Assembly: GCA_947846985.1 (NCBI GenBank)
Contig: CANTUZ010000027.1
Span: 5,092,921-5,156,920, forward strand
Source: Fratercula arctica
Taxonomy: Eukaryota > Chordata > Aves > Charadriiformes > Alcidae
DNA: 64,000 bases
Direction of reading: 5' to 3'
Part shown: positions 1 through 64,000 of the stretch, piece after piece
How the letters are laid out: the number at the start of each line of letters is the position of its first letter
Numbering within the stretch: the first letter of the stretch is position 1
Notes under the pieces: generated by a model
What the model was told of the DNA's origin: nothing
The model's input: only the letters and a program-made list of their open reading frames with translations
The model's database searches: none
Program-made: the position numbers and the translations under genes

Positions 1-2282
1 TAATGTCAGCAAGCTCCAAGCACCTCTCCCCAGTCCATCTATTGCAAAGCTCAGATTCTGGAGAAAATTAACCCTGTCCCCCCCAGCCGGAACCAGGACA
101 AGCAGCCACAGCCTAGGAGAGCAGAGAGCAATTCCGAGCTGCAGCCCTGTCAAAGCAGAAGCAAGGCAGGCGTAAGCGTGTGCTCTTTGGCCACGACCTG
201 TCGTATTTTCAGGTCACACACCGAGGAGAGCCCACTCGGCTTTCTGCATGGCAAGAACACAGATCTCTGGTGAAACTCTCCCTGCTTCCTTCCCAAGGGA
301 GCTGCAGGACAATTTCATGGTTCCCAACAGCTGGAGAGACACAGATGGACAGCAGGAGGGGCAAGGCAGGGTTTGTGCCTCACCCATACCATTAGGACAG
401 GCTGAGACAGTCGGCACTGAGCAGGCAGCTGAATGGGATGCTTGCCTGTGTTTTTTCTTGTGCAAGGACTTTGAAGAGCATTTAGCTTCTCCTCAGGGAG
501 AGGAGAGGAGAGAGGCCACCAACACGACCCCTCCTGCAGAGCCAGGATTTGTCTTGCAGCAGAAACAGCAGATTCAGGCGTTTGCAAAGGAGGAGCTCTA
601 GGGGAGCAAGGGATGTTCTGCGGTTTGTACTTACTTTTCACTGCTGGTTTCCTGGGGTCACAGGAGTCCTGCTGTGGCCGGGGCGATCATGGTAGGTCCA
701 AGTGGGGTGGGGGGTAGGGGCAGAACGAGATGCCTTGAGCAGGACAGGGAGAAAACTCAATGCCCAAGTGGGGCAGGAGCAAAGCGAGCCACCCCGATTT
801 CGGCAGAGGCACACGGAGCCACCTTTAGCAGGGCAGGAGTAAATCCAGGCACCTGGTATAGGGAAGGGGCAAAAAGAGCCTCCCCAAGCAAGAGAGGGGA
901 AACACCAGCTGTCCTGAGATGGACATGATGAAAAGAAGCCACCCAAGCAAGGCTGAGGCCAAACTGGGCTGCCCAAGTGAAGGTATAAAGACAAAAGCCT
1001 CCCTGAGTGGAGCAGGAGGAAAAGTAACTGCCCCAAGCTGAGCAGGAGGAACTCAGTGCCCTGAGCAAGAGTGGGGAAAACTAGAGGACCCAGGCGGTGC
1101 AGGGGCCCAACTGGTGAGCTCAAGGGGGGCAGGAATAGCAACCAGCTGCCTCGTTGGGGCAGAAGCAACGCTCGCTGCCCTCCTGGGGGGTCGAGGGGTT
1201 AAACCAGATGCTAAAAAGCCACCCAGAAATGGGTTTTGGAGGCGCAGGGTGGGAGAGCAGCTGGGTGGGAGCCTGGCAGCCACCCAAGGTGCACCCAGCG
1301 CAGTTGCTCAAGGTGGTTTTTTGGTAGCGCTAGTTGAGAGTCAGCCTGTGGCTGTATCTTGGGGGGTAGATCAAGTTCATTGGGAAGGATCCTGTAAGAC
1401 ACCAGGTGCTTTGCTGCACGAGTCTCACAGACGCAGTCCCGTTTCTGTGAAGAGTGGAAAAGAAAGCCTCAGCAACCCGAAGGTGCCAGCCAAAGCTGTG
1501 AAGGGGCTCGCTGGCAGCCCTGGGCAGGTTTTTATTCCTGGGGCTGGTGCGGCTCCAGGCAGAGGTGGGATCTCTGCGGGCAGACGAGCAGCCCTTGGCC
1601 AGCAGTGCCTAGGGCAGCCCAACAGCTGCCGGCTGGTGGCTGCAGGAGGTGCCCAGGCTGTGGCGGCTGCGGGGCCGCAGTGCGTCCCCGTGCGTCCGGG
1701 GGTGGCCCCTGTCACAAAGGGGCAGTGAGGCGGCACCCGCCCGCTGCTTGTGAGCTCACCTGGCCAGGGCTTGGCATCCTGAAGAGCGTGCCAGCGAAAG
1801 CTAGTTGGGCTGAGCTGGCCTTCGGGATAACTCGGCTTCTTCCTTTGCCACTTGCTTGGCTACTTTTTTTTCCAACCATTGATCGTTTACTGCCCGCTTC
1901 TCCTCAGCTGCCATCCTCTTGCAAAGGTAATTACGATTTGAGCTTTAGGACAGATCATATGGTAGGTAGTTACGGGATCAAAGTCTAGACTGGTCTCTAC
2001 CTTCAGAGCGGTAGGATGAGCTTTTACACCTTTAAAGGCTGGCCAGATAGGCGCTATGGGTAGAGTTCCTATTTGCTAGTTGTTGTTTCTTTACCTTAGT
2101 CTGGGATGGGTAAGTGGGGGGTGTCAGTGTAGTCTGAGGCTTCCCCCAGTGTTTCTGTGTTGGAGGTTAGAGTTGGTTGTCCTGGGTGCTCCTGTACAGA
2201 ACTCGACTTTTAGAATAGGCTTTTGTACACCACTATGGTCTCATCACTTCTCAAATGTCATTCCCCCACAGTCATTGCCCAG
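1..2282. other. Upstream region with no recognised gene
   Basis: Apart from the 30-bp minisatellite at about 701-1210, I see no recognisable coding domain, RNA gene or mobile element here. Short open frames on both strands have no family resemblance that I can recognise. The USP gene must have 5' UTR or upstream exon sequence somewhere in or before this stretch, because the first exon I can support starts at a splice acceptor near 2283. I could not identify that upstream exon with confidence. Confidence 0.5.
701..1210. repeat. Degenerate 30-bp minisatellite (about 17 units)
   Basis: The sequence has a clear 30-base period: 761-790, 791-820, 821-850, 851-880, 941-970, 971-1000 and 1001-1030 align with each other without gaps. 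Shared landmarks are a GCC(A/T)CC(C)AAG-like start, a central GGGCAGGAG-like block and an A-rich third quarter. Units are strongly diverged, so the array is old. Because 30 is a multiple of 3, frames stay open on both strands (for example a 176-codon minus frame at 638-1168), but I see no reason to call a gene. The unit is unrelated in sequence to the 30-bp megasatellite at 33.5-63 kb. Confidence 0.75.
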
Positions 2283-5200
2283 GGAATGGCCCTGCCACAA
2301 AGGATCCTCTTTCCCCTGGTGACGATTTGCATGGACTGGCAGCAAAGACAGAGAGCTGGAGCGGGACTCCACAACCTGGGCAATACGTGCTTCCTCAACT
2401 CCGTGCTGCAGTGCCTGACGTACACCCCCCCTCTGGCCAACTACCTGCTCTCTCGTGAGCACAGCCGGTCGTGTGAGTACTTTTGGGACCATCTCCTTGC
2501 AAATCTCTTGGGCACTTCCCAAGGATTCCCAGACTCTGGGATTTGATTTGAGAGAAAAGCAGCCCTTCCGTGTAAACCCCCTGAGTGGATGTTCTTTGAA
2601 CACTCAAGCCTAGAAACCGCTTCTCACATCTGGGTGGGTTCATCTTCAGAAAGGTGCCTCTTTCTCGCCACGGGTCTCGTTCCCTATTTCTGCAAGTTAA
2701 ACTCTCTTTGCGTGTTGCACAGAAAACTTCTATCAGTTCAGCATCCCTCCAAAGAAGGTTTCCTGTGCATTAAAATGTCCCGGGCTTGTTGGGACATCGA
2801 CAGCTTGCGAGAAGAGCACTGGAGACTGTTCTGCTAACTTCAAGGTCTTCATTAGGTTTCCCATTGCTATGGATATTTTGCTCACCTGAGAAGCTTGTTT
2901 CCCTCCTACCCTCCCTCCCTCCCTCCCTCCCTCCCTCCCTCTTCAGGTCGTCAGCAAGGTTTCTGCATGATGTGCATAATGGAGGCGCACGTGAAGCAGG
3001 TCCTGTGTTCCTCAGCCAGTGCCATCCAGCCTTGGGCTGTGGTCAATGTCCTCAGACGTAAGTCATTGCAGGTGCTTTTACATGCGTTTGTCTCTTCTGG
3101 TAGGAGAGAACTACTGACTTCTTCTCTCTTAGGCATAGGAGAACACTTCCAGCATGGCGTGCAGGAAGACGCCCATGACTTCTTACGCTGTACTGTCGAT
3201 GCCATGCAGAGAGCTTGTCTGCACGGCAGCAGCGAGTAAGCACAAGCAAATGACCTTTTGCATGTTCCCGAGCCCTTTGGACTCCCTGATGGAGTCCCAT
3301 CAGGGAAGGCCGACAGCCAGGGTTTTCAGACAAAGACAGATGTCTTGGAGGGCGTAACTCTCTGCCTTTCCATTTCTCTCCAGCTTGGACATCTCTTCTG
3401 AAGCAACTACTGTCATCCATCAAATATTTGGGGGCTTTCTGAGATCCAGAGGTACTTTTCCACAACTCCTGCTCTCCTTGGGATTGTCTGTGCCCTTCTG
3501 TCTGCCCGTCGTAAGCAGCGGTTGGTGTGAGTGGCGGAGCAGCTGTGACAAGCGTAAAGCGGCACAGTCCCCTTCCCCTGCCGCTGAGTGTTTCCATTTG
3601 CCTTCCAGTCACCTGCTTGAGCTGCAAAGCGGTTTCCGATTCCTACGAGGCCTTCCTGGATGTTCCTTTGGATATAAAAGTAAGAGGGTGTGTAATTGTG
3701 CTTCAAGACGTCCCAAGGTCCCTGGAGCTTTCCAGACAAACACAGTTGGCTTAAAAGCGTAGATGGCGAACACAAGAGACCTTGGTGGTGGGTGGGCAGG
3801 GGAATGGGTGGTCTCCTTCTGGGGAGGCCATGGCAGCGGTCTCCCTGTAGGTGCTGGCTTGAAGCTGCACAAGTACGAAGTATCCTCTCTGCACCCTTGA
3901 CGTACTCTCATCCTTCTTCCCTTTGCCCTCCCTCAGCCCCAGTCTGGCTCCTCAGCTGACGGGTTGTATTGTTTTCACTGTTGATGACCCTGCTCCCCAT
4001 GGGTAGCTGGACTGAGTGGTGCCACAGGGAGGTAGCTCTTGATGGCCCCGGGAATCCCTGGGCATTGAGGGAAATGCTCAGCATACTATTGCCCTCCTTC
4101 TGCCTCCTTCTGGACGCTGCTTGCGGGTTCATGGTGGGTCTTCTCAGCCTCAGCTACCGGAGATTTTGCGTAAGTGTTTGGGCAAGGGCATTTCCCGCAG
4201 CTCAGTGCTCTCCTTTCTCCCTCCTCCAGGCAGCCGCATCTGTCACCGCAGCTCTGGAGGACTTTGTGAAACCCGAGCAGATGGATGGCAACAACTGCTT
4301 TAAATGCCGCCAGTAAGACGATTACCAAGGACACGTTAATACTAGATCCTGCCTTAAGGGCTTGCATGTGATGGAGCATGTTAGCTGTTCCCGTAGGTTG
4401 CATGCACAATAATAAGACAGGCCTTTTTTAAAATATGGTATTATGGTACTGAATAGTCTTAAAATAGCGTAAGGATGTGTGAGACGTGAAAGGGGGGGAA
4501 AAGGGTGCCTTTCAAGGATGCCTTTCAGCATGTGTCTCTGTGCTTGGTTTCAAGGTGTGACAAGATGGTTGCTGCCTCCAAGAGGTTTACATTCCATCGT
4601 GTGCCCAAGGTCCTCACGCTGTGCCTGAAAAGGTTTGGAGATTTCACTGGCAGGAAGATCAGAAAGGTGTGTACACAATGGGAGTGCAACTTTCTCTTCC
4701 TGGAAAGCAGTCCGCTCTTTCACAAGCTTTTCCTGTTGAGTTTTGTGTGTTCCCTCCTGGAGAGAGGAGAGTTCCCGTGGGAAGACAAGCATGTACTCTG
4801 CTGCGATGGAGCGGCTTTGGCTGAGAACAGTTTCCTGCCGCCCAAGCCATACATGTTGCCTTAGGAAAAATCCGGGGATCATTTCTCATGCCTCTTGGTC
4901 TCTCTGTAGGTTGTGAAGTATCCCGAGTGCTTGGATCTTCGCCCATACACATGTCAGACGGCTGGAGAACCGCTCCTCTACTCCTTATATGCTGTGCTGG
5001 TGCACAGCGGTGGCAGCTGTCATGTGGGGCACTATTTCTGCTACATAAAGGTAAAGAGCAACTTCCTTCCTAACAAGGGAAAATTGTATCCTGGGGACGA
5101 CAAACTTTCATGTCAGTGTTACTGGCAGGCAAGGTTTTGGGGAGAAGGTCTCCTGAGGGGCTGGGCTGGATTTGGCTTTGCATACTCTTGATTCAGCAGT

Positions 5201-7381
5201 TTTCTGCCTGTGCTTTTGTGGAGAAACCATGCAGTTCATCTCCAGATATCGATGCCTTTCTTGGCAGGCCAGCGATGGACTGTGGTACCAGATGGACGAT
5301 TCGTCTGTGGTTCTTGATGACATGGACACAGTTCTCAGGCAGCAAGCCTATTTACTGTTTTATGTCAGGTAATAACAAGTGCTAACCTGTGTTTAGAATA
5401 CATTTCCTTTCATGCTTTTGCTCTTTTTCTTCTCATCCTCCTCAGAGTTCCTCTTTCTGTCAGAGGAGGCAATTACTGCCTGCATCATTCAGTGCTGTCA
5501 AGTCTGAGCTACCCCACGTCAGTCCTTACCTTTTCTTGCTGGCCTTTAGGCTGCTGGCCTGATGTAAACTGCTACTTGTCTGCTCTCTGAAGCTGGCTAA
5601 TGTCGAGAAGAGGACTTAAAGGGGGCCTACAGAAACGATGGGGAGGGACTCTATCATGGAGTGTAGTGATAGGGCGAGGGGTAACGGTTTTAACCTGAAA
5701 GAGGGAAGATTTAGATTAGATATGAGGAAGAAATTCTTTACTGCGGGGGTGGTGAGACACTGGAAGAGGATGCCCGGCAAAGTCATGGATGCCCCATCCC
5801 TGGGGGAGTTCAAGGCCAGATTGGATAGGACTTTGAGCAACCTGATCTAGTGGAAGGTGTCCTTGCCCATGGCAGGGGAGATAGAACGAGATGGTATTGA
5901 AGATCCCTTCTAACCCAAACCATGTGGTGATTCTCTAATGCTATGAAATGGAGACTGTAGGGGCTATAAAGATGAGGTCTTGCTCCCACGGGAGCAGACC
6001 TGGTGGGAAGACCCCAATCGAATTTCCCATTTTTAGTCTTGGTTATGTCTTCTGTCTGTCATAGAAACAGCTCCATGAAAATGACTGAACTCCAGAGAAG
6101 GCAGCAAGAACAGCCCTAAGCGAACATCACTTTTTTTTTTTTTTTTTTTTTTCTCTAGGAGCTCCGCTTTGAAAACTGAAGAAAGGGCTTCTTCTTTGAC
6201 AACTGGAGAAAGTGCTTCTTCCTCACCGGCACCATCCCATGCCCGTTCCTTCGCCAGTCAGGGGGCAGCCGGCAGCAAGCAGGTGGGTTCTGTGGGACCA
6301 CAAGGTCTGCACTGCAGGACTAAGGTAGCTCTGGGGAGGTGGGTCAGGGAAGCAGACGGGCAGTGGATTTCTTTCCAGGATCTCGGCATTGCTCTGTTTT
6401 CCCTCCCACATTGCAGCTTCCTTCACAGCTGTGACGCTCTGCTCTCTCAAAGCAGCCCGCCTAGGTCCATCCCATTTGTCTGCCTTTGGCCCTTCTGCCC
6501 TTGCAGGTCTCTAGGAGAACCTTTGGGACGTCCTTAGCTGTCCCCTCTCTGAGCTTCTGGGGTTTCCTCACTGTTCTGCTCCTTTCAGAGCAGGAGGAAA
6601 GGGCAGGACCTTTTCACAGCTCTCTCTGCAGGACATGGTGCTGGGCATGGAGGGCTCTCCAGAGGACAGCAGCTGCTCCGCAAAAGCCAGCACCAGCCAG
6701 CGAATGTGGCCAGGTGCAGGGGTGGCATCTGCAGGCTGTCCAGGTAGAAGGCAACGTGACTGCCCGGTGCCCTGTCAGCCATGTGACCCTGTGCTGCACA
6801 AGGTGCGGGAAGAGAACAAAGAGAAGCAGAGATTCAGCCCTTCTTCCCGCTGCCAGAGGAACGGTGCCAGGGAGACGGCCCGGAGCAGATCTCCGCAGTG
6901 GGGCAATGATGCGCGCAGGTGGTGTGTGGTCACCACGGACTATGACCCCTCAACAGGGAGGAGGAGGAGAAGTAGTCCTTCAAGTTGTGACCGCCCTCCC
7001 AGGGATGCTGCAGCTGCAGGGCCCTCCAACGCCCGCTTCCAGATGCCTCCCGCAGCCAGGGCTGCTCAGGAGAAAGCCCTGTGGAGGCCGAGAGGACGAA
7101 GCAGGTCCCTGCGGCGGGGCCATGATCTCCGCAGACGGTTGGTGGAGAACATGGATTACCAGCCCTCAGCAAAGAGGAGGAGGAGAAGTCCTCCAGGTGG
7201 TGACCGAGCCCCAAGGGATAATGCAGCTCCAGGGTCCTCCAACGCCAGCTCCAAGCGGGCTCCCACACCCGGTGCTGCTCGGGAGCCAGTCCTGCTGAGG
7301 AAGAGAGTGCAAAGCAGATCCCTGCAGCGGGGCTGTGCTCTCCGCAGCCAGTTCATGGAAAAAATTTGTTGTATTTTATAG
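2283..7381 (+). CDS. USP36/USP42/USP17-type ubiquitin-specific protease, spliced
   Basis: Cysteine deubiquitinase that cleaves ubiquitin from substrates. Exons with consensus splice sites and continuous phase: 2283-2472, 2947-3057, 3133-3235, 3384-3451, 3609-3679, 4230-4312, 4555-4666, 4910-5050, 5268-5368, 6159-6282, 6632-7381. Together they make 1,854 nt, giving about 616 residues from the ATG at 2286, with no frameshift or stop. The Cys box GNTCFLNS puts the nucleophile near residue 35. The QEDAHDFL motif, the zinc-ribbon CxxC pairs (TCLSC; KCRQC), the His box GHYFCYIK (His about 286) and YQMDDS (Asp 302/303) are all present, so the enzyme looks catalytically competent. The N-terminal lead-in and GFCMMC point to USP42 as nearest relative, but the length (about 600 aa) is closer to USP17-like proteins than to full USP42. 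The tail is Arg-rich with internal repeats. An upstream first exon is possible, since 2283 follows an AG acceptor. Confidence 0.85.
2909..2941 (+). repeat. (CCCT)n microsatellite used as polypyrimidine tract
   Basis: A pure CCCT tetranucleotide run sits directly before the TTCAG acceptor of USP exon 2 (exon start 2947). It therefore serves as the polypyrimidine tract of that intron. Length changes here could influence splicing of the catalytic-domain exon. Confidence 0.85.
5615..5945 (+). mobile_element. CR1 LINE, 5'-truncated 3' end, in USP intron 9
   Basis: The plus strand encodes the C-terminus of CR1 ORF2: a [16 protein letters not shown] stretch, [14 protein letters not shown], and the LGEFKARLD end with a stop at about 5848-5850. 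A CR1 3' UTR follows and ends near ATTCTCTAATGCTATG, a decayed version of the 8-bp CR1 tail. It is an ordinary dead insertion, severely 5'-truncated, in the same orientation as the host gene and between exons 9 and 10. Confidence 0.85.
6131..6152 (+). repeat. Poly-T tract at the exon 10 acceptor of the USP gene
   Basis: An uninterrupted T run of about 22 bases lies just before TCTCTAG, the acceptor of exon 10 (starts 6159). It forms the polypyrimidine tract. It could be the A-tail of a minus-strand retroposon, but I see no element body next to it. Confidence 0.7.
6884..7360 (+). repeat. 216/213-bp tandem repeat coding the Arg-rich tail of the USP
   Basis: Within the last USP exon, repeat starts are visible at 6884, 7100 and 7313, so the periods are 216 and 213 bp (72 and 71 codons). 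Each unit starts RSRSP/L..(R)G, then a DY.PS..RRRRS block, then a (D/C)R.PRD.A block and a SNA(R/S) stretch. The third copy is cut off after [18 protein letters not shown], where the reading frame ends at 7381. Period lengths are multiples of three, so the frame is maintained. The units are rich in Arg and Ser, which suggests nuclear or nucleolar targeting or RNA binding, as in USP36/USP42 tails (inference). Confidence 0.8.
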
Positions 7382-7384
7382 GAT

Positions 7385-8050
7385 ACTGGTTTCGTCTTAC
7401 CGGTTTAGCTCCTGGCTTCAATTCTATTTTTACCAGCTTGGCCACTTTAGCCCTTCCAGGCTTCTTGGTGTCCCATCCAAAAGGGGTTACAGCATCCTCT
7501 GTCTCAGAAAGAGAGCTGATTGGTACTTCTTTTCCTCCGTTTCCCGTTGTCTTCAGTAATACCTGTAATACATGTATTTGCGCTTCCCAGACGTTCCTTT
7601 GTGGAATATGAACTCTAATTTTGTTTTTATCAAAGGTTATTTGTGCCACTAGTTTGCTTAACATCAGCCAGGGGTTCGGCCGGGGATTCCGCTCTCTCAA
7701 CGCCATGTCCCCATCAATCCGAGTCCCCCTTGACAGCCCTGATTAGTTCCTCTGGTATCGGGGCCATGGCTGGGCCAGGAGTCCGATTAGATTTTCCCTT
7801 TGGACACTAATTTTTCCAGTGCCCTTTCTCTTTACAAAGGGCACACTGATCCTTCCCTAGTGGGATTCTAGTTCCTAAGTCCCCTCCTATTCCTCAACCT
7901 CTTCCTCGTTCTCTTGGAAAACCTCAACCTTGGGAGGAGGCTTGAGCCTGTGCAAAAGCAGCTGCCAATATTACCGCCTTCTGCTTCCTTTCCCTCAATT
8001 TCTCCTTTTCATTCTCCTCCTTTTCTACCTCTTCCCTATTATTTCTGGCC
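7385..8050 (-). mobile_element. Gammaretrovirus-like ERV fragment (gag NC, protease end, RT start)
   Basis: On the minus strand, from high to low coordinates, I read a nucleocapsid CCHC knuckle (CALCKEKGHW...C, interrupted by a stop just before the last Cys, about 7800-7850). A linker follows, then a protease C-terminal segment (LSKLVAQITF, about 7625-7660), then the N-terminus of reverse transcriptase ([29 protein letters not shown], ending near 7380). Order and motifs match gamma-type gag-pro-pol. The fragment is broken by stops and lacks LTRs, the RT core, integrase and env. It is antisense to the USP gene and begins right at that gene's stop codon. Its other end abuts the old CR1 at 8051. 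Confidence 0.75.
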
Positions 8051-8290
8051 CAGCTGCAGTGCTTCTACACTAATGCACGCAGCATGGGTGACAAAGAGGA
8101 GAAGCTGGAAGCCATTGTGCAGCAGGAAAACTGTGATGTCGTTGCCATGGCGGAAACATGGTGGGATGACTCGCACGACTGGAGTGCTGCGTTAGGTGGC
8201 TACAAACTCTTCAGAAGGGAGAGGCAAGGAAGGAGAGGAGGTGGAGTGGCTCTGTATGTTAGGGAGTGTTAGGAATGTCAAGAGCTTCAG
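8051..8290 (+). mobile_element. Old CR1 LINE fragment, left part (interrupted)
   Basis: The plus strand encodes the start of a CR1 ORF2 endonuclease domain: [38 protein letters not shown]. It parallels the same region of the full-length CR1 (10081-10290) but differs throughout, so it is a different, older subfamily. The sequence stops after the ECQELQ-like stretch near 8290. The next part of the same reading frame reappears at 12931, on the far side of the full-length CR1. Confidence 0.85.
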
Positions 8291-8800
8291 ATTTAAACGA
8301 GGAGTAACCACGCTAACGGTCACTCGCCGAGGAGATCAGCTCCAGTGCAGGAAAGTCTGTGCTGGGGAAGGAAATCGCGGCAAAGAAGGGTCGGCCTGGG
8401 GCTCGTTTTTCGAGGCTTTTAAAGCCAGGAAAAGGGGCCAGCCCGAGCCGGTACCCGGCACTTCTGGGGGGCGGGGGCAGCTGAGGAGCAGAGGGCGGAG
8501 CCACCACCCCCGGCGGCAGGTGTGAACGAGCAGGGGGTGGGACCACTCTCCCCCCTCACAAAAGCAGCCCTTTGGGAGCGCAGCGACCAGGTCACTGCGC
8601 ACTGAGCAAACAAGCAGGGAGTGGGCGTTCCCTGGGTGTGACCCGAGGAACCACCCAGGTGCACCACAACAAGAGGGTACTTCCTGGGCTGGAGAAGGGG
8701 GGTGGCCAAGCAGGGTGTGACACACCAGTCCAATCACAGCGGTCTGCACAGCAGTTCGTGCAGGATAGAGCTGAAAGACTGCTAACCCGGGCAGGTAGCG

Positions 8801-9925
8801 ATGGTGACTACTCGCAAGATGACTGTGGCGGCCATGAGCTCCACAACCACCAGGTCTGATGCAGCCTCTCAGACGGTACTCTTGTGGGAACATGCTACCA
8901 CACAGACATCAGGCTGTAGGGTATGCCCTGCTCTTACGCCGGTGTCGGATGGCAATGATGGGCATGCCTGTAGGAGATGTGCCCAGGTAGAGGATCTTCT
9001 CCAATTAGTCATGGAGCTCAGGGAAGAGGTAAGTAGATTGAGGAGCATCAGGGAATGTGAGAGGGAGATAGATTCCTGGAGTAAAATCCTGCATCCCATG
9101 TCAGAAACCCAGCAGGCAGATAGTACCCCTGCAACAGAGAGCTCCCTATCCTCTGTCACCTCAACTGAAGGCAGTAACCTGGAGGACAGGGGGCAATGGC
9201 AGGAAGTTCCTGCACGACGCAACAGGCGCCGCACTCGAGACTGCCCGGCGACTACCCCATCTTCCCAGGTGCCATTATTTAACAGGTACAGTGCTCTACA
9301 GAGGAACCTGGATGATGATGAGCACAATATTTCTCCTACTTCTCCTACCTTGGAGCCGTCAGCAAGGTCTAGTCAGACCTCCCCCTGCATCAAAACCTCT
9401 GCGGTAAGGAAGAAAAGACGGGTCCTTGTCATAGGTGACTCCCTACTGAAGGGAGCGGAAGGCCCAATATGCAGGCCGGACCCGGTACATAGGGAGGTCT
9501 GCTGCCTCCCTGGGGCCCGAGTCAAGGACGTGAAGAGGATGCTTCCTTCCCTGGTACGGCCCTCAGACTACTATCCACTTTTGCTCTTTCAGGTAGGCAG
9601 TGACGAGGTAACAAGAAGAAGTCCAAGGGCAATGAAGAAAGATTTCAAGACCCTGGGACGCCTGGTCAAGGGATCAGGAGCGCAAGTGGTGTTCTCGTCT
9701 ATCCCCCCTGTTGCAGGGAACGATGAGGGGGTAAATAGGAGGAGCCAGCAGATCAATGCCTGGCTTCGAGCTTGGTGCTGCCGGCAGGACTTTGGGTTCT
9801 TTGATCATGGCCTGATCTACAAAACGTCTGGCCTGCTGGTAACAGGCAGAAATACCTTGTCCTCCAGGGGAAAAAGGGTTCTAGGACAAGAGTTATCAGG
9901 ACTCATTGAGAGGGCTTTAAACTAG
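8801..9925 (+). CDS. CR1 ORF1 protein (zinc finger, coiled coil, esterase-like domain)
   Basis: 374 residues. Two Cys pairs (C39xxC42 and C57xxC60) form a zinc-finger-like N-terminus, followed by a predicted coiled coil at about 62-92 ([18 protein letters not shown]). A polar linker comes next, with a basic patch (RRNRRRTR), and then a C-terminal domain beginning VLVIGDS at about 208-214, the GDSL/SGNH esterase signature known from CR1 ORF1 proteins. By family knowledge it binds RNA/DNA in the CR1 ribonucleoprotein. The ATG at 8801 is the first in frame and the stop is TAG at 9923-9925. The frame is +2 while ORF2 is +1, with ORF2's frame opening 2 nt after the ORF1 stop. Confidence 0.88.
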
Positions 9926-9927
9926 AT

Positions 9928-12843
9928 TTGAAGGGGGGTGGGGATGGTACTGGGTTTGCTGGTGAGGTGCCAGGGCGTAGTTGCTCAGCGCTTGTGGGCC
10001 AGTGTGCCAGTATTTCTGAAAGCCAGGAGGCACACCACATCTCAAGGGTAAAAACTACACACACAACTCCCTCTCTGAAATGCTTATACACCAATGCACG
10101 CAGCATGGGGAATAAGCAGGAAGAGCTGGAGCTCTGTGTGCGGTTGCGGGGCCATGATCTCATTGCAATTACTGAGACGTGGTGGGACAACTCGCATGAC
10201 TGGAATGCTGTCATGGGTGGCTATGTCCTTTTCAGGAAAGACAGACCAGCAAGGCGGGGAGGTGGAATTGCACTCTATGTGAGAGAGCATTTGGAATGCA
10301 TTGAGCTCTCACTAGGGGCGGATGAAGAGCGGGTCGAGAGCTTATGGGTGAGGATTAAGGGACAGGAAAATATGAGGGACACTGTTGTGGGTGTTTATTA
10401 CAGGCCACCTGATCAGGATGGGGAAACTGATGAGGCTTTTTACAGACAACTGAAGGTAGCCTCGCAATCGCAGGCCCTGGTTCTCATGGGGGACTTCAAT
10501 CACCCTGATATCTGCTGGGAAGACCACACAGCCAGGCATGGGCAGTCCAGGAGGCTCCTCCAGTGCATTGATGACAACTTTTTGACACAGGTGGTACAGG
10601 AGCCAACAAGGAGAGGAGCACTTCTAGACCTGGTACTGACAAACACAGAGGGATTGGTGGAGGACATTAAGGTTGGGGGCACCCTAGGTTGTAGTGATCA
10701 TGAAATGATTGAGTTCAGGATCGTGGGCACTATCCACAAAACAACAAGAAGTAAAATTACAACCTTGGATTTCAGGAGGGCTAACTTTGGCCTCTTCAAG
10801 AAACTGCTTGGAGAGATCCCGTGGGCTAGGGCTATGGAAGGCAAAGGGGCTCAAGAAAGCTGGTTGATATTCAAAGACCACTTCCTCCAAGCTCAGGATC
10901 GGTGCATCCCGAAGAGAAAGAAATCGGCCAAGGAACGCAGGAGACCTGCATGGTTAAGCAGGGAGCTTCAGAAAAAGCTCAAGTGGAAGAAGGAAGTTTA
11001 TAATAAGTGGAAGAAGGGACTGACCCCTTGGGAGGATTACAAGAATGCCACCAGAGCGTGCAGGGATGAAACAAGGAAAGCCAAGGCCGCCTTGGAATTA
11101 GACCTGGCTAGGGATGTTAAGCACAACAAAAAGAGCTTCTACAAGTATATTGGAAGCAAAAGGAAGACCAAAGAAGTTGTGGGCCCACTGTTGAATGAGA
11201 CAGGAGTCATGGTGACGGAGGATGCGGAGAAGGCAGAGTTACTGAATGCCTTCTTTGCTTCGGTCTTTTCTGCTCGGCCCAGCCCTCAGAAGTCCCAGGC
11301 ATTGAATAAAGTAACAGGGAAAGAAGAAGACTTCCCTTGGGTTGAGGAGGAGCGAGTGAGGGATCAATTAGATCATTTAGATATTCACAAGTCCATGGGC
11401 CCCGATGGGATGCACCCGAGAGTGCTGAGGGAGCTGGCAGAAGTCATTGCTGAGCCGCTCTCCATCATCTTTGAAAGGTCCTGGAGAACAGGCGAGGTGC
11501 CTGAGGACTGGAGGAAAGCTAATGTCACTCCAGTCTTCAAAAAAGGCAAGAAGGAGGAGCCAGGGAACTACAGGCCGGTCAGCCTCACCTCCATCCCTGG
11601 AAAGATGATGGAACAGCTTGTTCTGGGCGTCATCTCAAGGCACGTGGAGGAAAAGAAAGCTATCAGAAGTACTCAGCATGGATTCACCAAGGGGAAATCA
11701 TGTCTGACTAATCTGATAGCCTTCTACGATGGCATGACTGGATGGATAGATGAGGGGAGGGCGGTAGATGTGGTCTATCTTGACTTAAGCAAAGCGTTTG
11801 ACACGGTCTCCCACAGCATCCTCATAGGGAAGCTTAGGAAGTGTGGGTTAGATGAATGGACAGTAAGGTGGATAGAAAACTGGCTGAAAGATAGAGCTCA
11901 GAGGGTTGTGATTAGGGGCACAGAATCTAGTTGGAGACCAGTGACGAGTGGTGTTCCCCAGGGGTCAGTACTGGGTCCAGTCCTCTTCAATATATTCATC
12001 AATGACCTGGATGAGGGGATAGAGTGCACCCTCAGCAAGTTTGCTGATGACACAAAGCTGGGGGGGGCGGCTGACACACCGGAGGGCTGTGCTGCCATAC
12101 AGAGAGACCTGGACAGGTTGGAGATCTGGGCAGAGAGGAACCTTATGAAATTCAACAAGGGCAAGTGTAGGGTGCTGCACCTGGGGAGGAACAACCCCAT
12201 GCACCAGTACAGGTTGGGGGCTGACCTGCTGGAGAGCAGCTCTGTGGAAAGAGATCTGGGAGTCCTGGTGGACAACAGGATGACCATGAGCCAGCAATGT
12301 GCCCTTGTGGCCAAGAAGGCCAATGGCATCCTGGGGTGCATCAAGAAGAGTGTGGCCAGCAGGTCAAGGGAGGTCATCCTCCCCCTCTACTCTGCATTGG
12401 TGAGGCCACACCTGGAGTACTGTGTCCAGTTCTGGGCTCCCCGGTTCCAGAAGGACAGGGAACTGCTGGAAAGGGTGCAGCAGAGGGCTACCAAGATGAT
12501 TAGGGGACTGGAACACCTCTCTTATGAGGAAAGGCTGAGGGATTTGGGTCTCTTCAGTCTGGAAAAAAGACGGCTGAGGGGGGATCTTATCAACACTTAT
12601 AAATACTTAAAGGGTGGGTGTCAGGAGGATGGGACCAGGCTCTTTTCAGTAGTGCCTGGGGACAGGACAAGAGGCAATGGGCACAAACTTGAGCACAAGA
12701 AGTTCCACCTAAACATGAGGAGGAACTTCTTTACCCTGAGGGTGGCAGAGCACTGGAACAGGCTGCCCAGAGAGGTGGTGGAGTCTCCATCTCTGGAGAC
12801 ATTCAAAACCCGCCTGGACGTGTTCCTGTGTAACCTGCTCTAG
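9928..12843 (+). CDS. CR1 ORF2 protein (APE endonuclease / reverse transcriptase)
   Basis: About 971 codons without a stop. The APE-type endonuclease comes first: [31 protein letters not shown] and the conserved SDH at about residues 256-258. The reverse transcriptase follows: [40 protein letters not shown] and the catalytic FADD at about 705-708. Then come the thumb and C-terminal region, ending in the FKTRLD-type CR1 end. No ATG exists in this frame until 10105, which is inside the endonuclease domain after its conserved LYTNARS start. Translation must therefore begin at a non-AUG codon (the TTG at 9928 is the first candidate) or by reinitiation after ORF1. The protein makes the nick and copies the element's RNA at the target site. 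Confidence 0.92.
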
Positions 12844-12904
12844 GTGACCCTGCTCTGGCAGGGGGGTTGGACTAGATGATCTCCAGAGGTCCCTTCCAAC
12901 CCTA

Positions 12905-12930
12905 TGGTTCTATGATTCTATGATTCTATG
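12905..12930 (+). repeat. CR1 3' terminal 8-bp repeats
   Basis: GGTTCTATG is followed by ATTCTATG twice. This is the hallmark CR1 3' end recognised by the element's own reverse transcriptase, and it marks the right boundary of the full-length insertion. Confidence 0.93.
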
Positions 12931-13010
12931 GTGACAATAGGGTTGAGTGTTTACAGGTAAGAATCAGGGGGAGGGCCAACAAGGCTGATACCATGGTGGG
13001 AGTCTGTTAC
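12931..13010 (+). mobile_element. Old CR1 LINE fragment, right part
   Basis: Right after the young CR1's tail, the interrupted older CR1 resumes. The frame reads (R)VECLQVRIRGRANKADTMVGVCY, the ORF2 segment expected directly after the 8051-8290 part (compare [13 protein letters not shown] in the young copy). It ends at 13010, so the rest of the old element is missing. Confidence 0.82.
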
Positions 13011-13354
13011 TGCGCATACTCCACCGCCTGCGGGTACAGGCAGCCGCCCTGGTTCCTGAGCGTTCCGCAGGAGCGGCACCAGCAGGCAGCTCAAAAAACC
13101 TTACTGCCTGCAAAAACTTGAGCATAGCTGAAATGTGGGCAATTTTTCCTCTTTTTAGGCCTGCTGGTTAAAGACTCGTCTGCTGAGACATGGCTCAGGA
13201 CCACAGCAGGGCCAGCAGCACTGCTTTCTGCATCCCGTGGTGGCGCTGGGCAGAGGGACGGGTTGCCAGATCCCGGGACGAGGTACGTGTGTGGGATGTC
13301 AGGGTCACTCTCGCCTGGTTTTTCCCAGAAAAGCCCCAGCCGGTGCCAGTCCCG

Positions 13355-13432
13355 AGCTGCGGGGCTGTGCTCTCCACACCCAGTTCATGGAATAAATTTG
13401 TTGCGTTTCATAAGGTACTGGTTTTGTCTGCT
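13355..13432 (+). pseudogene. Relic of another copy of the USP last-exon end
   Basis: This stretch closely matches 7331-7400, the end of the USP coding sequence plus the start of the antisense retroviral fragment. Both have GGGGCTGTGCTCTCC, then CCCAGTTCATGGAA or GCCAGTTCATGGAA, then AAATTTGTTG, then TACTGGTTT(T/C)GTCT. Here the sequence reads TGGAATAAATTT, which creates an AATAAA polyadenylation signal absent from the 7.35-kb copy. About 75 bp is shared. The simplest reading is that a USP-plus-ERV junction was duplicated and mostly lost here. Confidence 0.6.
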
Positions 13433-13827
13433 GACAGAGAGGGAGGGGAGGCCGAGCTGGGGCCACAGGGGCCGCTCCCCCTCGCCCACCCACCGCCTGG
13501 GCTGCCAGGAGGAGCCGGGCTGGCGCCGCCGCCATGGTCCAGCGCCATCGCTGACAGCTGCAGGCTGGAGACCTTGTGGGGCTGGGAGCTGGGGCATTCC
13601 TGAGGCCTCTGCCAGCCGAGTCTGCCTGAGGCTGTGGGGCCTGGCCGTGGCAGAGAGCCACAGCCTCTGAGCACTGCTGGCCCGCTCGCCCTCAGCCTGC
13701 ACTGCTGAGCCCGGCCCCTCAGTGGGCCCTTCCCCACGCCACTGTGGGCCCTGACGTGGTGTGGAGGCTGTGACGCCATCTACTGTGGTAGACGCCATTG
13801 TGGAGCAGGCACCGCCTGGCCCCGACC
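13433..13827 (+). other. GC-rich sequence upstream of the RBBP6-like start codon
   Basis: GC-rich sequence with several CpGs leads into the DWNN-exon ATG at 13828 (context GACC-ATG-T). It probably corresponds to the promoter and 5' UTR of the parental RBBP6 locus, carried along in the duplication. I see no definite TATA box. The stretch 13011-13354 before it holds nothing I recognise. Confidence 0.4.
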
Positions 13828-13993
13828 ATGTCTTGTGTCCACTACAAGTTCTTCTCCAAGCTGAACTACGATACAGTCACCTTCAACGGCCTCCACATCT
13901 CCCTGGGCGACCTCAAGTGCCGGATCATGGGCCGTGAGAAGCTGAAGGCGGCCAGCTGCGACCTGCAGATCAGCAATGCCCAGACCGAAGAAG

Positions 13994-16900
13994 GTGTGTG
14001 GGGACACGGGGCCTCAGGGCAGTGAGGAAAAAGTATGTGCTTGACTAGGTTCCCTTAAATGTGGTGTTGCCTAAAGGGGAAGTTAAAGAAGGAATAACTT
14101 TCATACTTCAAAGAGCATCGCTCTTGTTTGGCAGTGACACGGTCCTCCTCTAGGTAGGTTGCGTTGCACTTTGACCTTTGTAAAATGAGTGTAATCTTTT
14201 AAACTTGGTACATTAGTGGCACAGATAGTTAGGGAAGGTAAGGGTGTTTTCTACGCGAAAACACAAAAATACCCCGGTGGTTTTCAGAGCACAGCTGGAG
14301 AATACATTTTGGTGTAGTATGTATGAATGCCAACTTTTTGGTTTATATGCATAAGCGTGACTTTCAGTTTTTATTAGTCAGATGTAGATGCTTAAACTCA
14401 CCTTCAGAAGAAAAAGGGAAAAAACGGACCAGGATTTTCTGCCTAAGTGGGATGTTTGGAATTCCTATGTGTGGACATAGAGTATTGCATTTTGTGCCTT
14501 TGCCTGTGCAGCAGTCCCGACAAAATGTTGAAGCGATCTTGGAAAGAGCAAAGTGAAGCTTGAGTGAAGATGGCCTACTTGTTTAGGTTTTTCTGAGTAC
14601 TCTACGCTTTTACAGTTCAGTAACTGTTACTTTCCACAATGGAAATCTAGTAATAGAAGCAAAGCTAATATGAGGTAAAAGTAAACAGGATTTTAAAGAT
14701 CAGTGGAAAAATACGAGATGATGCTTTTAAAGATGCCGGGAAGGCAAAAGGGATGGTTGGGACCTATTTTACAAAGGGGGTGGGGGGATGTCCTCTTTCA
14801 CGCTTATTCTAGAGGCATATTCTGTAAGGGCAGAATTCCCTTCAAAAAGCCCATACTCCAGAATAGTGCATTTAAACTTGCCTCCTTTTAATTTGATCTG
14901 AATTTCTCACAATATCGTGGTAGAACAGTAAACTCCAGAACTCAGGTTTCTTGAGTACTCTTTCCTGCCCTGTAATAGTCTGTCCCAAAACCCTTGGAGA
15001 ATGTGCTATTCTGCTTATCAGGCAAAAGACAGGAAAGTATAAAACCAAAAATGGGACTCTGAACTGCTCTTAGGTGAATAGTTTTAAGGAAGAAGAGGGC
15101 TCTTCTAAGACTGTCTCTGGAGCTCAGAACTTAAGCTTGAGTTCAGTGTTACAGCATGCACTTGACAGTTTTAGTAATGCCACGGTGCGATGTCTTCAAA
15201 ACAAACTCCCGCTAACTCCAAATGAAGTCATTTGGCCTCACAGCTGACGTCTGTCCATCTGTCGACTGGAATGTCTTCCACGCTGTGCAAACTTAGCGTT
15301 TTAGAGAAGACGTTTAAGCAACTTCTAAACCTTGCCCTTCACTGTGCCACTTGTTCCGTGACCTTTTTGGCCTACTGAACTAGCTCATTCAAGAAACGGT
15401 GATACACCAGTTGGAGATGATGTCATTGATACCTATTTTGGTGGAGGCTGAAAATCCAGAAGTCGTCGTCCAGTCTGTCAGTCAGGATGTTTTGAGGCGC
15501 TGCTTTCAGTGCCAGCCACAGGGATGATTTGTTTGTTGCAAAGCGTGCAAGTGGTGTTGATTAGAACAGTTAAAAAATTACATAATGAGAAAGCATGTTT
15601 TGAAGCACCAGGGAGAAAAGGTGTTCTTGAGAGTTATGTTGCTTTCTGGTAGAGACAGTCTGGCATGTTACTAGCCATTTTTATCTCTTACTCTGCAAGT
15701 CCTTCCCCCTGTAGCATCCTGGCTGTTTAGCAAGGCCTGTAAGCCTAATGAAGATTTTTCTTTGTCGTTCCGCGTGTAGGCTTGCCTTCTGGTGACTTCT
15801 GTTCTGAGGAGCTTCTGCACTTTATCTGGGTGAAGATGCTTCTCTCGATACTGCTCAGAGAGATGCTTTTGCAATGCTGTCAGACCCAAAAGGGTGGATT
15901 AAAGCAGGCCATAAATAAAAGGAGGAACTTTTTTCAGTAACCTGTTTGTAGCATACATATGACACAAGTTATTAAAACTAGCAGATTTTCAGAATTGTAG
16001 GTGAATTTAAAAATGGGATTTTAAAATTGCCTGTTAAATGTGAAGCAGTATAAACCTCAGAGCATGACCTCATCTGCTTGTAGTTTTTTGCAGGAAGAAG
16101 GTTGTGGACACCAGTGCGATAATTGATTTAAGATCTCTAAGTCAGTATGAGGCAGCAGTCAAAGTAGCTGTTGTTTGACTTGTCTGCCCCCATTCATGCC
16201 TTGAAATACTTCTTACCCTTGACTCTTTCAAGCATACTTTTTTCTGGTAGACTAGATAGCAAGTTTTAGACTGTTAGGTCACTTCTGCTCTTGATTTTTA
16301 TATACCATCTAAATCTTCCTTTGCTTTTGCAAGCTTTCTGAGTTAATTGAATGCTTATTTTTAATCACAGGTCAGATTGACAAAAGCCCAGTAGCCACTC
16401 ACTGGCCATCACTGGCAGTAAAACACGTGCTGTGCTATAAAGGAGTAAGAATCAGCGACGTTGTTACCTCCAGCTTTGTTGGACATTTCTACTGGAGCTC
16501 TGCTTGGACAAGTGTGAGAAGTCGCCTTGTTGAGCCTGATGCCACTGCTCACTTGGCAGAGGTTGAGCCCTGTGGTGAGGCAGTGACGCTGCTTTGCAGG
16601 TCCTGGTAGTGGCCAGGTCTCTGCTGGGGGATGCGGCTGCCCGTGGGGAACAGGTTCCTGCTGGGAGATGCCAGTCTAGTCTGAGAGCTGTTAAGACTAA
16701 GCTGCCATCGGTTAAATCCAAATGGAGCAAACAAAAATTTCGAGGGACATTGGGAATAGCGCTCCAGCTTTAGACCTTTTCTATTTAAAAAAAAAAAAAA
16801 AAGTTTTTACTCCATATTGTTTGACTTCACCTTTAACAAAATTTCATCACACAAATTAGTTCAATTAATTGAGATGAAGGAAAAATAAAAGCCTGTTATG

Positions 16901-19900
16901 AGGCTGCTGGAGCTGTCTTCAGTGTGCACTTAACGAGCGTGTTGAAAACAACTGTATAGCTACATGCATATGTACATGCAAGGATAGTCTATTCCGACGT
17001 CAGTGCTTCTCTTCTAATGGTCAATGAAATTGTCACAAAATACTAAAAGAGGATTTATTCCTCTTTTAGCATCATACACCTGTTGTACGTGTTCAGATTG
17101 CCCTTGCAGACCTGCAGAATTTGTGAATAAATGCTTTATTTGCTGTCGTCATATATACAGTCTCTTTCTGGGAGAGGTGCTGACACTTGTAATCTTCTGC
17201 AGAACGGCCGCAATCCTCAGCTGGGCAGAGGCGTAGCAAACTCTGCCTCTTTGTGGTGCTTATCCTGTACCTCTGAAATCTCACTCCAGTGGTCTGTGCT
17301 CTGGAGCAGAAAGAACACTCGGTATGACCCCGTTCAGCAGGTAGAAACAGCTGGTTGTGGCTTCTAGAACTGCAGCTGGCCTGACCTCCCGGTTGTTTGC
17401 CTGGGCCTCAGGACTGTTTGAGCTCCTTCTGCATCAAAAAGTCCCAGTGCAGGCCTTCCTTGGCAGGTGGCTGTGTAATGGGTAGATTTTCCCTGTGGGG
17501 TTGGTTTCAGGATATGACTTCTGTAAAAGCTTCTGTTTCTGTCATTAGGAGTCCTTTCTCCTACAATGTGAAACTACTCTGAAGTCCAGGGGAAGCTTGC
17601 TCTTGGGTTCTGTAGGGGGGAAGATGAGGAATTAGTTTCGACTAAGTGATTTCTCAGTTTTCTGAGGAAACATGCTGTCATTTGGAAATAGAAGTAAAAT
17701 TTTCATTTCGTTGTGGAAAGAATGTCTACTGGTTGGTGTGTTTTGGTCTAAGAGAGGTTCCTGCCCATAGGAATAATATACTGAAAAACGATGCATAAAT
17801 TGTGAACTATTCCTATTTTGTGTCTGATCCCCGAGCAAAATCTCCCTGGCAGAGCTTGGCTTGATATCCAGTACCTTTGGTTTTCAGAGCATCGTTCTGC
17901 AAAGGTAAGGGCTTGTAGCATTTGAAACTGTAGGCAGATTACAGGGAATGGCTGCTGGTAGCGCTTTAAAACACTTAGTCATATCCAGCTGATGTAAGTA
18001 CAACATAAAAGCATTCTCATGGGAAGGTTCTTTGCATTTTAAGCTTACTCAGTCCAAGTGTCTCAGGTAGTTAGGGCAGGTGTTTTGGGTCGTATGTAAA
18101 AGGTCAGAAGGCTTTCCTCCATTTCACAAGACTGACGTGGTGTAAGCCAAGGCAAAGCATGGGTAGCTTCAGGCACACACTGTTTTCTAAAGGCTTTTAG
18201 AGGCCGTCTTCATACGTAGTTTCATAGTTTCGTATGTTCCATATGTATGTCTTCATATGTAGTTTCGTTTGAGCGTCTCTGCTCTGAAAAAAGGGAATTG
18301 AAAGAATTCACGTCCCTTTGTTTAATTCAAAGGAGATGATTAGCTTCAGAGGGGAGATACCACTTCAGTTTGAGCCAATTCTGCCCTATTTGTGAAAGCA
18401 AGCTCAAAAAAGGCCAAAAGTTCTGTGATGCAAATTGTAGCACTGCCAGTTTTGGTTCCATTCAAATGTAAAGCACTGAGAGGCTGAGAAGTGTGGTTGT
18501 TGGTGGATGAAGCTCCAAGAAATAGACAGAGGTGGCAGGGTCTCTTCTGTGTTCTGTCAGTCTTGAGCACTGGTGGCATGAGGTGAATCATCTTGAGTTA
18601 ACAGCTATGGAAGCAATGGCGTTTTCACGCTTTAGCTCGGTGCCCGTTTTGTTGCAGGGCAAGCTGGACAGACTTTAGACTCTGGTTTATGCAGGTGAGA
18701 CTTTGCTGTGGGTTGTTTTTCTCCAAAGATCTGTTGGCTTTGTAGCCTAACAGAAGCAAAAGCAACTTAAGTTAGATCAGGACAGAACCTCATGCATTAG
18801 CAGACTCTCCTTTAGTGACCATGGAGATCGTTTTGCTGTTGGCATTCCAACTATTTTTTTAAAAAGGAAACAAATTTTGCTGTATGTGTTTGATTCTCAA
18901 ACCTGAAGATTTCTTGCAATGTACTGTTAGTGTGTTGAGACGATAAAAGCGCGATGTGACATACAAAAGTTTGCTTTTGTGTCTGTCAAGGGATTCTCTG
19001 AAGTGCTGTGTAATTATGTATTAATGCTTAATGCTTACAAATGGACTAGGGTTTTTTTCTGCGTTTCTCTTGTTTTCAGAATACACAGATGATAATGCCC
19101 TGATTCCTAAGAACTCATTGGTGATTGTCAGAAGAATCCCTGTTGGAGGAGTTAAAGCTACCAGCAAAACGTCTGTTAGGTAAGTATCCCTAAACCATTG
19201 TATTCTTTGTTAGGGCTTTTGGTGTGTTAACTTTTTAAATTTATATTAGCTTACAGGGCTTTCAGCTTGCTTCCTTCTTGTTAAAGCTGCTGTTAATTTT
19301 TGTTGTCATGGGCTAGATTTTAACGTACCTGCCCCAAAGCAGGCCGACATTTTTAGTCCTGTTGGGACATGGGGTTCAAACTCCAACAACTGTAACTTTT
19401 AAGACGACTCTATTGGGTTTGTTCTTGGGGTTGATCGTTCTGAGACCCACGGTCTCTACATGGATCTCTACATGGAGAAATTCCTTATTATATGTGTTTG
19501 CTTTTATTGCTTTTATAGTACAGGCAGATATGCATTTTAGTGTAAACTTAGGATTTGTTCCCATCTCAGAAGAGCCTGAGTCTCAGTGTTTGACTATGTC
19601 TTGCATTTGGGGTGGAGGGTATTCTTACAGCCCAAATCTGGCATTTTTGCGTACTAGCTATAGAGGAGAGACCCAGGGTTGCCAGCTGGCAAACAGTGCA
19701 AACAAGAAGTTTCATTCATAAAGGATTCCTAGTCGTTTCCTAAAGACAATGTCCGTTTAAGGCAAGAGAAAAAGAACAGTATCCTAAAGCCTTTTGTGCG
19801 AGTACGATGAAGAAATAGCGTTGTTTGAATGGTCATATTTTCCGGCCTTCTTAAAGATATGCCTCTCCCCCACAATTAAAAGATATTATTAACTTGTGAT

Positions 19901-22900
19901 TTTGCCATGTCTCTCTAGTGTTGGTTCTCAGTAGAGTAGACTGATGAGTTACAGCACGTCTCGCATCAACAGTACAGCAGCATCCTGGTACTCATGAAGT
20001 GTCTGCAAGCAAAACCTCCTGAATTTATGTGGCTCTGCATGTCAACTTTGGGGATATTACTGCCGTAGCGGTTGCAGTGCTTTCAGGTACTCCCTAGTAA
20101 TTCTGGAGGCCACAGAGTTGTGCTTCTAAACAGTGGGGGTTAATTAAAATATGTGTGCTTCGTGCTGCGTTGTCAGTGCATCCTCCGTTTCTGATTGGAC
20201 GGCACCCTCTGCTGCTATTGTAATGCTGCCCCAAAACGAGAGGATAGATGCTGCTAGGATCAAGTAAATACCTGTATGTGGGGATAAGGGAAGAATGGCA
20301 CTGCTGTTCTAGCCTTGACAATTAACCAGGCAGATGAGCTTTCTGCTCCTTCAGCTGGAAACATGGCAGAAACCACTGGTAGAGTGGCTGAAGTTTGGGA
20401 ATGATGAACGTATGCTGTAATGGTGGAGAGGCCGTCAAACATGTGTTGCTCACCTTGTAGTATGTTCTTCGAGGTAAATGGATGAAGAAACCACTGGGTG
20501 CTCATTGAAAGTGTTTCCTTGTACTTCCTCACCTTCGGGAGCTGTGCGGCTGTAATTGTGAGCCTGGTGGTGGTCTAGCAGTGGCAGGAAGCACGAGCCT
20601 TTCTCTTTGTACACGAACTCCACAGCAGCCTTTGCATTGCCTCTGCAACACAGATCAATGAGTATGTGGAATCTCAGCAAGTTTTCAAACGTAATAAATA
20701 TTTCCTAAAATATTGTAGCATTTTCAAGATCATCTTAAAACAAATTGTGGCAATCAAGGTCGCTATTTTCTTTTGCCACGGGACTCCTCAATTGCACAAA
20801 ATTCTAGAAACTGCTTTCAGGTGACATTTCTACTACTATTTTGAATCAACATAGCATATGTAACACGTTTAGTGGCTAAGTATGGTAGCTGCCTGAGCAC
20901 AGTGCTTGGGCTTCCACAAAGAAACGCTCTTCTAAAGACTCTGCTGCTGACATCATTGTTACGTCTTTGTCAGATGACTGATTTTTGGTTCACTTAGGTA
21001 AAGGTGCACTTTGAAGTGTCTCGACTGTCACTGTTCTTTCTTAGACATTAAAGTACTGTGTATGGTCCCTATTTGTAATACTAGGGATATACAGATTGGC
21101 TAACGTTACCTTCCTGTTTTGATGGTTGATTGTTTAAGAACATAAACTGTAGTACAGACATCATGGTTTTGACGCTTAGGTAGCAGAGACAAAATACCTG
21201 AGGACTTCCTCTTGTGCTGCTGTGTTCTATATCTGTAAGTCTTAGACTATCAGAACATAACATTTTGACAATCCGGTTTTATAATCTGTTTTTGCTGCTT
21301 TACGCTGGGTACAAGTGCTTTATTTTAAATTCTGATCACCTTTCTTTCTTCTTCTAGAAGTCGAACTGAGCCAGTGAGCGGAACATCAAAAGCGGTATGT
21401 CAAATCACAATCTCACCCTTTTTTCTTTTTTTACATTTGGAAAAGGAGCAGCATTTTTCTTCAGGTTTGAAAACACTGCCATTCGGCTGCTAAAATATAA
21501 TTAAGTAACACAAGGAAATACTTGACTGGTAATGGTCTAGATCTTGATTTGCCACTTGGGTTGAATGCTATGCATAACTACACATTTCAAAATAGTCCTT
21601 ACAGTATAAAAATCACTGTTTGGTGGTTTTTATTTTTCATCTTTATTTTAAGCACTTCACTACTATGGTGTGAGGCATTACACTAACCCTGGACCATGGG
21701 ATCTGATGCCTTGATAAGCTGTGAGGATCACTTAAATCTAGAAAGTGATGAACTCTGGCTCTGTGTTCTGTGAAGAACGCAGCCTCTGATTCTCATGGAA
21801 TAGTATCCAATCAACTTAAAATTGTAAACTTTTTGTATGTAGGTCTAAAACCACTACGTCTTAACCTGACACCTGTAATTCTGTCGCCGAGGGGTTCGAA
21901 TTCCTTTTTGGCCGTGAATGCCTCTCATTGTGAGTTTGAGTTAGTTTACTGGCCCAGTGGCCCAAGTAGTTAATTTTATGCATTTAGGTAAGCCATGTTT
22001 ATAGTATCTCGTCTAATTCAGACGAGTTTTTATTTCTTGAAAAGAGTTATTTTTCTTGTTGTTTACTACCATGTGCACAAACACAAATCACATGTTCCAA
22101 AAGAAGGTTAACGTGCTTTTAGCCTGGCGTGTTCCCTAGCGTGTCTGTGTCACATTCCTAAGTAGCATCTTGCCATCAGCTAGCACAGATGTCTCCAAGA
22201 AAAGGAAAAATCCTGGAGTGGGAGGGAAGACTCAGTGTTAGCTAGAACTAATTAAAGTAAATGAAAGACAAAGCAGAAACATTGCCTTCTAGTTTGCTCT
22301 GCCTGGACCTGATTCGGGTTGTGGGTAGCCATGGGGAGGCTGGAAGCCTTGCATCGCTCTTTACAAATCCTCTCTCTCACTGTAAAAGCACTGCAGCCTC
22401 AGGTGCTTCCGGTGTTGGAGACACAATTAGCTTTATTCTTGAAGCTAACTCACTCTTGGTTCAAAGCGTGGGCTTTTTGCTTTGCTTTGGTTTTCTAAAT
22501 ACACGTATTTCTGCCTGTATTTCGAAGACGAACCTGGATCTTAGCGTGGGAGGAATAAATCACCAAAAAGCTTGCCAATTACTGTTGAACAGCAAAGCAG
22601 CAAAATTAAAATTAGTTAAGATTTCTTTTGAAAAGGATGCACAAAAGCTTATACTTTGAGTATTTCTTCCTTGTCTTGCTCTTATATTAGCTGTCACTCT
22701 ATACGTCCAAATTTGTGCTGCTGTCCTACTGTTACTACAGCCAAAGCAAGAAAGTGGCTCCTTTTTGGTTTAGCATTACTGTTTCGGTATCTGCGAGGAT
22801 TTCTAGTTAGGGCTTGTCCTTAGAGGCTGCAGAAATGCAGAGCCATGCCCATTGTTTTAGCACCGTCAGGCACAACTGCGGTCCTTCCTGGCTGAATTTT

Positions 22901-25900
22901 TAGTTTAGCCAAGCAATCGGATTTTAGGAAACCACTGTCATTTACGTGTAGCGCTCCAGCAGTGAGACTAGCCTTTTCATCCTATTTTTTGCCCCCTTTC
23001 CCACGTGCTTTGTGTTAGTTTCTGCCTAGTCTTGTGTTTGAAATGGGAGTTAATAAATTTACTGTCCGTTCTTGGTTTTTGAGGGTTTGGTTGGCTGGTT
23101 GGGTTTGGATTTTTTCCCCCCAGTTCTTCTGCAGTATTACCTTAGGGCTGCGTACAAGTTTCACGGAGATGTTGTTTCTACTTGATTGATTTGAGGGACT
23201 GGCAAGAAATACTTCAGCAGAGGTTTAAAGGGAAAAAAAAAGTCACGAGAATGTAGGATCATTGGAAGAGGAAGGTGGCTGTTGGGCAATGTACTAAATA
23301 GTCCCCGAATTATCTATCGCCTGCTTTTGATAACTGTTTAGCAGAAAGGAGTGCTATCACCACCTTTAAGAAATCAGACTGTTGCCTGCAGGCCATATAA
23401 TAACTGCTTCCTAAAAAAATATACGAACTAATTTATTGTTTATGGACCGCCATGTTTCAGTTACTGGTCAGTACCAGACTGTTTAATGCTGGACTCCAAT
23501 AGAGCACTTTCCCACTTTCTGAAAAACTGCAAAATGGTGGTGATTGTGCGTGTCATGAGAGAACACGGGCCTGTTTTCCACATGGGAAAAAGAGTGGCAG
23601 ATGGAGCATGAAGCTGTTGGCCGAAATCTGGGTGTGCAAAGAGCTGACCCACACACGGAGTGGAGACAGGTGTTTATTTCGTGTCTGCGCAGAGGTGGGT
23701 GCTAGGGGGAAACTCCACAAAGCTAGCACACCTTGGCTTACACATTGTAAGCTTTTATACTTCACAAAAATCGTCTCATTGGCAGATTAGACTAATTTCT
23801 CACGCTTCCCAAACTGATTTGGGTAGTATGGCTTGCGGTCTAATAAAATACAAGAAATCAGTTTTCTCAGTTTCTATAGACTACTCTGTCATGGTAAACA
23901 CCTTTATGTCAATAACTGGAGCAGTTAATTTTTTTCTAGACTAGGTGGTGGGTTACTCTTATGGCTGATGTTTTGCATTGGTGTTCTTAGTTGGGTTTTA
24001 TGGGGTATGGTGAGTTTGGCATTTTTAAACATATTGACAGGAGAGGCAGAGTTCACGTTTTGGGGCTGACAGGCTGGTGCTTTATTTTCACAGGCACCTG
24101 CTGTGTTCCTAGCAGTCTAACCGTGTGCATTTCTAAATGATGAGATATGAACTGATTAATTTTCAAACTACACTGAAGATAAGTTTCCTGTAGTGGTGCT
24201 TCCTTCTTGAATAAACTTAAATATATTTTCTACATGCTTTTTAGCTGAAAATTGACAGCTTTCTTACCCGTTTGACTTTTAAGCAGTTGTGAGCATTTGA
24301 GAAGGGTCCCTCTCTGAGACATTCTGGAGCCGTAAGCTGATCTCAAGTGGGTTTGGCAATTGTAGTTTCTTCTCATTAGCCACACAGGCACTCTTAAGCT
24401 GTCGTAGGTCCAGGCTTTGTTTTGAACAAACACAAATTCCAATGGGTTGGAAATGCCGCTTTCAGTGAGGGTCAGAGGCTATAGCGCAGGCTTTGGGACT
24501 ACAGCAGAGGTTAGCTATTGCTATGTTTTGATTGTAGAACTTGAATATGTGTTTCTTTTCTTGTGAACAGATTGGTGACTCTTCTGCATCTATTTCTGTG
24601 GCCCAGCTTACTAAGGTATATGAATATTCTTGTCAAATACTTCAAAAATAAAAAGGCATTTTCTTTGTACTTTTAAATCTTATACTGTCATCTATAGCTG
24701 GATAGCTCTTGTAATTTGAACAAGACTTTAATATAATTTCTAATAATTTAAAGTATTTATTTTAACTTTAAAATGTGTGCGTATTTTGATACCATCCTGT
24801 AAAGAGCAGTTCCCTTATCAGCCTCAAGACGATGTTGTAGTATTGGTCTTCTTCAGGACACAGAGAAGCAGCACTTTCTGTCTGCCGTTTTTAATAAGTT
24901 TTGTTAATTTGGCGTTGGAAAAAAAACACAATTTTTACAGAAGACTTGATTTGGCTGTAAGCTATGGACATTTAAGGGGGGTTTTGAACAGCCAAAATAG
25001 AAGCGTTCCTGTAACATGGACAATTGCATCACTATTTTTGAATTTCTAGTGACTGTAGTTATAGAACCATTCTTTGAATGCTGCACAGTTTCATAAATTG
25101 TAGCACATGTACAGTGGAGAACGCAGTCTAATTTGTTTGAAGGCAAACTGTGTGAATTGTGAAAATGTGCCCAGTTGTTTATAAGATTATACCAATGTGT
25201 CTGTGTGGCATAATAGCACATGTGGCCCTCTGAAACTGTCGTAATGCCATGTTTTGCTACGGAATCGCTTGCATTTTTGGCTCAATAACGTGTAAGTTTT
25301 GCTGGGAAAGCACTCGTGATTGCAGTTGGTGCAAAGACATAGTGCTGTCCAATGAAATTACTCGTCTTTAAAGAGTACAAAGATCAGAGAAGGCAGGGCC
25401 TAATGCAGAGGAGCTAGTTCCTTCTTCTGAAAATAAAGTTCATTTCCAAGAAGGAGAAACCTCTTCCTGCTGGTAACTTCCCTCTCGCACTGCAGAGAAT
25501 CGATTGTGTACAATTGAGAAAAAAAAAATAGGTTGGAAAGCAGCCAACAAAAGAAATTGGTCTCCGTTAGTGCTGTCCTTAAACATGTCCTTGGTTCTGT
25601 AAACTCCTGTGAAGTTTTGCTCGAAAAAGTGAAAACTTGTCCAAGTGGTGTACACACTTACGCTTTTGAGAAAAGTTAACTATTTCAGAAAAATTCAGGA
25701 ACATAACATAACGCAGGTCAAAACTGTTACTTACTCTAACCTCTTCAGTGCAGACTGGCTTAGCATGGAGGCAATGTGTTCGGAGTTTTCTGGGTTTTTT
25801 ATTACTGTGTATTAAATGCCATAATTGAATGTTGGTGCATTCCCAGTAATGTTTTGTGGGTTTTGGAAGTGTTTTGTAAACCGTTTGGGTTCAAACAAAT

Positions 25901-28900
25901 TAGTCAATTATCTCTCAAGTTTTCTGTAAATGTAAATGGCAATGATTTCATAGATGTCGATCTGGATTATGTTACAGTTGAGAAAAAGCTGTGTATATGA
26001 AACAAGCATTTAAGAAAATGTTGAAACTAGTTGGCTGCTTTTGTGCGTGAATGCCTATAAAACCAAAAGCGTGAGTGGCTGACCTGAATGATAGGTGCTT
26101 GAAGGTCCAAATCACGGAGAGTCACTCCCTTAGACCCTGCTTGTATTTGGACTAGTGTGTAATTTGAACTAATACGTCTCTACTAATCAGATGGCTTCAA
26201 TAATTTGAAAATCTAATTCTCCATGAGGTTTATATTACAATCTGTGTGAGCTTAACTGTGTTTCTAATGTGCGTGTCAAAGAATTCCAATCTGGCTGAAG
26301 CCAATGCTTCCGAAGAAGATGAAATAAAAGCTATGATGAGACACTCCTGCCATGAATATGACCCAATCAAGGAAGCGTTGATCATGTCAAATCGGTTCTT
26401 TGAAGATGATGGAAAAATTGTAGAGATGTTTCTTTTAACAAGAGAGACACGTGCATACCTTTTTTCCCAAAAAACCTTTTAGTTACATGAAGAAACCCCT
26501 GGGTCCACTTCCACCATCACATACTTGTTTTCATTGCGGAAAACCTGGCCACTATATAAAGAACTGCCCAACAAATGGGGTAAGACCGTGGGGGACTTGT
26601 CGTGTTACTTAGTTTTTCATTTCTTTACCTTGGCAGTTAGGTAACAAATGCAGGAATACTCATATTAAGAACTGTTTCTCTCGGGGTGAAATGCAGAGGT
26701 TATATGGCAATATTACAAAGCCCTTCAAAATTCAAGGGAAACCTGGAATTCTAAATGTAAAATTTTCTTTTTTCTAGGTCATGGACATCAAGTATGTCCA
26801 TAGGTCTTTGTGAACTTTCGTGCATATTTTTATGTATTTCAATGTTGTTGGAAATGTTTATGTTTTTAACTCTTTTTAATGACAGTTCAGTTGTTAGTAT
26901 TTTGTATAATGGCAAGATGTTTCTGTTGACCCCATGAGTTGAATATTTGCGTGTTTTAGTTGCACAAGCCTCTGGTTGCGTATTCATGCCGTTTAACGTT
27001 AGGCACTGCATGTATATGCATGAGGTATGAACTCAGCCTTCCTACAGAGACGGTGAATCTAAGTTTCCCCAGTGACTGGTTCCGAGCACTGAATTAAGGT
27101 CTGTGCTTTGGAGGAGGAGCGCATTTGTGTCTCTTCTCGGAGTGGATGGTGAGCTAAGGGATAGTTCACCCTTAAGGAGCCTGAAGTTAAGGCAAAGAAT
27201 GTCAAATAGTTCAAACCACTGCTCAAGCCTTTGGAACGTCCTGGCTACATTCATTTAGGAAAATAAGTATTTCAGTCAAGCAACCCTTCTGCTAGGTAAA
27301 AGGAGAGGATGAAAGGCTTTTGCTGCTTAACATAATCACTGAAATATCACTTTTAAGTGTGGGTCTTGAGATGAGACGTGTCTGCATTTCTTTCTTAACA
27401 GGACAAAAGTTTGGAGTCTGTTCACAGAATTAAAAAGAGCACAGGAATTCCAAGGAGTTTCATGATGGGGAGGTGAAAGATCCCAAAACAAAGGGTGCTA
27501 TGCTGACAAACACTGGAAAATACGCCAGACCAACTATTAATGCGTAAGTATGGAATTAATTGGACTGACCACAAACTGAAGAAGAGAAACCACGAGTAAA
27601 TGTCTGAGTGGCAATGCAGCCAAGTTGGCCGGCATCTGTAATGGTGGGGTAGGAAGCATTGTCATTGTATCTTAAGCTTAAAATCTGCGATACTTTCTAA
27701 TATGAAAATAGGGTGGTCCTACTGTTCATGCCCCTGGAAGTTGGTTAAACTTGTGGTAGGCTAAGAATCTATTTCTGCAAAACATATATTTCCGTAGTGC
27801 TTACAGTTGGAATCGTTCTCTCGGAAATCTCGTTTTGCTTCTGGTTTACGTTTCAAAGGCGTCTTGCAAAATTTATCAAATTGGACTATCGGACTGAGAT
27901 TTCCTTCCCCATTGACTTTTATCAAATCTCACGTGTGACACAGGCTGAAGTTTTCCTGTTGCTCTAAACTAACAAAATGCTACTGTGTGCTGACAAGAAG
28001 GGTTCTTTTAAAAAGGAATCAGTAGCACTTCTGTTTTTCTGTCGTGGATCTCCTTTTGTAGAAGCTGTAACAGACTTCTTTCATTTGTAAAATGCAATTA
28101 CTGCAAGACCAACTCTATCCTGAGCCTGCAATTTATATTCACCCTCTGGCAAAGGAGAGCTGGGATTCATTTCACCTGATTTCTAGCTGTCAAAAAATGA
28201 TTTTTCTAGTCTGAGCTGATTTCTTAGTTGACCCAATGAATGGGAGAGTTCTGCAGAAGGAAACTTGTTCCCCCCCCACTTCTCTGGCGTTGTGTCTATG
28301 GAAAAGCAGTTTAGACTAAATGCCTACGTTTTAGAAGGCTAATGCGGAGTGAGAGTAATTCCATCTGTTATCTTCCTTTGCTAGAATTAAAAGCTTGGAA
28401 AAGTTTTCATATACCCATCTTTAACTTTTTTCTTTTTCCTTCCCCACCCCGCCCTCCAGGGAAGCTTACGCTAGAGGAAAGAAGGAAAAGCCTCCCTTTC
28501 TACCAGAGGCGCCGTCCTCCTCCTCCTCAGATGATCCTATTCCAGATGAGTTGCTGTGTCTCAATGACCGATGCAGTTGTTATTCCCTGCTGTGGAAACA
28601 GTTATTGTGACGAATGTGAGTGTTACTCCCCTGTTTGTTAGTTCAAAACCTGATCTTCTGAAAGCAGAAATAGGAGAAAACTAAATTACGTTGTTACCGC
28701 TTCCGTTTAATACTTAAGTATCCCCTGAGTAGGAAAGGAGGCTTCTCCTGGAAAGGAAAGAAAAATAAGGCAGACAGCTTTTTTTACTTTTTATGCATTC
28801 AGTTAAATCCTCTTTACACGCGGAGGGGTGATTATGAGAAGAGTGCGTAATTGTGCAGGTGATTACAGGATTAGATAGTGAATGCATTTAGTTTGTCCAC

Positions 28901-30580
28901 AGCCCTTTCTCTCATGCAAAATTATATAGCCAACTCTGGCGACTTACTGTGGTCTGCAACAAACGGATAGTTAGGCATTTAATCCACATTCTTCTCCACA
29001 GGAGAGTTGGTTAAAGCCTTCAGAACTCAACCCTTTATTATTTTAGGGTTGGTAGCGTTTACAGGAATACACAAGTAATTTTACTCTGTGGAGGTTTTTG
29101 TTCGCCTATCTACTGACGTTTCATAGTACCTTTTTGTAATGTTTTTCTGCCTCTAGGCTGTGAACAACTTCACAAATGGAACTGGCTACAGAAAGCGGAT
29201 TCAGCAGCAACAGCAGCCGCCACCGCCACCACCTTCACCACCACTCATGAGACAAGCGGTAACACGCAACCTGCAGCCTCTCCTCCGGCCAACCATTTCC
29301 AGACAGCAGGAGCCACTGATGATCCCGTTAGCTTCCCTGGCTTCTCCTTCTGCTGCTGCTTTGGCATCGTTGGCCCCTGGTCCATCACCTGTGGCAGCTG
29401 GGCTGCCAGTAAGTCCCTCTTCTGTCATTGTCTCTGATGTCCCTCCAGCAGCGTCCCTATCTCTCCGTGCTGAAAAGCCAGATAGACCTTTTCGGTAAGT
29501 AAAGCCATAGAGCAACATGAAGATGAAATGCTGAAGTTAGATTCTTCTTCTTGAGCTACTCTGCCAGCGAGTGACATTCATTAGTGACATCAGTGACAGT
29601 TCCAGATATTCTTCTTTACTTTGAATGAGGACACTTTGGTAAGTTGGAAGTACACCTCCTGCAAGAAGTTTCTCAGAAGGATTTGTTGTTTGGTTCCCTT
29701 ATCAGTCGTTCAGTCCAGGTTTACCCCGAGAGAGGAACCTTTCTTCCCCAGGAGCCCTTTGACTTTAAGTGGCTAGGAATTCCTAAAGTAACCATTTAGT
29801 TATGTCAAACCTTCCTGAGTGCATTCATTTCTGTTTAGTACTGAGGATATCATGTTCTCATGAGAAGTGTAAAAACAGCTAGAGGTAAAATTGATCAGGT
29901 GTTTTCACGTTACTTTTTTCTACAGTATTTCTGTCATCAATGGTACGGTAAGTCAGAGCCATCCTCAGTACTACACAGGGTAGTCAGTGATGCATGCAGA
30001 TTGGATAACAAACATTGAAACACTAAATTTGCAGGACTGACAAACATGACAGTCTAAGTTTGCAACCCAGTGAACTAACAGGAAAACACATGAAAAACCT
30101 TAACTCTAGTTTAGGGTTTATCTTCTTTCAACTTGATGCCTTGAATGCAAATAACCGCTCTGTCCAGAAGACTGTCAGGCTCCGCTGTACCATTGAATAC
30201 AGAGGCTCACAATTCAAAAGAACCTCTAAGGCAGCCTCTGAACTAGAACGCAACCGTTTCCTAATAGAATTTCCGTTCTTGCATCTTCCGAAACTGAGGT
30301 TCAGCACGTGGGTTATACATACTCTAATCCTCTCATGTGCAGGTAGCTTAATAAATTCTGTTTCCAGTGAGCCGTCTCTTTGAACGCCAGTATTCCACAT
30401 AGACTTCTCTTCAGCGCTTCATTTGGAATTGCCCAACTTCACATTGGTAAATCTGGTGAAGATTATTTTTTCTTTCTTTATTTCCACTTACAGTCATCAG
30501 CCTTTTCTCACCTTGGACTTTATATTTCCAGTAGCACTTCAAAACACTGTTTGAGTAATAAAAATTCGTGGGTTTTGTAG
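13994..30580. other. Introns of the RBBP6 pseudogene; no further gene seen
   Basis: The long introns (largest 13994-19079, 21395-24570, 19180-21357) are AT-rich, unique-looking sequence. Noted: a 16-base A run at 16787-16802 and weakly open minus frames at 20260-20680 that I could not assign. No tRNA, rRNA, snoRNA or intact mobile element is recognised. Confidence 0.5.
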
Positions 30581-30811
30581 CGATGCTGATACTGTTATAC
30601 CTCCTGGTGCTCTGGCGACTGCTGCTGAACTTTCTAAATCTTCCTCTGTGTCAATCAGCAGTTTGTTGGAAGAGAAGGTAAATTTTATTTCAACATATGC
30701 AGTGACTCTTGTATTTTAGTAGAGCTTATTTTCTAACCGTTTGCGTTTCTTCACAAGGGCTATGAGATTCCTGTACTAAGACAACCAGCATTATCAAGTC
30801 TCCTGGGCCCC

Positions 30812-31509
30812 TGTCGCGGGCGGAGTGATTAACTTCACTTGTAAGAGAGAAGTACTGAGATATTTCTTAACATAAAACAGTGATTTAACAAAGTTAGTAG
30901 TGAATGTGACAGTGTTTTACGAGATTCGATGCCAGGGTACACTTGATTATTTACTGCACAGAGGTTGGGTTCAGACAAGCTGTCGGGGAGACCCTCCCGT
31001 TGAGTCACGAGGCTCAGAAAGGACCCCCTGGCTTTCTAAACTCCTTCTCAGAGAGGAGTCTTGGTGCGGCCGGATCAATCCTAGTCCCAGACTTGGTCAA
31101 CAGTTTATGTCTAAAGGATTATATATGCGCAATCAATCCTTTATACCACTTAGCTAAGAGTTCAAAGTTTAGCTGACCGAGAACCTGTTGCAGCAAGGAA
31201 TCTCCCAACCTCGAGGAGGCAGAACCTTAAGCGAGCGTCTCCACTCCAGGGGAGATCCTGGCGTGCAGCCCGGTGCGTGCAGGAGAGCTCCAAGGACTCT
31301 TGGGCTGTCCACTATTTACAGAGTAGGAGGAGTTGACCTATAGGTCATATTGGCATGGGAACAAGATACGTAGGTCCCCACTCCAGACAGTGTTTTGACT
31401 GTGTTGCCAGCCATCCCCCACAGCTCAAGTGCAACTCATTAACAACTCCCGCTGATGGCCATGGCTTGGGCAGGAGCCAGGGGGGAAAAGGGGAGAGCAC
31501 ACCGCCACA
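30812..31509 (-). mobile_element. Solo ERV LTR inserted in an RBBP6 pseudogene exon
   Basis: The plus strand shows TGTCGCGGGCGG at 30812 and CCGCCACA ending at 31509, so the minus-strand element runs TGTGGCGG...CCGCGACA with the TG...CA ends of an LTR. It is flanked on both sides by GCCCC (30807-30811 and 31510-31514), a 5-bp target-site duplication. At 698 bp the size is typical of an LTR. A TATA-like CATATATAATCC lies on the minus strand near 31118-31130, and an AGTAAATAA poly(A)-like motif near 30945-30953. No internal retroviral sequence is present, so this is a solo LTR left by recombination. Removing it and one GCCCC restores a continuous RBBP6 exon frame. Confidence 0.85.
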
Positions 31510-31691
31510 GCCCCACAGGGACAATCAATACCCACAACTGTTAAGTAACTACAACTTTACAATTTCTTTTAAAAAATTATCATCAGATAAACTGAACGGG
31601 ATTTTTTCCTTTTTCCTCTCCCCACTCCAAAAGGTCATCCGACGAGAGCCAGCGCACCTCGCTCAGCGGGTGGCAGACCAGGCTGGGACCT

Positions 31692-31953
31692 GTAAGTATT
31701 CTACAGAAATTCAGTATATTACTGCTTGTAACCTGTTAAATGAGGCCATAGCACGTAACTTATACAGCAGGTGATCTATAATGAGGTAAGTATGCCCAGA
31801 TAGCTGTGGAGAATACCACTGGTAATTAGTTTTTAAATGGCTCGATTTTAATTGTCTCTGACAAAGCGCATATGTGATTGCTCTAAGATTATTTAAAGTA
31901 AAGCTCCAGTACATGATTGAAAAGAGGACTCTGAAAAATTAACACTTCTTGAA
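31692..31953. other. Intronic remnant before the assembly gap
   Basis: This is AT-rich sequence after the last recognisable RBBP6 exon donor (GTAAGT at 31692). I see nothing coding in it. Confidence 0.4.
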
Positions 31954-32153
31954 NNNNNNNNNNNNNNNNNNNNNNNNNNNNNNNNNNNNNNNNNNNNNNN
32001 NNNNNNNNNNNNNNNNNNNNNNNNNNNNNNNNNNNNNNNNNNNNNNNNNNNNNNNNNNNNNNNNNNNNNNNNNNNNNNNNNNNNNNNNNNNNNNNNNNNN
32101 NNNNNNNNNNNNNNNNNNNNNNNNNNNNNNNNNNNNNNNNNNNNNNNNNNNNN
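31954..32153. other. Assembly gap (200 N)
   Basis: A run of exactly 200 N is a conventional placeholder, so its true length is unknown. It separates the RBBP6 pseudogene from a CR1 fragment. Translations through it are meaningless. Confidence 0.99.
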
Positions 32154-32612
32154 TCTTTTGCCTCAGTCTTCACTGGTAAGGGCTCTAGCCACCCCGCCCA
32201 AGTTGCAGAAGGTAAATGCAATAACCAGGAGAATGAGGTACCGCTCACTGTAGGAGAAGATCAGGTTTGAGACCAGCTGGGGAACCTAAAGGTGCACAAG
32301 CCCATGGGACCTGATGAGATTCGTCCGCAGGTCCTGAGGGAACTGGCACGTAAAGTTGCCAAGCCCCTATCCATTCTATTTGAGAAGTCGTGTCAGTCTG
32401 GTGAAGTTCCCACTGACTAGAAAAGGGGAAACAGAACCCCCATTTTTAAAAAGGGAAAAAAGGAAAACCCAGGGAACTACAGGCCAGTCAGTCTCACCTC
32501 TGTGCCCAGCAAGATCATGGAGCAGATCCTCCTGGAATCTCTGCTAAGGCCCATGGAAAATAAGGAGGTGATTGGTGACAGCCAACATGGCTTCACCAAG
32601 GGCAAATTGTAC
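32154..32612 (+). mobile_element. CR1 LINE fragment, reverse-transcriptase region
   Basis: The plus strand encodes decayed CR1 ORF2: an FASVFTG start, then [52 protein letters not shown] and the QHGFTKGK motif, with internal stops. It matches the stretch 11240-11700 of the full-length CR1 but is more diverged. It starts in the assembly gap and ends abruptly where the ERV-derived sequence begins (about 32612). It is a dead copy. Confidence 0.85.
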
Positions 32613-33129
32613 CTTCTGAATTCTTCCGCTTCTTCCCCGTGGGGAAGAGAGCAGCCATGTGGTTCTTTGTTGCCATCTGAGGCTAAACCACAACCGTTCT
32701 TTTTGGTGTCCAAGGTGGGGCTCGAAGGGTTGAGATAACGACAAAGCCAACTAGAGCCTGTTAAAGAGAATTTGTTGTGTGCATTTATTATATTAGGTAA
32801 ATAGTCACTGGTCACCATGTTGCTCGGTTTGCTCCCGTGGCTGCGTTATGTAAATTCCTGTATGGTTTGTGTACTTCCCGTGATGCTGTTTATCACTTCT
32901 GGGAGAGGGATGAGGATTATCATTTTGCTGTCCTGTGCGATATCAGCTTATGATATGATAACGTCACTGTTCAGATGGCTATTTTGGGGTGGTGTGTGGT
33001 ATTGCTGTCCTGTCCGTACCTTGGGCGCCGTTCCTCAGAATTTATTAATAATCACGCCCAGTCTGTGGGGGAAAAAGGGGGGGACACTTTCCCCAGCTCT
33101 TTTGCCTCCCTTTCTCCTTCGGGCCAGGT
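32613..33129 (+). mobile_element. ERV 5' region: LTR remnant, primer-binding site and gag leader
   Basis: After the CR1 breakpoint, about 90 bp (up to GGCTAAACCACAACC) probably represents the very 3' end of a 5' LTR. A primer-binding site follows at 32704-32721. From there to the gag ATG at 33130 is about 410 bp of untranslated leader. It contains short open frames without recognisable domains and a G run near 33070-33090. The bulk of the 5' LTR is missing, so the provirus as assembled lacks its own promoter. Confidence 0.65.
32704..32721 (+). promoter_or_regulatory. Retroviral primer-binding site, Lys-tRNA type
   Basis: TGGTGTCCAAGGTGGGGC matches the tRNA-Lys(1,2) binding site of betaretroviruses (TGGCGCCCAACGTGGGGC from general knowledge) at 15 of 18 positions. 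It begins with the invariant TGG and lies about 410 bp upstream of gag. Two of the three differences are C-to-T changes, consistent with ageing. Confidence 0.7.
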
Positions 33130-36100
33130 ATGACAGCTTTTGAGAATTTTGAATATCCTTGGGATGCTCAAACCAGCCTGGTCCTAGTGTTATGTCTGCT
33201 GAATATGTTCCAGGTCTCGTTTAGGGTTAAACAACTATTTAAGACTACCACCCAGAGATCTGCTCCAAGGCTGGACAGTCAGGGGTGGCATGGCATGTGG
33301 GAGAACATGGACAGGTACTTGGAGAACTTCTCACCTCCAATGGTCTGGGACTTCACCCCTGAACAATTACAGGACCCTGATAGAATAGTAGAATATCTGA
33401 AGGGAAAATGCTGTGGCTATTCTAGAGAGGCACAACTCACCGCACTCTCCTGGGCCCCGGCTAGTGTCTACCAGGCCCTGCTCAGTGCTATGCAGCACCC
33501 TCAGGAGAGAGAGACAGAGACCAGACCAGCAGGTGCTGCGGCTACTGCAGCTCCTGCGAGGGACACTGCGGCTGCTGCAACCCCTGCAACAGGCACTGCG
33601 GCTACTGCAGCCCCTGCAACAGGCACTGTGGCTACTGCAGCCCCTGCGACAGGCACTGCGGCTACTGCAACCCCTGCGAGGGACACTGCGGCTACTGCAA
33701 CTCCTGTGACAGACACTGCAGCTACTGCAACCCCTGCGACAGGCACTGCAGCTACTGCAACCCCTGCGACAGGCACTGTGGCTACGGTAACCCCTGCAAC
33801 AGCCACTACGGCTACTGCAAGCCCTGCAACAGACACTGCGGCTACTGCAACCCCTGTGACAGGCACTGCGGCTACGGTAACCCCTGCGACAGGCACTGCG
33901 GCTACGGTAACCCCTGCGACAGCCACTACGGCTACGGTAACCCCTGCGACAGCCACTGCGGCTACTGCAAACCCTGCAACAGACACTGCCGCTACTGCAA
34001 CCCCTGCGACAGGCACTGCGGCTGCTGCAGCCCCTGCAACGGGCACACCGGCTACTGCAGCCCCTGCGAGGGACACTGCGGCTACTGCAGCCCCTGCGAC
34101 AGGCACTGTGGCTACTGCAACCCCTGCGAGGGACACTGTGCCTACTGCAGCCCCTGCGACAGACACTGCGGCTACTGCATCCCCTCTGATGGCCACTGTG
34201 GCCACTGCAAACCCTGCAACAGGCACTGTGGCTACTACAACCCCTCTGACGGACACTGTGGCTACTGCAGCCCCTGTGACAGACACTACGGCTACTGCAA
34301 CCCCTGCAGAGGACACTGCGGCTGCTGCAACCCCTGCGACAGACACTGTGGCTACTGCAAACCCTGTGACAGACACTGTGGCTACTGCAGCCCCTGTGAC
34401 AGACACTGTGGCTACTGCAGCCCCTGCGACAGGCACTGCCGCTACTGCAACCCCTGTGACAGGCACTGCCGCTACTGCAGCCCCTGTGACAGGCACTGCG
34501 GCTACTGCAGCCCCTGCGACAGGCACTGCGGCTGCTCCAACCCCTGTGACAGCTACTGCGGCTACTCCAACCCCTGTGACAGGCACTGCCGCTACTGCAA
34601 ACCCTACGAGGGACACTGCGGCTACTGCAACCCCTGCGACAGCCACTGCGGCTACTGCAACCCCTGCAGGAGCCACTGCACCTACTGCAGCCCCTGCGAC
34701 GGGCGCTGCGGATACTGCAACCCCTGCGACAGGCACTGTGGCTACTGCAACCCCTACGAGGGACACTGCGGCTACTGCAGCCCCTGCGACAGGCACTGTG
34801 GCTACTGCAACCCCTGCGACAGGCACTGCGGCTACTGCAGCCCCTGCGACGGGCACTGCGGCTACTGCAACCCCTGCGATGGGCACTGCAGCTACTGCAA
34901 CCCCTGCGACAGGCACTGCGGCTGCTCCAACCCCTGTGACAGACAGTGCGGCTACTGCAGCCCCTGCGAAGGGCACTGCGGCTACTGCAGTCCCTGCGAT
35001 GGGCACTGCGGCTACTGCAACCCCTGCGACGGGCACTGCGGCTACTGCAACCCCTGCAACAGGCACTGCGGCTACTGCAACCCCTGTGACGGGCACTGCG
35101 GCTACTGCAACCCCTGCAACAGGCACTGTGGCTACTGCAATGCCTGCGACGGCTACTGCGGCTACTGCAGCCACTGCGACAGGCACTGCGGCTAATGCAA
35201 CCCCTCTGATGGACACTGCAGCTACTGCAGACCCTGCGACAGACACTGTGGCTACTGCAACCCCTGCGACAGGCACTGTGGCTGCTGCAACCCCTGCGAC
35301 AGGCACTGTGGCTACTGCAGCCCCTGCGAGGGACACTGTGGATACTGCAGCCCCTGCGACAGGCACTGCGGCTGCTGCAGCCCCTGCGACAGGCGCTCCG
35401 GCTATGGCAACCCATGTGACAGGCACTGTGGTTACTGCAACCCCTGCGATGGGCACTGCGGCTACTGCAACCCCTGCGAGGGACACTGCAGCTACTACAA
35501 CCCCTCTGAGGGACACTGCGGCTACTGTAGCCCTTCCGACAGACACTGCGGCTACTGCAACGCCTGCGACAGGCACTGCGGCTGCTGCAACCCCTGCGAC
35601 AGACACTGTGGTTACTGCAACCCCTGCAACAGGCACTGTGGCTACTGCAAACCCTGTGACGGGCACTGCGGCTACTGCAACCCCTGCGACAGGCACTGTG
35701 GCTTCTGTAGCCCCTGCGACAGGCACTGTGGCTACTGCAGCCCCTGCGACGGGCACTGCGGCTACTGCAACCCCTCTGACGGACAATGCGGCTATTGCAA
35801 CCACTGCGGCAGACACTGCAGCTACTGCAACCCCTGCGCGGGACACTGTGGCTACTGCAACCCCTGCGAGGGACGCTGCGGCTACTGCAACCCCTGCAGG
35901 AGCCACTGCACCTACTGCAGCCCCTGCGACGGGCGCTGCGGATACTGCAACCCCTGCGGCAGGCACTGCGGCTATTGCAACCCCTGCGGCAGACACTGTG
36001 GCTGCTGCAGCCCCTGCAACAGGCTATGCAGCTGCTGCAGCCCCTGGAACAGATACTGCGGCTACTCCAACCCCTGCGACAGCCACTGCGGCTACTGCAA

Positions 36101-37461
36101 CCCCTGTAGCAGCCAGTGTGGCTACTACAGCCCCTGTGACAGGCTCTGCGGCTACTGCTGTCCCTGCGATGGGCACTGCGGCTACTGCAACCCCTGTGAT
36201 AGGCACTGCGGCTACTACAACCCCTGCGACAGATAGTGCGGCTACTGCAACCCCTGAGACAGGCACTGTGGCTGCTGCGGCCCCTGTGACAGGCACTGCG
36301 GCTATTGCAACCCCTGCGACAGGCACTGCGGCTACCACAACCACTGCAACAGGCACTACAGCTACTGCAGCCCCTGCGACAGGCACTGCGGCTACTGCAG
36401 CCCCTGCGACAGGCTGTGCAGCTGCTGCGGCCCCTGCGACAGGCACTGTGGCTGCTGCAACCCCTGCGACAGGCACTGCGGCTGCTGCGGCCCCTGTGAC
36501 AGGCACTGCGGCTATTGCAACCCCTGCGACAGGCACTGCGGCTACCACAACCACTGCAACAGGCACTGTGGCTACTGCAACCCCTGTGACAGGCACTGTG
36601 GCTACTACAGCCCCTGTGACAGGCACTGCCGCTACTGCAGCCCCTGCGACAGACACTGCGGCTACTGCAGCCCCTGCGACAGGCACTGCGGCTACTGCAA
36701 CCCTTGCGACAGACACTGCGGCTACTGCAACCCCTGCGACAGGCACTGCGGCTGCTACGGCCCCTGCAACAGGCACTGTGGCTACTGCAACCCCTGTGAC
36801 AGGCACTGTGGCTACTGCAACCCCTGTGACAGGCACTGCGGCTATTGCAACCCCTGCGACAGGCACTGCGGCTACCACAACCACTGCAACAGGCACTACA
36901 ACTACTGCAACCCCTGCTACGGGCACTGCGACTACTGCAACCCCTGTGACACGCACTGCCGCTACTGCAGCCCCTGCGACAGACACTGCGGCTACTGCAA
37001 CCCCTGCGACAGGCATTGCGGCTACTGCAGCCCCTGCGAGAGGCACTGCGGCTACTGCAGCCCCTGCGACATGCACTGCGGCTACTGCAACCCCTGCGAC
37101 AGGCACTGCTGCTACTGCAACCCCTCTGATGGACACTGCAGCTACTGCAACCCCTGCGTGGGACACTGTGGCTCCTGCAACCCCTGCGACAGGCACTGCC
37201 ACTACTGAACCCCTGCAGGAGCCACTGCACCTACTGCAACCCATGCAACAGACACTGCGGCTACTGCAATCCCTGCGACAGGCACTGCCACTACTGCAAC
37301 CCCTGCAACAGACACTGCGGCTACTGCAATCCCTGCGACAGGCACTGCACCTACTGCAACCTCTGCAACAGACACTGTGGCTACTACAGCCCCTGCGACG
37401 GGCACTGCGGATACTGCAACCCCTGCGACAGACACTGTGGCTACTGCAACCCCTGCGATAG
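33130..37461 (+). CDS. gag: ERV gag N-terminal ORF running into the 30-bp repeat array
   Basis: 1,443 codons from the ATG at 33130. Residues 1-134 are unique and matrix-like, with MDRYLENFSPPMVWDFTPEQ, a YLKGKCCGY segment and an ALSWAPASVYQALLSAM helix, which resembles gag N-termini of avian ERVs (family assignment from memory). Residues about 135-1358 are some 122 uninterrupted ten-residue repeats of the type ATPATGTAAT, rich in Thr, Ala and Pro, which could form a disordered and possibly O-glycosylated stretch (inference). At 37207 a 1-nt deletion (CTACTGAACCCC) moves translation into the Leu/Gln frame, and the ORF ends at 37461. The gag frame upstream and the repeat frame agree exactly, and no indel occurs across 3.67 kb. 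Protease, pol and env are not in the window. Confidence 0.7.
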   Translation: MTAFENFEYPWDAQTSLVLVLCLLNMFQVSFRVKQLFKTTTQRSAPRLDSQGWHGMWENMDRYLENFSPPMVWDFTPEQLQDPDRIVEYLKGKCCGYSREAQLTALSWAPASVYQALLSAMQHPQERETETRPAGAAATAAPARDTAAAATPATGTAATAAPATGTVATAAPATGTAATATPARDTAATATPVTDTAATATPATGTAATATPATGTVATVTPATATTATASPATDTAATATPVTGTAATVTPATGTAATVTPATATTATVTPATATAATANPATDTAATATPATGTAAAAAPATGTPATAAPARDTAATAAPATGTVATATPARDTVPTAAPATDTAATASPLMATVATANPATGTVATTTPLTDTVATAAPVTDTTATATPAEDTAAAATPATDTVATANPVTDTVATAAPVTDTVATAAPATGTAATATPVTGTAATAAPVTGTAATAAPATGTAAAPTPVTATAATPTPVTGTAATANPTRDTAATATPATATAATATPAGATAPTAAPATGAADTATPATGTVATATPTRDTAATAAPATGTVATATPATGTAATAAPATGTAATATPAMGTAATATPATGTAAAPTPVTDSAATAAPAKGTAATAVPAMGTAATATPATGTAATATPATGTAATATPVTGTAATATPATGTVATAMPATATAATAATATGTAANATPLMDTAATADPATDTVATATPATGTVAAATPATGTVATAAPARDTVDTAAPATGTAAAAAPATGAPAMATHVTGTVVTATPAMGTAATATPARDTAATTTPLRDTAATVALPTDTAATATPATGTAAAATPATDTVVTATPATGTVATANPVTGTAATATPATGTVASVAPATGTVATAAPATGTAATATPLTDNAAIATTAADTAATATPARDTVATATPARDAAATATPAGATAPTAAPATGAADTATPAAGTAAIATPAADTVAAAAPATGYAAAAAPGTDTAATPTPATATAATATPVAASVATTAPVTGSAATAVPAMGTAATATPVIGTAATTTPATDSAATATPETGTVAAAAPVTGTAAIATPATGTAATTTTATGTTATAAPATGTAATAAPATGCAAAAAPATGTVAAATPATGTAAAAAPVTGTAAIATPATGTAATTTTATGTVATATPVTGTVATTAPVTGTAATAAPATDTAATAAPATGTAATATLATDTAATATPATGTAAATAPATGTVATATPVTGTVATATPVTGTAAIATPATGTAATTTTATGTTTTATPATGTATTATPVTRTAATAAPATDTAATATPATGIAATAAPARGTAATAAPATCTAATATPATGTAATATPLMDTAATATPAWDTVAPATPATGTATTEPLQEPLHLLQPMQQTLRLLQSLRQALPLLQPLQQTLRLLQSLRQALHLLQPLQQTLWLLQPLRRALRILQPLRQTLWLLQPLR

Positions 37462-38300
37462 GCGCTACAGCTACTGCAACCCCTCTGATGGACACTGCGG
37501 CCATTGCAACCACTGCGGCAGACACTGCAGCTACTGCAAGCCCTGCGAGGGACACTGACACTACTGCAATCCCTGCGACAGGCACTGCGGCTACTGCAAC
37601 CCCTGTGACAGACACTGCGGCTACTGCGGCCCCTGCGACAGACACTGCGGCTACTGCAACACCTGCGAGAGACACTGCCGCTACTGCAGCCCCTGCGACA
37701 GACACTGCGGCTACTGCAGCCCCTGCGACAGGCACTGCCGCTACTGCAAACCCTGCGAGAGACACTGCCGCTACTGCAGCCCCTGCGACAGGCTCTGCGG
37801 CTACTGCAGCCCCTGCGACAGGCACTGCGGCTACTACAACCCCTGCGACAGGCACTGCGGCTGCTGCACAGCGGCTACTGCAGTCCCTGCGATGGAGACT
37901 GCGGCTACTGCAACCCCTGTGACAGGCACTGCCGCTACTGCAGCCCCTGCGACAGACACTGCGGCTACTGCAACCCCTGTGACAGGCACTGCGGCTACTA
38001 CAACCGCTGCGGCACACACTGCGGGTTCTGCAACACCTGCGACAGGCACTGTGGGTACTGCAATCCCTCTGATGGACACTGCGACTACTGCAACCCCTGC
38101 GACAGACACTCCTGCTACGGCAACACCTGCGACAGGCACTGCGGCTACTGCAACCCCTGCGACAGGCTCTGTGGCTACTGCAACCCCTGTGACAGGCACT
38201 GCGGCTACTGCAACCCCTGCAATGCGCACTGCGGCTAATGCGGCCCCTGCGAGGGACACTGCGGTAATGCAACCCCCGCGATAACCACTGTGGCTGCTGC
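37207..38300 (+). repeat. Array segment duplicated further right (37.1-38.3 kb versus 41.6 and 44.4 kb)
   Basis: The block around the frame-breaking CTACTGAACCCCTGCAGG (37201-37218) recurs at about 41635-41652, offset 4,434 bp. The block with CAACCGCTGCGGCACACAC (38001) and the TAATGCGG(C)CCC / GGTAATGCAACCCC endings recurs at 44350-44690, offset 6,349 bp. Shared rare variants over hundreds of bases indicate segmental duplication within the array. Confidence 0.8.
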
Positions 38301-38913
38301 AACCCCTGCGACAGGCACTGCAGCTACTACAACCCCTGCAACAGGCACTGTGGCTACTGCAGCCCCTGCAACAGGCACTGCGGCTACTGCAACCCCTGCG
38401 ACAGGCACTGCGGCTACTGCAACCCCTGCGACAGGTCCTGCGGCAGCTGCAGGCCCTGCAACAGGCACTGCGGCTACTGCAGCCCCTGCGACAGACACTG
38501 CGGCTACTGCAGCCCCTGCAACAGACACTGGCTACTGCAACCCCTGCGACAGACACTGCGGCTACTGCAGCCCCTGTGACAGGCACTGCGGATACTGCAG
38601 CCCCTGCGACAGACACTGCGGCTACTGCATCCACTCTGATGGCCACTGTGGCCACTGCAAACCCTGCAACAGGCACTGTGGCTACTGCAACCCCTGCAAC
38701 AGGCACTGCGGCTACTGCAGCCCCCTGCGACAGGCACTGCGGCTACTGCAGCCCATGCGACAGGGCACTGCGGCTACTGCAATCCACTCCTGAATGTGGC
38801 CTACTGCAACCCTGCAACAGGCACTGTGACTACTGCAACCCCTGCAATAGGCGCTGCGGCTACTCCAACCCCTGCGAGGGACACTGTGGCTACTGTAACC
38901 CCTCTGACGGACA

Positions 38914-41900
38914 CTCGGCTATTGCAACCCCTGTGGCAGACACTGCCGCTACTGCATCCCCTGCGACAGGCACTGCGGCTACTGCAACCCCTGCGACAGG
39001 CACTGTGGCTACTGCAGCCCCTGCAACAGACACTGCGGCTACTGCAACCCCTGTGACAGGCTCTGCGGCTACTGCAGCCCCTGCGGCAGACACTGCGGCT
39101 ACTGCAACCCTGCGACAGGCACTGCAGGCTACTTACAACCATGCGAGAAGACACTGCCGCTACTGCAGCCCCTGCAACAGGCACTGCGGCTACTGCAACC
39201 CCTGCGACAGGCACTGCGGCTACTGCAGCCCCTGCGACAGGCACTGCGGCTACTGCAGCCCCTGCGACAGGCACTGCGGCTACTGCAGCCCATGCGACAG
39301 GCACTGCGGCTACTGCAACCCCTGCAACAGGCACTGCGGCTACTGCAACCCCTGTGACAGGCGCTGCGGCTACTGCAGCCCCTGCGACAGGCACTGCGGC
39401 TACTGCAGCCCATGCGACGGGCACTGCGGCTACTGCAGCCCCTGCAACAGTCACTGTGGCTACTGCAACCCCTGTGACAGACACTGCGGCTACTGCAGCC
39501 GCTGTGACAGGCACTGCGGCTACTGCAGCCCCTGCGACAGACACTGCGGCTACTGCATCCACTCTGATGGCCACTGCAAACCCTGCAACAGGCACTGTGC
39601 CTACCGCAACCCCTGCAATAGGCGCTGCGGCTACTGCAACCCCTGCGAGGGACACTGTGGCTACTGCAACCCCTGCGAGGGACACTGTGCCTACTGCAGC
39701 CCCTGTGACAGACACTGCAGCTACTTCATCCCCTCTGATGGCCACTGTGGCCACTGTAAACCCTGCAACAGGCACTGTGGCTACTGTAACCCCTCTGACG
39801 GACACTCGGCTACTGCAACCCCTGCGACAGGCACTGTGGCTACTGCAGCCCCTGCGACAGGCACTGCGGCTACTGCAACCCCTGCGACAGACACTGTGGC
39901 TACTGCAGCCCCTGCAACAGACACTGTGGCTACTGCAGCCCCTGCGACAGGCACTGCGGCTACTGCAGCCCCTGCGACAGACACTGTGGCTACTGCAGCC
40001 CCTGCGACAGGCACTGCGGCTACTGCAACCCCTGCGACAGGCACTGCGGCTACTGCAACCCCTGCGACGGACACTGCGGCTACTGCAACCCCTGCGACAG
40101 ACACTGCGGCTACTGCAACCCCTGCGACAGGCACTGCGGCTACTGCAACCCCTGCAGGAGCCACTGCGGCTACTGCAACCCCTGCGACAGGCACTGCGGC
40201 TACTGCAACCCCTGCGACAGGCACTGCGGCTACTGCAACCCCTGCGACAGACACTGCGGCTACTGCAACCCCTGCGACAGGCACTGCGGCTACTGCAACC
40301 CCTGCGACAGGCACTGCGGCTACTGCACCCCTCTGATGGCACTGTGGCTACTGCACCCCTGCAACAGGCACTGTGGCTACTGCAACCCCTGTGACAGGCA
40401 CTGCGGCTACTGCAACCCCTGCGACAGGCACTGTGGCTACTGCAGCCCCTGCGACAGGCACTGCGGCTACTGCAACCCCTGCGACAGACACTGTGGCTAC
40501 TGCAGCCCCTGCGACAGGCACTGCGGCTACTGCAGCCCCTGCGACAGGCACTGTGGCTACTGCAGCCCCTGCAACAGGCACTGCGGCTACTGCAGCCCCT
40601 GCGACAGGCACTGTGGCTACTGCAACCCCTGCGACAGACACTGCTGCTACTGCAACCCCTGCGACAGACACTGCGGCTGCTGCAACCCCTGCGACAGGCA
40701 CTGCGGCTACTGCAGCCCCTGCGACAGACACTGCGGCTACTGCATCCCCTCTGACGGCCACTGTGGCTACTGCAAACCCTGCAACAGGCACTGTGGCTAC
40801 TGCAACCCCTGCAACAGGCACTGCGGCTACTGCAGCCCCTGCGACAGGCACTGCGGCTACTGCAACCCCTGCGACAGGCACTGCGGCTACTGCAGCCCCT
40901 GCGACAGACACTGCGGCTACTGCAACCCCTGCGACAGGCACTGCGGCTACTGCAGCCCCTGCGACAGGCACTGCGGCTACTGCAACCCCTGCGACAGGCA
41001 CTGCGGCTACTGCAACCCCTGCGACAGGCACTGCGGCTACTGCAACCCCTGCGACAGGCACTGCGGCTACTGCAACCCCTGCGACAGGCACTGCGGCTAC
41101 TGCAGCCCCTGCGACAGGCACTGCGGCTACTGCAACCCCTGCGACAGGCACTGCGGCTACTGCAACCCCTCTGACGGACACTGCGGTTATTGCAACCCCT
41201 GCGACAGACACTGCGGCTACTGCAACCCCTGTGACAGACACTGCGGCTACTGCAACCCCTGTGACAGGCACTGCGGCTACTGCAACCCCTGCGACAGGCA
41301 CTGTGGCTACTGTAACCCCTCTGACGGACACTCGGCTATTGCAACCCCTGCGACAGGCACTGTGGCTACTGCAGCCCCTGCGACAGGCACTGCGGCTACT
41401 GCAACCCCTGCAACAGACACTGTGGCTACTGCAGCCCCTGCAACAGGCACTGCGTCTACTGCAGCCCCTGCGGCAGACACTGTGGATACTGCAGCCCCTG
41501 CGACATGCACTGCGGCTACTGCAACCCCTGCGACAGGCACTGCCGCTACTGCAACCCCTCTGATGGACACTGCAGCTACTGCAACCCCTGCGTGGGACAC
41601 TGTGGCTCCTGCAACCCCTGCGACAGGCACTGCCGCTACTGAACCCCTGCAGGAGCCACTGCACCTACTGCAACCCATGCAACAGACACTGCGGCTACTG
41701 CAATCCCTGCGACAGGCACTGCGTCTACTGCAGCCCCTGCGACAGACACTGCGGCTACTGCAGCCCCTGTGACAGGCAGTGCGGCTACTGCAGCCCCTGC
41801 GACAGACACTGCGGCTACTTCATCCCCTCTGATGGCCACTGTGGCCACTGTAAACCCTGCAACAGGCACTGTGGCTACTGTAACCCCTCTGACGGACACT

Positions 41901-44900
41901 CGGCTATTGCAACCCCTGCGACAGGCACTGTGGCTACTGCAGCCCCTGCGACAGGCACTGCGGCTACTGCAACCCCTGCAACAGACACTGTGGCTACTGC
42001 AGCCCCTGCAACAGGCACTGCGTCTACTGCAGCCCCTGCGGCAGACACTGTGGATACTGCAGCCCCTGCAACAGGCACTGCGGCTACTGCAGCCCCTGCG
42101 ACGGGCAGTGTGGCTACTGCAACCCCTGCGACAGACACTGCTGCTACTGCAACCCCTGCGACAGACGCTGCGGCTGCGGCAACCCCTGTGACAGGCAGTG
42201 CGGCTACTGCAGCCCCTGCGACAGACACTGCGGCTACTGCATCCACTCTGATGGCCACTGTGGCCACTGCAAACCCTGCAACAGGCACTGTGGCTACTGC
42301 AACCCCTGCAACAGGCACTGCGGCTACTGCAGCCCCTGCGACGGGCAGTGTGGCTACTGCAACCCCTGCGACAGGCACTGCGTCTACTGCAGCCCCTGCG
42401 ACAGGCACTGCGGCTACTGCAGCCCCTGTGACAGGCAGTGCGGCTACTGCAGCCCCTGCGACAGACACTGCGGCTACTGCATCCACTCTGATGGCCACTG
42501 TGGCCACTGCAAACCCTGCAACAGGCACTGCGGCTACTGCAACCCCTGCAACAGGCACTGCGGCTACTGCAACCCCTGCGACAGGCACTGCGGCTACTGC
42601 AGCCCCTGTGACAGGCACTGCGGCTACTGCAGCCCATGCGACGGGCACTGCGACTACTGCAACCCCTGTGACAGACACTGCGGCTACTGCAGCCCCTGCG
42701 ACAGACACTGCGGCTACTGCATCCACTCTGATGGCCACTGTGGCCACTGCAAACCCTGCAACAGGCACTGCGGCTACTGCAGCCCCTGCAACAGACACTG
42801 TGGCTACTGCAACCCCTGTGACAGACACTGCGGCTACTGCAGCCCCTGCGACAGACACTGCGGCTACTGCATCCACTCTGATGGCCACTGCAAACCCTGC
42901 AACAGGCACTGTGCCTACTGTAACCCCTGCAATAGGCGCTGCGGCTACTGCAACCCCTGCGAGGGACACTGTGGCTACTGCAACCCCTGCGAGGGACACT
43001 GTGCCTACTGCAGCCCCTGTGACAGACACTGCAGCTACTTCATCCCCTCTGATGGCCACTGTGGCCACTGTAAACCCTGCAACAGGCACTGTGGCTACTG
43101 TAACCCCTCTGACGGACACTCGGCTATTGCAACCCCTGCAACAGGCACTGTGGCTACTGCATCCCCTGTGACAGGCACTGCGGCTACTGCAACCCCTGCA
43201 ACAGACACTGTGGCTACTGCAGCCCCTGCAACAGGCACTGCGTCTACTGCAACCCCTGTGACAGGCTCTGCGGCTACTGCAGCCCCTGCGGCAGACACTG
43301 TGGATACTGCAGCCACTGCGACAGGCTCTGCGTCTACTGCAACCCCTGTGACAGGCTCTGCGGCTACTGCAGCCCCTGCGGCAGACACTGTGGATACTGC
43401 AGCCCCTGCGACAGGCTCTGCGGCTACTGCAGCCCCTGCAACAGGCACTGCGGCTACTGCAGCCCCTGCGACGGGCACTGTGGCTACTGCAACCCCTGCG
43501 ACAGGCACTGCCACTACTGCAACCCCTGCGACAGACACTGCGGCTGCGGCAACATCTGCGACAGACACTGCGGCTACTGCAACCCCTGCAACAGGCACTG
43601 CGGCTACTGCAACCCCTGCGACAGGCGCTGCGGCTACTGCAGCCCCTGCGACAGGCACTGTGGCTACTGCAGGCCCTGCGATGGGCACTGCGGCTACTGC
43701 AACGCCTGCGACAGGCCCTGTGGCTACTGCCACCCCTGTGACAGACACTGCGGCTACTGCAGCCCCTGCGACAGGCACTGCGGCTACTGCAGCCCCTGCG
43801 ACAGGCACTGCGGCTACTGCATCCACTCTGATGGCCACTGCAAACCCTGCAACAGGCACTGTGCCTACTGCAACCCCTGCAATAGGCGCCTCGGCTACTG
43901 CAACCCCTGCGAGGGACACTGTGGCTACTGCAACCCCTGCGAGGGACACTGTGCCTACTGCAGCCCCTGTGACAGACACTGCAGCTACTTCATCCCCTCT
44001 GATGGCCACTGTGGCCACTGTAAACCCTGCAACAGGCACTGTGGCTACTGTAACCCCTCTGACGGACACTCGGCTATTGCAACCCCTGCGACAGGCACTG
44101 TGGCTACTGCAAACCCTGCGACAGACACTGCGGCTACTGCAACCCCTGCAACAAACACTGCGACTACTGCAACCCCTGCGACAGGCACTGCGGCTACTGC
44201 AACCCCTGTGACAGACACTGCGGCTACTGCAACCCCTGCGACAGGCACTGCGGCTACTGCAACACCTGCGAGAGACACTGCCGCTACTGCAGCCCCTGCG
44301 ACAGACACTGCGGCTACTGCAACCCCTGTGACAGGCACTGGGGCTATTACAACCGCTGCGGCACACACTGCGGGTTCTGCAACACCTGCGACAGGCACTG
44401 TGGGTACTGCAATCCCTCTGATGGACACTGCGACTACTGCAACCCCTGCGACAGACACTCCTGCTACGGCAACACCTGCGACAGGCACTGCGGCTGCTGC
44501 AACCCCTGCGACACCCACTGCGGCTACTGCAACCCCTGCGACAGGCACTGCGGCTACTGCAACCCCTGTGACAGGCACTGCCGCTACTGAAACCCCTGCA
44601 ATGCGCACTGCGGCTAATGCGGCCCCTGCGAGGGACACTGCGGTAATGCAACCCCTGCGATAACCACTGTGGCTGCTGCAACCCCTGTGACAGACACTAC
44701 GGCTGCTGCGGCCCCTGTGACAGACACTGTGGCTACTGCAACCCCTGCGACAGGCTCTGCGGCTACTGCAGCCCCTGCGACAGGCACTGCGGCTACTGCA
44801 ACCCCTGCGACAGGCACTGCGGCTACTGCAGCCCCTGCGACAGGCACTGCGGCTACTGCAGCCCCTGCGACAGGCACTGCGGCTACTGCAGCCCCTGCGA

Positions 44901-47900
44901 CAGACACTGCGGCTACTGCAGCCCCTGCGACAGGCACTGCGGCTACTGCAACCCCTGCGACAGACACTGCGGCTACTGCAGCCCCTGCGACAGGCACTGC
45001 GGCTACTGCAGCCCCTGCGACAGACACTGCGGCTACTGCAACCCCTGCTACGGGCACTGCGGCTACTGCAACCCCTGCGACAGGCACTGCGGCTACTGCA
45101 ACCCCTGCGACAGGCACTGCGGCTACTGCAACCCCTGCGACAGGCACTGCGGCTACTGCAACCCCTGCGACAGGCACTGCGGCTACTGCAGCCCCTGCGA
45201 CAGACACTGCGGCTACTGCAACCCCTGCGACAGGCACTGCGGCTACTGCAGCCCCTGCGACAGACACTGCGGCTACTGCACCCTGCAGCACTGCCTCCTG
45301 CAGCACTGCGACAGGCACTGTGGCTACTGAACCCCTGCGAATAGGCTCTGCGGCTACTGCAACCCCTGTACGAGGGACACTGTGGCTACTGTAACCCCTG
45401 CTGACGGACACTGCGGCTACTTGCAACCCCTGCTGGACAGGACACTGCCGCTACTGCAATCCCCTGCGACAGGCACTGCGGCTACTGCAACCCCTGCGAC
45501 AGGCACTGCCGGCTACTGCAGCCCCTGCAACAGGCACTGCGTCTACTGCAACCCCTGTGACAGGCTCTGCCGGCTACTGCAGCCCCTGCAGGCAGACACT
45601 GCGCTACTGCAACCCTGCGACAGGCACTGCGGCTACTGCAAACCCTGCGAGCAGACACTGCCGGCTACTGCAGCCCCTGCGACAGGCACTGCGGCTACTG
45701 CAACCCCTGCGACAGGCACTGTGGCTACTGCAGCCCCTGTAACAGGCACTACGGCTACTGCACCCCTGCGACAGACACTGCGGCTACTGCAGCCCATGCG
45801 ACGGGCACTGCGGCTACTGCAACCCCTGTGACAGGCACTGCGGCTACTGCAACCCCTGTGACAGGCACTGCGGCTACTGCAGCCCCTGCGACAGGCACTG
45901 CGGCTACTGCAGCCCATGCGACGGGCACTGCATCTACTGCAGCCCCTGCAACAGACACTGTGGCTACTGCAACCCCTGTGACAGACACTGCGACTACTGC
46001 AGCCCCTGTGACAGGCACTGCGGCTACTGCAGCCCCTGCGACAGACACTGCGGCTACTGCATCCACTCTGATGGCCACTGCAAACCCTGCAACAGGCACT
46101 GTGCCTACTGCAACCCCTGCAATAGGCGCTGCGGCTACTGCAACCCCTGCGAGGGACACTGTGGCTACTGCAACCCCTGCGAGGGACACTGTGCCTACTG
46201 CAGCCCCTGTGACAGACACTGCAGCTACTTCATCCCCTCTGATGGCCACTGTGGCCACTGTAAACCCTGCAACAGGCAGTGTGGCTACTGTAACCCCTCT
46301 GACGGACACTCGGCTATTGCAACCCCTGCGACAGGCACTGTGGCTACTGCAGCCCCTGCGACAGGCACTGCGGCTACTGCAACCCCTGCAACAGACACTG
46401 TGGCTACTGCAGCCCCTGCAACAGGCACTGCGTCTACTGCAGCCCCTGCGGCAGGACACTGTGGATACTGCAGCCCCTGCAACAGGCACTGCGGCTACTG
46501 CAGCCCCTGCGACGGGCAGTGTGGCTACTGCAACCCCTGCGACAGACACTGCTGCTACTGCAACCCCTGCGACAGACACTGCGGCTGCGGCAACCCCTGT
46601 GACAGGCAGTGCGGCTACTGCAGCCCCTGCGACAGACACTGCGGCTACTGCATCCACTCTGATGGCCACTGTGGCCACTGCAAACCCTGCAAACAGGCAC
46701 TGTGGGCTACTGCAAACCCCTGCAACAGGCACTGCGGCTACTGCAGCCCCTGCGACGGGCAGTGTGGCTACTGCAACCCCTGCGACAGGCACTGCGTCTA
46801 CTGCAGCCCCTGCGACAGACACTGCGGCTACTGCAGCCCCTGTGACAGGCAGTGCGGCTACTGCAGCCCCTGCGACAGAACACTGCGGCTACTGCATCCA
46901 CTCTGATGGCCACTGTGGCCACTGCAAACCCTGCAACAGGCACTGTGGCTACTGCAACCCCTGCAACAGGCACTGCGGCTACTGCAACCCCTGCGACAGG
47001 CACTGCGGCTACTGCAGCCCCTGCGACAGGCACTGTGGCTACTGCAGCCCCTGTGACAGGCTCTGCGGCTACTGCAGCCCCTGCAACAGACACTGTGGCT
47101 GCTCCAACCCCTGTAACAGACACTGCGGCTACTGCAGCCCCTGCGACGGGTACTGCGGCTACTGCATCCACTCTGATGGCCACTGCAAACCCTGCAACAG
47201 GCACTGTGCCTACTGTAACCCCTGCAATAGGCGCTGCGGCTACTGCAACCCCTGCGAGGGACACTGTGGCTACTGCAGCCCCTGTGACAGGCAGTGCGGC
47301 TACTGCAACCCCTGCGACAGGCACTGCCACTACTGCAACCCCTGCGACAGACACTGCGGCTGCGGCAACATCTGCGACAGACACTGCGGCTACTGCAACC
47401 CCTGCGACAGGCACTGCGGCTACTGCAACCCCTGCGACAGGCGCTGCGGCTACTGCAGCCCCTGCGACAGGCACTGCGGCTACTGCAGCCCCTGCGATGG
47501 GCACTGCGGCTACTGCAACCCCTGCGACAGGCCCTGTGGCTACTGCCACCCCTGTGACAGACACTGCGGCTACTGCAGCCCCTGTGACAGGCACTGCGGC
47601 TACTGCAGCCCCTGCGACAGGCACTGCGGCTACTGCATCCACTCTGATGGCCACTGCAAACCCTGCAACAGGCACTGTGCCTACTGCAACCCCTGCAATA
47701 GGCGCCTCGGCTACTGCAACCCCTGCGAGGGACACTGTGGCTACTGCAACCCCTGCGAGGGACACTGTGCCTACTGCAGCCCCTGTGACAGACACTGCAG
47801 CTACTTCATCCCCTCTGATGGCCACTGTGGCCAGTGTAAACCCTGCGACAGGCACTGTGGTTACTGTAACCCCTCTGACGGACACTCGGCTACTGCAACC

Positions 47901-50900
47901 CCTGCGACAGGCACTGCGGCTACTGCAACCCCTGTGACAGGCACTGCGGCTACTGCAACCCCTGCAACAGACACTGCGACTACTGCAACCCCTGCGACAG
48001 GCACTGCGGCTACTGCAACCCCTGTGACAGGCACTGTGGCTACTGCAACCCCTGCGACAGGCACTGCGGCTACTGCAACCCCTGCGACAGGCACTGCGGC
48101 TACTGCAACCCCTGCGAGAGACACTGCCGCTACTGCAGCCCCTGCGACAGGCACTGCGGCTACTGCAGCCCCTGCGACAGACACTGCGGCTACTGCAGCC
48201 CCTGCGACAGGCACTGTGGCTACTGCAGCCCCTGCGACAGGCTCTGCGGCTACTGCAGCCCCTGCAACAGGCACTGCGGCTACTGCAGCCCCTGCAACAG
48301 ACACTGTGGCTACTGCAACCCCTGTGACAGACACTGCGGCTACTGCAACCCCTGCGACAGACACTGCGGCTACTGCATCCACTCTGATGGCCACTGCAAA
48401 CCCTGCAACAGGCACTGTGCCTACTGCCACCCCTGCAATAGGCGCTGCGGCTACTGCAACCCCTGCGAGGGACACTGTGGCTACTGCAACCCCTGCGAGG
48501 GACACTGTGCCTACTGCAGCCCCTGTGACAGACACTGCAGCTACTTCATCCCCTCTGATGGCCACTGTGGCCACTGTAAACCCTGCAACAGGCACTGTGG
48601 CTACTGTAACCCCTCTGACGGACACTCGGCTATTGCAACCCCTGCAACAGGCACTGCCACTACTGCATCCCCTGCGACAGGCACTGCGGCTACTGCAACC
48701 CCTGCAACAGACACTGCGGCTACTGCAGCCCCTGCAACAGGCACTGCGTCTACTGCAGCCCCTGCGGCAGACACTGTGGATACTGCAGCCCCTGCGACAG
48801 GCTCTGCGGCTGCTGCAGCCCCTGCAACAGGCACTGCGGCTACTGCAGCCCCTGCGACGGGCAGTGTGGCTACTGCAACCCCTGCGACAGACACTGCTGC
48901 TACTGCAACCCCTGCGACAGACGCTGCGGCTGCGGCAACCCCTGTGACAGGCAGTGCGGCTACTGCAGCCCCTGCGACAGACACTGCGGCTACTGCATCC
49001 ACTCTGATGGCCACTGTGGCCACTGCAAACCCTGCAACAGGCACTGTGGCTACTGCAACCCCTGCGACAGGCACTGCGTCTACTGCAGCCCCTGCGACAG
49101 ACACTGCGGCTACTGCAGCCCCTGTGACAGGCACTGCGGCTACTGCAGCCCCTGCGACAGACACTGCGGCTACTGCATCCACTCTGATGGCCACTGCAAA
49201 CCCTGCAACAGGCACTGTGACTACTGCAACCCCTGCAATAGGCGCTGCGGCTACTGCAACCCCTGCGAGGGACACTGTGGCTACTGCAACCCCTGCGAGG
49301 GACACTGTGCCTACTGCAGCCCCTGTGACAGACACTGCAGCTACTTCATCCCCTCTGATGGCCACTGTGGCCACTGTAAACCCTGCAACAGGCACTGTGG
49401 CTACTGTAACCCCTCTGACGGACACTCGGCTATTGCAACCCCTGCAACAGGCACTGTGGCTACTGCAACCCCTGCAACAGACCCTGTGGCTACTGCAGCC
49501 CCTGCGACATGCACTGCGTCTACTGCAACCCCTGTGACAGGCTCTGCGGCTACTGCAGCCCCTGCGGCAGACACTGTGGATACTGCAGCCCCTGCGACAG
49601 GCTCTGCGTCTACTGCAACCCCTGTGACAGGCTCTGCGGCTACTGCAGCCCCTGCGGCAGACACTGTGGATACTGCAGCCCCTGCGACAGGCTCTGCGGC
49701 TACTGCAGCCCCTGCAACAGGCACTGCGGCTACTGCAGCCCCTGCGACGGGCACTGTGGCTACTGCAACCCCTGCGACAGACGCTGCGGCAACATCTGCG
49801 ACAGACACTGCGGCTACTGCAACCCCTGCAACAGGCACTGCGTCTACTGCAACCCCTGTGACAGGCTCTGCGGCTACTGCAGCCCCTGCGGCAGACACTG
49901 TGGATACTGCAGCCACTGCGACAGGCTCTGCGTCTACTGCAACCCCTGTGACAGGCTCTGCGGCTACTGCAGCCCCTGCGGCAGACACTGTGGATACTGC
50001 AGCCCCTGCGACAGGCTCTGCGGCTACTGCAGCCCCTGCAACAGGCACTGCGGCTACTGCAGCCCCTGCGACGGGCACTGTGACTACTGCAACCCCTGCG
50101 ACAGACGCTGCGGCTGCGGCAACATCTGCGACAGACACTGCGGCTACTGCAACCCCTGTGACAGGCACTGCGGCTACTGCAACCCCTGCGACAGGCGCTG
50201 CGGCTACTGCAGCCCCTGCAACAGGCACTGTGGCTACTGCAGCCCCTGCGATGGGCACTGCGGCTACTGCAACGCCTGCGACAGGCCCTGTGGCTACTGC
50301 CACCCCTGTGACAGACACTGCGGCTACTGCATCCACTCTGATGGCCACTGCAAACCCTGCAACAGGCACTGTGCCTACTGCAACCCCTGCAATAGGCGCT
50401 GCGGCTACTGCAACCCCTGCGAGGGACACTGTGGCTACTGCAACCCCTGCGAGGGACACTGTGCCTACTGCAGCCCCTGTGACAGACACTGCAGCTACTT
50501 CATCCCCTCTGATGGCCACTGTGGCCACTGTAAACCCTGCAACAGGCACTGTGGCTACTGTAACCCCTCTGACGGACACTCGGCTATTGCAACCCCTGCA
50601 ACAGGCACTGTGGCTACTGCAACCCCTGCAACAGACCCTGTGGCTACTGCAGCCCCTGCGACATGCACTGCATCTACTGCAACCCCTGTGACAGGCTCTG
50701 CGGCTACTGCAGCCCCTGCGGCAGACACTGTGGATACTGCAGCCACTGTGACAGGCTCTGCGTCTACTGCAACCCCTGTGACAGGCTCTGCGGCTACTGC
50801 AGCCCCTGCGGCAGACACTGTGGATACTGCAGCCCCTGCGACAGGCTCTGCGGCTACTGCAGCCCCTGCGACGGGCACTGTGGCTACTGCAGCCCCTGCG

Positions 50901-53900
50901 ACGGGCACTGTGGCTACTGCAACCCCTGCGACAGACGCTGCGGCAACATCTGCGACAGACACTGCGGCTACTGCAACCCCTGCAACAGGCACTGCGGCTA
51001 CTGCAACCCCTGTGACAGGCTCTGCGGCTACTGCAGCCCCTGCGGCAGACACTGTGGATACTGCAGCCCCTGCGACAGGCACTGCGTCTACTGCAACCCC
51101 TGTGACAGGCTCTGCGGCTACTGCAGCCCCTGCGGCAGACACTGTGGCTACTGCAGCCCCTGCGACAGGCTCTGCGGCTACTGCAGCCCCTGCAACAGGC
51201 ACTGCGGCTACTGCAACCCCTGCGACAGGCACTGCGGCTACTGCAACCCCTGCGACAGGCGCTGCGGCTGCGGCAACATCTGCGACAGACACTGCGGCTA
51301 CTGCAACCCCTGCAACAGGCACTGCGGCTACTGCAACCCCTGCGACAGGCGCTGCGGCTACTGCAGCCCCTGCAACAGGCACTGTGGCTACTGCAGCCCC
51401 TGCGATGGGCACTGCGGCTACTGCAACGCCTGCGACAGGCCCTGTGGCTACTGCCACCCCTGTGACAGACACTGCGGCTACTGCAGCCCCTGTGACAGGC
51501 ACTGCGGCTACTGCAGCCCCTGCGACAGGCACTGCGGCTACTGCATCCACTCTGATGGCCACTGCAAACCCTGCAACAGGCACTGTGCCTACTGCAACCC
51601 CTGCGACAGGCGCTGCGGCTACTGCAACCCCTGCGAGGGACACTGTGGCTACTGCAACCCCTGCGAGGGACACTGTGCCTACTGCAGCCCCTGTGACAGA
51701 CACTGCAGCTACTTCATCCCCTCTGATGGCCACTGTGGCCACTGTAAACCCTGCAACAGGCACTGTGGCTACTGTAACCCCTCTGACGGACACTCGGCTA
51801 TTGCAACCCCTGCGACAGGCACTGTGGCTACTGCAGCCCCTGCGACAGGCACTGCGGCTACTGCAACCCCTGCAACAGACACTGTGGCTACTGCAGCCCC
51901 TGCAACAGGCACTGCGTCTACTGCAGCCCCTGCGGCAGACACTGTGGATACTGCAGCCCCTGCAACAGGCACTGCGGCTACTGCAGCCCCTGCGACGGGC
52001 AGTGTGGCTACTGCAACCCCTGCGACAGACACTGCTGCTACTGCAACCCCTGCGACAGACACTGCGGCTGCGGCAACCCCTGTGACAGGCAGTGCGGCTA
52101 CTGCAGCCCCTGCGACAGACACTGCGGCTACTGCATCCACTCTGATGGCCACTGTGGCCACTGCAAACCCTGCAACAGGCACTGTGGCTACTGCAACCCC
52201 TGCAACAGGCACTGCGGCTACTGCAGCCCCTGCGACGGGCAGTGTGGCTACTGCAACCCCTGCGACAGGCACTGCGTCTACTGCAGCCCCTGCGACAGAC
52301 ACTGCGGCTACTGCAGCCCCTGTGACAGGCACTGCGGCTACTGCAGCCCCTGCGACAGACACTGCGGCTACTGCATCCACTCTGATGGCCACTGTGGCCA
52401 CTGCAAACCCTGCAACAGGCACTGTGGCTACTGCAACCCCTGCAACAGGCACTGCGGCTACTGCAACCCCTGCGACAGGCACTGCGGCTACTGCAGCCCC
52501 TGCGACAGGCACTGCGGCTACTGCAGCCCATGCGACGGGCACTGCGGCTACTGCAGCCCCTGCAACAGACACTGTGGCTACTGCAACCCCTGTGACAGAC
52601 ACTGCGGCTACTGCAGCCCCTGCGACAGACACTGCGGCTACTGCATCCACTCTGATGGCCACTGCAAACCCTGCAACAGGCACTGTGCCTACTGTAACCC
52701 CTGCAATAGGCGCTGCGGCTACTGCAACCCCTGCGAGGGACACTGTGGCTACTGCAGCCCCTGTGACAGGCAGTGCGGCTACTGCAACCCCTGCGACAGG
52801 CACTGCCACTACTGCAACCCCTGCGACAGACACTGCGGCTGCGGCAACATCTGCGACAGACACTGCGGCTACTGCAACCCCTGCAACAGGCACTGCGGCT
52901 ACTGCAACCCCTGCGACAGGCGCTGCGGCTACTGCAGCCCCTGCGACAGGCACTGTGGCTACTGCAGCCCCTGCGATGGGCACTGCGGCTACTGCAACCC
53001 CTGCGACAGGCCCTGTGGCTACTGCCACCCCTGTGACAGACACTGCGGCTACTGCAGCCCCTGTGACAGGCACTGCGGCTACTGCAGCCCCTGCGACAGG
53101 CACTGCGGCTACTGCATCCACTCTGATGGCCACTGCAAACCCTGCAACAGGCACTGTGCCTACTGCAACCCCTGCAATAGGCGCCTCGGCTACTGCAACC
53201 CCTGCGAGGGACACTGTGGCTACTGCAACCCCTGCGAGGGACACTGTGCCTACTGCAGCCCCTGTGACAGACACTGCAGCTACTTCATCCCCTCTGATGG
53301 CCACTGTGGCCACTGTAAACCCTGCAACAGGCACTGTGGCTACTGTAACCCCTCTGACGGACACTCGGCTACTGCAACCCCTGCGACAGGCACTGTGGCT
53401 ACTGCAAACCCTGCGACAGACACTGCGGCTACTGCAACCCCTGCAAGAAACACTGCGACTACTGCAACCCCTGCGACAGGCACTGCGGCTACTGCAACCC
53501 CTGTGACAGGCACTGTGGCTACTGCAACCCCTGCGACAGGCACTGCGGCTACTGCAGCCCCTGCGACAGGCACTGCGGCTACTGCAACCCCTGCGAGAGA
53601 CACTGCCGCTACTGCAGCCCCTGTGACAGGCACTGCGGCTACTGCAGCCCCTGCGACAGACACTGCGGCTACTGCAGCCCCTGCGGCAGACAGTGTGGCT
53701 ACTGCAGCCCCTGCGACAGGCTCTGCGGCTGCTGCAGCCCCTGCAACAGGCACTGCGGCTACTGCAGCCCCTGCAACAGACACTGTGGCTACTGCAACCC
53801 CTGTGACAGACACTGCGGCTACTGCAACCCCTGCGACAGACACTGCGGCTACTGCATCCACTCTGATGGCCACTGCAAACCCTGCAACAGGCACTGTGCC

Positions 53901-56900
53901 TACTGCAACCCCTGCAATAGGCGCCTCGGCTACTGCAACCCCTGCGAGGGACACTGTGGCTACTGCAACCCCTGCGAGGGACACTGTGCCTACTGCAGCC
54001 CCTGTGACAGACACTGCAGCTACTTCATCCCCTCTGATGGCCACTGTGGCCACTGTAAACCCTGCAACAGGCACTGTGGCTACTGTAACCCCTCTGACGG
54101 ACACTCGGCTACTGCAACCCCTGCGACAGGCACTGTGGCTACTGCAAACCCTGCGACAGACACTGCGGCTACTGCAACCCCTGCAAGAAACACTGCGACT
54201 ACTGCAACCCCTGCGACAGGCACTGCGGCTACTGCAACCCCTGTGACAGGCACTGTGGCTACTGCAACCCCTGCGACAGGCACTGCGGCTACTGCAGCCC
54301 CTGCGACAGGCACTGCGGCTACTGCAACCCCTGCGAGAGACACTGCCGCTACTGCAGCCCCTGTGACAGGCACTGCGGCTACTGCAGCCCCTGCGACAGA
54401 CACTGCGGCTACTGCAGCCCCTGCGGCAGACAGTGTGGCTACTGCAGCCCCTGCGACAGGCTCTGCGGCTGCTGCAGCCCCTGCAACAGGCACTGCGGCT
54501 ACTGCAGCCCCTGCAACAGACACTGTGGCTACTGCAACCCCTGTGACAGACACTGCGGCTACTGCAACCCCTGCGACAGACACTGCGGCTACTGCATCCA
54601 CTCTGATGGCCACTGCAAACCCTGCAACAGGCACTGTGCCTACTGCCACCCCTGCAATAGGCGCTGCGGCTACTGCAACCCCTGCGAGGGACACTGTGGC
54701 TACTGCAACCCCTGCGAGGGACACTGTGCCTACTGCAGCCCCTGTGACAGACACTGCAGCTACTTCATCCCCTCTGATGGCCACTGTGGCCACTGTAAAC
54801 CCTGCAACAGGCACTGTGGCTACTGTAACCCCTCTGACGGACACTCGGCTATTGCAACCCCTGCGACAGGCACTGTGGCTACTGCAGCCCCTGCGACAGG
54901 CACTGCGGCTACTGCAACCCCTGCAACAGACACTGTGGCTACTGCAGCCCCTGCAACAGGCACTGCGTCTACTGCAGCCCCTGCGGCAGACACTGTGGAT
55001 ACTGCAGCCCCTGCGACAGGCTCTGCGGCTGCTGCAGCCCCTGCAACAGGCACTGCGGCTACTGCAGCCCCTGCGACGGGCAGTGTGGCTACTGCAACCC
55101 CTGCGACAGACACTGCTGCTACTGCAACCCCTGCGACAGACGCTGCGGCTGCGGCAACCCCTGTGACAGGCAGTGCGGCTACTGCAGCCCCTGCGACAGA
55201 CACTGCGGCTACTGCATCCACTCTGATGGCCACTGTGGCCACTGCAAACCCTGCAACAGGCACTGTGGCTACTGCAACCCCTGCGACAGGCACTGCGTCT
55301 ACTGCAGCCCCTGCGACAGACACTGCGGCTACTGCAGCCCCTGTGACAGGCAGTGCGGCTACTGCAGCCCCTGCGACAGACACTGCGGCTACTGCATCCA
55401 CTCTGATGGCCACTGCAAACCCTGCAACAGGCACTGTGCCTACTGCAACCCCTGCAATAGGCGCTGCGGCTACTGCAACCCCTGCGAGGGACACTGTGGC
55501 TACTGCAACCCCTGCGAGGGACACTGTGCCTACTGCAGCCCCTGTGACAGACACTGCAGCTACTTCATCCCCTCTGATGGCCACTGTGGCCACTGTAAAC
55601 CCTGCAACAGGCACTGTGGCTACTGTAACCCCTCTGACGGACACTCGGCTATTGCAACCCCTGCAACAGGCACTGTGGCTACTGCAACCCCTGCAACAGA
55701 CCCTGTGGCTACTGCAGCCCCTGCGACAGGCACTGCGTCTACTGCAACCCCTGTGACAGGCTCTGCGGCTACTGCAGCCCCTGCGGCAGACACTGTGGAT
55801 ACTGCAGCCCCTGCGACAGGCTCTGCGTCTACTGCAACCCCTGTGACAGGCTCTGCGGCTACTGCAGCCCCTGCGGCAGACACTGTGGATACTGCAGCCC
55901 CTGCGACAGGCTCTGCGGCTACTGCAGCCCCTGCAACAGGCACTGCGGCTACTGCAGCCCCTGCGACGGGCACTGTGGCTACTGCAACCCCTGCGACAGA
56001 CGCTGCGGCAACATCTGCGACAGACACTGCGGCTACTGCAACCCCTGCAACAGGCACTGCGTCTACTGCAACCCCTGTGACAGGCTCTGCGGCTACTGCA
56101 GCCCCTGCGGCAGACACTGTGGATACTGCAGCCACTGCGACAGGCTCTGCGTCTACTGCAACCCCTGTGACAGGCTCTGCGGCTACTGCAGCCCCTGCGG
56201 CAGACACTGTGGATACTGCAGCCCCTGCGACAGGCTCTGCGGCTACTGCAGCCCCTGCAACAGGCACTGCGGCTACTGCAGCCCCTGCGACGGGCACTGT
56301 GACTACTGCAACCCCTGCGACAGACGCTGCGGCTGCGGCAACATCTGCGACAGACACTGCGGCTACTGCAACCCCTGTGACAGGCACTGCGGCTACTGCA
56401 ACCCCTGCGACAGGCGCTGCGGCTACTGCAGCCCCTGCAACAGGCACTGTGGCTACTGCAGCCCCTGCGATGGGCACTGCGGCTACTGCAACGCCTGCGA
56501 CAGGCCCTGTGGCTACTGCCACCCCTGTGACAGACACTGCGGCTACTGCAGCCCCTGCGAGGGACACTGTGGCTACTGCAACCCCTGCGAGGGACACTGT
56601 GCCTACTGCAGCCCCTGTGACAGACACTGCAGCTACTTCATCCCCTCTGATGGCCACTGTGGCCACTGTAAACCCTGCAACAGGCACTGTGGCTACTGTA
56701 ACCCCTCTGACGGACACTCGGCTATTGCAACCCCTGCAACAGGCACTGTGGCTACTGCAACCCCTGCAACAGACCCTGTGGCTACTGCAGCCCCTGCGAC
56801 ATGCACTGCATCTACTGCAACCCCTGTGACAGGCTCTGCGGCTACTGCAGCCCCTGCGGCAGACACTGTGGATACTGCAGCCACTGTGACAGGCTCTGCG

Positions 56901-59900
56901 TCTACTGCAACCCCTGTGACAGGCTCTGCGGCTACTGCAGCCCCTGCGGCAGACACTGTGGATACTGCAGCCCCTGCGACAGGCTCTGCGGCTACTGCAG
57001 CCCCTGCGACGGGCACTGTGGCTACTGCAGCCCCTGCGACGGGCACTGCGGCTACTGCAACCCCTGCGACAGACGCTGCGGCAACATCTGCGACAGACAC
57101 TGCGGCTACTGCAACCCCTGCAACAGGCACTGCGGCTACTGCAACCCCTGTGACAGGCTCTGCGGCTACTGCAGCCCCTGCGGCAGACACTGTGGATACT
57201 GCAGCCACTGCGACAGGCTCTGCGTCTACTGCAACCCCTGTGACAGGCTCTGCGGCTACTGCAGCCCCTGCGGCAGACACTGTGGATACTGCAGCCCCTG
57301 CGACAGGCTCTGCGGCTACTGCAGCCCCTGCGACAGGCACTGCGGCTACTGCAGCCCCTGCGACGGGCACTGCGGCTACTGCAACCCCTGCGACAGACGC
57401 TGCGGCTGCGGCAACATCTGCGACAGACACTGCGGCTACTGCAACCCCTGCGACAGGCACTGCGGCTACTGCAACCCCTGCGACAGGCGCTGCGGCTACT
57501 GCAGCCCCTGCAACAGGCACTGTGGCTACTGCAGCCCCTGCGATGGGCACTGCGGCTACTGCAACGCCTGCGACAGGCCCTGTGGCTACTGCCACCCCTG
57601 TGACAGACACTGCGGCTACTGCAGCCCCTGTGACAGGCACTGCGGCTACTGCAGCCCCTGCGACAGGCACTGCGGCTACTGCATCCACTCTGATGGCCAC
57701 TGCAAACCCTGCAACAGGCACTGTGCCTACTGCAACCCCTGCAATAGGCGCTGCGGCTACTGCAACCCCTGCGAGGGACACTGTGGCTACTGCAACCCCT
57801 GCGAGGGACACTGTGCCTACTGCAGCCCCTGTGACAGACACTGCAGCTACTTCATCCCCTCTGATGGCCACTGTGGCCACTGTAAACCCTGCAACAGGCA
57901 GTGTGGCTACTGTAACCCCTCTGACGGACACTCGGCTATTGCAACCCCTGCGACAGGCACTGTGGCTACTGCAGCCCCTGCGACAGGCACTGCGGCTACT
58001 GCAACCCCTGCAACAGACACTGTGGCTACTGCAGCCCCTGCAACAGGCACTGCGTCTACTGCAGCCCCTGCGGCAGACACTGTGGATACTGCAGCCCCTG
58101 CAACAGGCACTGCGGCTACTGCAGCCCCTGCGACGGGCAGTGTGGCTACTGCAACCCCTGCGACAGACACTGCTGCTACTGCAACCCCTGCGACAGACAC
58201 TGCGGCTGCGGCAACCCCTGTGACAGGCAGTGCGGCTACTGCAGCCCCTGCGACAGACACTGCGGCTACTGCATCCACTCTGATGGCCACTGTGGCCACT
58301 GCAAACCCTGCAACAGGCACTGTGGCTACTGCAACCCCTGCAACAGGCACTGCGGCTACTGCAGCCCCTGCGACGGGCAGTGTGGCTACTGCAACCCCTG
58401 CGACAGGCACTGCGTCTACTGCAGCCCCTGCGACAGACACTGCGGCTACTGCAGCCCCTGTGACAGGCAGTGCGGCTACTGCAGCCCCTGCGACAGACAC
58501 TGCGGCTACTGCATCCACTCTGATGGCCACTGTGGCCACTGCAAACCCTGCAACAGGCACTGTGGCTACTGCAACCCCTGCAACAGGCACTGCGGCTACT
58601 GCAACCCCTGCGACAGGCACTGCGGCTACTGCAGCCCCTGTGACAGGCACTGCGGCTACTGCAGCCCATGCGACGGGCACTGCGGCTACTGCAGCCCCTG
58701 CAACAGACACTGTGGCTACTCCAACCCCTGTGACAGACACTGCGGCTACTGCAGCCCCTGCGACAGACACTGCGGCTACTGCATCCACTCTGATGGCCAC
58801 TGCAAACCCTGCAACAGGCACTGTGCCTACTGCAACCCCTGCAATAGGCGCTGCGGCTACTGCAACCCCTGCGAGGGACACTGTGGCTACTGCAGCCCCT
58901 GTGACAGGCAGTGCGGCTACTGCAACCCCTGCGACAGGCACTGCCACTACTGCAACCCCTGCGACAGACACTGCGGCTGCGGCAACATCTGCGACAGACA
59001 CTGCGGCTACTGCAACCCCTGCAACAGGCACTGCGGCTACTGCAACCCCTGCGACAGGCGCTGCGGCTACTGCAGCCCCTGCGACAGGCACTGTGGCTAC
59101 TGCAGCCCCTGCGATGGGCACTGCGGCTACTGCAACGCCTGCGACAGGCCCTGTGGCTACTGCCACCCCTGTGACAGACACTGCGGCTACTGCAGCCCCT
59201 GTGACAGGCACTGCGGCTACTGCAGCCCCTGCGACAGGCACTGCGGCTACTGCAGCCCCTGCGACAGGCACTGCGGCTACTGCATCCACTCTGATGGCCA
59301 CTGCAAACCCTGCAACAGGCACTGTGCCTACTGCAACCCCTGCAATAGGCGCCTCGGCTACTGCAACCCCTGCGAGGGACACTGTGGCTACTGCAACCCC
59401 TGCGAGGGACACTGTGCCTACTGCAGCCCCTGTGACAGACACTGCAGCTACTTCATCCCCTCTGATGGCCACTGTGGCCACTGTAAACCCTGCAACAGGC
59501 ACTGTGGCTACTGTAACCCCTCTGACGGACACTCGGCTACTGCAACCCCTGCGACAGGCACTGTGGCTACTGCAAACCCTGCGACAGACACTGCGGCTAC
59601 TGCAACCCCTGCAAGAAACACTGCGACTACTGCAACCCCTGCGACAGGCACTGCGGCTACTGCAACCCCTGTGACAGGCACTGTGGCTACTGCAACCCCT
59701 GCGACAGGCACTGCGGCTACTGCAGCCCCTGCGACAGGCACTGCGGCTACTGCAACCCCTGCGAGAGACACTGCCGCTACTGCAGCCCCTGTGACAGGCA
59801 GTGCGGCTACTGCAGCCCCTGCGACAGACACTGCGGCTACTGCATCCACTCTGATGGCCACTGTGGCCACTGCAAACCCTGCAACAGGCACTGTGGCTAC

Positions 59901-61756
59901 TGCAACCCCTGCGACAGGCACTGCGTCTACTGCAGCCCCTGCGACAGACACTGCGGCTACTGCAGCCCCTGTGACAGGCAGTGCGGCTACTGCAGCCCCT
60001 GCGACAGACACTGCGGCTACTGCATCCACTCTGATGGCCACTGCAAACCCTGCAACAGGCACTGTGCCTACTGCAACCCCTGCAATAGGCGCTGCGGCTA
60101 CTGCAACCCCTGCGAGGGACACTGTGGCTACTGCAACCCCTGCGAGGGACACTGTGCCTACTGCAGCCCCTGTGACAGACACTGCAGCTACTTCATCCCC
60201 TCTGATGGCCACTGTGGCCACTGTAAACCCTGCAACAGGCACTGTGGCTACTGTAACCCCTCTGACGGACACTCGGCTATTGCAACCCCTGCAACAGGCA
60301 CTGTGGCTACTGCAACCCCTGCAACAGACCCTGTGGCTACTGCAGCCCCTGCGACATGCACTGCGTCTACTGCAACCCCTGTGACAGGCTCTGCGGCTAC
60401 TGCAGCCCCTGCGGCAGACACTGTGGATACTGCAGCCCCTGCGACAGGCTCTGCGTCTACTGCAACCCCTGTGACAGGCTCTGCGGCTACTGCAGCCCCT
60501 GCGGCAGACACTGTGGATACTGCAGCCCCTGCGACAGGCTCTGCGGCTGCTGCAGCCCCTGCAACAGGCACTGCGGCTACTGCAGCCCCTGCGACGGGCA
60601 CTGTGGCTACTGCAACCCCTGCGACAGACGCTGCGGCAACATCTGCGACAGACACTGCGGCTACTGCAACCCCTGCAACAGGCACTGCGTCTACTGCAAC
60701 CCCTGCGACAGGCGCTGCGGCTACTGCAGCCCCTGCGGCAGACACTGCGGCTACTGCAGCCCCTGCGACAGGCTCTGCGGCTACTGCAACCCCTGTGACA
60801 GGCTCTGCGGCTACTGCAGCCCCTGCGGCAGACACTGTGGATACTGCAGCCCCTGCGACAGGCTCTGCGGCTACTGCAGCCCCTGCAACAGGCACTGCGG
60901 CTACTGCAACCCCTGCGACAGGCACTGCGGCTACTGCAACCCCTGCGACAGACGCTGCGGCTGCGGCAACATCTGCGACAGACACTGCGGCTACTGCAAC
61001 CCCTGCGACAGGCACTGCGGCTACTGCAACCCCTGCGACAGGCGCTGCGGCTACTGCAGCCCCTGCAACAGGCACTGTGGCTACTGCAGCCCCTGCGATG
61101 GGCACTGCGGCTACTGCAACGCCTGCGACAGGCCCTGTGGCTACTGCCACCCCTGTGACAGACACTGCGGCTACTGCAGCCCCTGCGACGGGCACTGTGA
61201 CTACTGCAACCCCTGCGACAGACGCTGCGGCTGCGGCAACATCTGCGACAGACACTGCGGCTACTGCAACCCCTGCAACAGGCACTGCGGCTACTGCAAC
61301 CCCTGCGACAGGCGCTGCGGCTACTGCAGCCCCTGCAACAGGCACTGTGGCTACTGCAGCCCCTGCGATGGGCACTGCGGCTACTGCAACGCCTGCGACA
61401 GGCCCTGTGGCTACTGCCACCCCTGTGACAGACACTGCGGCTACTGCAGCCCCTGTGACAGGCACTGCGGCTACTGCAGCCCCTGCGACAGGCACTGCGG
61501 CTACTGCATCCACTCTGATGGCCACTGCAAACCCTGCAACAGGCACTGTGCCTACTGCAACCCCTGCAATAGGCGCTGCGGCTACTGCAACCCCTGCGAG
61601 GGACACTGTGGCTACTGCAACCCCTGCGAGGGACACTGTGCCTACTGCAGCCCCTGTGACAGACACTGCAGCTACTTCATCCCCTCTGATGGCCACTGTG
61701 GCCACTGTAAACCCTGCAACAGGCACTGTGGCTACTGTAACCCCTCTGACGGACAC
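38914..61756 (+). repeat. Higher-order repeats marked by a shared 1-nt deletion
   Basis: The variant GGACACTCGGCT (a G lost from GGACACTGCGGCT) occurs 21 times, at about 38914, 39805, 41331, 41899, 43119, 44069, 46309, 47885, 48625, 49425, 50579, 51793, 53364, 54104, 54844, 55644, 56717, 57931, 59532, 60272 and 61756. It is preceded each time by the same train of variants: CCCTCTGATGGCCACTG, TAAACCCTGCAACAGGCA, CCCTCTGACGGACACTC. Spacings are 891, 1526, 568, 1220, 950, 2240, 1576, 740, 800, 1154, 1214, 1571, 740, 740, 800, 1073, 1214, 1601, 740 and 1484 bp. Confidence 0.9.
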
Positions 61757-63163
61757 TCGGCTACTGCAACCCCTGCGACAGGCACTGTGGCTACTGCAGC
61801 CCCTGCGATGGGCACTGCGGCTACTGCAACCCCTGCAACAGACACTGCGACTACTGCAACCCCTGCGACAGGCACTGCGGCTACTGCAACCCCTGTGACA
61901 GGCACTGCGGCTACTGCAGCCCCTGCGACAGGCACTGTGGCTACTGCAACCCCTGCGACAGGCACTGCGGCTACTGCAACCCCGGCGAGAGACACTGCCG
62001 CTACTGCAGCCCCTGTGACAGGCACTGCGGCTACTGCAGCCCCTGCGACAGACACTGCGGCTACTGCAGCCCCTGCGGCAGACAGTGTGGCTACTGCAGC
62101 CCCTGCGACAGACACTGCGGCTGCTGCAGCCCCTGCAACAGGCACTGCGGCTACTGCAGCCCCTGCGACGGGCACTGTGGCTACTGCAACCCCTGCGGCA
62201 GGCACTGCGGCTACTGCAACCCCTGCGACAGATGCTGCGGCTGCGGCAACATCTGCGACAGACACTGCGGCTACTGCAACCCCTGCAACAGGCACTGTGG
62301 CTACTGCAGCCCCTGCGACAGGCACTGCGGCTACTGCAACCCCTGCGACAGGCACTGTGGCTACTGCAACCCCTGCGACAGGCACTGCGTCTACTGCAAC
62401 CCCTGTGACAGGCTCTGCGGCTACTGCAGCCCCTGCGGCAGACACTGCGGCTACTGCAACCCCTGCGACAGGCACTGCGGCTACTGCAGCCCCTGCGAGA
62501 GACACTGCCACTACTGCAGCCCCTGCGACGGGCACTGCGGCTACTGCAGCCCCTGTGACAGGCACTGCGGCTACTGCAGCCCCTGCGACAGACACTGCGG
62601 CTACTGCAACCCCTGCGGCAGACACTGTGGCTACTGCAGCCCCTGCGAGAGGCTCTGCGGCTGCTGCAGCCCCTGCAACAGGCACTGCGTCTACTGCAGC
62701 CCCTGCGACGGGCACTGTGGCTACTGCAACCCCTGCGGCAGGCACTGCGGCTACTGAAACCCCTGCGACAGACGCTGCAGCTGCGGCAACATCTGCGACA
62801 GACACTGTGGCTACTGCAACCCCTGCAACAGGCACTGCGGCTACTGCAACCCCTGCGACAGGCACTGCGGCTACTGCAGCCCCTGCGACAGGCACTGCGG
62901 CTACTGCAGCCCCTGCGAGGGACACTGCGACTACTTCAACCCCTGCGACAGACACTGCGGCTACTGCAGCCCCTGTGACAGGCACTGTGGCTACTGCAAC
63001 CCCTGGAACAGGCACTCCGACTACTGTAACCCCTGCGACAGACACTGCGGCTACTGCAACCCCTGTAGCAGCCACTGCCATGAACCAGGGAACCAACCCG
63101 TGCCAGTATCCGTTGCCCCCATACAGACTAAGAAGTACACAAAGAAATCAGTTCGCTTTGTAA
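39141..63163 (+). other. Long array-internal open frames (not independent genes)
   Basis: Open frames of 400-1,040 codons tile the array on both strands, for example 45828-48947, 49509-52085, 50663-53506, 56801-59674 and 60356-63163 on plus, and 50555-52531 and 56693-58669 on minus. Each plus frame typically begins Cys-rich, switches to the Ala/Thr form at the first CTCGGCT deletion and to the Leu/Gln form at the second, then stops where CTGCGA has become CTGTGA. They arise from the 30-bp period and are not annotated as genes. Confidence 0.8.
45285..45780 (+). repeat. Indel-dense patch of the array
   Basis: The 30-bp register breaks many times within 500 bp: CCCTGTACGAGGG, CCCTGCTGACGG, CTACTTGCAACC, CCTGCTGGACAGGACAC, CTGCCGGCTAC, CTGCAGGCAGACACTGCGCTAC. 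Almost all are single-base insertions or losses in short G or C runs. This contrasts with the clean registers on both sides and looks like uncorrected long-read error or a collapsed junction, though true decay is possible. Confidence 0.7.
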
Positions 63164-63335
63164 GAGATGACGATGAACCAGGGCCATCACAAGGACAGGA
63201 GGAAGAGGCAGAACCAGAGATAATCACCCGATCCCTATCCCTGAGTGAGCTGCGGAATATGCGAAAAGATTTCAATCAACTTTCAGGTGAGCACATTGTC
63301 ACGTGGCTGCTCCGGTGCTGGGATAACAGGGCCAG
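62758..63335 (+). CDS. gag: ERV gag continuation: end of array into capsid N-terminus (partial)
   Basis: An open frame without start, from after the TGA at 62755-62757 to the gap. It reads the last ten or so units in the Cys-rich form (CNPCDRHCGY), then leaves the array at about 63079 into unique sequence. That contains PVPVSVAPIQTKKYTKKSV, an acidic DDDEPGPSQGQEEEAE linker, and LSLSELRNMRKDF...GEHIVTWLLRCWDN, the start of a capsid domain of the type seen in avian ERV gag proteins (from memory). The frame continuous with capsid is the Cys-rich one, whereas the N-terminal gag enters the array in the Ala/Thr frame. As assembled, the two halves cannot be made as one protein without a frameshift. 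Confidence 0.7.
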
Positions 63336-63535
63336 NNNNNNNNNNNNNNNNNNNNNNNNNNNNNNNNNNNNNNNNNNNNNNNNNNNNNNNNNNNNNNNNN
63401 NNNNNNNNNNNNNNNNNNNNNNNNNNNNNNNNNNNNNNNNNNNNNNNNNNNNNNNNNNNNNNNNNNNNNNNNNNNNNNNNNNNNNNNNNNNNNNNNNNNN
63501 NNNNNNNNNNNNNNNNNNNNNNNNNNNNNNNNNNN
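63336..63535. other. Assembly gap (200 N)
   Basis: A placeholder gap of exactly 200 N cuts the capsid coding sequence. The rest of gag, pro, pol, env and the 3' LTR, if present, are in it or absent, since the sequence to the right is unrelated. Confidence 0.99.
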
Positions 63536-64000
63536 TTTGTGGCAGCTGTTTCCGGACATATGGTCATTTATGTGGCCGTCCCTGGGGCGAGTGAGACAGG
63601 GTTGTTTTGAGGCTGAAGGTAGCCAGGAAAGCCCGGAGCCCCAAGGTCTGTGCGGCGATGGAAGCGGTTTCTAGAGAGCTTTCAAACAAGCCACAGCTTT
63701 CCCTTGTGGCTCCTTGGGCACGTGTCTCAGCTGGCTTCCCTCGTGCTAACCGTCTCCAGACATAGGGTGATTTTTGTGGCCGTCCCTGGGGCGAGTGAGA
63801 GAGGGTTGTTTTGAGGCTGAAGGCGCCCAGAACATTTCCATGTGTCCGGGGATTTTAGGGCTGGAATTGGCAAAACAAAGCTGGGGCGGGTGTCACTGGG
63901 CTGCAAATAACGGTTGAAAGTGGGAACTTTCCTGTGTCGTCGTCGGTTGCCGCTTGCGGGTTTTGGCCGGGCTCGGAATTGCGGCCCCTTCTCTCGCGGG
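63536..64000. repeat. Tandem repeat of about 204 bp (satellite-like) at the right edge
   Basis: The block GTGGCCGTCCCTGGGGCGAG...GGTTGTTTTGAGGCTGAAGG occurs at 63572 and again at 63776, an offset of 204 bp, with near-identical flanks (CC(G/A)GACATA(T/G)GGT before, and a CCAG(G/A)A-type continuation after). The region is GC-rich and has no coding potential that I recognise. Two copies are visible, and the array may continue beyond the window. The last 120 bases look CpG-rich. Confidence 0.75.

What the first reader, a model, noticed from the sequence alone, without database searches (positions are those of the whole stretch)
33532..63078. A 29.5-kb coding megasatellite inside an endogenous retrovirus gag gene
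About 985 copies of a 30-bp unit lie between a recognisable gag N-terminus and a capsid N-terminus. This is far beyond any packageable retroviral genome, so the array must have expanded after integration, or the locus is a host-amplified gag. An expanded in-gag minisatellite of this size is, to my knowledge, not a standard ERV feature.
Basis: partly seen in the sequence, partly recalled or inferred. Interest (0 to 1): 0.9.

Follow-up and report, generated by a model that had tools for sequence, protein, structure and literature searches.

The report
Retroviral gag repeat grown into satellite
In a bird genome, a short 30-base repeat that normally occurs a few times inside one gene of an endogenous retrovirus appears, in one copy of that virus, nearly a thousand times, which suggests how a viral gene can seed new satellite DNA.

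Summary
The array is in the assembly as described: a 30-bp unit, about 985 copies, 33536-63065, between two conserved pieces of one avian endogenous-retrovirus gag. In the same genome, 53 of 54 other gag copies that I could measure carry 1-15 units at this place and one carries about 44. In 14 of 19 related proteins measured, mostly raptors and cranes, there are 1-7. So the unit is an ancestral, length-variable, coding decapeptide repeat, and this locus is a private expansion. It is not a 'coding megasatellite': only about the first 3.7 kb keeps the gag frame; the rest shifts frame and is largely block duplications (higher-order repeats), and the third-codon-position excess seen in other copies is gone. 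The scaffold downstream is 69-73% GC and 52-90% tandem repeat, like avian dot chromosomes, where local repeat expansion is described. Best explanation: germline expansion of a retroviral minisatellite after integration. Caveats: 200-N gaps on both sides, indel-rich stretches, no reads; exact length and chromosomal place are unproven. New variant of a known kind: LTR-element-derived satellite.

The parts
32220..32606 (+). Piece of a non-LTR retrotransposon (CR1-like, name recalled) left of the ERV remnant
   Evidence: tblastn of P0017 part 374-501, 51% identity
32649..33129 (+). ERV 5' piece: end of a possible LTR, primer-site-like word, gag leader; leader not in frame with the next part
   Evidence: blastn to L002-L008 from 32649; protein homology from 32808
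33130..33533 (+). gag N-terminal segment, 97-98% identical to young family copies
33536..37207 (+). Array domain 1: about 124 units of 30 bp in the gag frame, none in block repeats of 12 or more units
37208..63065 (+). Array domain 2: about 870 units with many phase changes and block duplications (higher-order repeats), e.g. 50399-53116 repeated at 56537-59254 with 99.3% identity
45280..45761 (+). Indel-dense stretch inside the array (4 of 16 units intact), possibly unpolished sequence; a weaker one at about 38721-39146
63077..63335 (+).
31954..32153 (.). 200-N scaffold gap, left end of the array contig
63336..63535 (.). 200-N scaffold gap, right end of the array contig

Best explanation
An avian ERV family carries in gag a coding decapeptide repeat (30 bp, roughly AATATPATGT) whose copy number drifts, mostly between 1 and 15, while the element spreads. 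One copy, placed by the assembly on a 6.0-Mb scaffold whose neighbouring sequence is GC-rich and full of tandem repeats, has lost its gag frames, and its repeat has grown in germline DNA to about 985 units (29.5 kb). Shown: the ancestral short repeat at the same site, the outlying size here, frame loss, block duplications, uneven divergence of the flanks, the repeat-dense scaffold. Inferred: that growth came after integration; that unequal exchange or gene conversion between misaligned repeats drove it, first unit by unit and later by kilobase blocks; and that the chromosomal setting favoured it.
For: 53 of 54 other measured copies have 1.1-15.2 units and one 44.2. 14 of 19 related proteins measurable: 1.3-7.3 units. 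37 of 38 other copies keep the frame from gag-N across the repeat to the downstream segment, and their units vary most at codon position 3 (0.106, 0.132, 0.189), while the window's vary least there (0.14-0.17, 0.20-0.22, 0.10-0.13). 632 of 995 units lie in repeated runs of 12 or more units, none of them in domain 1. Flank mosaic: mismatches to L002 are 54 of about 432 in the leader but 4 of 317 in gag-N; in five other copies the two rates differ by at most about 1.6-fold. Readable C27 sequence downstream (L051-L055) is 69-73% GC and 52-90% tandem repeat against 2% in window 1-33000. Precedents: PMC7004042 and PMC12954441, passages.
Against: No reads seen; both contig ends are gaps and the indel-dense stretches look unpolished. 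The C27 placement is by scaffolding only, and the next contig to the left is AT-rich and repeat-poor. A second array of about 44 units lies on C6, a 52-Mb scaffold, so some growth happens without a dot-like setting. The unit has no unusual hairpin-forming tendency.
Confidence: 0.72

Rival explanations
1. Assembly artefact: the array exists but is much shorter, inflated by mis-joined or duplicated read segments, or the contig is a chimera of two ERV copies.
For: Gaps at both ends. A stretch near 45.4 kb matches 38.9-39.1 kb with almost no substitutions but many one-base gaps, as uncorrected reads would give. The leader and gag-N differ tenfold in divergence from L002, which a chimeric contig would also give.
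Against: Domain 1 alone (about 124 units, 17% mean pairwise divergence, no block repeats) exceeds every other copy measured; block repeats outside the indel-dense stretches differ mainly by substitutions (18 in 2,718 bp, no gaps in the best pair).
Confidence: 0.17
2. Host co-option: a gag-derived protein with an amplified repeat is selected and expressed.
For: An open frame of 1,443 codons runs from 33130; gag-N is little diverged.
Against: The unit has no stop in any forward frame, so openness is cheap (sequence); units vary least at third positions; six of nine private gag-N changes are replacements; frames are broken before and after.
Confidence: 0.03
3. The repeat reached hundreds of units during retroviral replication, and this copy integrated at nearly its present size.
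For: Copy number varies among copies (1-15, one 44), as copying slips would give.
Against: 29.5 kb of extra RNA exceeds what retroviral particles are known to package (general knowledge); nested block duplications; no scored copy is closer than 90% over leader plus gag-N.
Confidence: 0.03
4. An older satellite was captured by the ERV and spread with it, rather than growing from it.
For: None found; the same logic was weighed for plant Ogre satellites (PMC7004042, passages).
Against: The repeat is coding and in frame in 37 of 38 other copies and in gag proteins of other bird orders, and two exact patterns show no other dense array.
Confidence: 0.03

Closest known systems
Satellites grown from tandem repeats inside Ogre LTR-retrotransposons of Lathyrus sativus (PMC7004042; passages)
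   Same: Short tandem arrays at a fixed place in a dispersed LTR element that occasionally expanded into long arrays.
   Different: There the repeats lie downstream of gag-pol (3' untranslated) and expansion occurred mainly at primary constrictions; here the repeat is coding, inside gag, in a vertebrate ERV, at one locus.
Local repeat expansion ('sequence stuttering') on avian dot chromosomes (PMC12954441; passages)
   Same: Imperfect local tandem expansion on small GC-rich bird chromosomes, tentatively ascribed there to recombination and conversion.
   Different: Described there for genes and introns; here an ERV's own minisatellite, tens of kilobases with higher-order repeats; length polymorphism not tested.
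The host ERV family itself (raptor, crane and other bird gag proteins; same-genome copies)
   Same: Same gag and same decapeptide repeat position. The pol of a crane relative has foamy-virus Pr125Pol as its best solved-structure match.
   Different: Measured members carry 1-15 units (one about 44), not about 985.

Membership tests
Avian ERV gag family | Homologous gag on both sides of the repeat | tested here: met
Avian ERV gag family | Decapeptide repeat at the same position | tested here: met
Avian ERV gag family | Complete provirus with two LTRs, pol and target-site duplication | tested here: inconclusive
   Contig ends 271 bp past the array; no pol match elsewhere in the window or in the readable fetched C27 flanks; left LTR at most partial
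ERV class III / spuma-like | pol affinity | tested here: inconclusive
   Only a crane relative's pol was tested: foamy-virus Pol ranks first in PDB; the window itself holds no pol
LTR-element-derived satellite (Ogre type) | Short array at a fixed site in dispersed copies plus an expanded array continuous with element sequence | tested here: met
LTR-element-derived satellite (Ogre type) | Array in the untranslated part downstream of gag-pol | tested here: not met
   Array is inside gag; so it works like, but is not, an Ogre-type satellite
Avian dot-chromosome sequence stuttering | Small, very GC-rich, repeat-dense chromosome | tested here: inconclusive
   C27 is 5.99 Mb; L051-L055 are 69-73% GC and 52-90% tandem repeat; but contig placement rests on scaffolding and the left contig is AT-rich
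Avian dot-chromosome sequence stuttering | Length polymorphism between individuals | not testable with these tools
   one assembly only
   30-bp unit; gag frame lost after about 3.7 kb

The most novel reading that the evidence does not exclude
Retroviral gag repeats are a recurrent seed of new vertebrate satellites: ERVs that land on avian dot chromosomes have their coding minisatellite turned by local recombination into higher-order-repeat arrays, and this locus is a case caught in the act, with a founder domain still in coding phase (33536-37207) beside a homogenised, block-duplicated domain.
Probability: 0.25. Interest if true: 0.75.

Novelty: new variant of a known kind. Interest (0 to 1): 0.52.

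Why it matters
The founders of satellites are usually lost. Here they are still legible: sibling proviruses with a handful of units, one with about 44, one with about 985, all at the same gag position. That makes the birth of a higher-order-repeat satellite from a coding sequence directly testable, and it links ERV content to the repeat growth reported on avian dot chromosomes.

Tried and rejected
Host co-option of gag: rejected on codon-position pattern, frame loss and replacement changes. Hairpin-driven slippage: folding energies of three consensus units equal those of shuffles (z -0.10 and 0.40). Captured satellite: no second dense array with two exact patterns, though exact patterns undercount: they matched only twice in the C6 array of about 44 units. 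Long in-frame arrays in other birds: a search limited to proteins of about 794-2525 aa gave two, both crane proteins with pol domains; P0016 shows about one unit by eye, P0019 was not measured. Viral contigs: unit pattern 0 matches, and no confirmed relative of P0016. Phage collection: none. Rfam: none. The first leader alignment had four of its five other rows on the wrong strand; it was redone. Literature: seven answered full-text searches listed no title or abstract start about an expanded in-gag tandem array in a bird ERV; only listings were seen, plus passages of PMC7004042, PMC9974502 and PMC12954441. Most subscription papers are not held, so absence in print is not shown. Not done: 9 of the 23 other loci with exact matches were not measured; the genome search with P0001 and an exact four-unit pattern did not complete.

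Full report
What was checked. Tandem Repeats Finder gives one array, 33536-63065, period 30, 991.7 copies. A wrap-around alignment gives 995 whole or partial units with consensus GCGGCTACTGCAACCCCTGCGACAGGCACT; 888 are full length without indels, of 244 distinct types, averaging 90% identity to the consensus. The TRF score is 36000 against a threshold of 50, so chance is not an issue.

It is inside a retroviral gag. A protein search with the segment before the array found 18 proteins; the 16 that name an organism are all bird (Morphnus, Buteo, Accipiter, Tyto, Grus, Limosa). tblastn of these to the window places gag homology from 32808 to the array and again from 63061 to the gap. The relatives carry at this join a decapeptide repeat such as GTAATPTPAT, which is the window's repeat read in the gag frame; 14 of 19 proteins could be measured by script and have 1.3-7.3 units (seven raptor, five crane, two unnamed). 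Pfam names no domain in the gag pieces. A crane relative's pol has reverse transcriptase and RNase H domains above Pfam's cut-offs and weaker integrase matches, and its best solved-structure matches are foamy-virus Pol. A primer-site word in L002 and in a C6 copy looks like the tRNA-Lys type (recalled).

The same genome gives the decisive comparison. The window lies on C27 (5,986,937 bases) at 5,092,921-5,156,920 of a 1.21-Gb assembly; gag-N has 850 first-look candidates there, 40 scored, one of them the window itself. Of the 39 others, 38 have 33-405 bp (1.1-13.5 units) between the two anchors; the 39th (L044) has no downstream anchor because its repeat, about ten units by eye, runs straight into pol. 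Those copies were chosen for likeness to gag-N, so I also took loci chosen for the repeat: of 23 other loci with an exact 39-base match (26 matches), 12 were fetched, two were already in hand (L027, L035), and nine were not measured. Ten of the 12 give 6.3-12.2 units, one 15.2, and one on C6 44.2, found by probing its edges. Four copies met through the leader or downstream searches have 2.3-4.3 units (L084, L086-L088; from coordinates); L085 lacks the downstream anchor and is cut by other sequence. So 53 of 54 measured copies have 1-15 units and one about 44; the window has 985. Two exact variants put 42 of 68 and 31 of 38 genome-wide matches in this array, with at most two at any other locus. 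That does not exclude diverged arrays: the C6 array of about 44 units matched only twice.

What the array has become. In other copies the repeat behaves as coding DNA: 37 of 38 keep the frame across it, although 8 of 38 have a stop somewhere from gag-N to the downstream segment, and unit diversity is highest at third codon positions (0.106, 0.132, 0.189; 179 units picked by likeness to the consensus). In the window diversity is lowest there (0.14-0.17, 0.20-0.22, 0.10-0.13 in the three large domains), and the phase of the unit changes many times. Open frames mean little, because the consensus unit has no stop in any forward frame. Domain 1 (33536-37207, about 124 units) is in the gag frame; none of its units lies in a block repeat. 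In the rest, blocks dominate: 632 of 995 units lie in runs of at least 12 units repeated elsewhere with at most 2 mismatches per unit (0 before 37208, 110 from there to 45279, 522 after). A lag of 25 units (740 bp) recurs, and a 2.7-kb block repeats 6138 bp away at 99.3% identity. The unit's CpG sites are often decayed (C to T in 30% and 22%, G to A in 21% at three of four CpG positions, 4% at the fourth), which suggests methylation.

Flanks. Against the young copy L002 the window has 54 mismatches in about 432 leader bases (12.5%), 4 in 317 of gag-N (1.3%), and 18 in 255 downstream (7.1%). In five other copies the leader rate is 1.0-1.6 times the gag-N rate (L084-L088; L086 over 107 gag-N bases only), so the tenfold contrast is peculiar to the window. 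Of nine private changes in gag-N six are replacements; of 17 downstream ten are silent, so selection explains the stillness of gag-N poorly. Gene conversion from a younger sibling beside the array fits; recombination during reverse transcription or a chimeric contig is not excluded. No scored copy is closer than 90% over leader plus gag-N (40 of 1148 candidates scored); the downstream segment's best match is 96% (C14), a copy with 3.3 units whose leader is again 83%. The leader and the segment after the array are out of frame with their neighbours, so this gag is broken; copies with an open gag across the repeat exist elsewhere.

Setting. Readable C27 sequence from the window's end onward (L051-L055, 42.3 kb) is 69-73% GC with 52-90% of bases in tandem-repeat rows, against 2% in window 1-33000; the last 10 kb of C27 is 68% GC and 87% repeat, and the first 10 kb is a 180-bp satellite. 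This resembles avian dot chromosomes (PMC9974502, passages), on which local repeat expansion has been described and tentatively ascribed to recombination and conversion (PMC12954441, passages). Against this: the contig to the left of the array is AT-rich and repeat-poor, and the array contig meets 200-N gaps at both ends, so its place on C27 is a scaffolding statement.

Mechanism. Most likely two steps. While the family spread, the coding repeat gained and lost units by copying slips (1-15, once 44; the cause is inferred). After one integration the dead copy's repeat grew in germline DNA by misaligned exchange or conversion, unit-wise first (domain 1), then by kilobase blocks (domain 2). The second step is inferred from block structure, frame loss, mosaic flank and context. 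The nearest precedent is the plant Ogre case (PMC7004042, passages); the differences are the coding gag site, the vertebrate ERV, and the single locus.

Limits. No reads were available. The stretch 45280-45761, and less so 38721-39146, is rich in small indels and looks unpolished. Length is as good as the assembly, but domain 1 alone exceeds every other copy measured.

Noticed in passing
proteins P0010, P0011, P0012: Predicted 'USP4' isoforms of Buteo, Accipiter and Tyto match this ERV gag; P0010 has USP4 domains (DUSP, Ubiquitin_3) in front of the gag, so a copy may lie in or next to USP4 in several birds.
   Followed up: no
window 8801-12843: Two long open frames (374 and 971 aa), the second with endonuclease and reverse transcriptase domains: a near-intact CR1-like (name recalled) non-LTR retrotransposon.
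   Followed up: partly
G000:C6:15579334-15580661 (L062, L070-L081): A sibling provirus with about 44 nearly identical units, length a multiple of three, between gag pieces and followed by pol-like sequence.
   Followed up: partly
G000:C25 (28.4 Mb): Rich in this ERV: 17 of 40 scored matches and 35 of 40; size and ERV density suggest the W chromosome (inference).
   Followed up: no
G000:C27:1-10000 (L057): The start of C27 is a tandem array with a 180-bp period over the whole 10 kb.
   Followed up: no
window 2856-4864: Open frames that read like pieces of a ubiquitin-specific protease (recognised by eye and memory, not searched).
   Followed up: no
window 6961-7347: A 213-bp unit repeated 1.8 times within open frames of two registers.
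   Followed up: no
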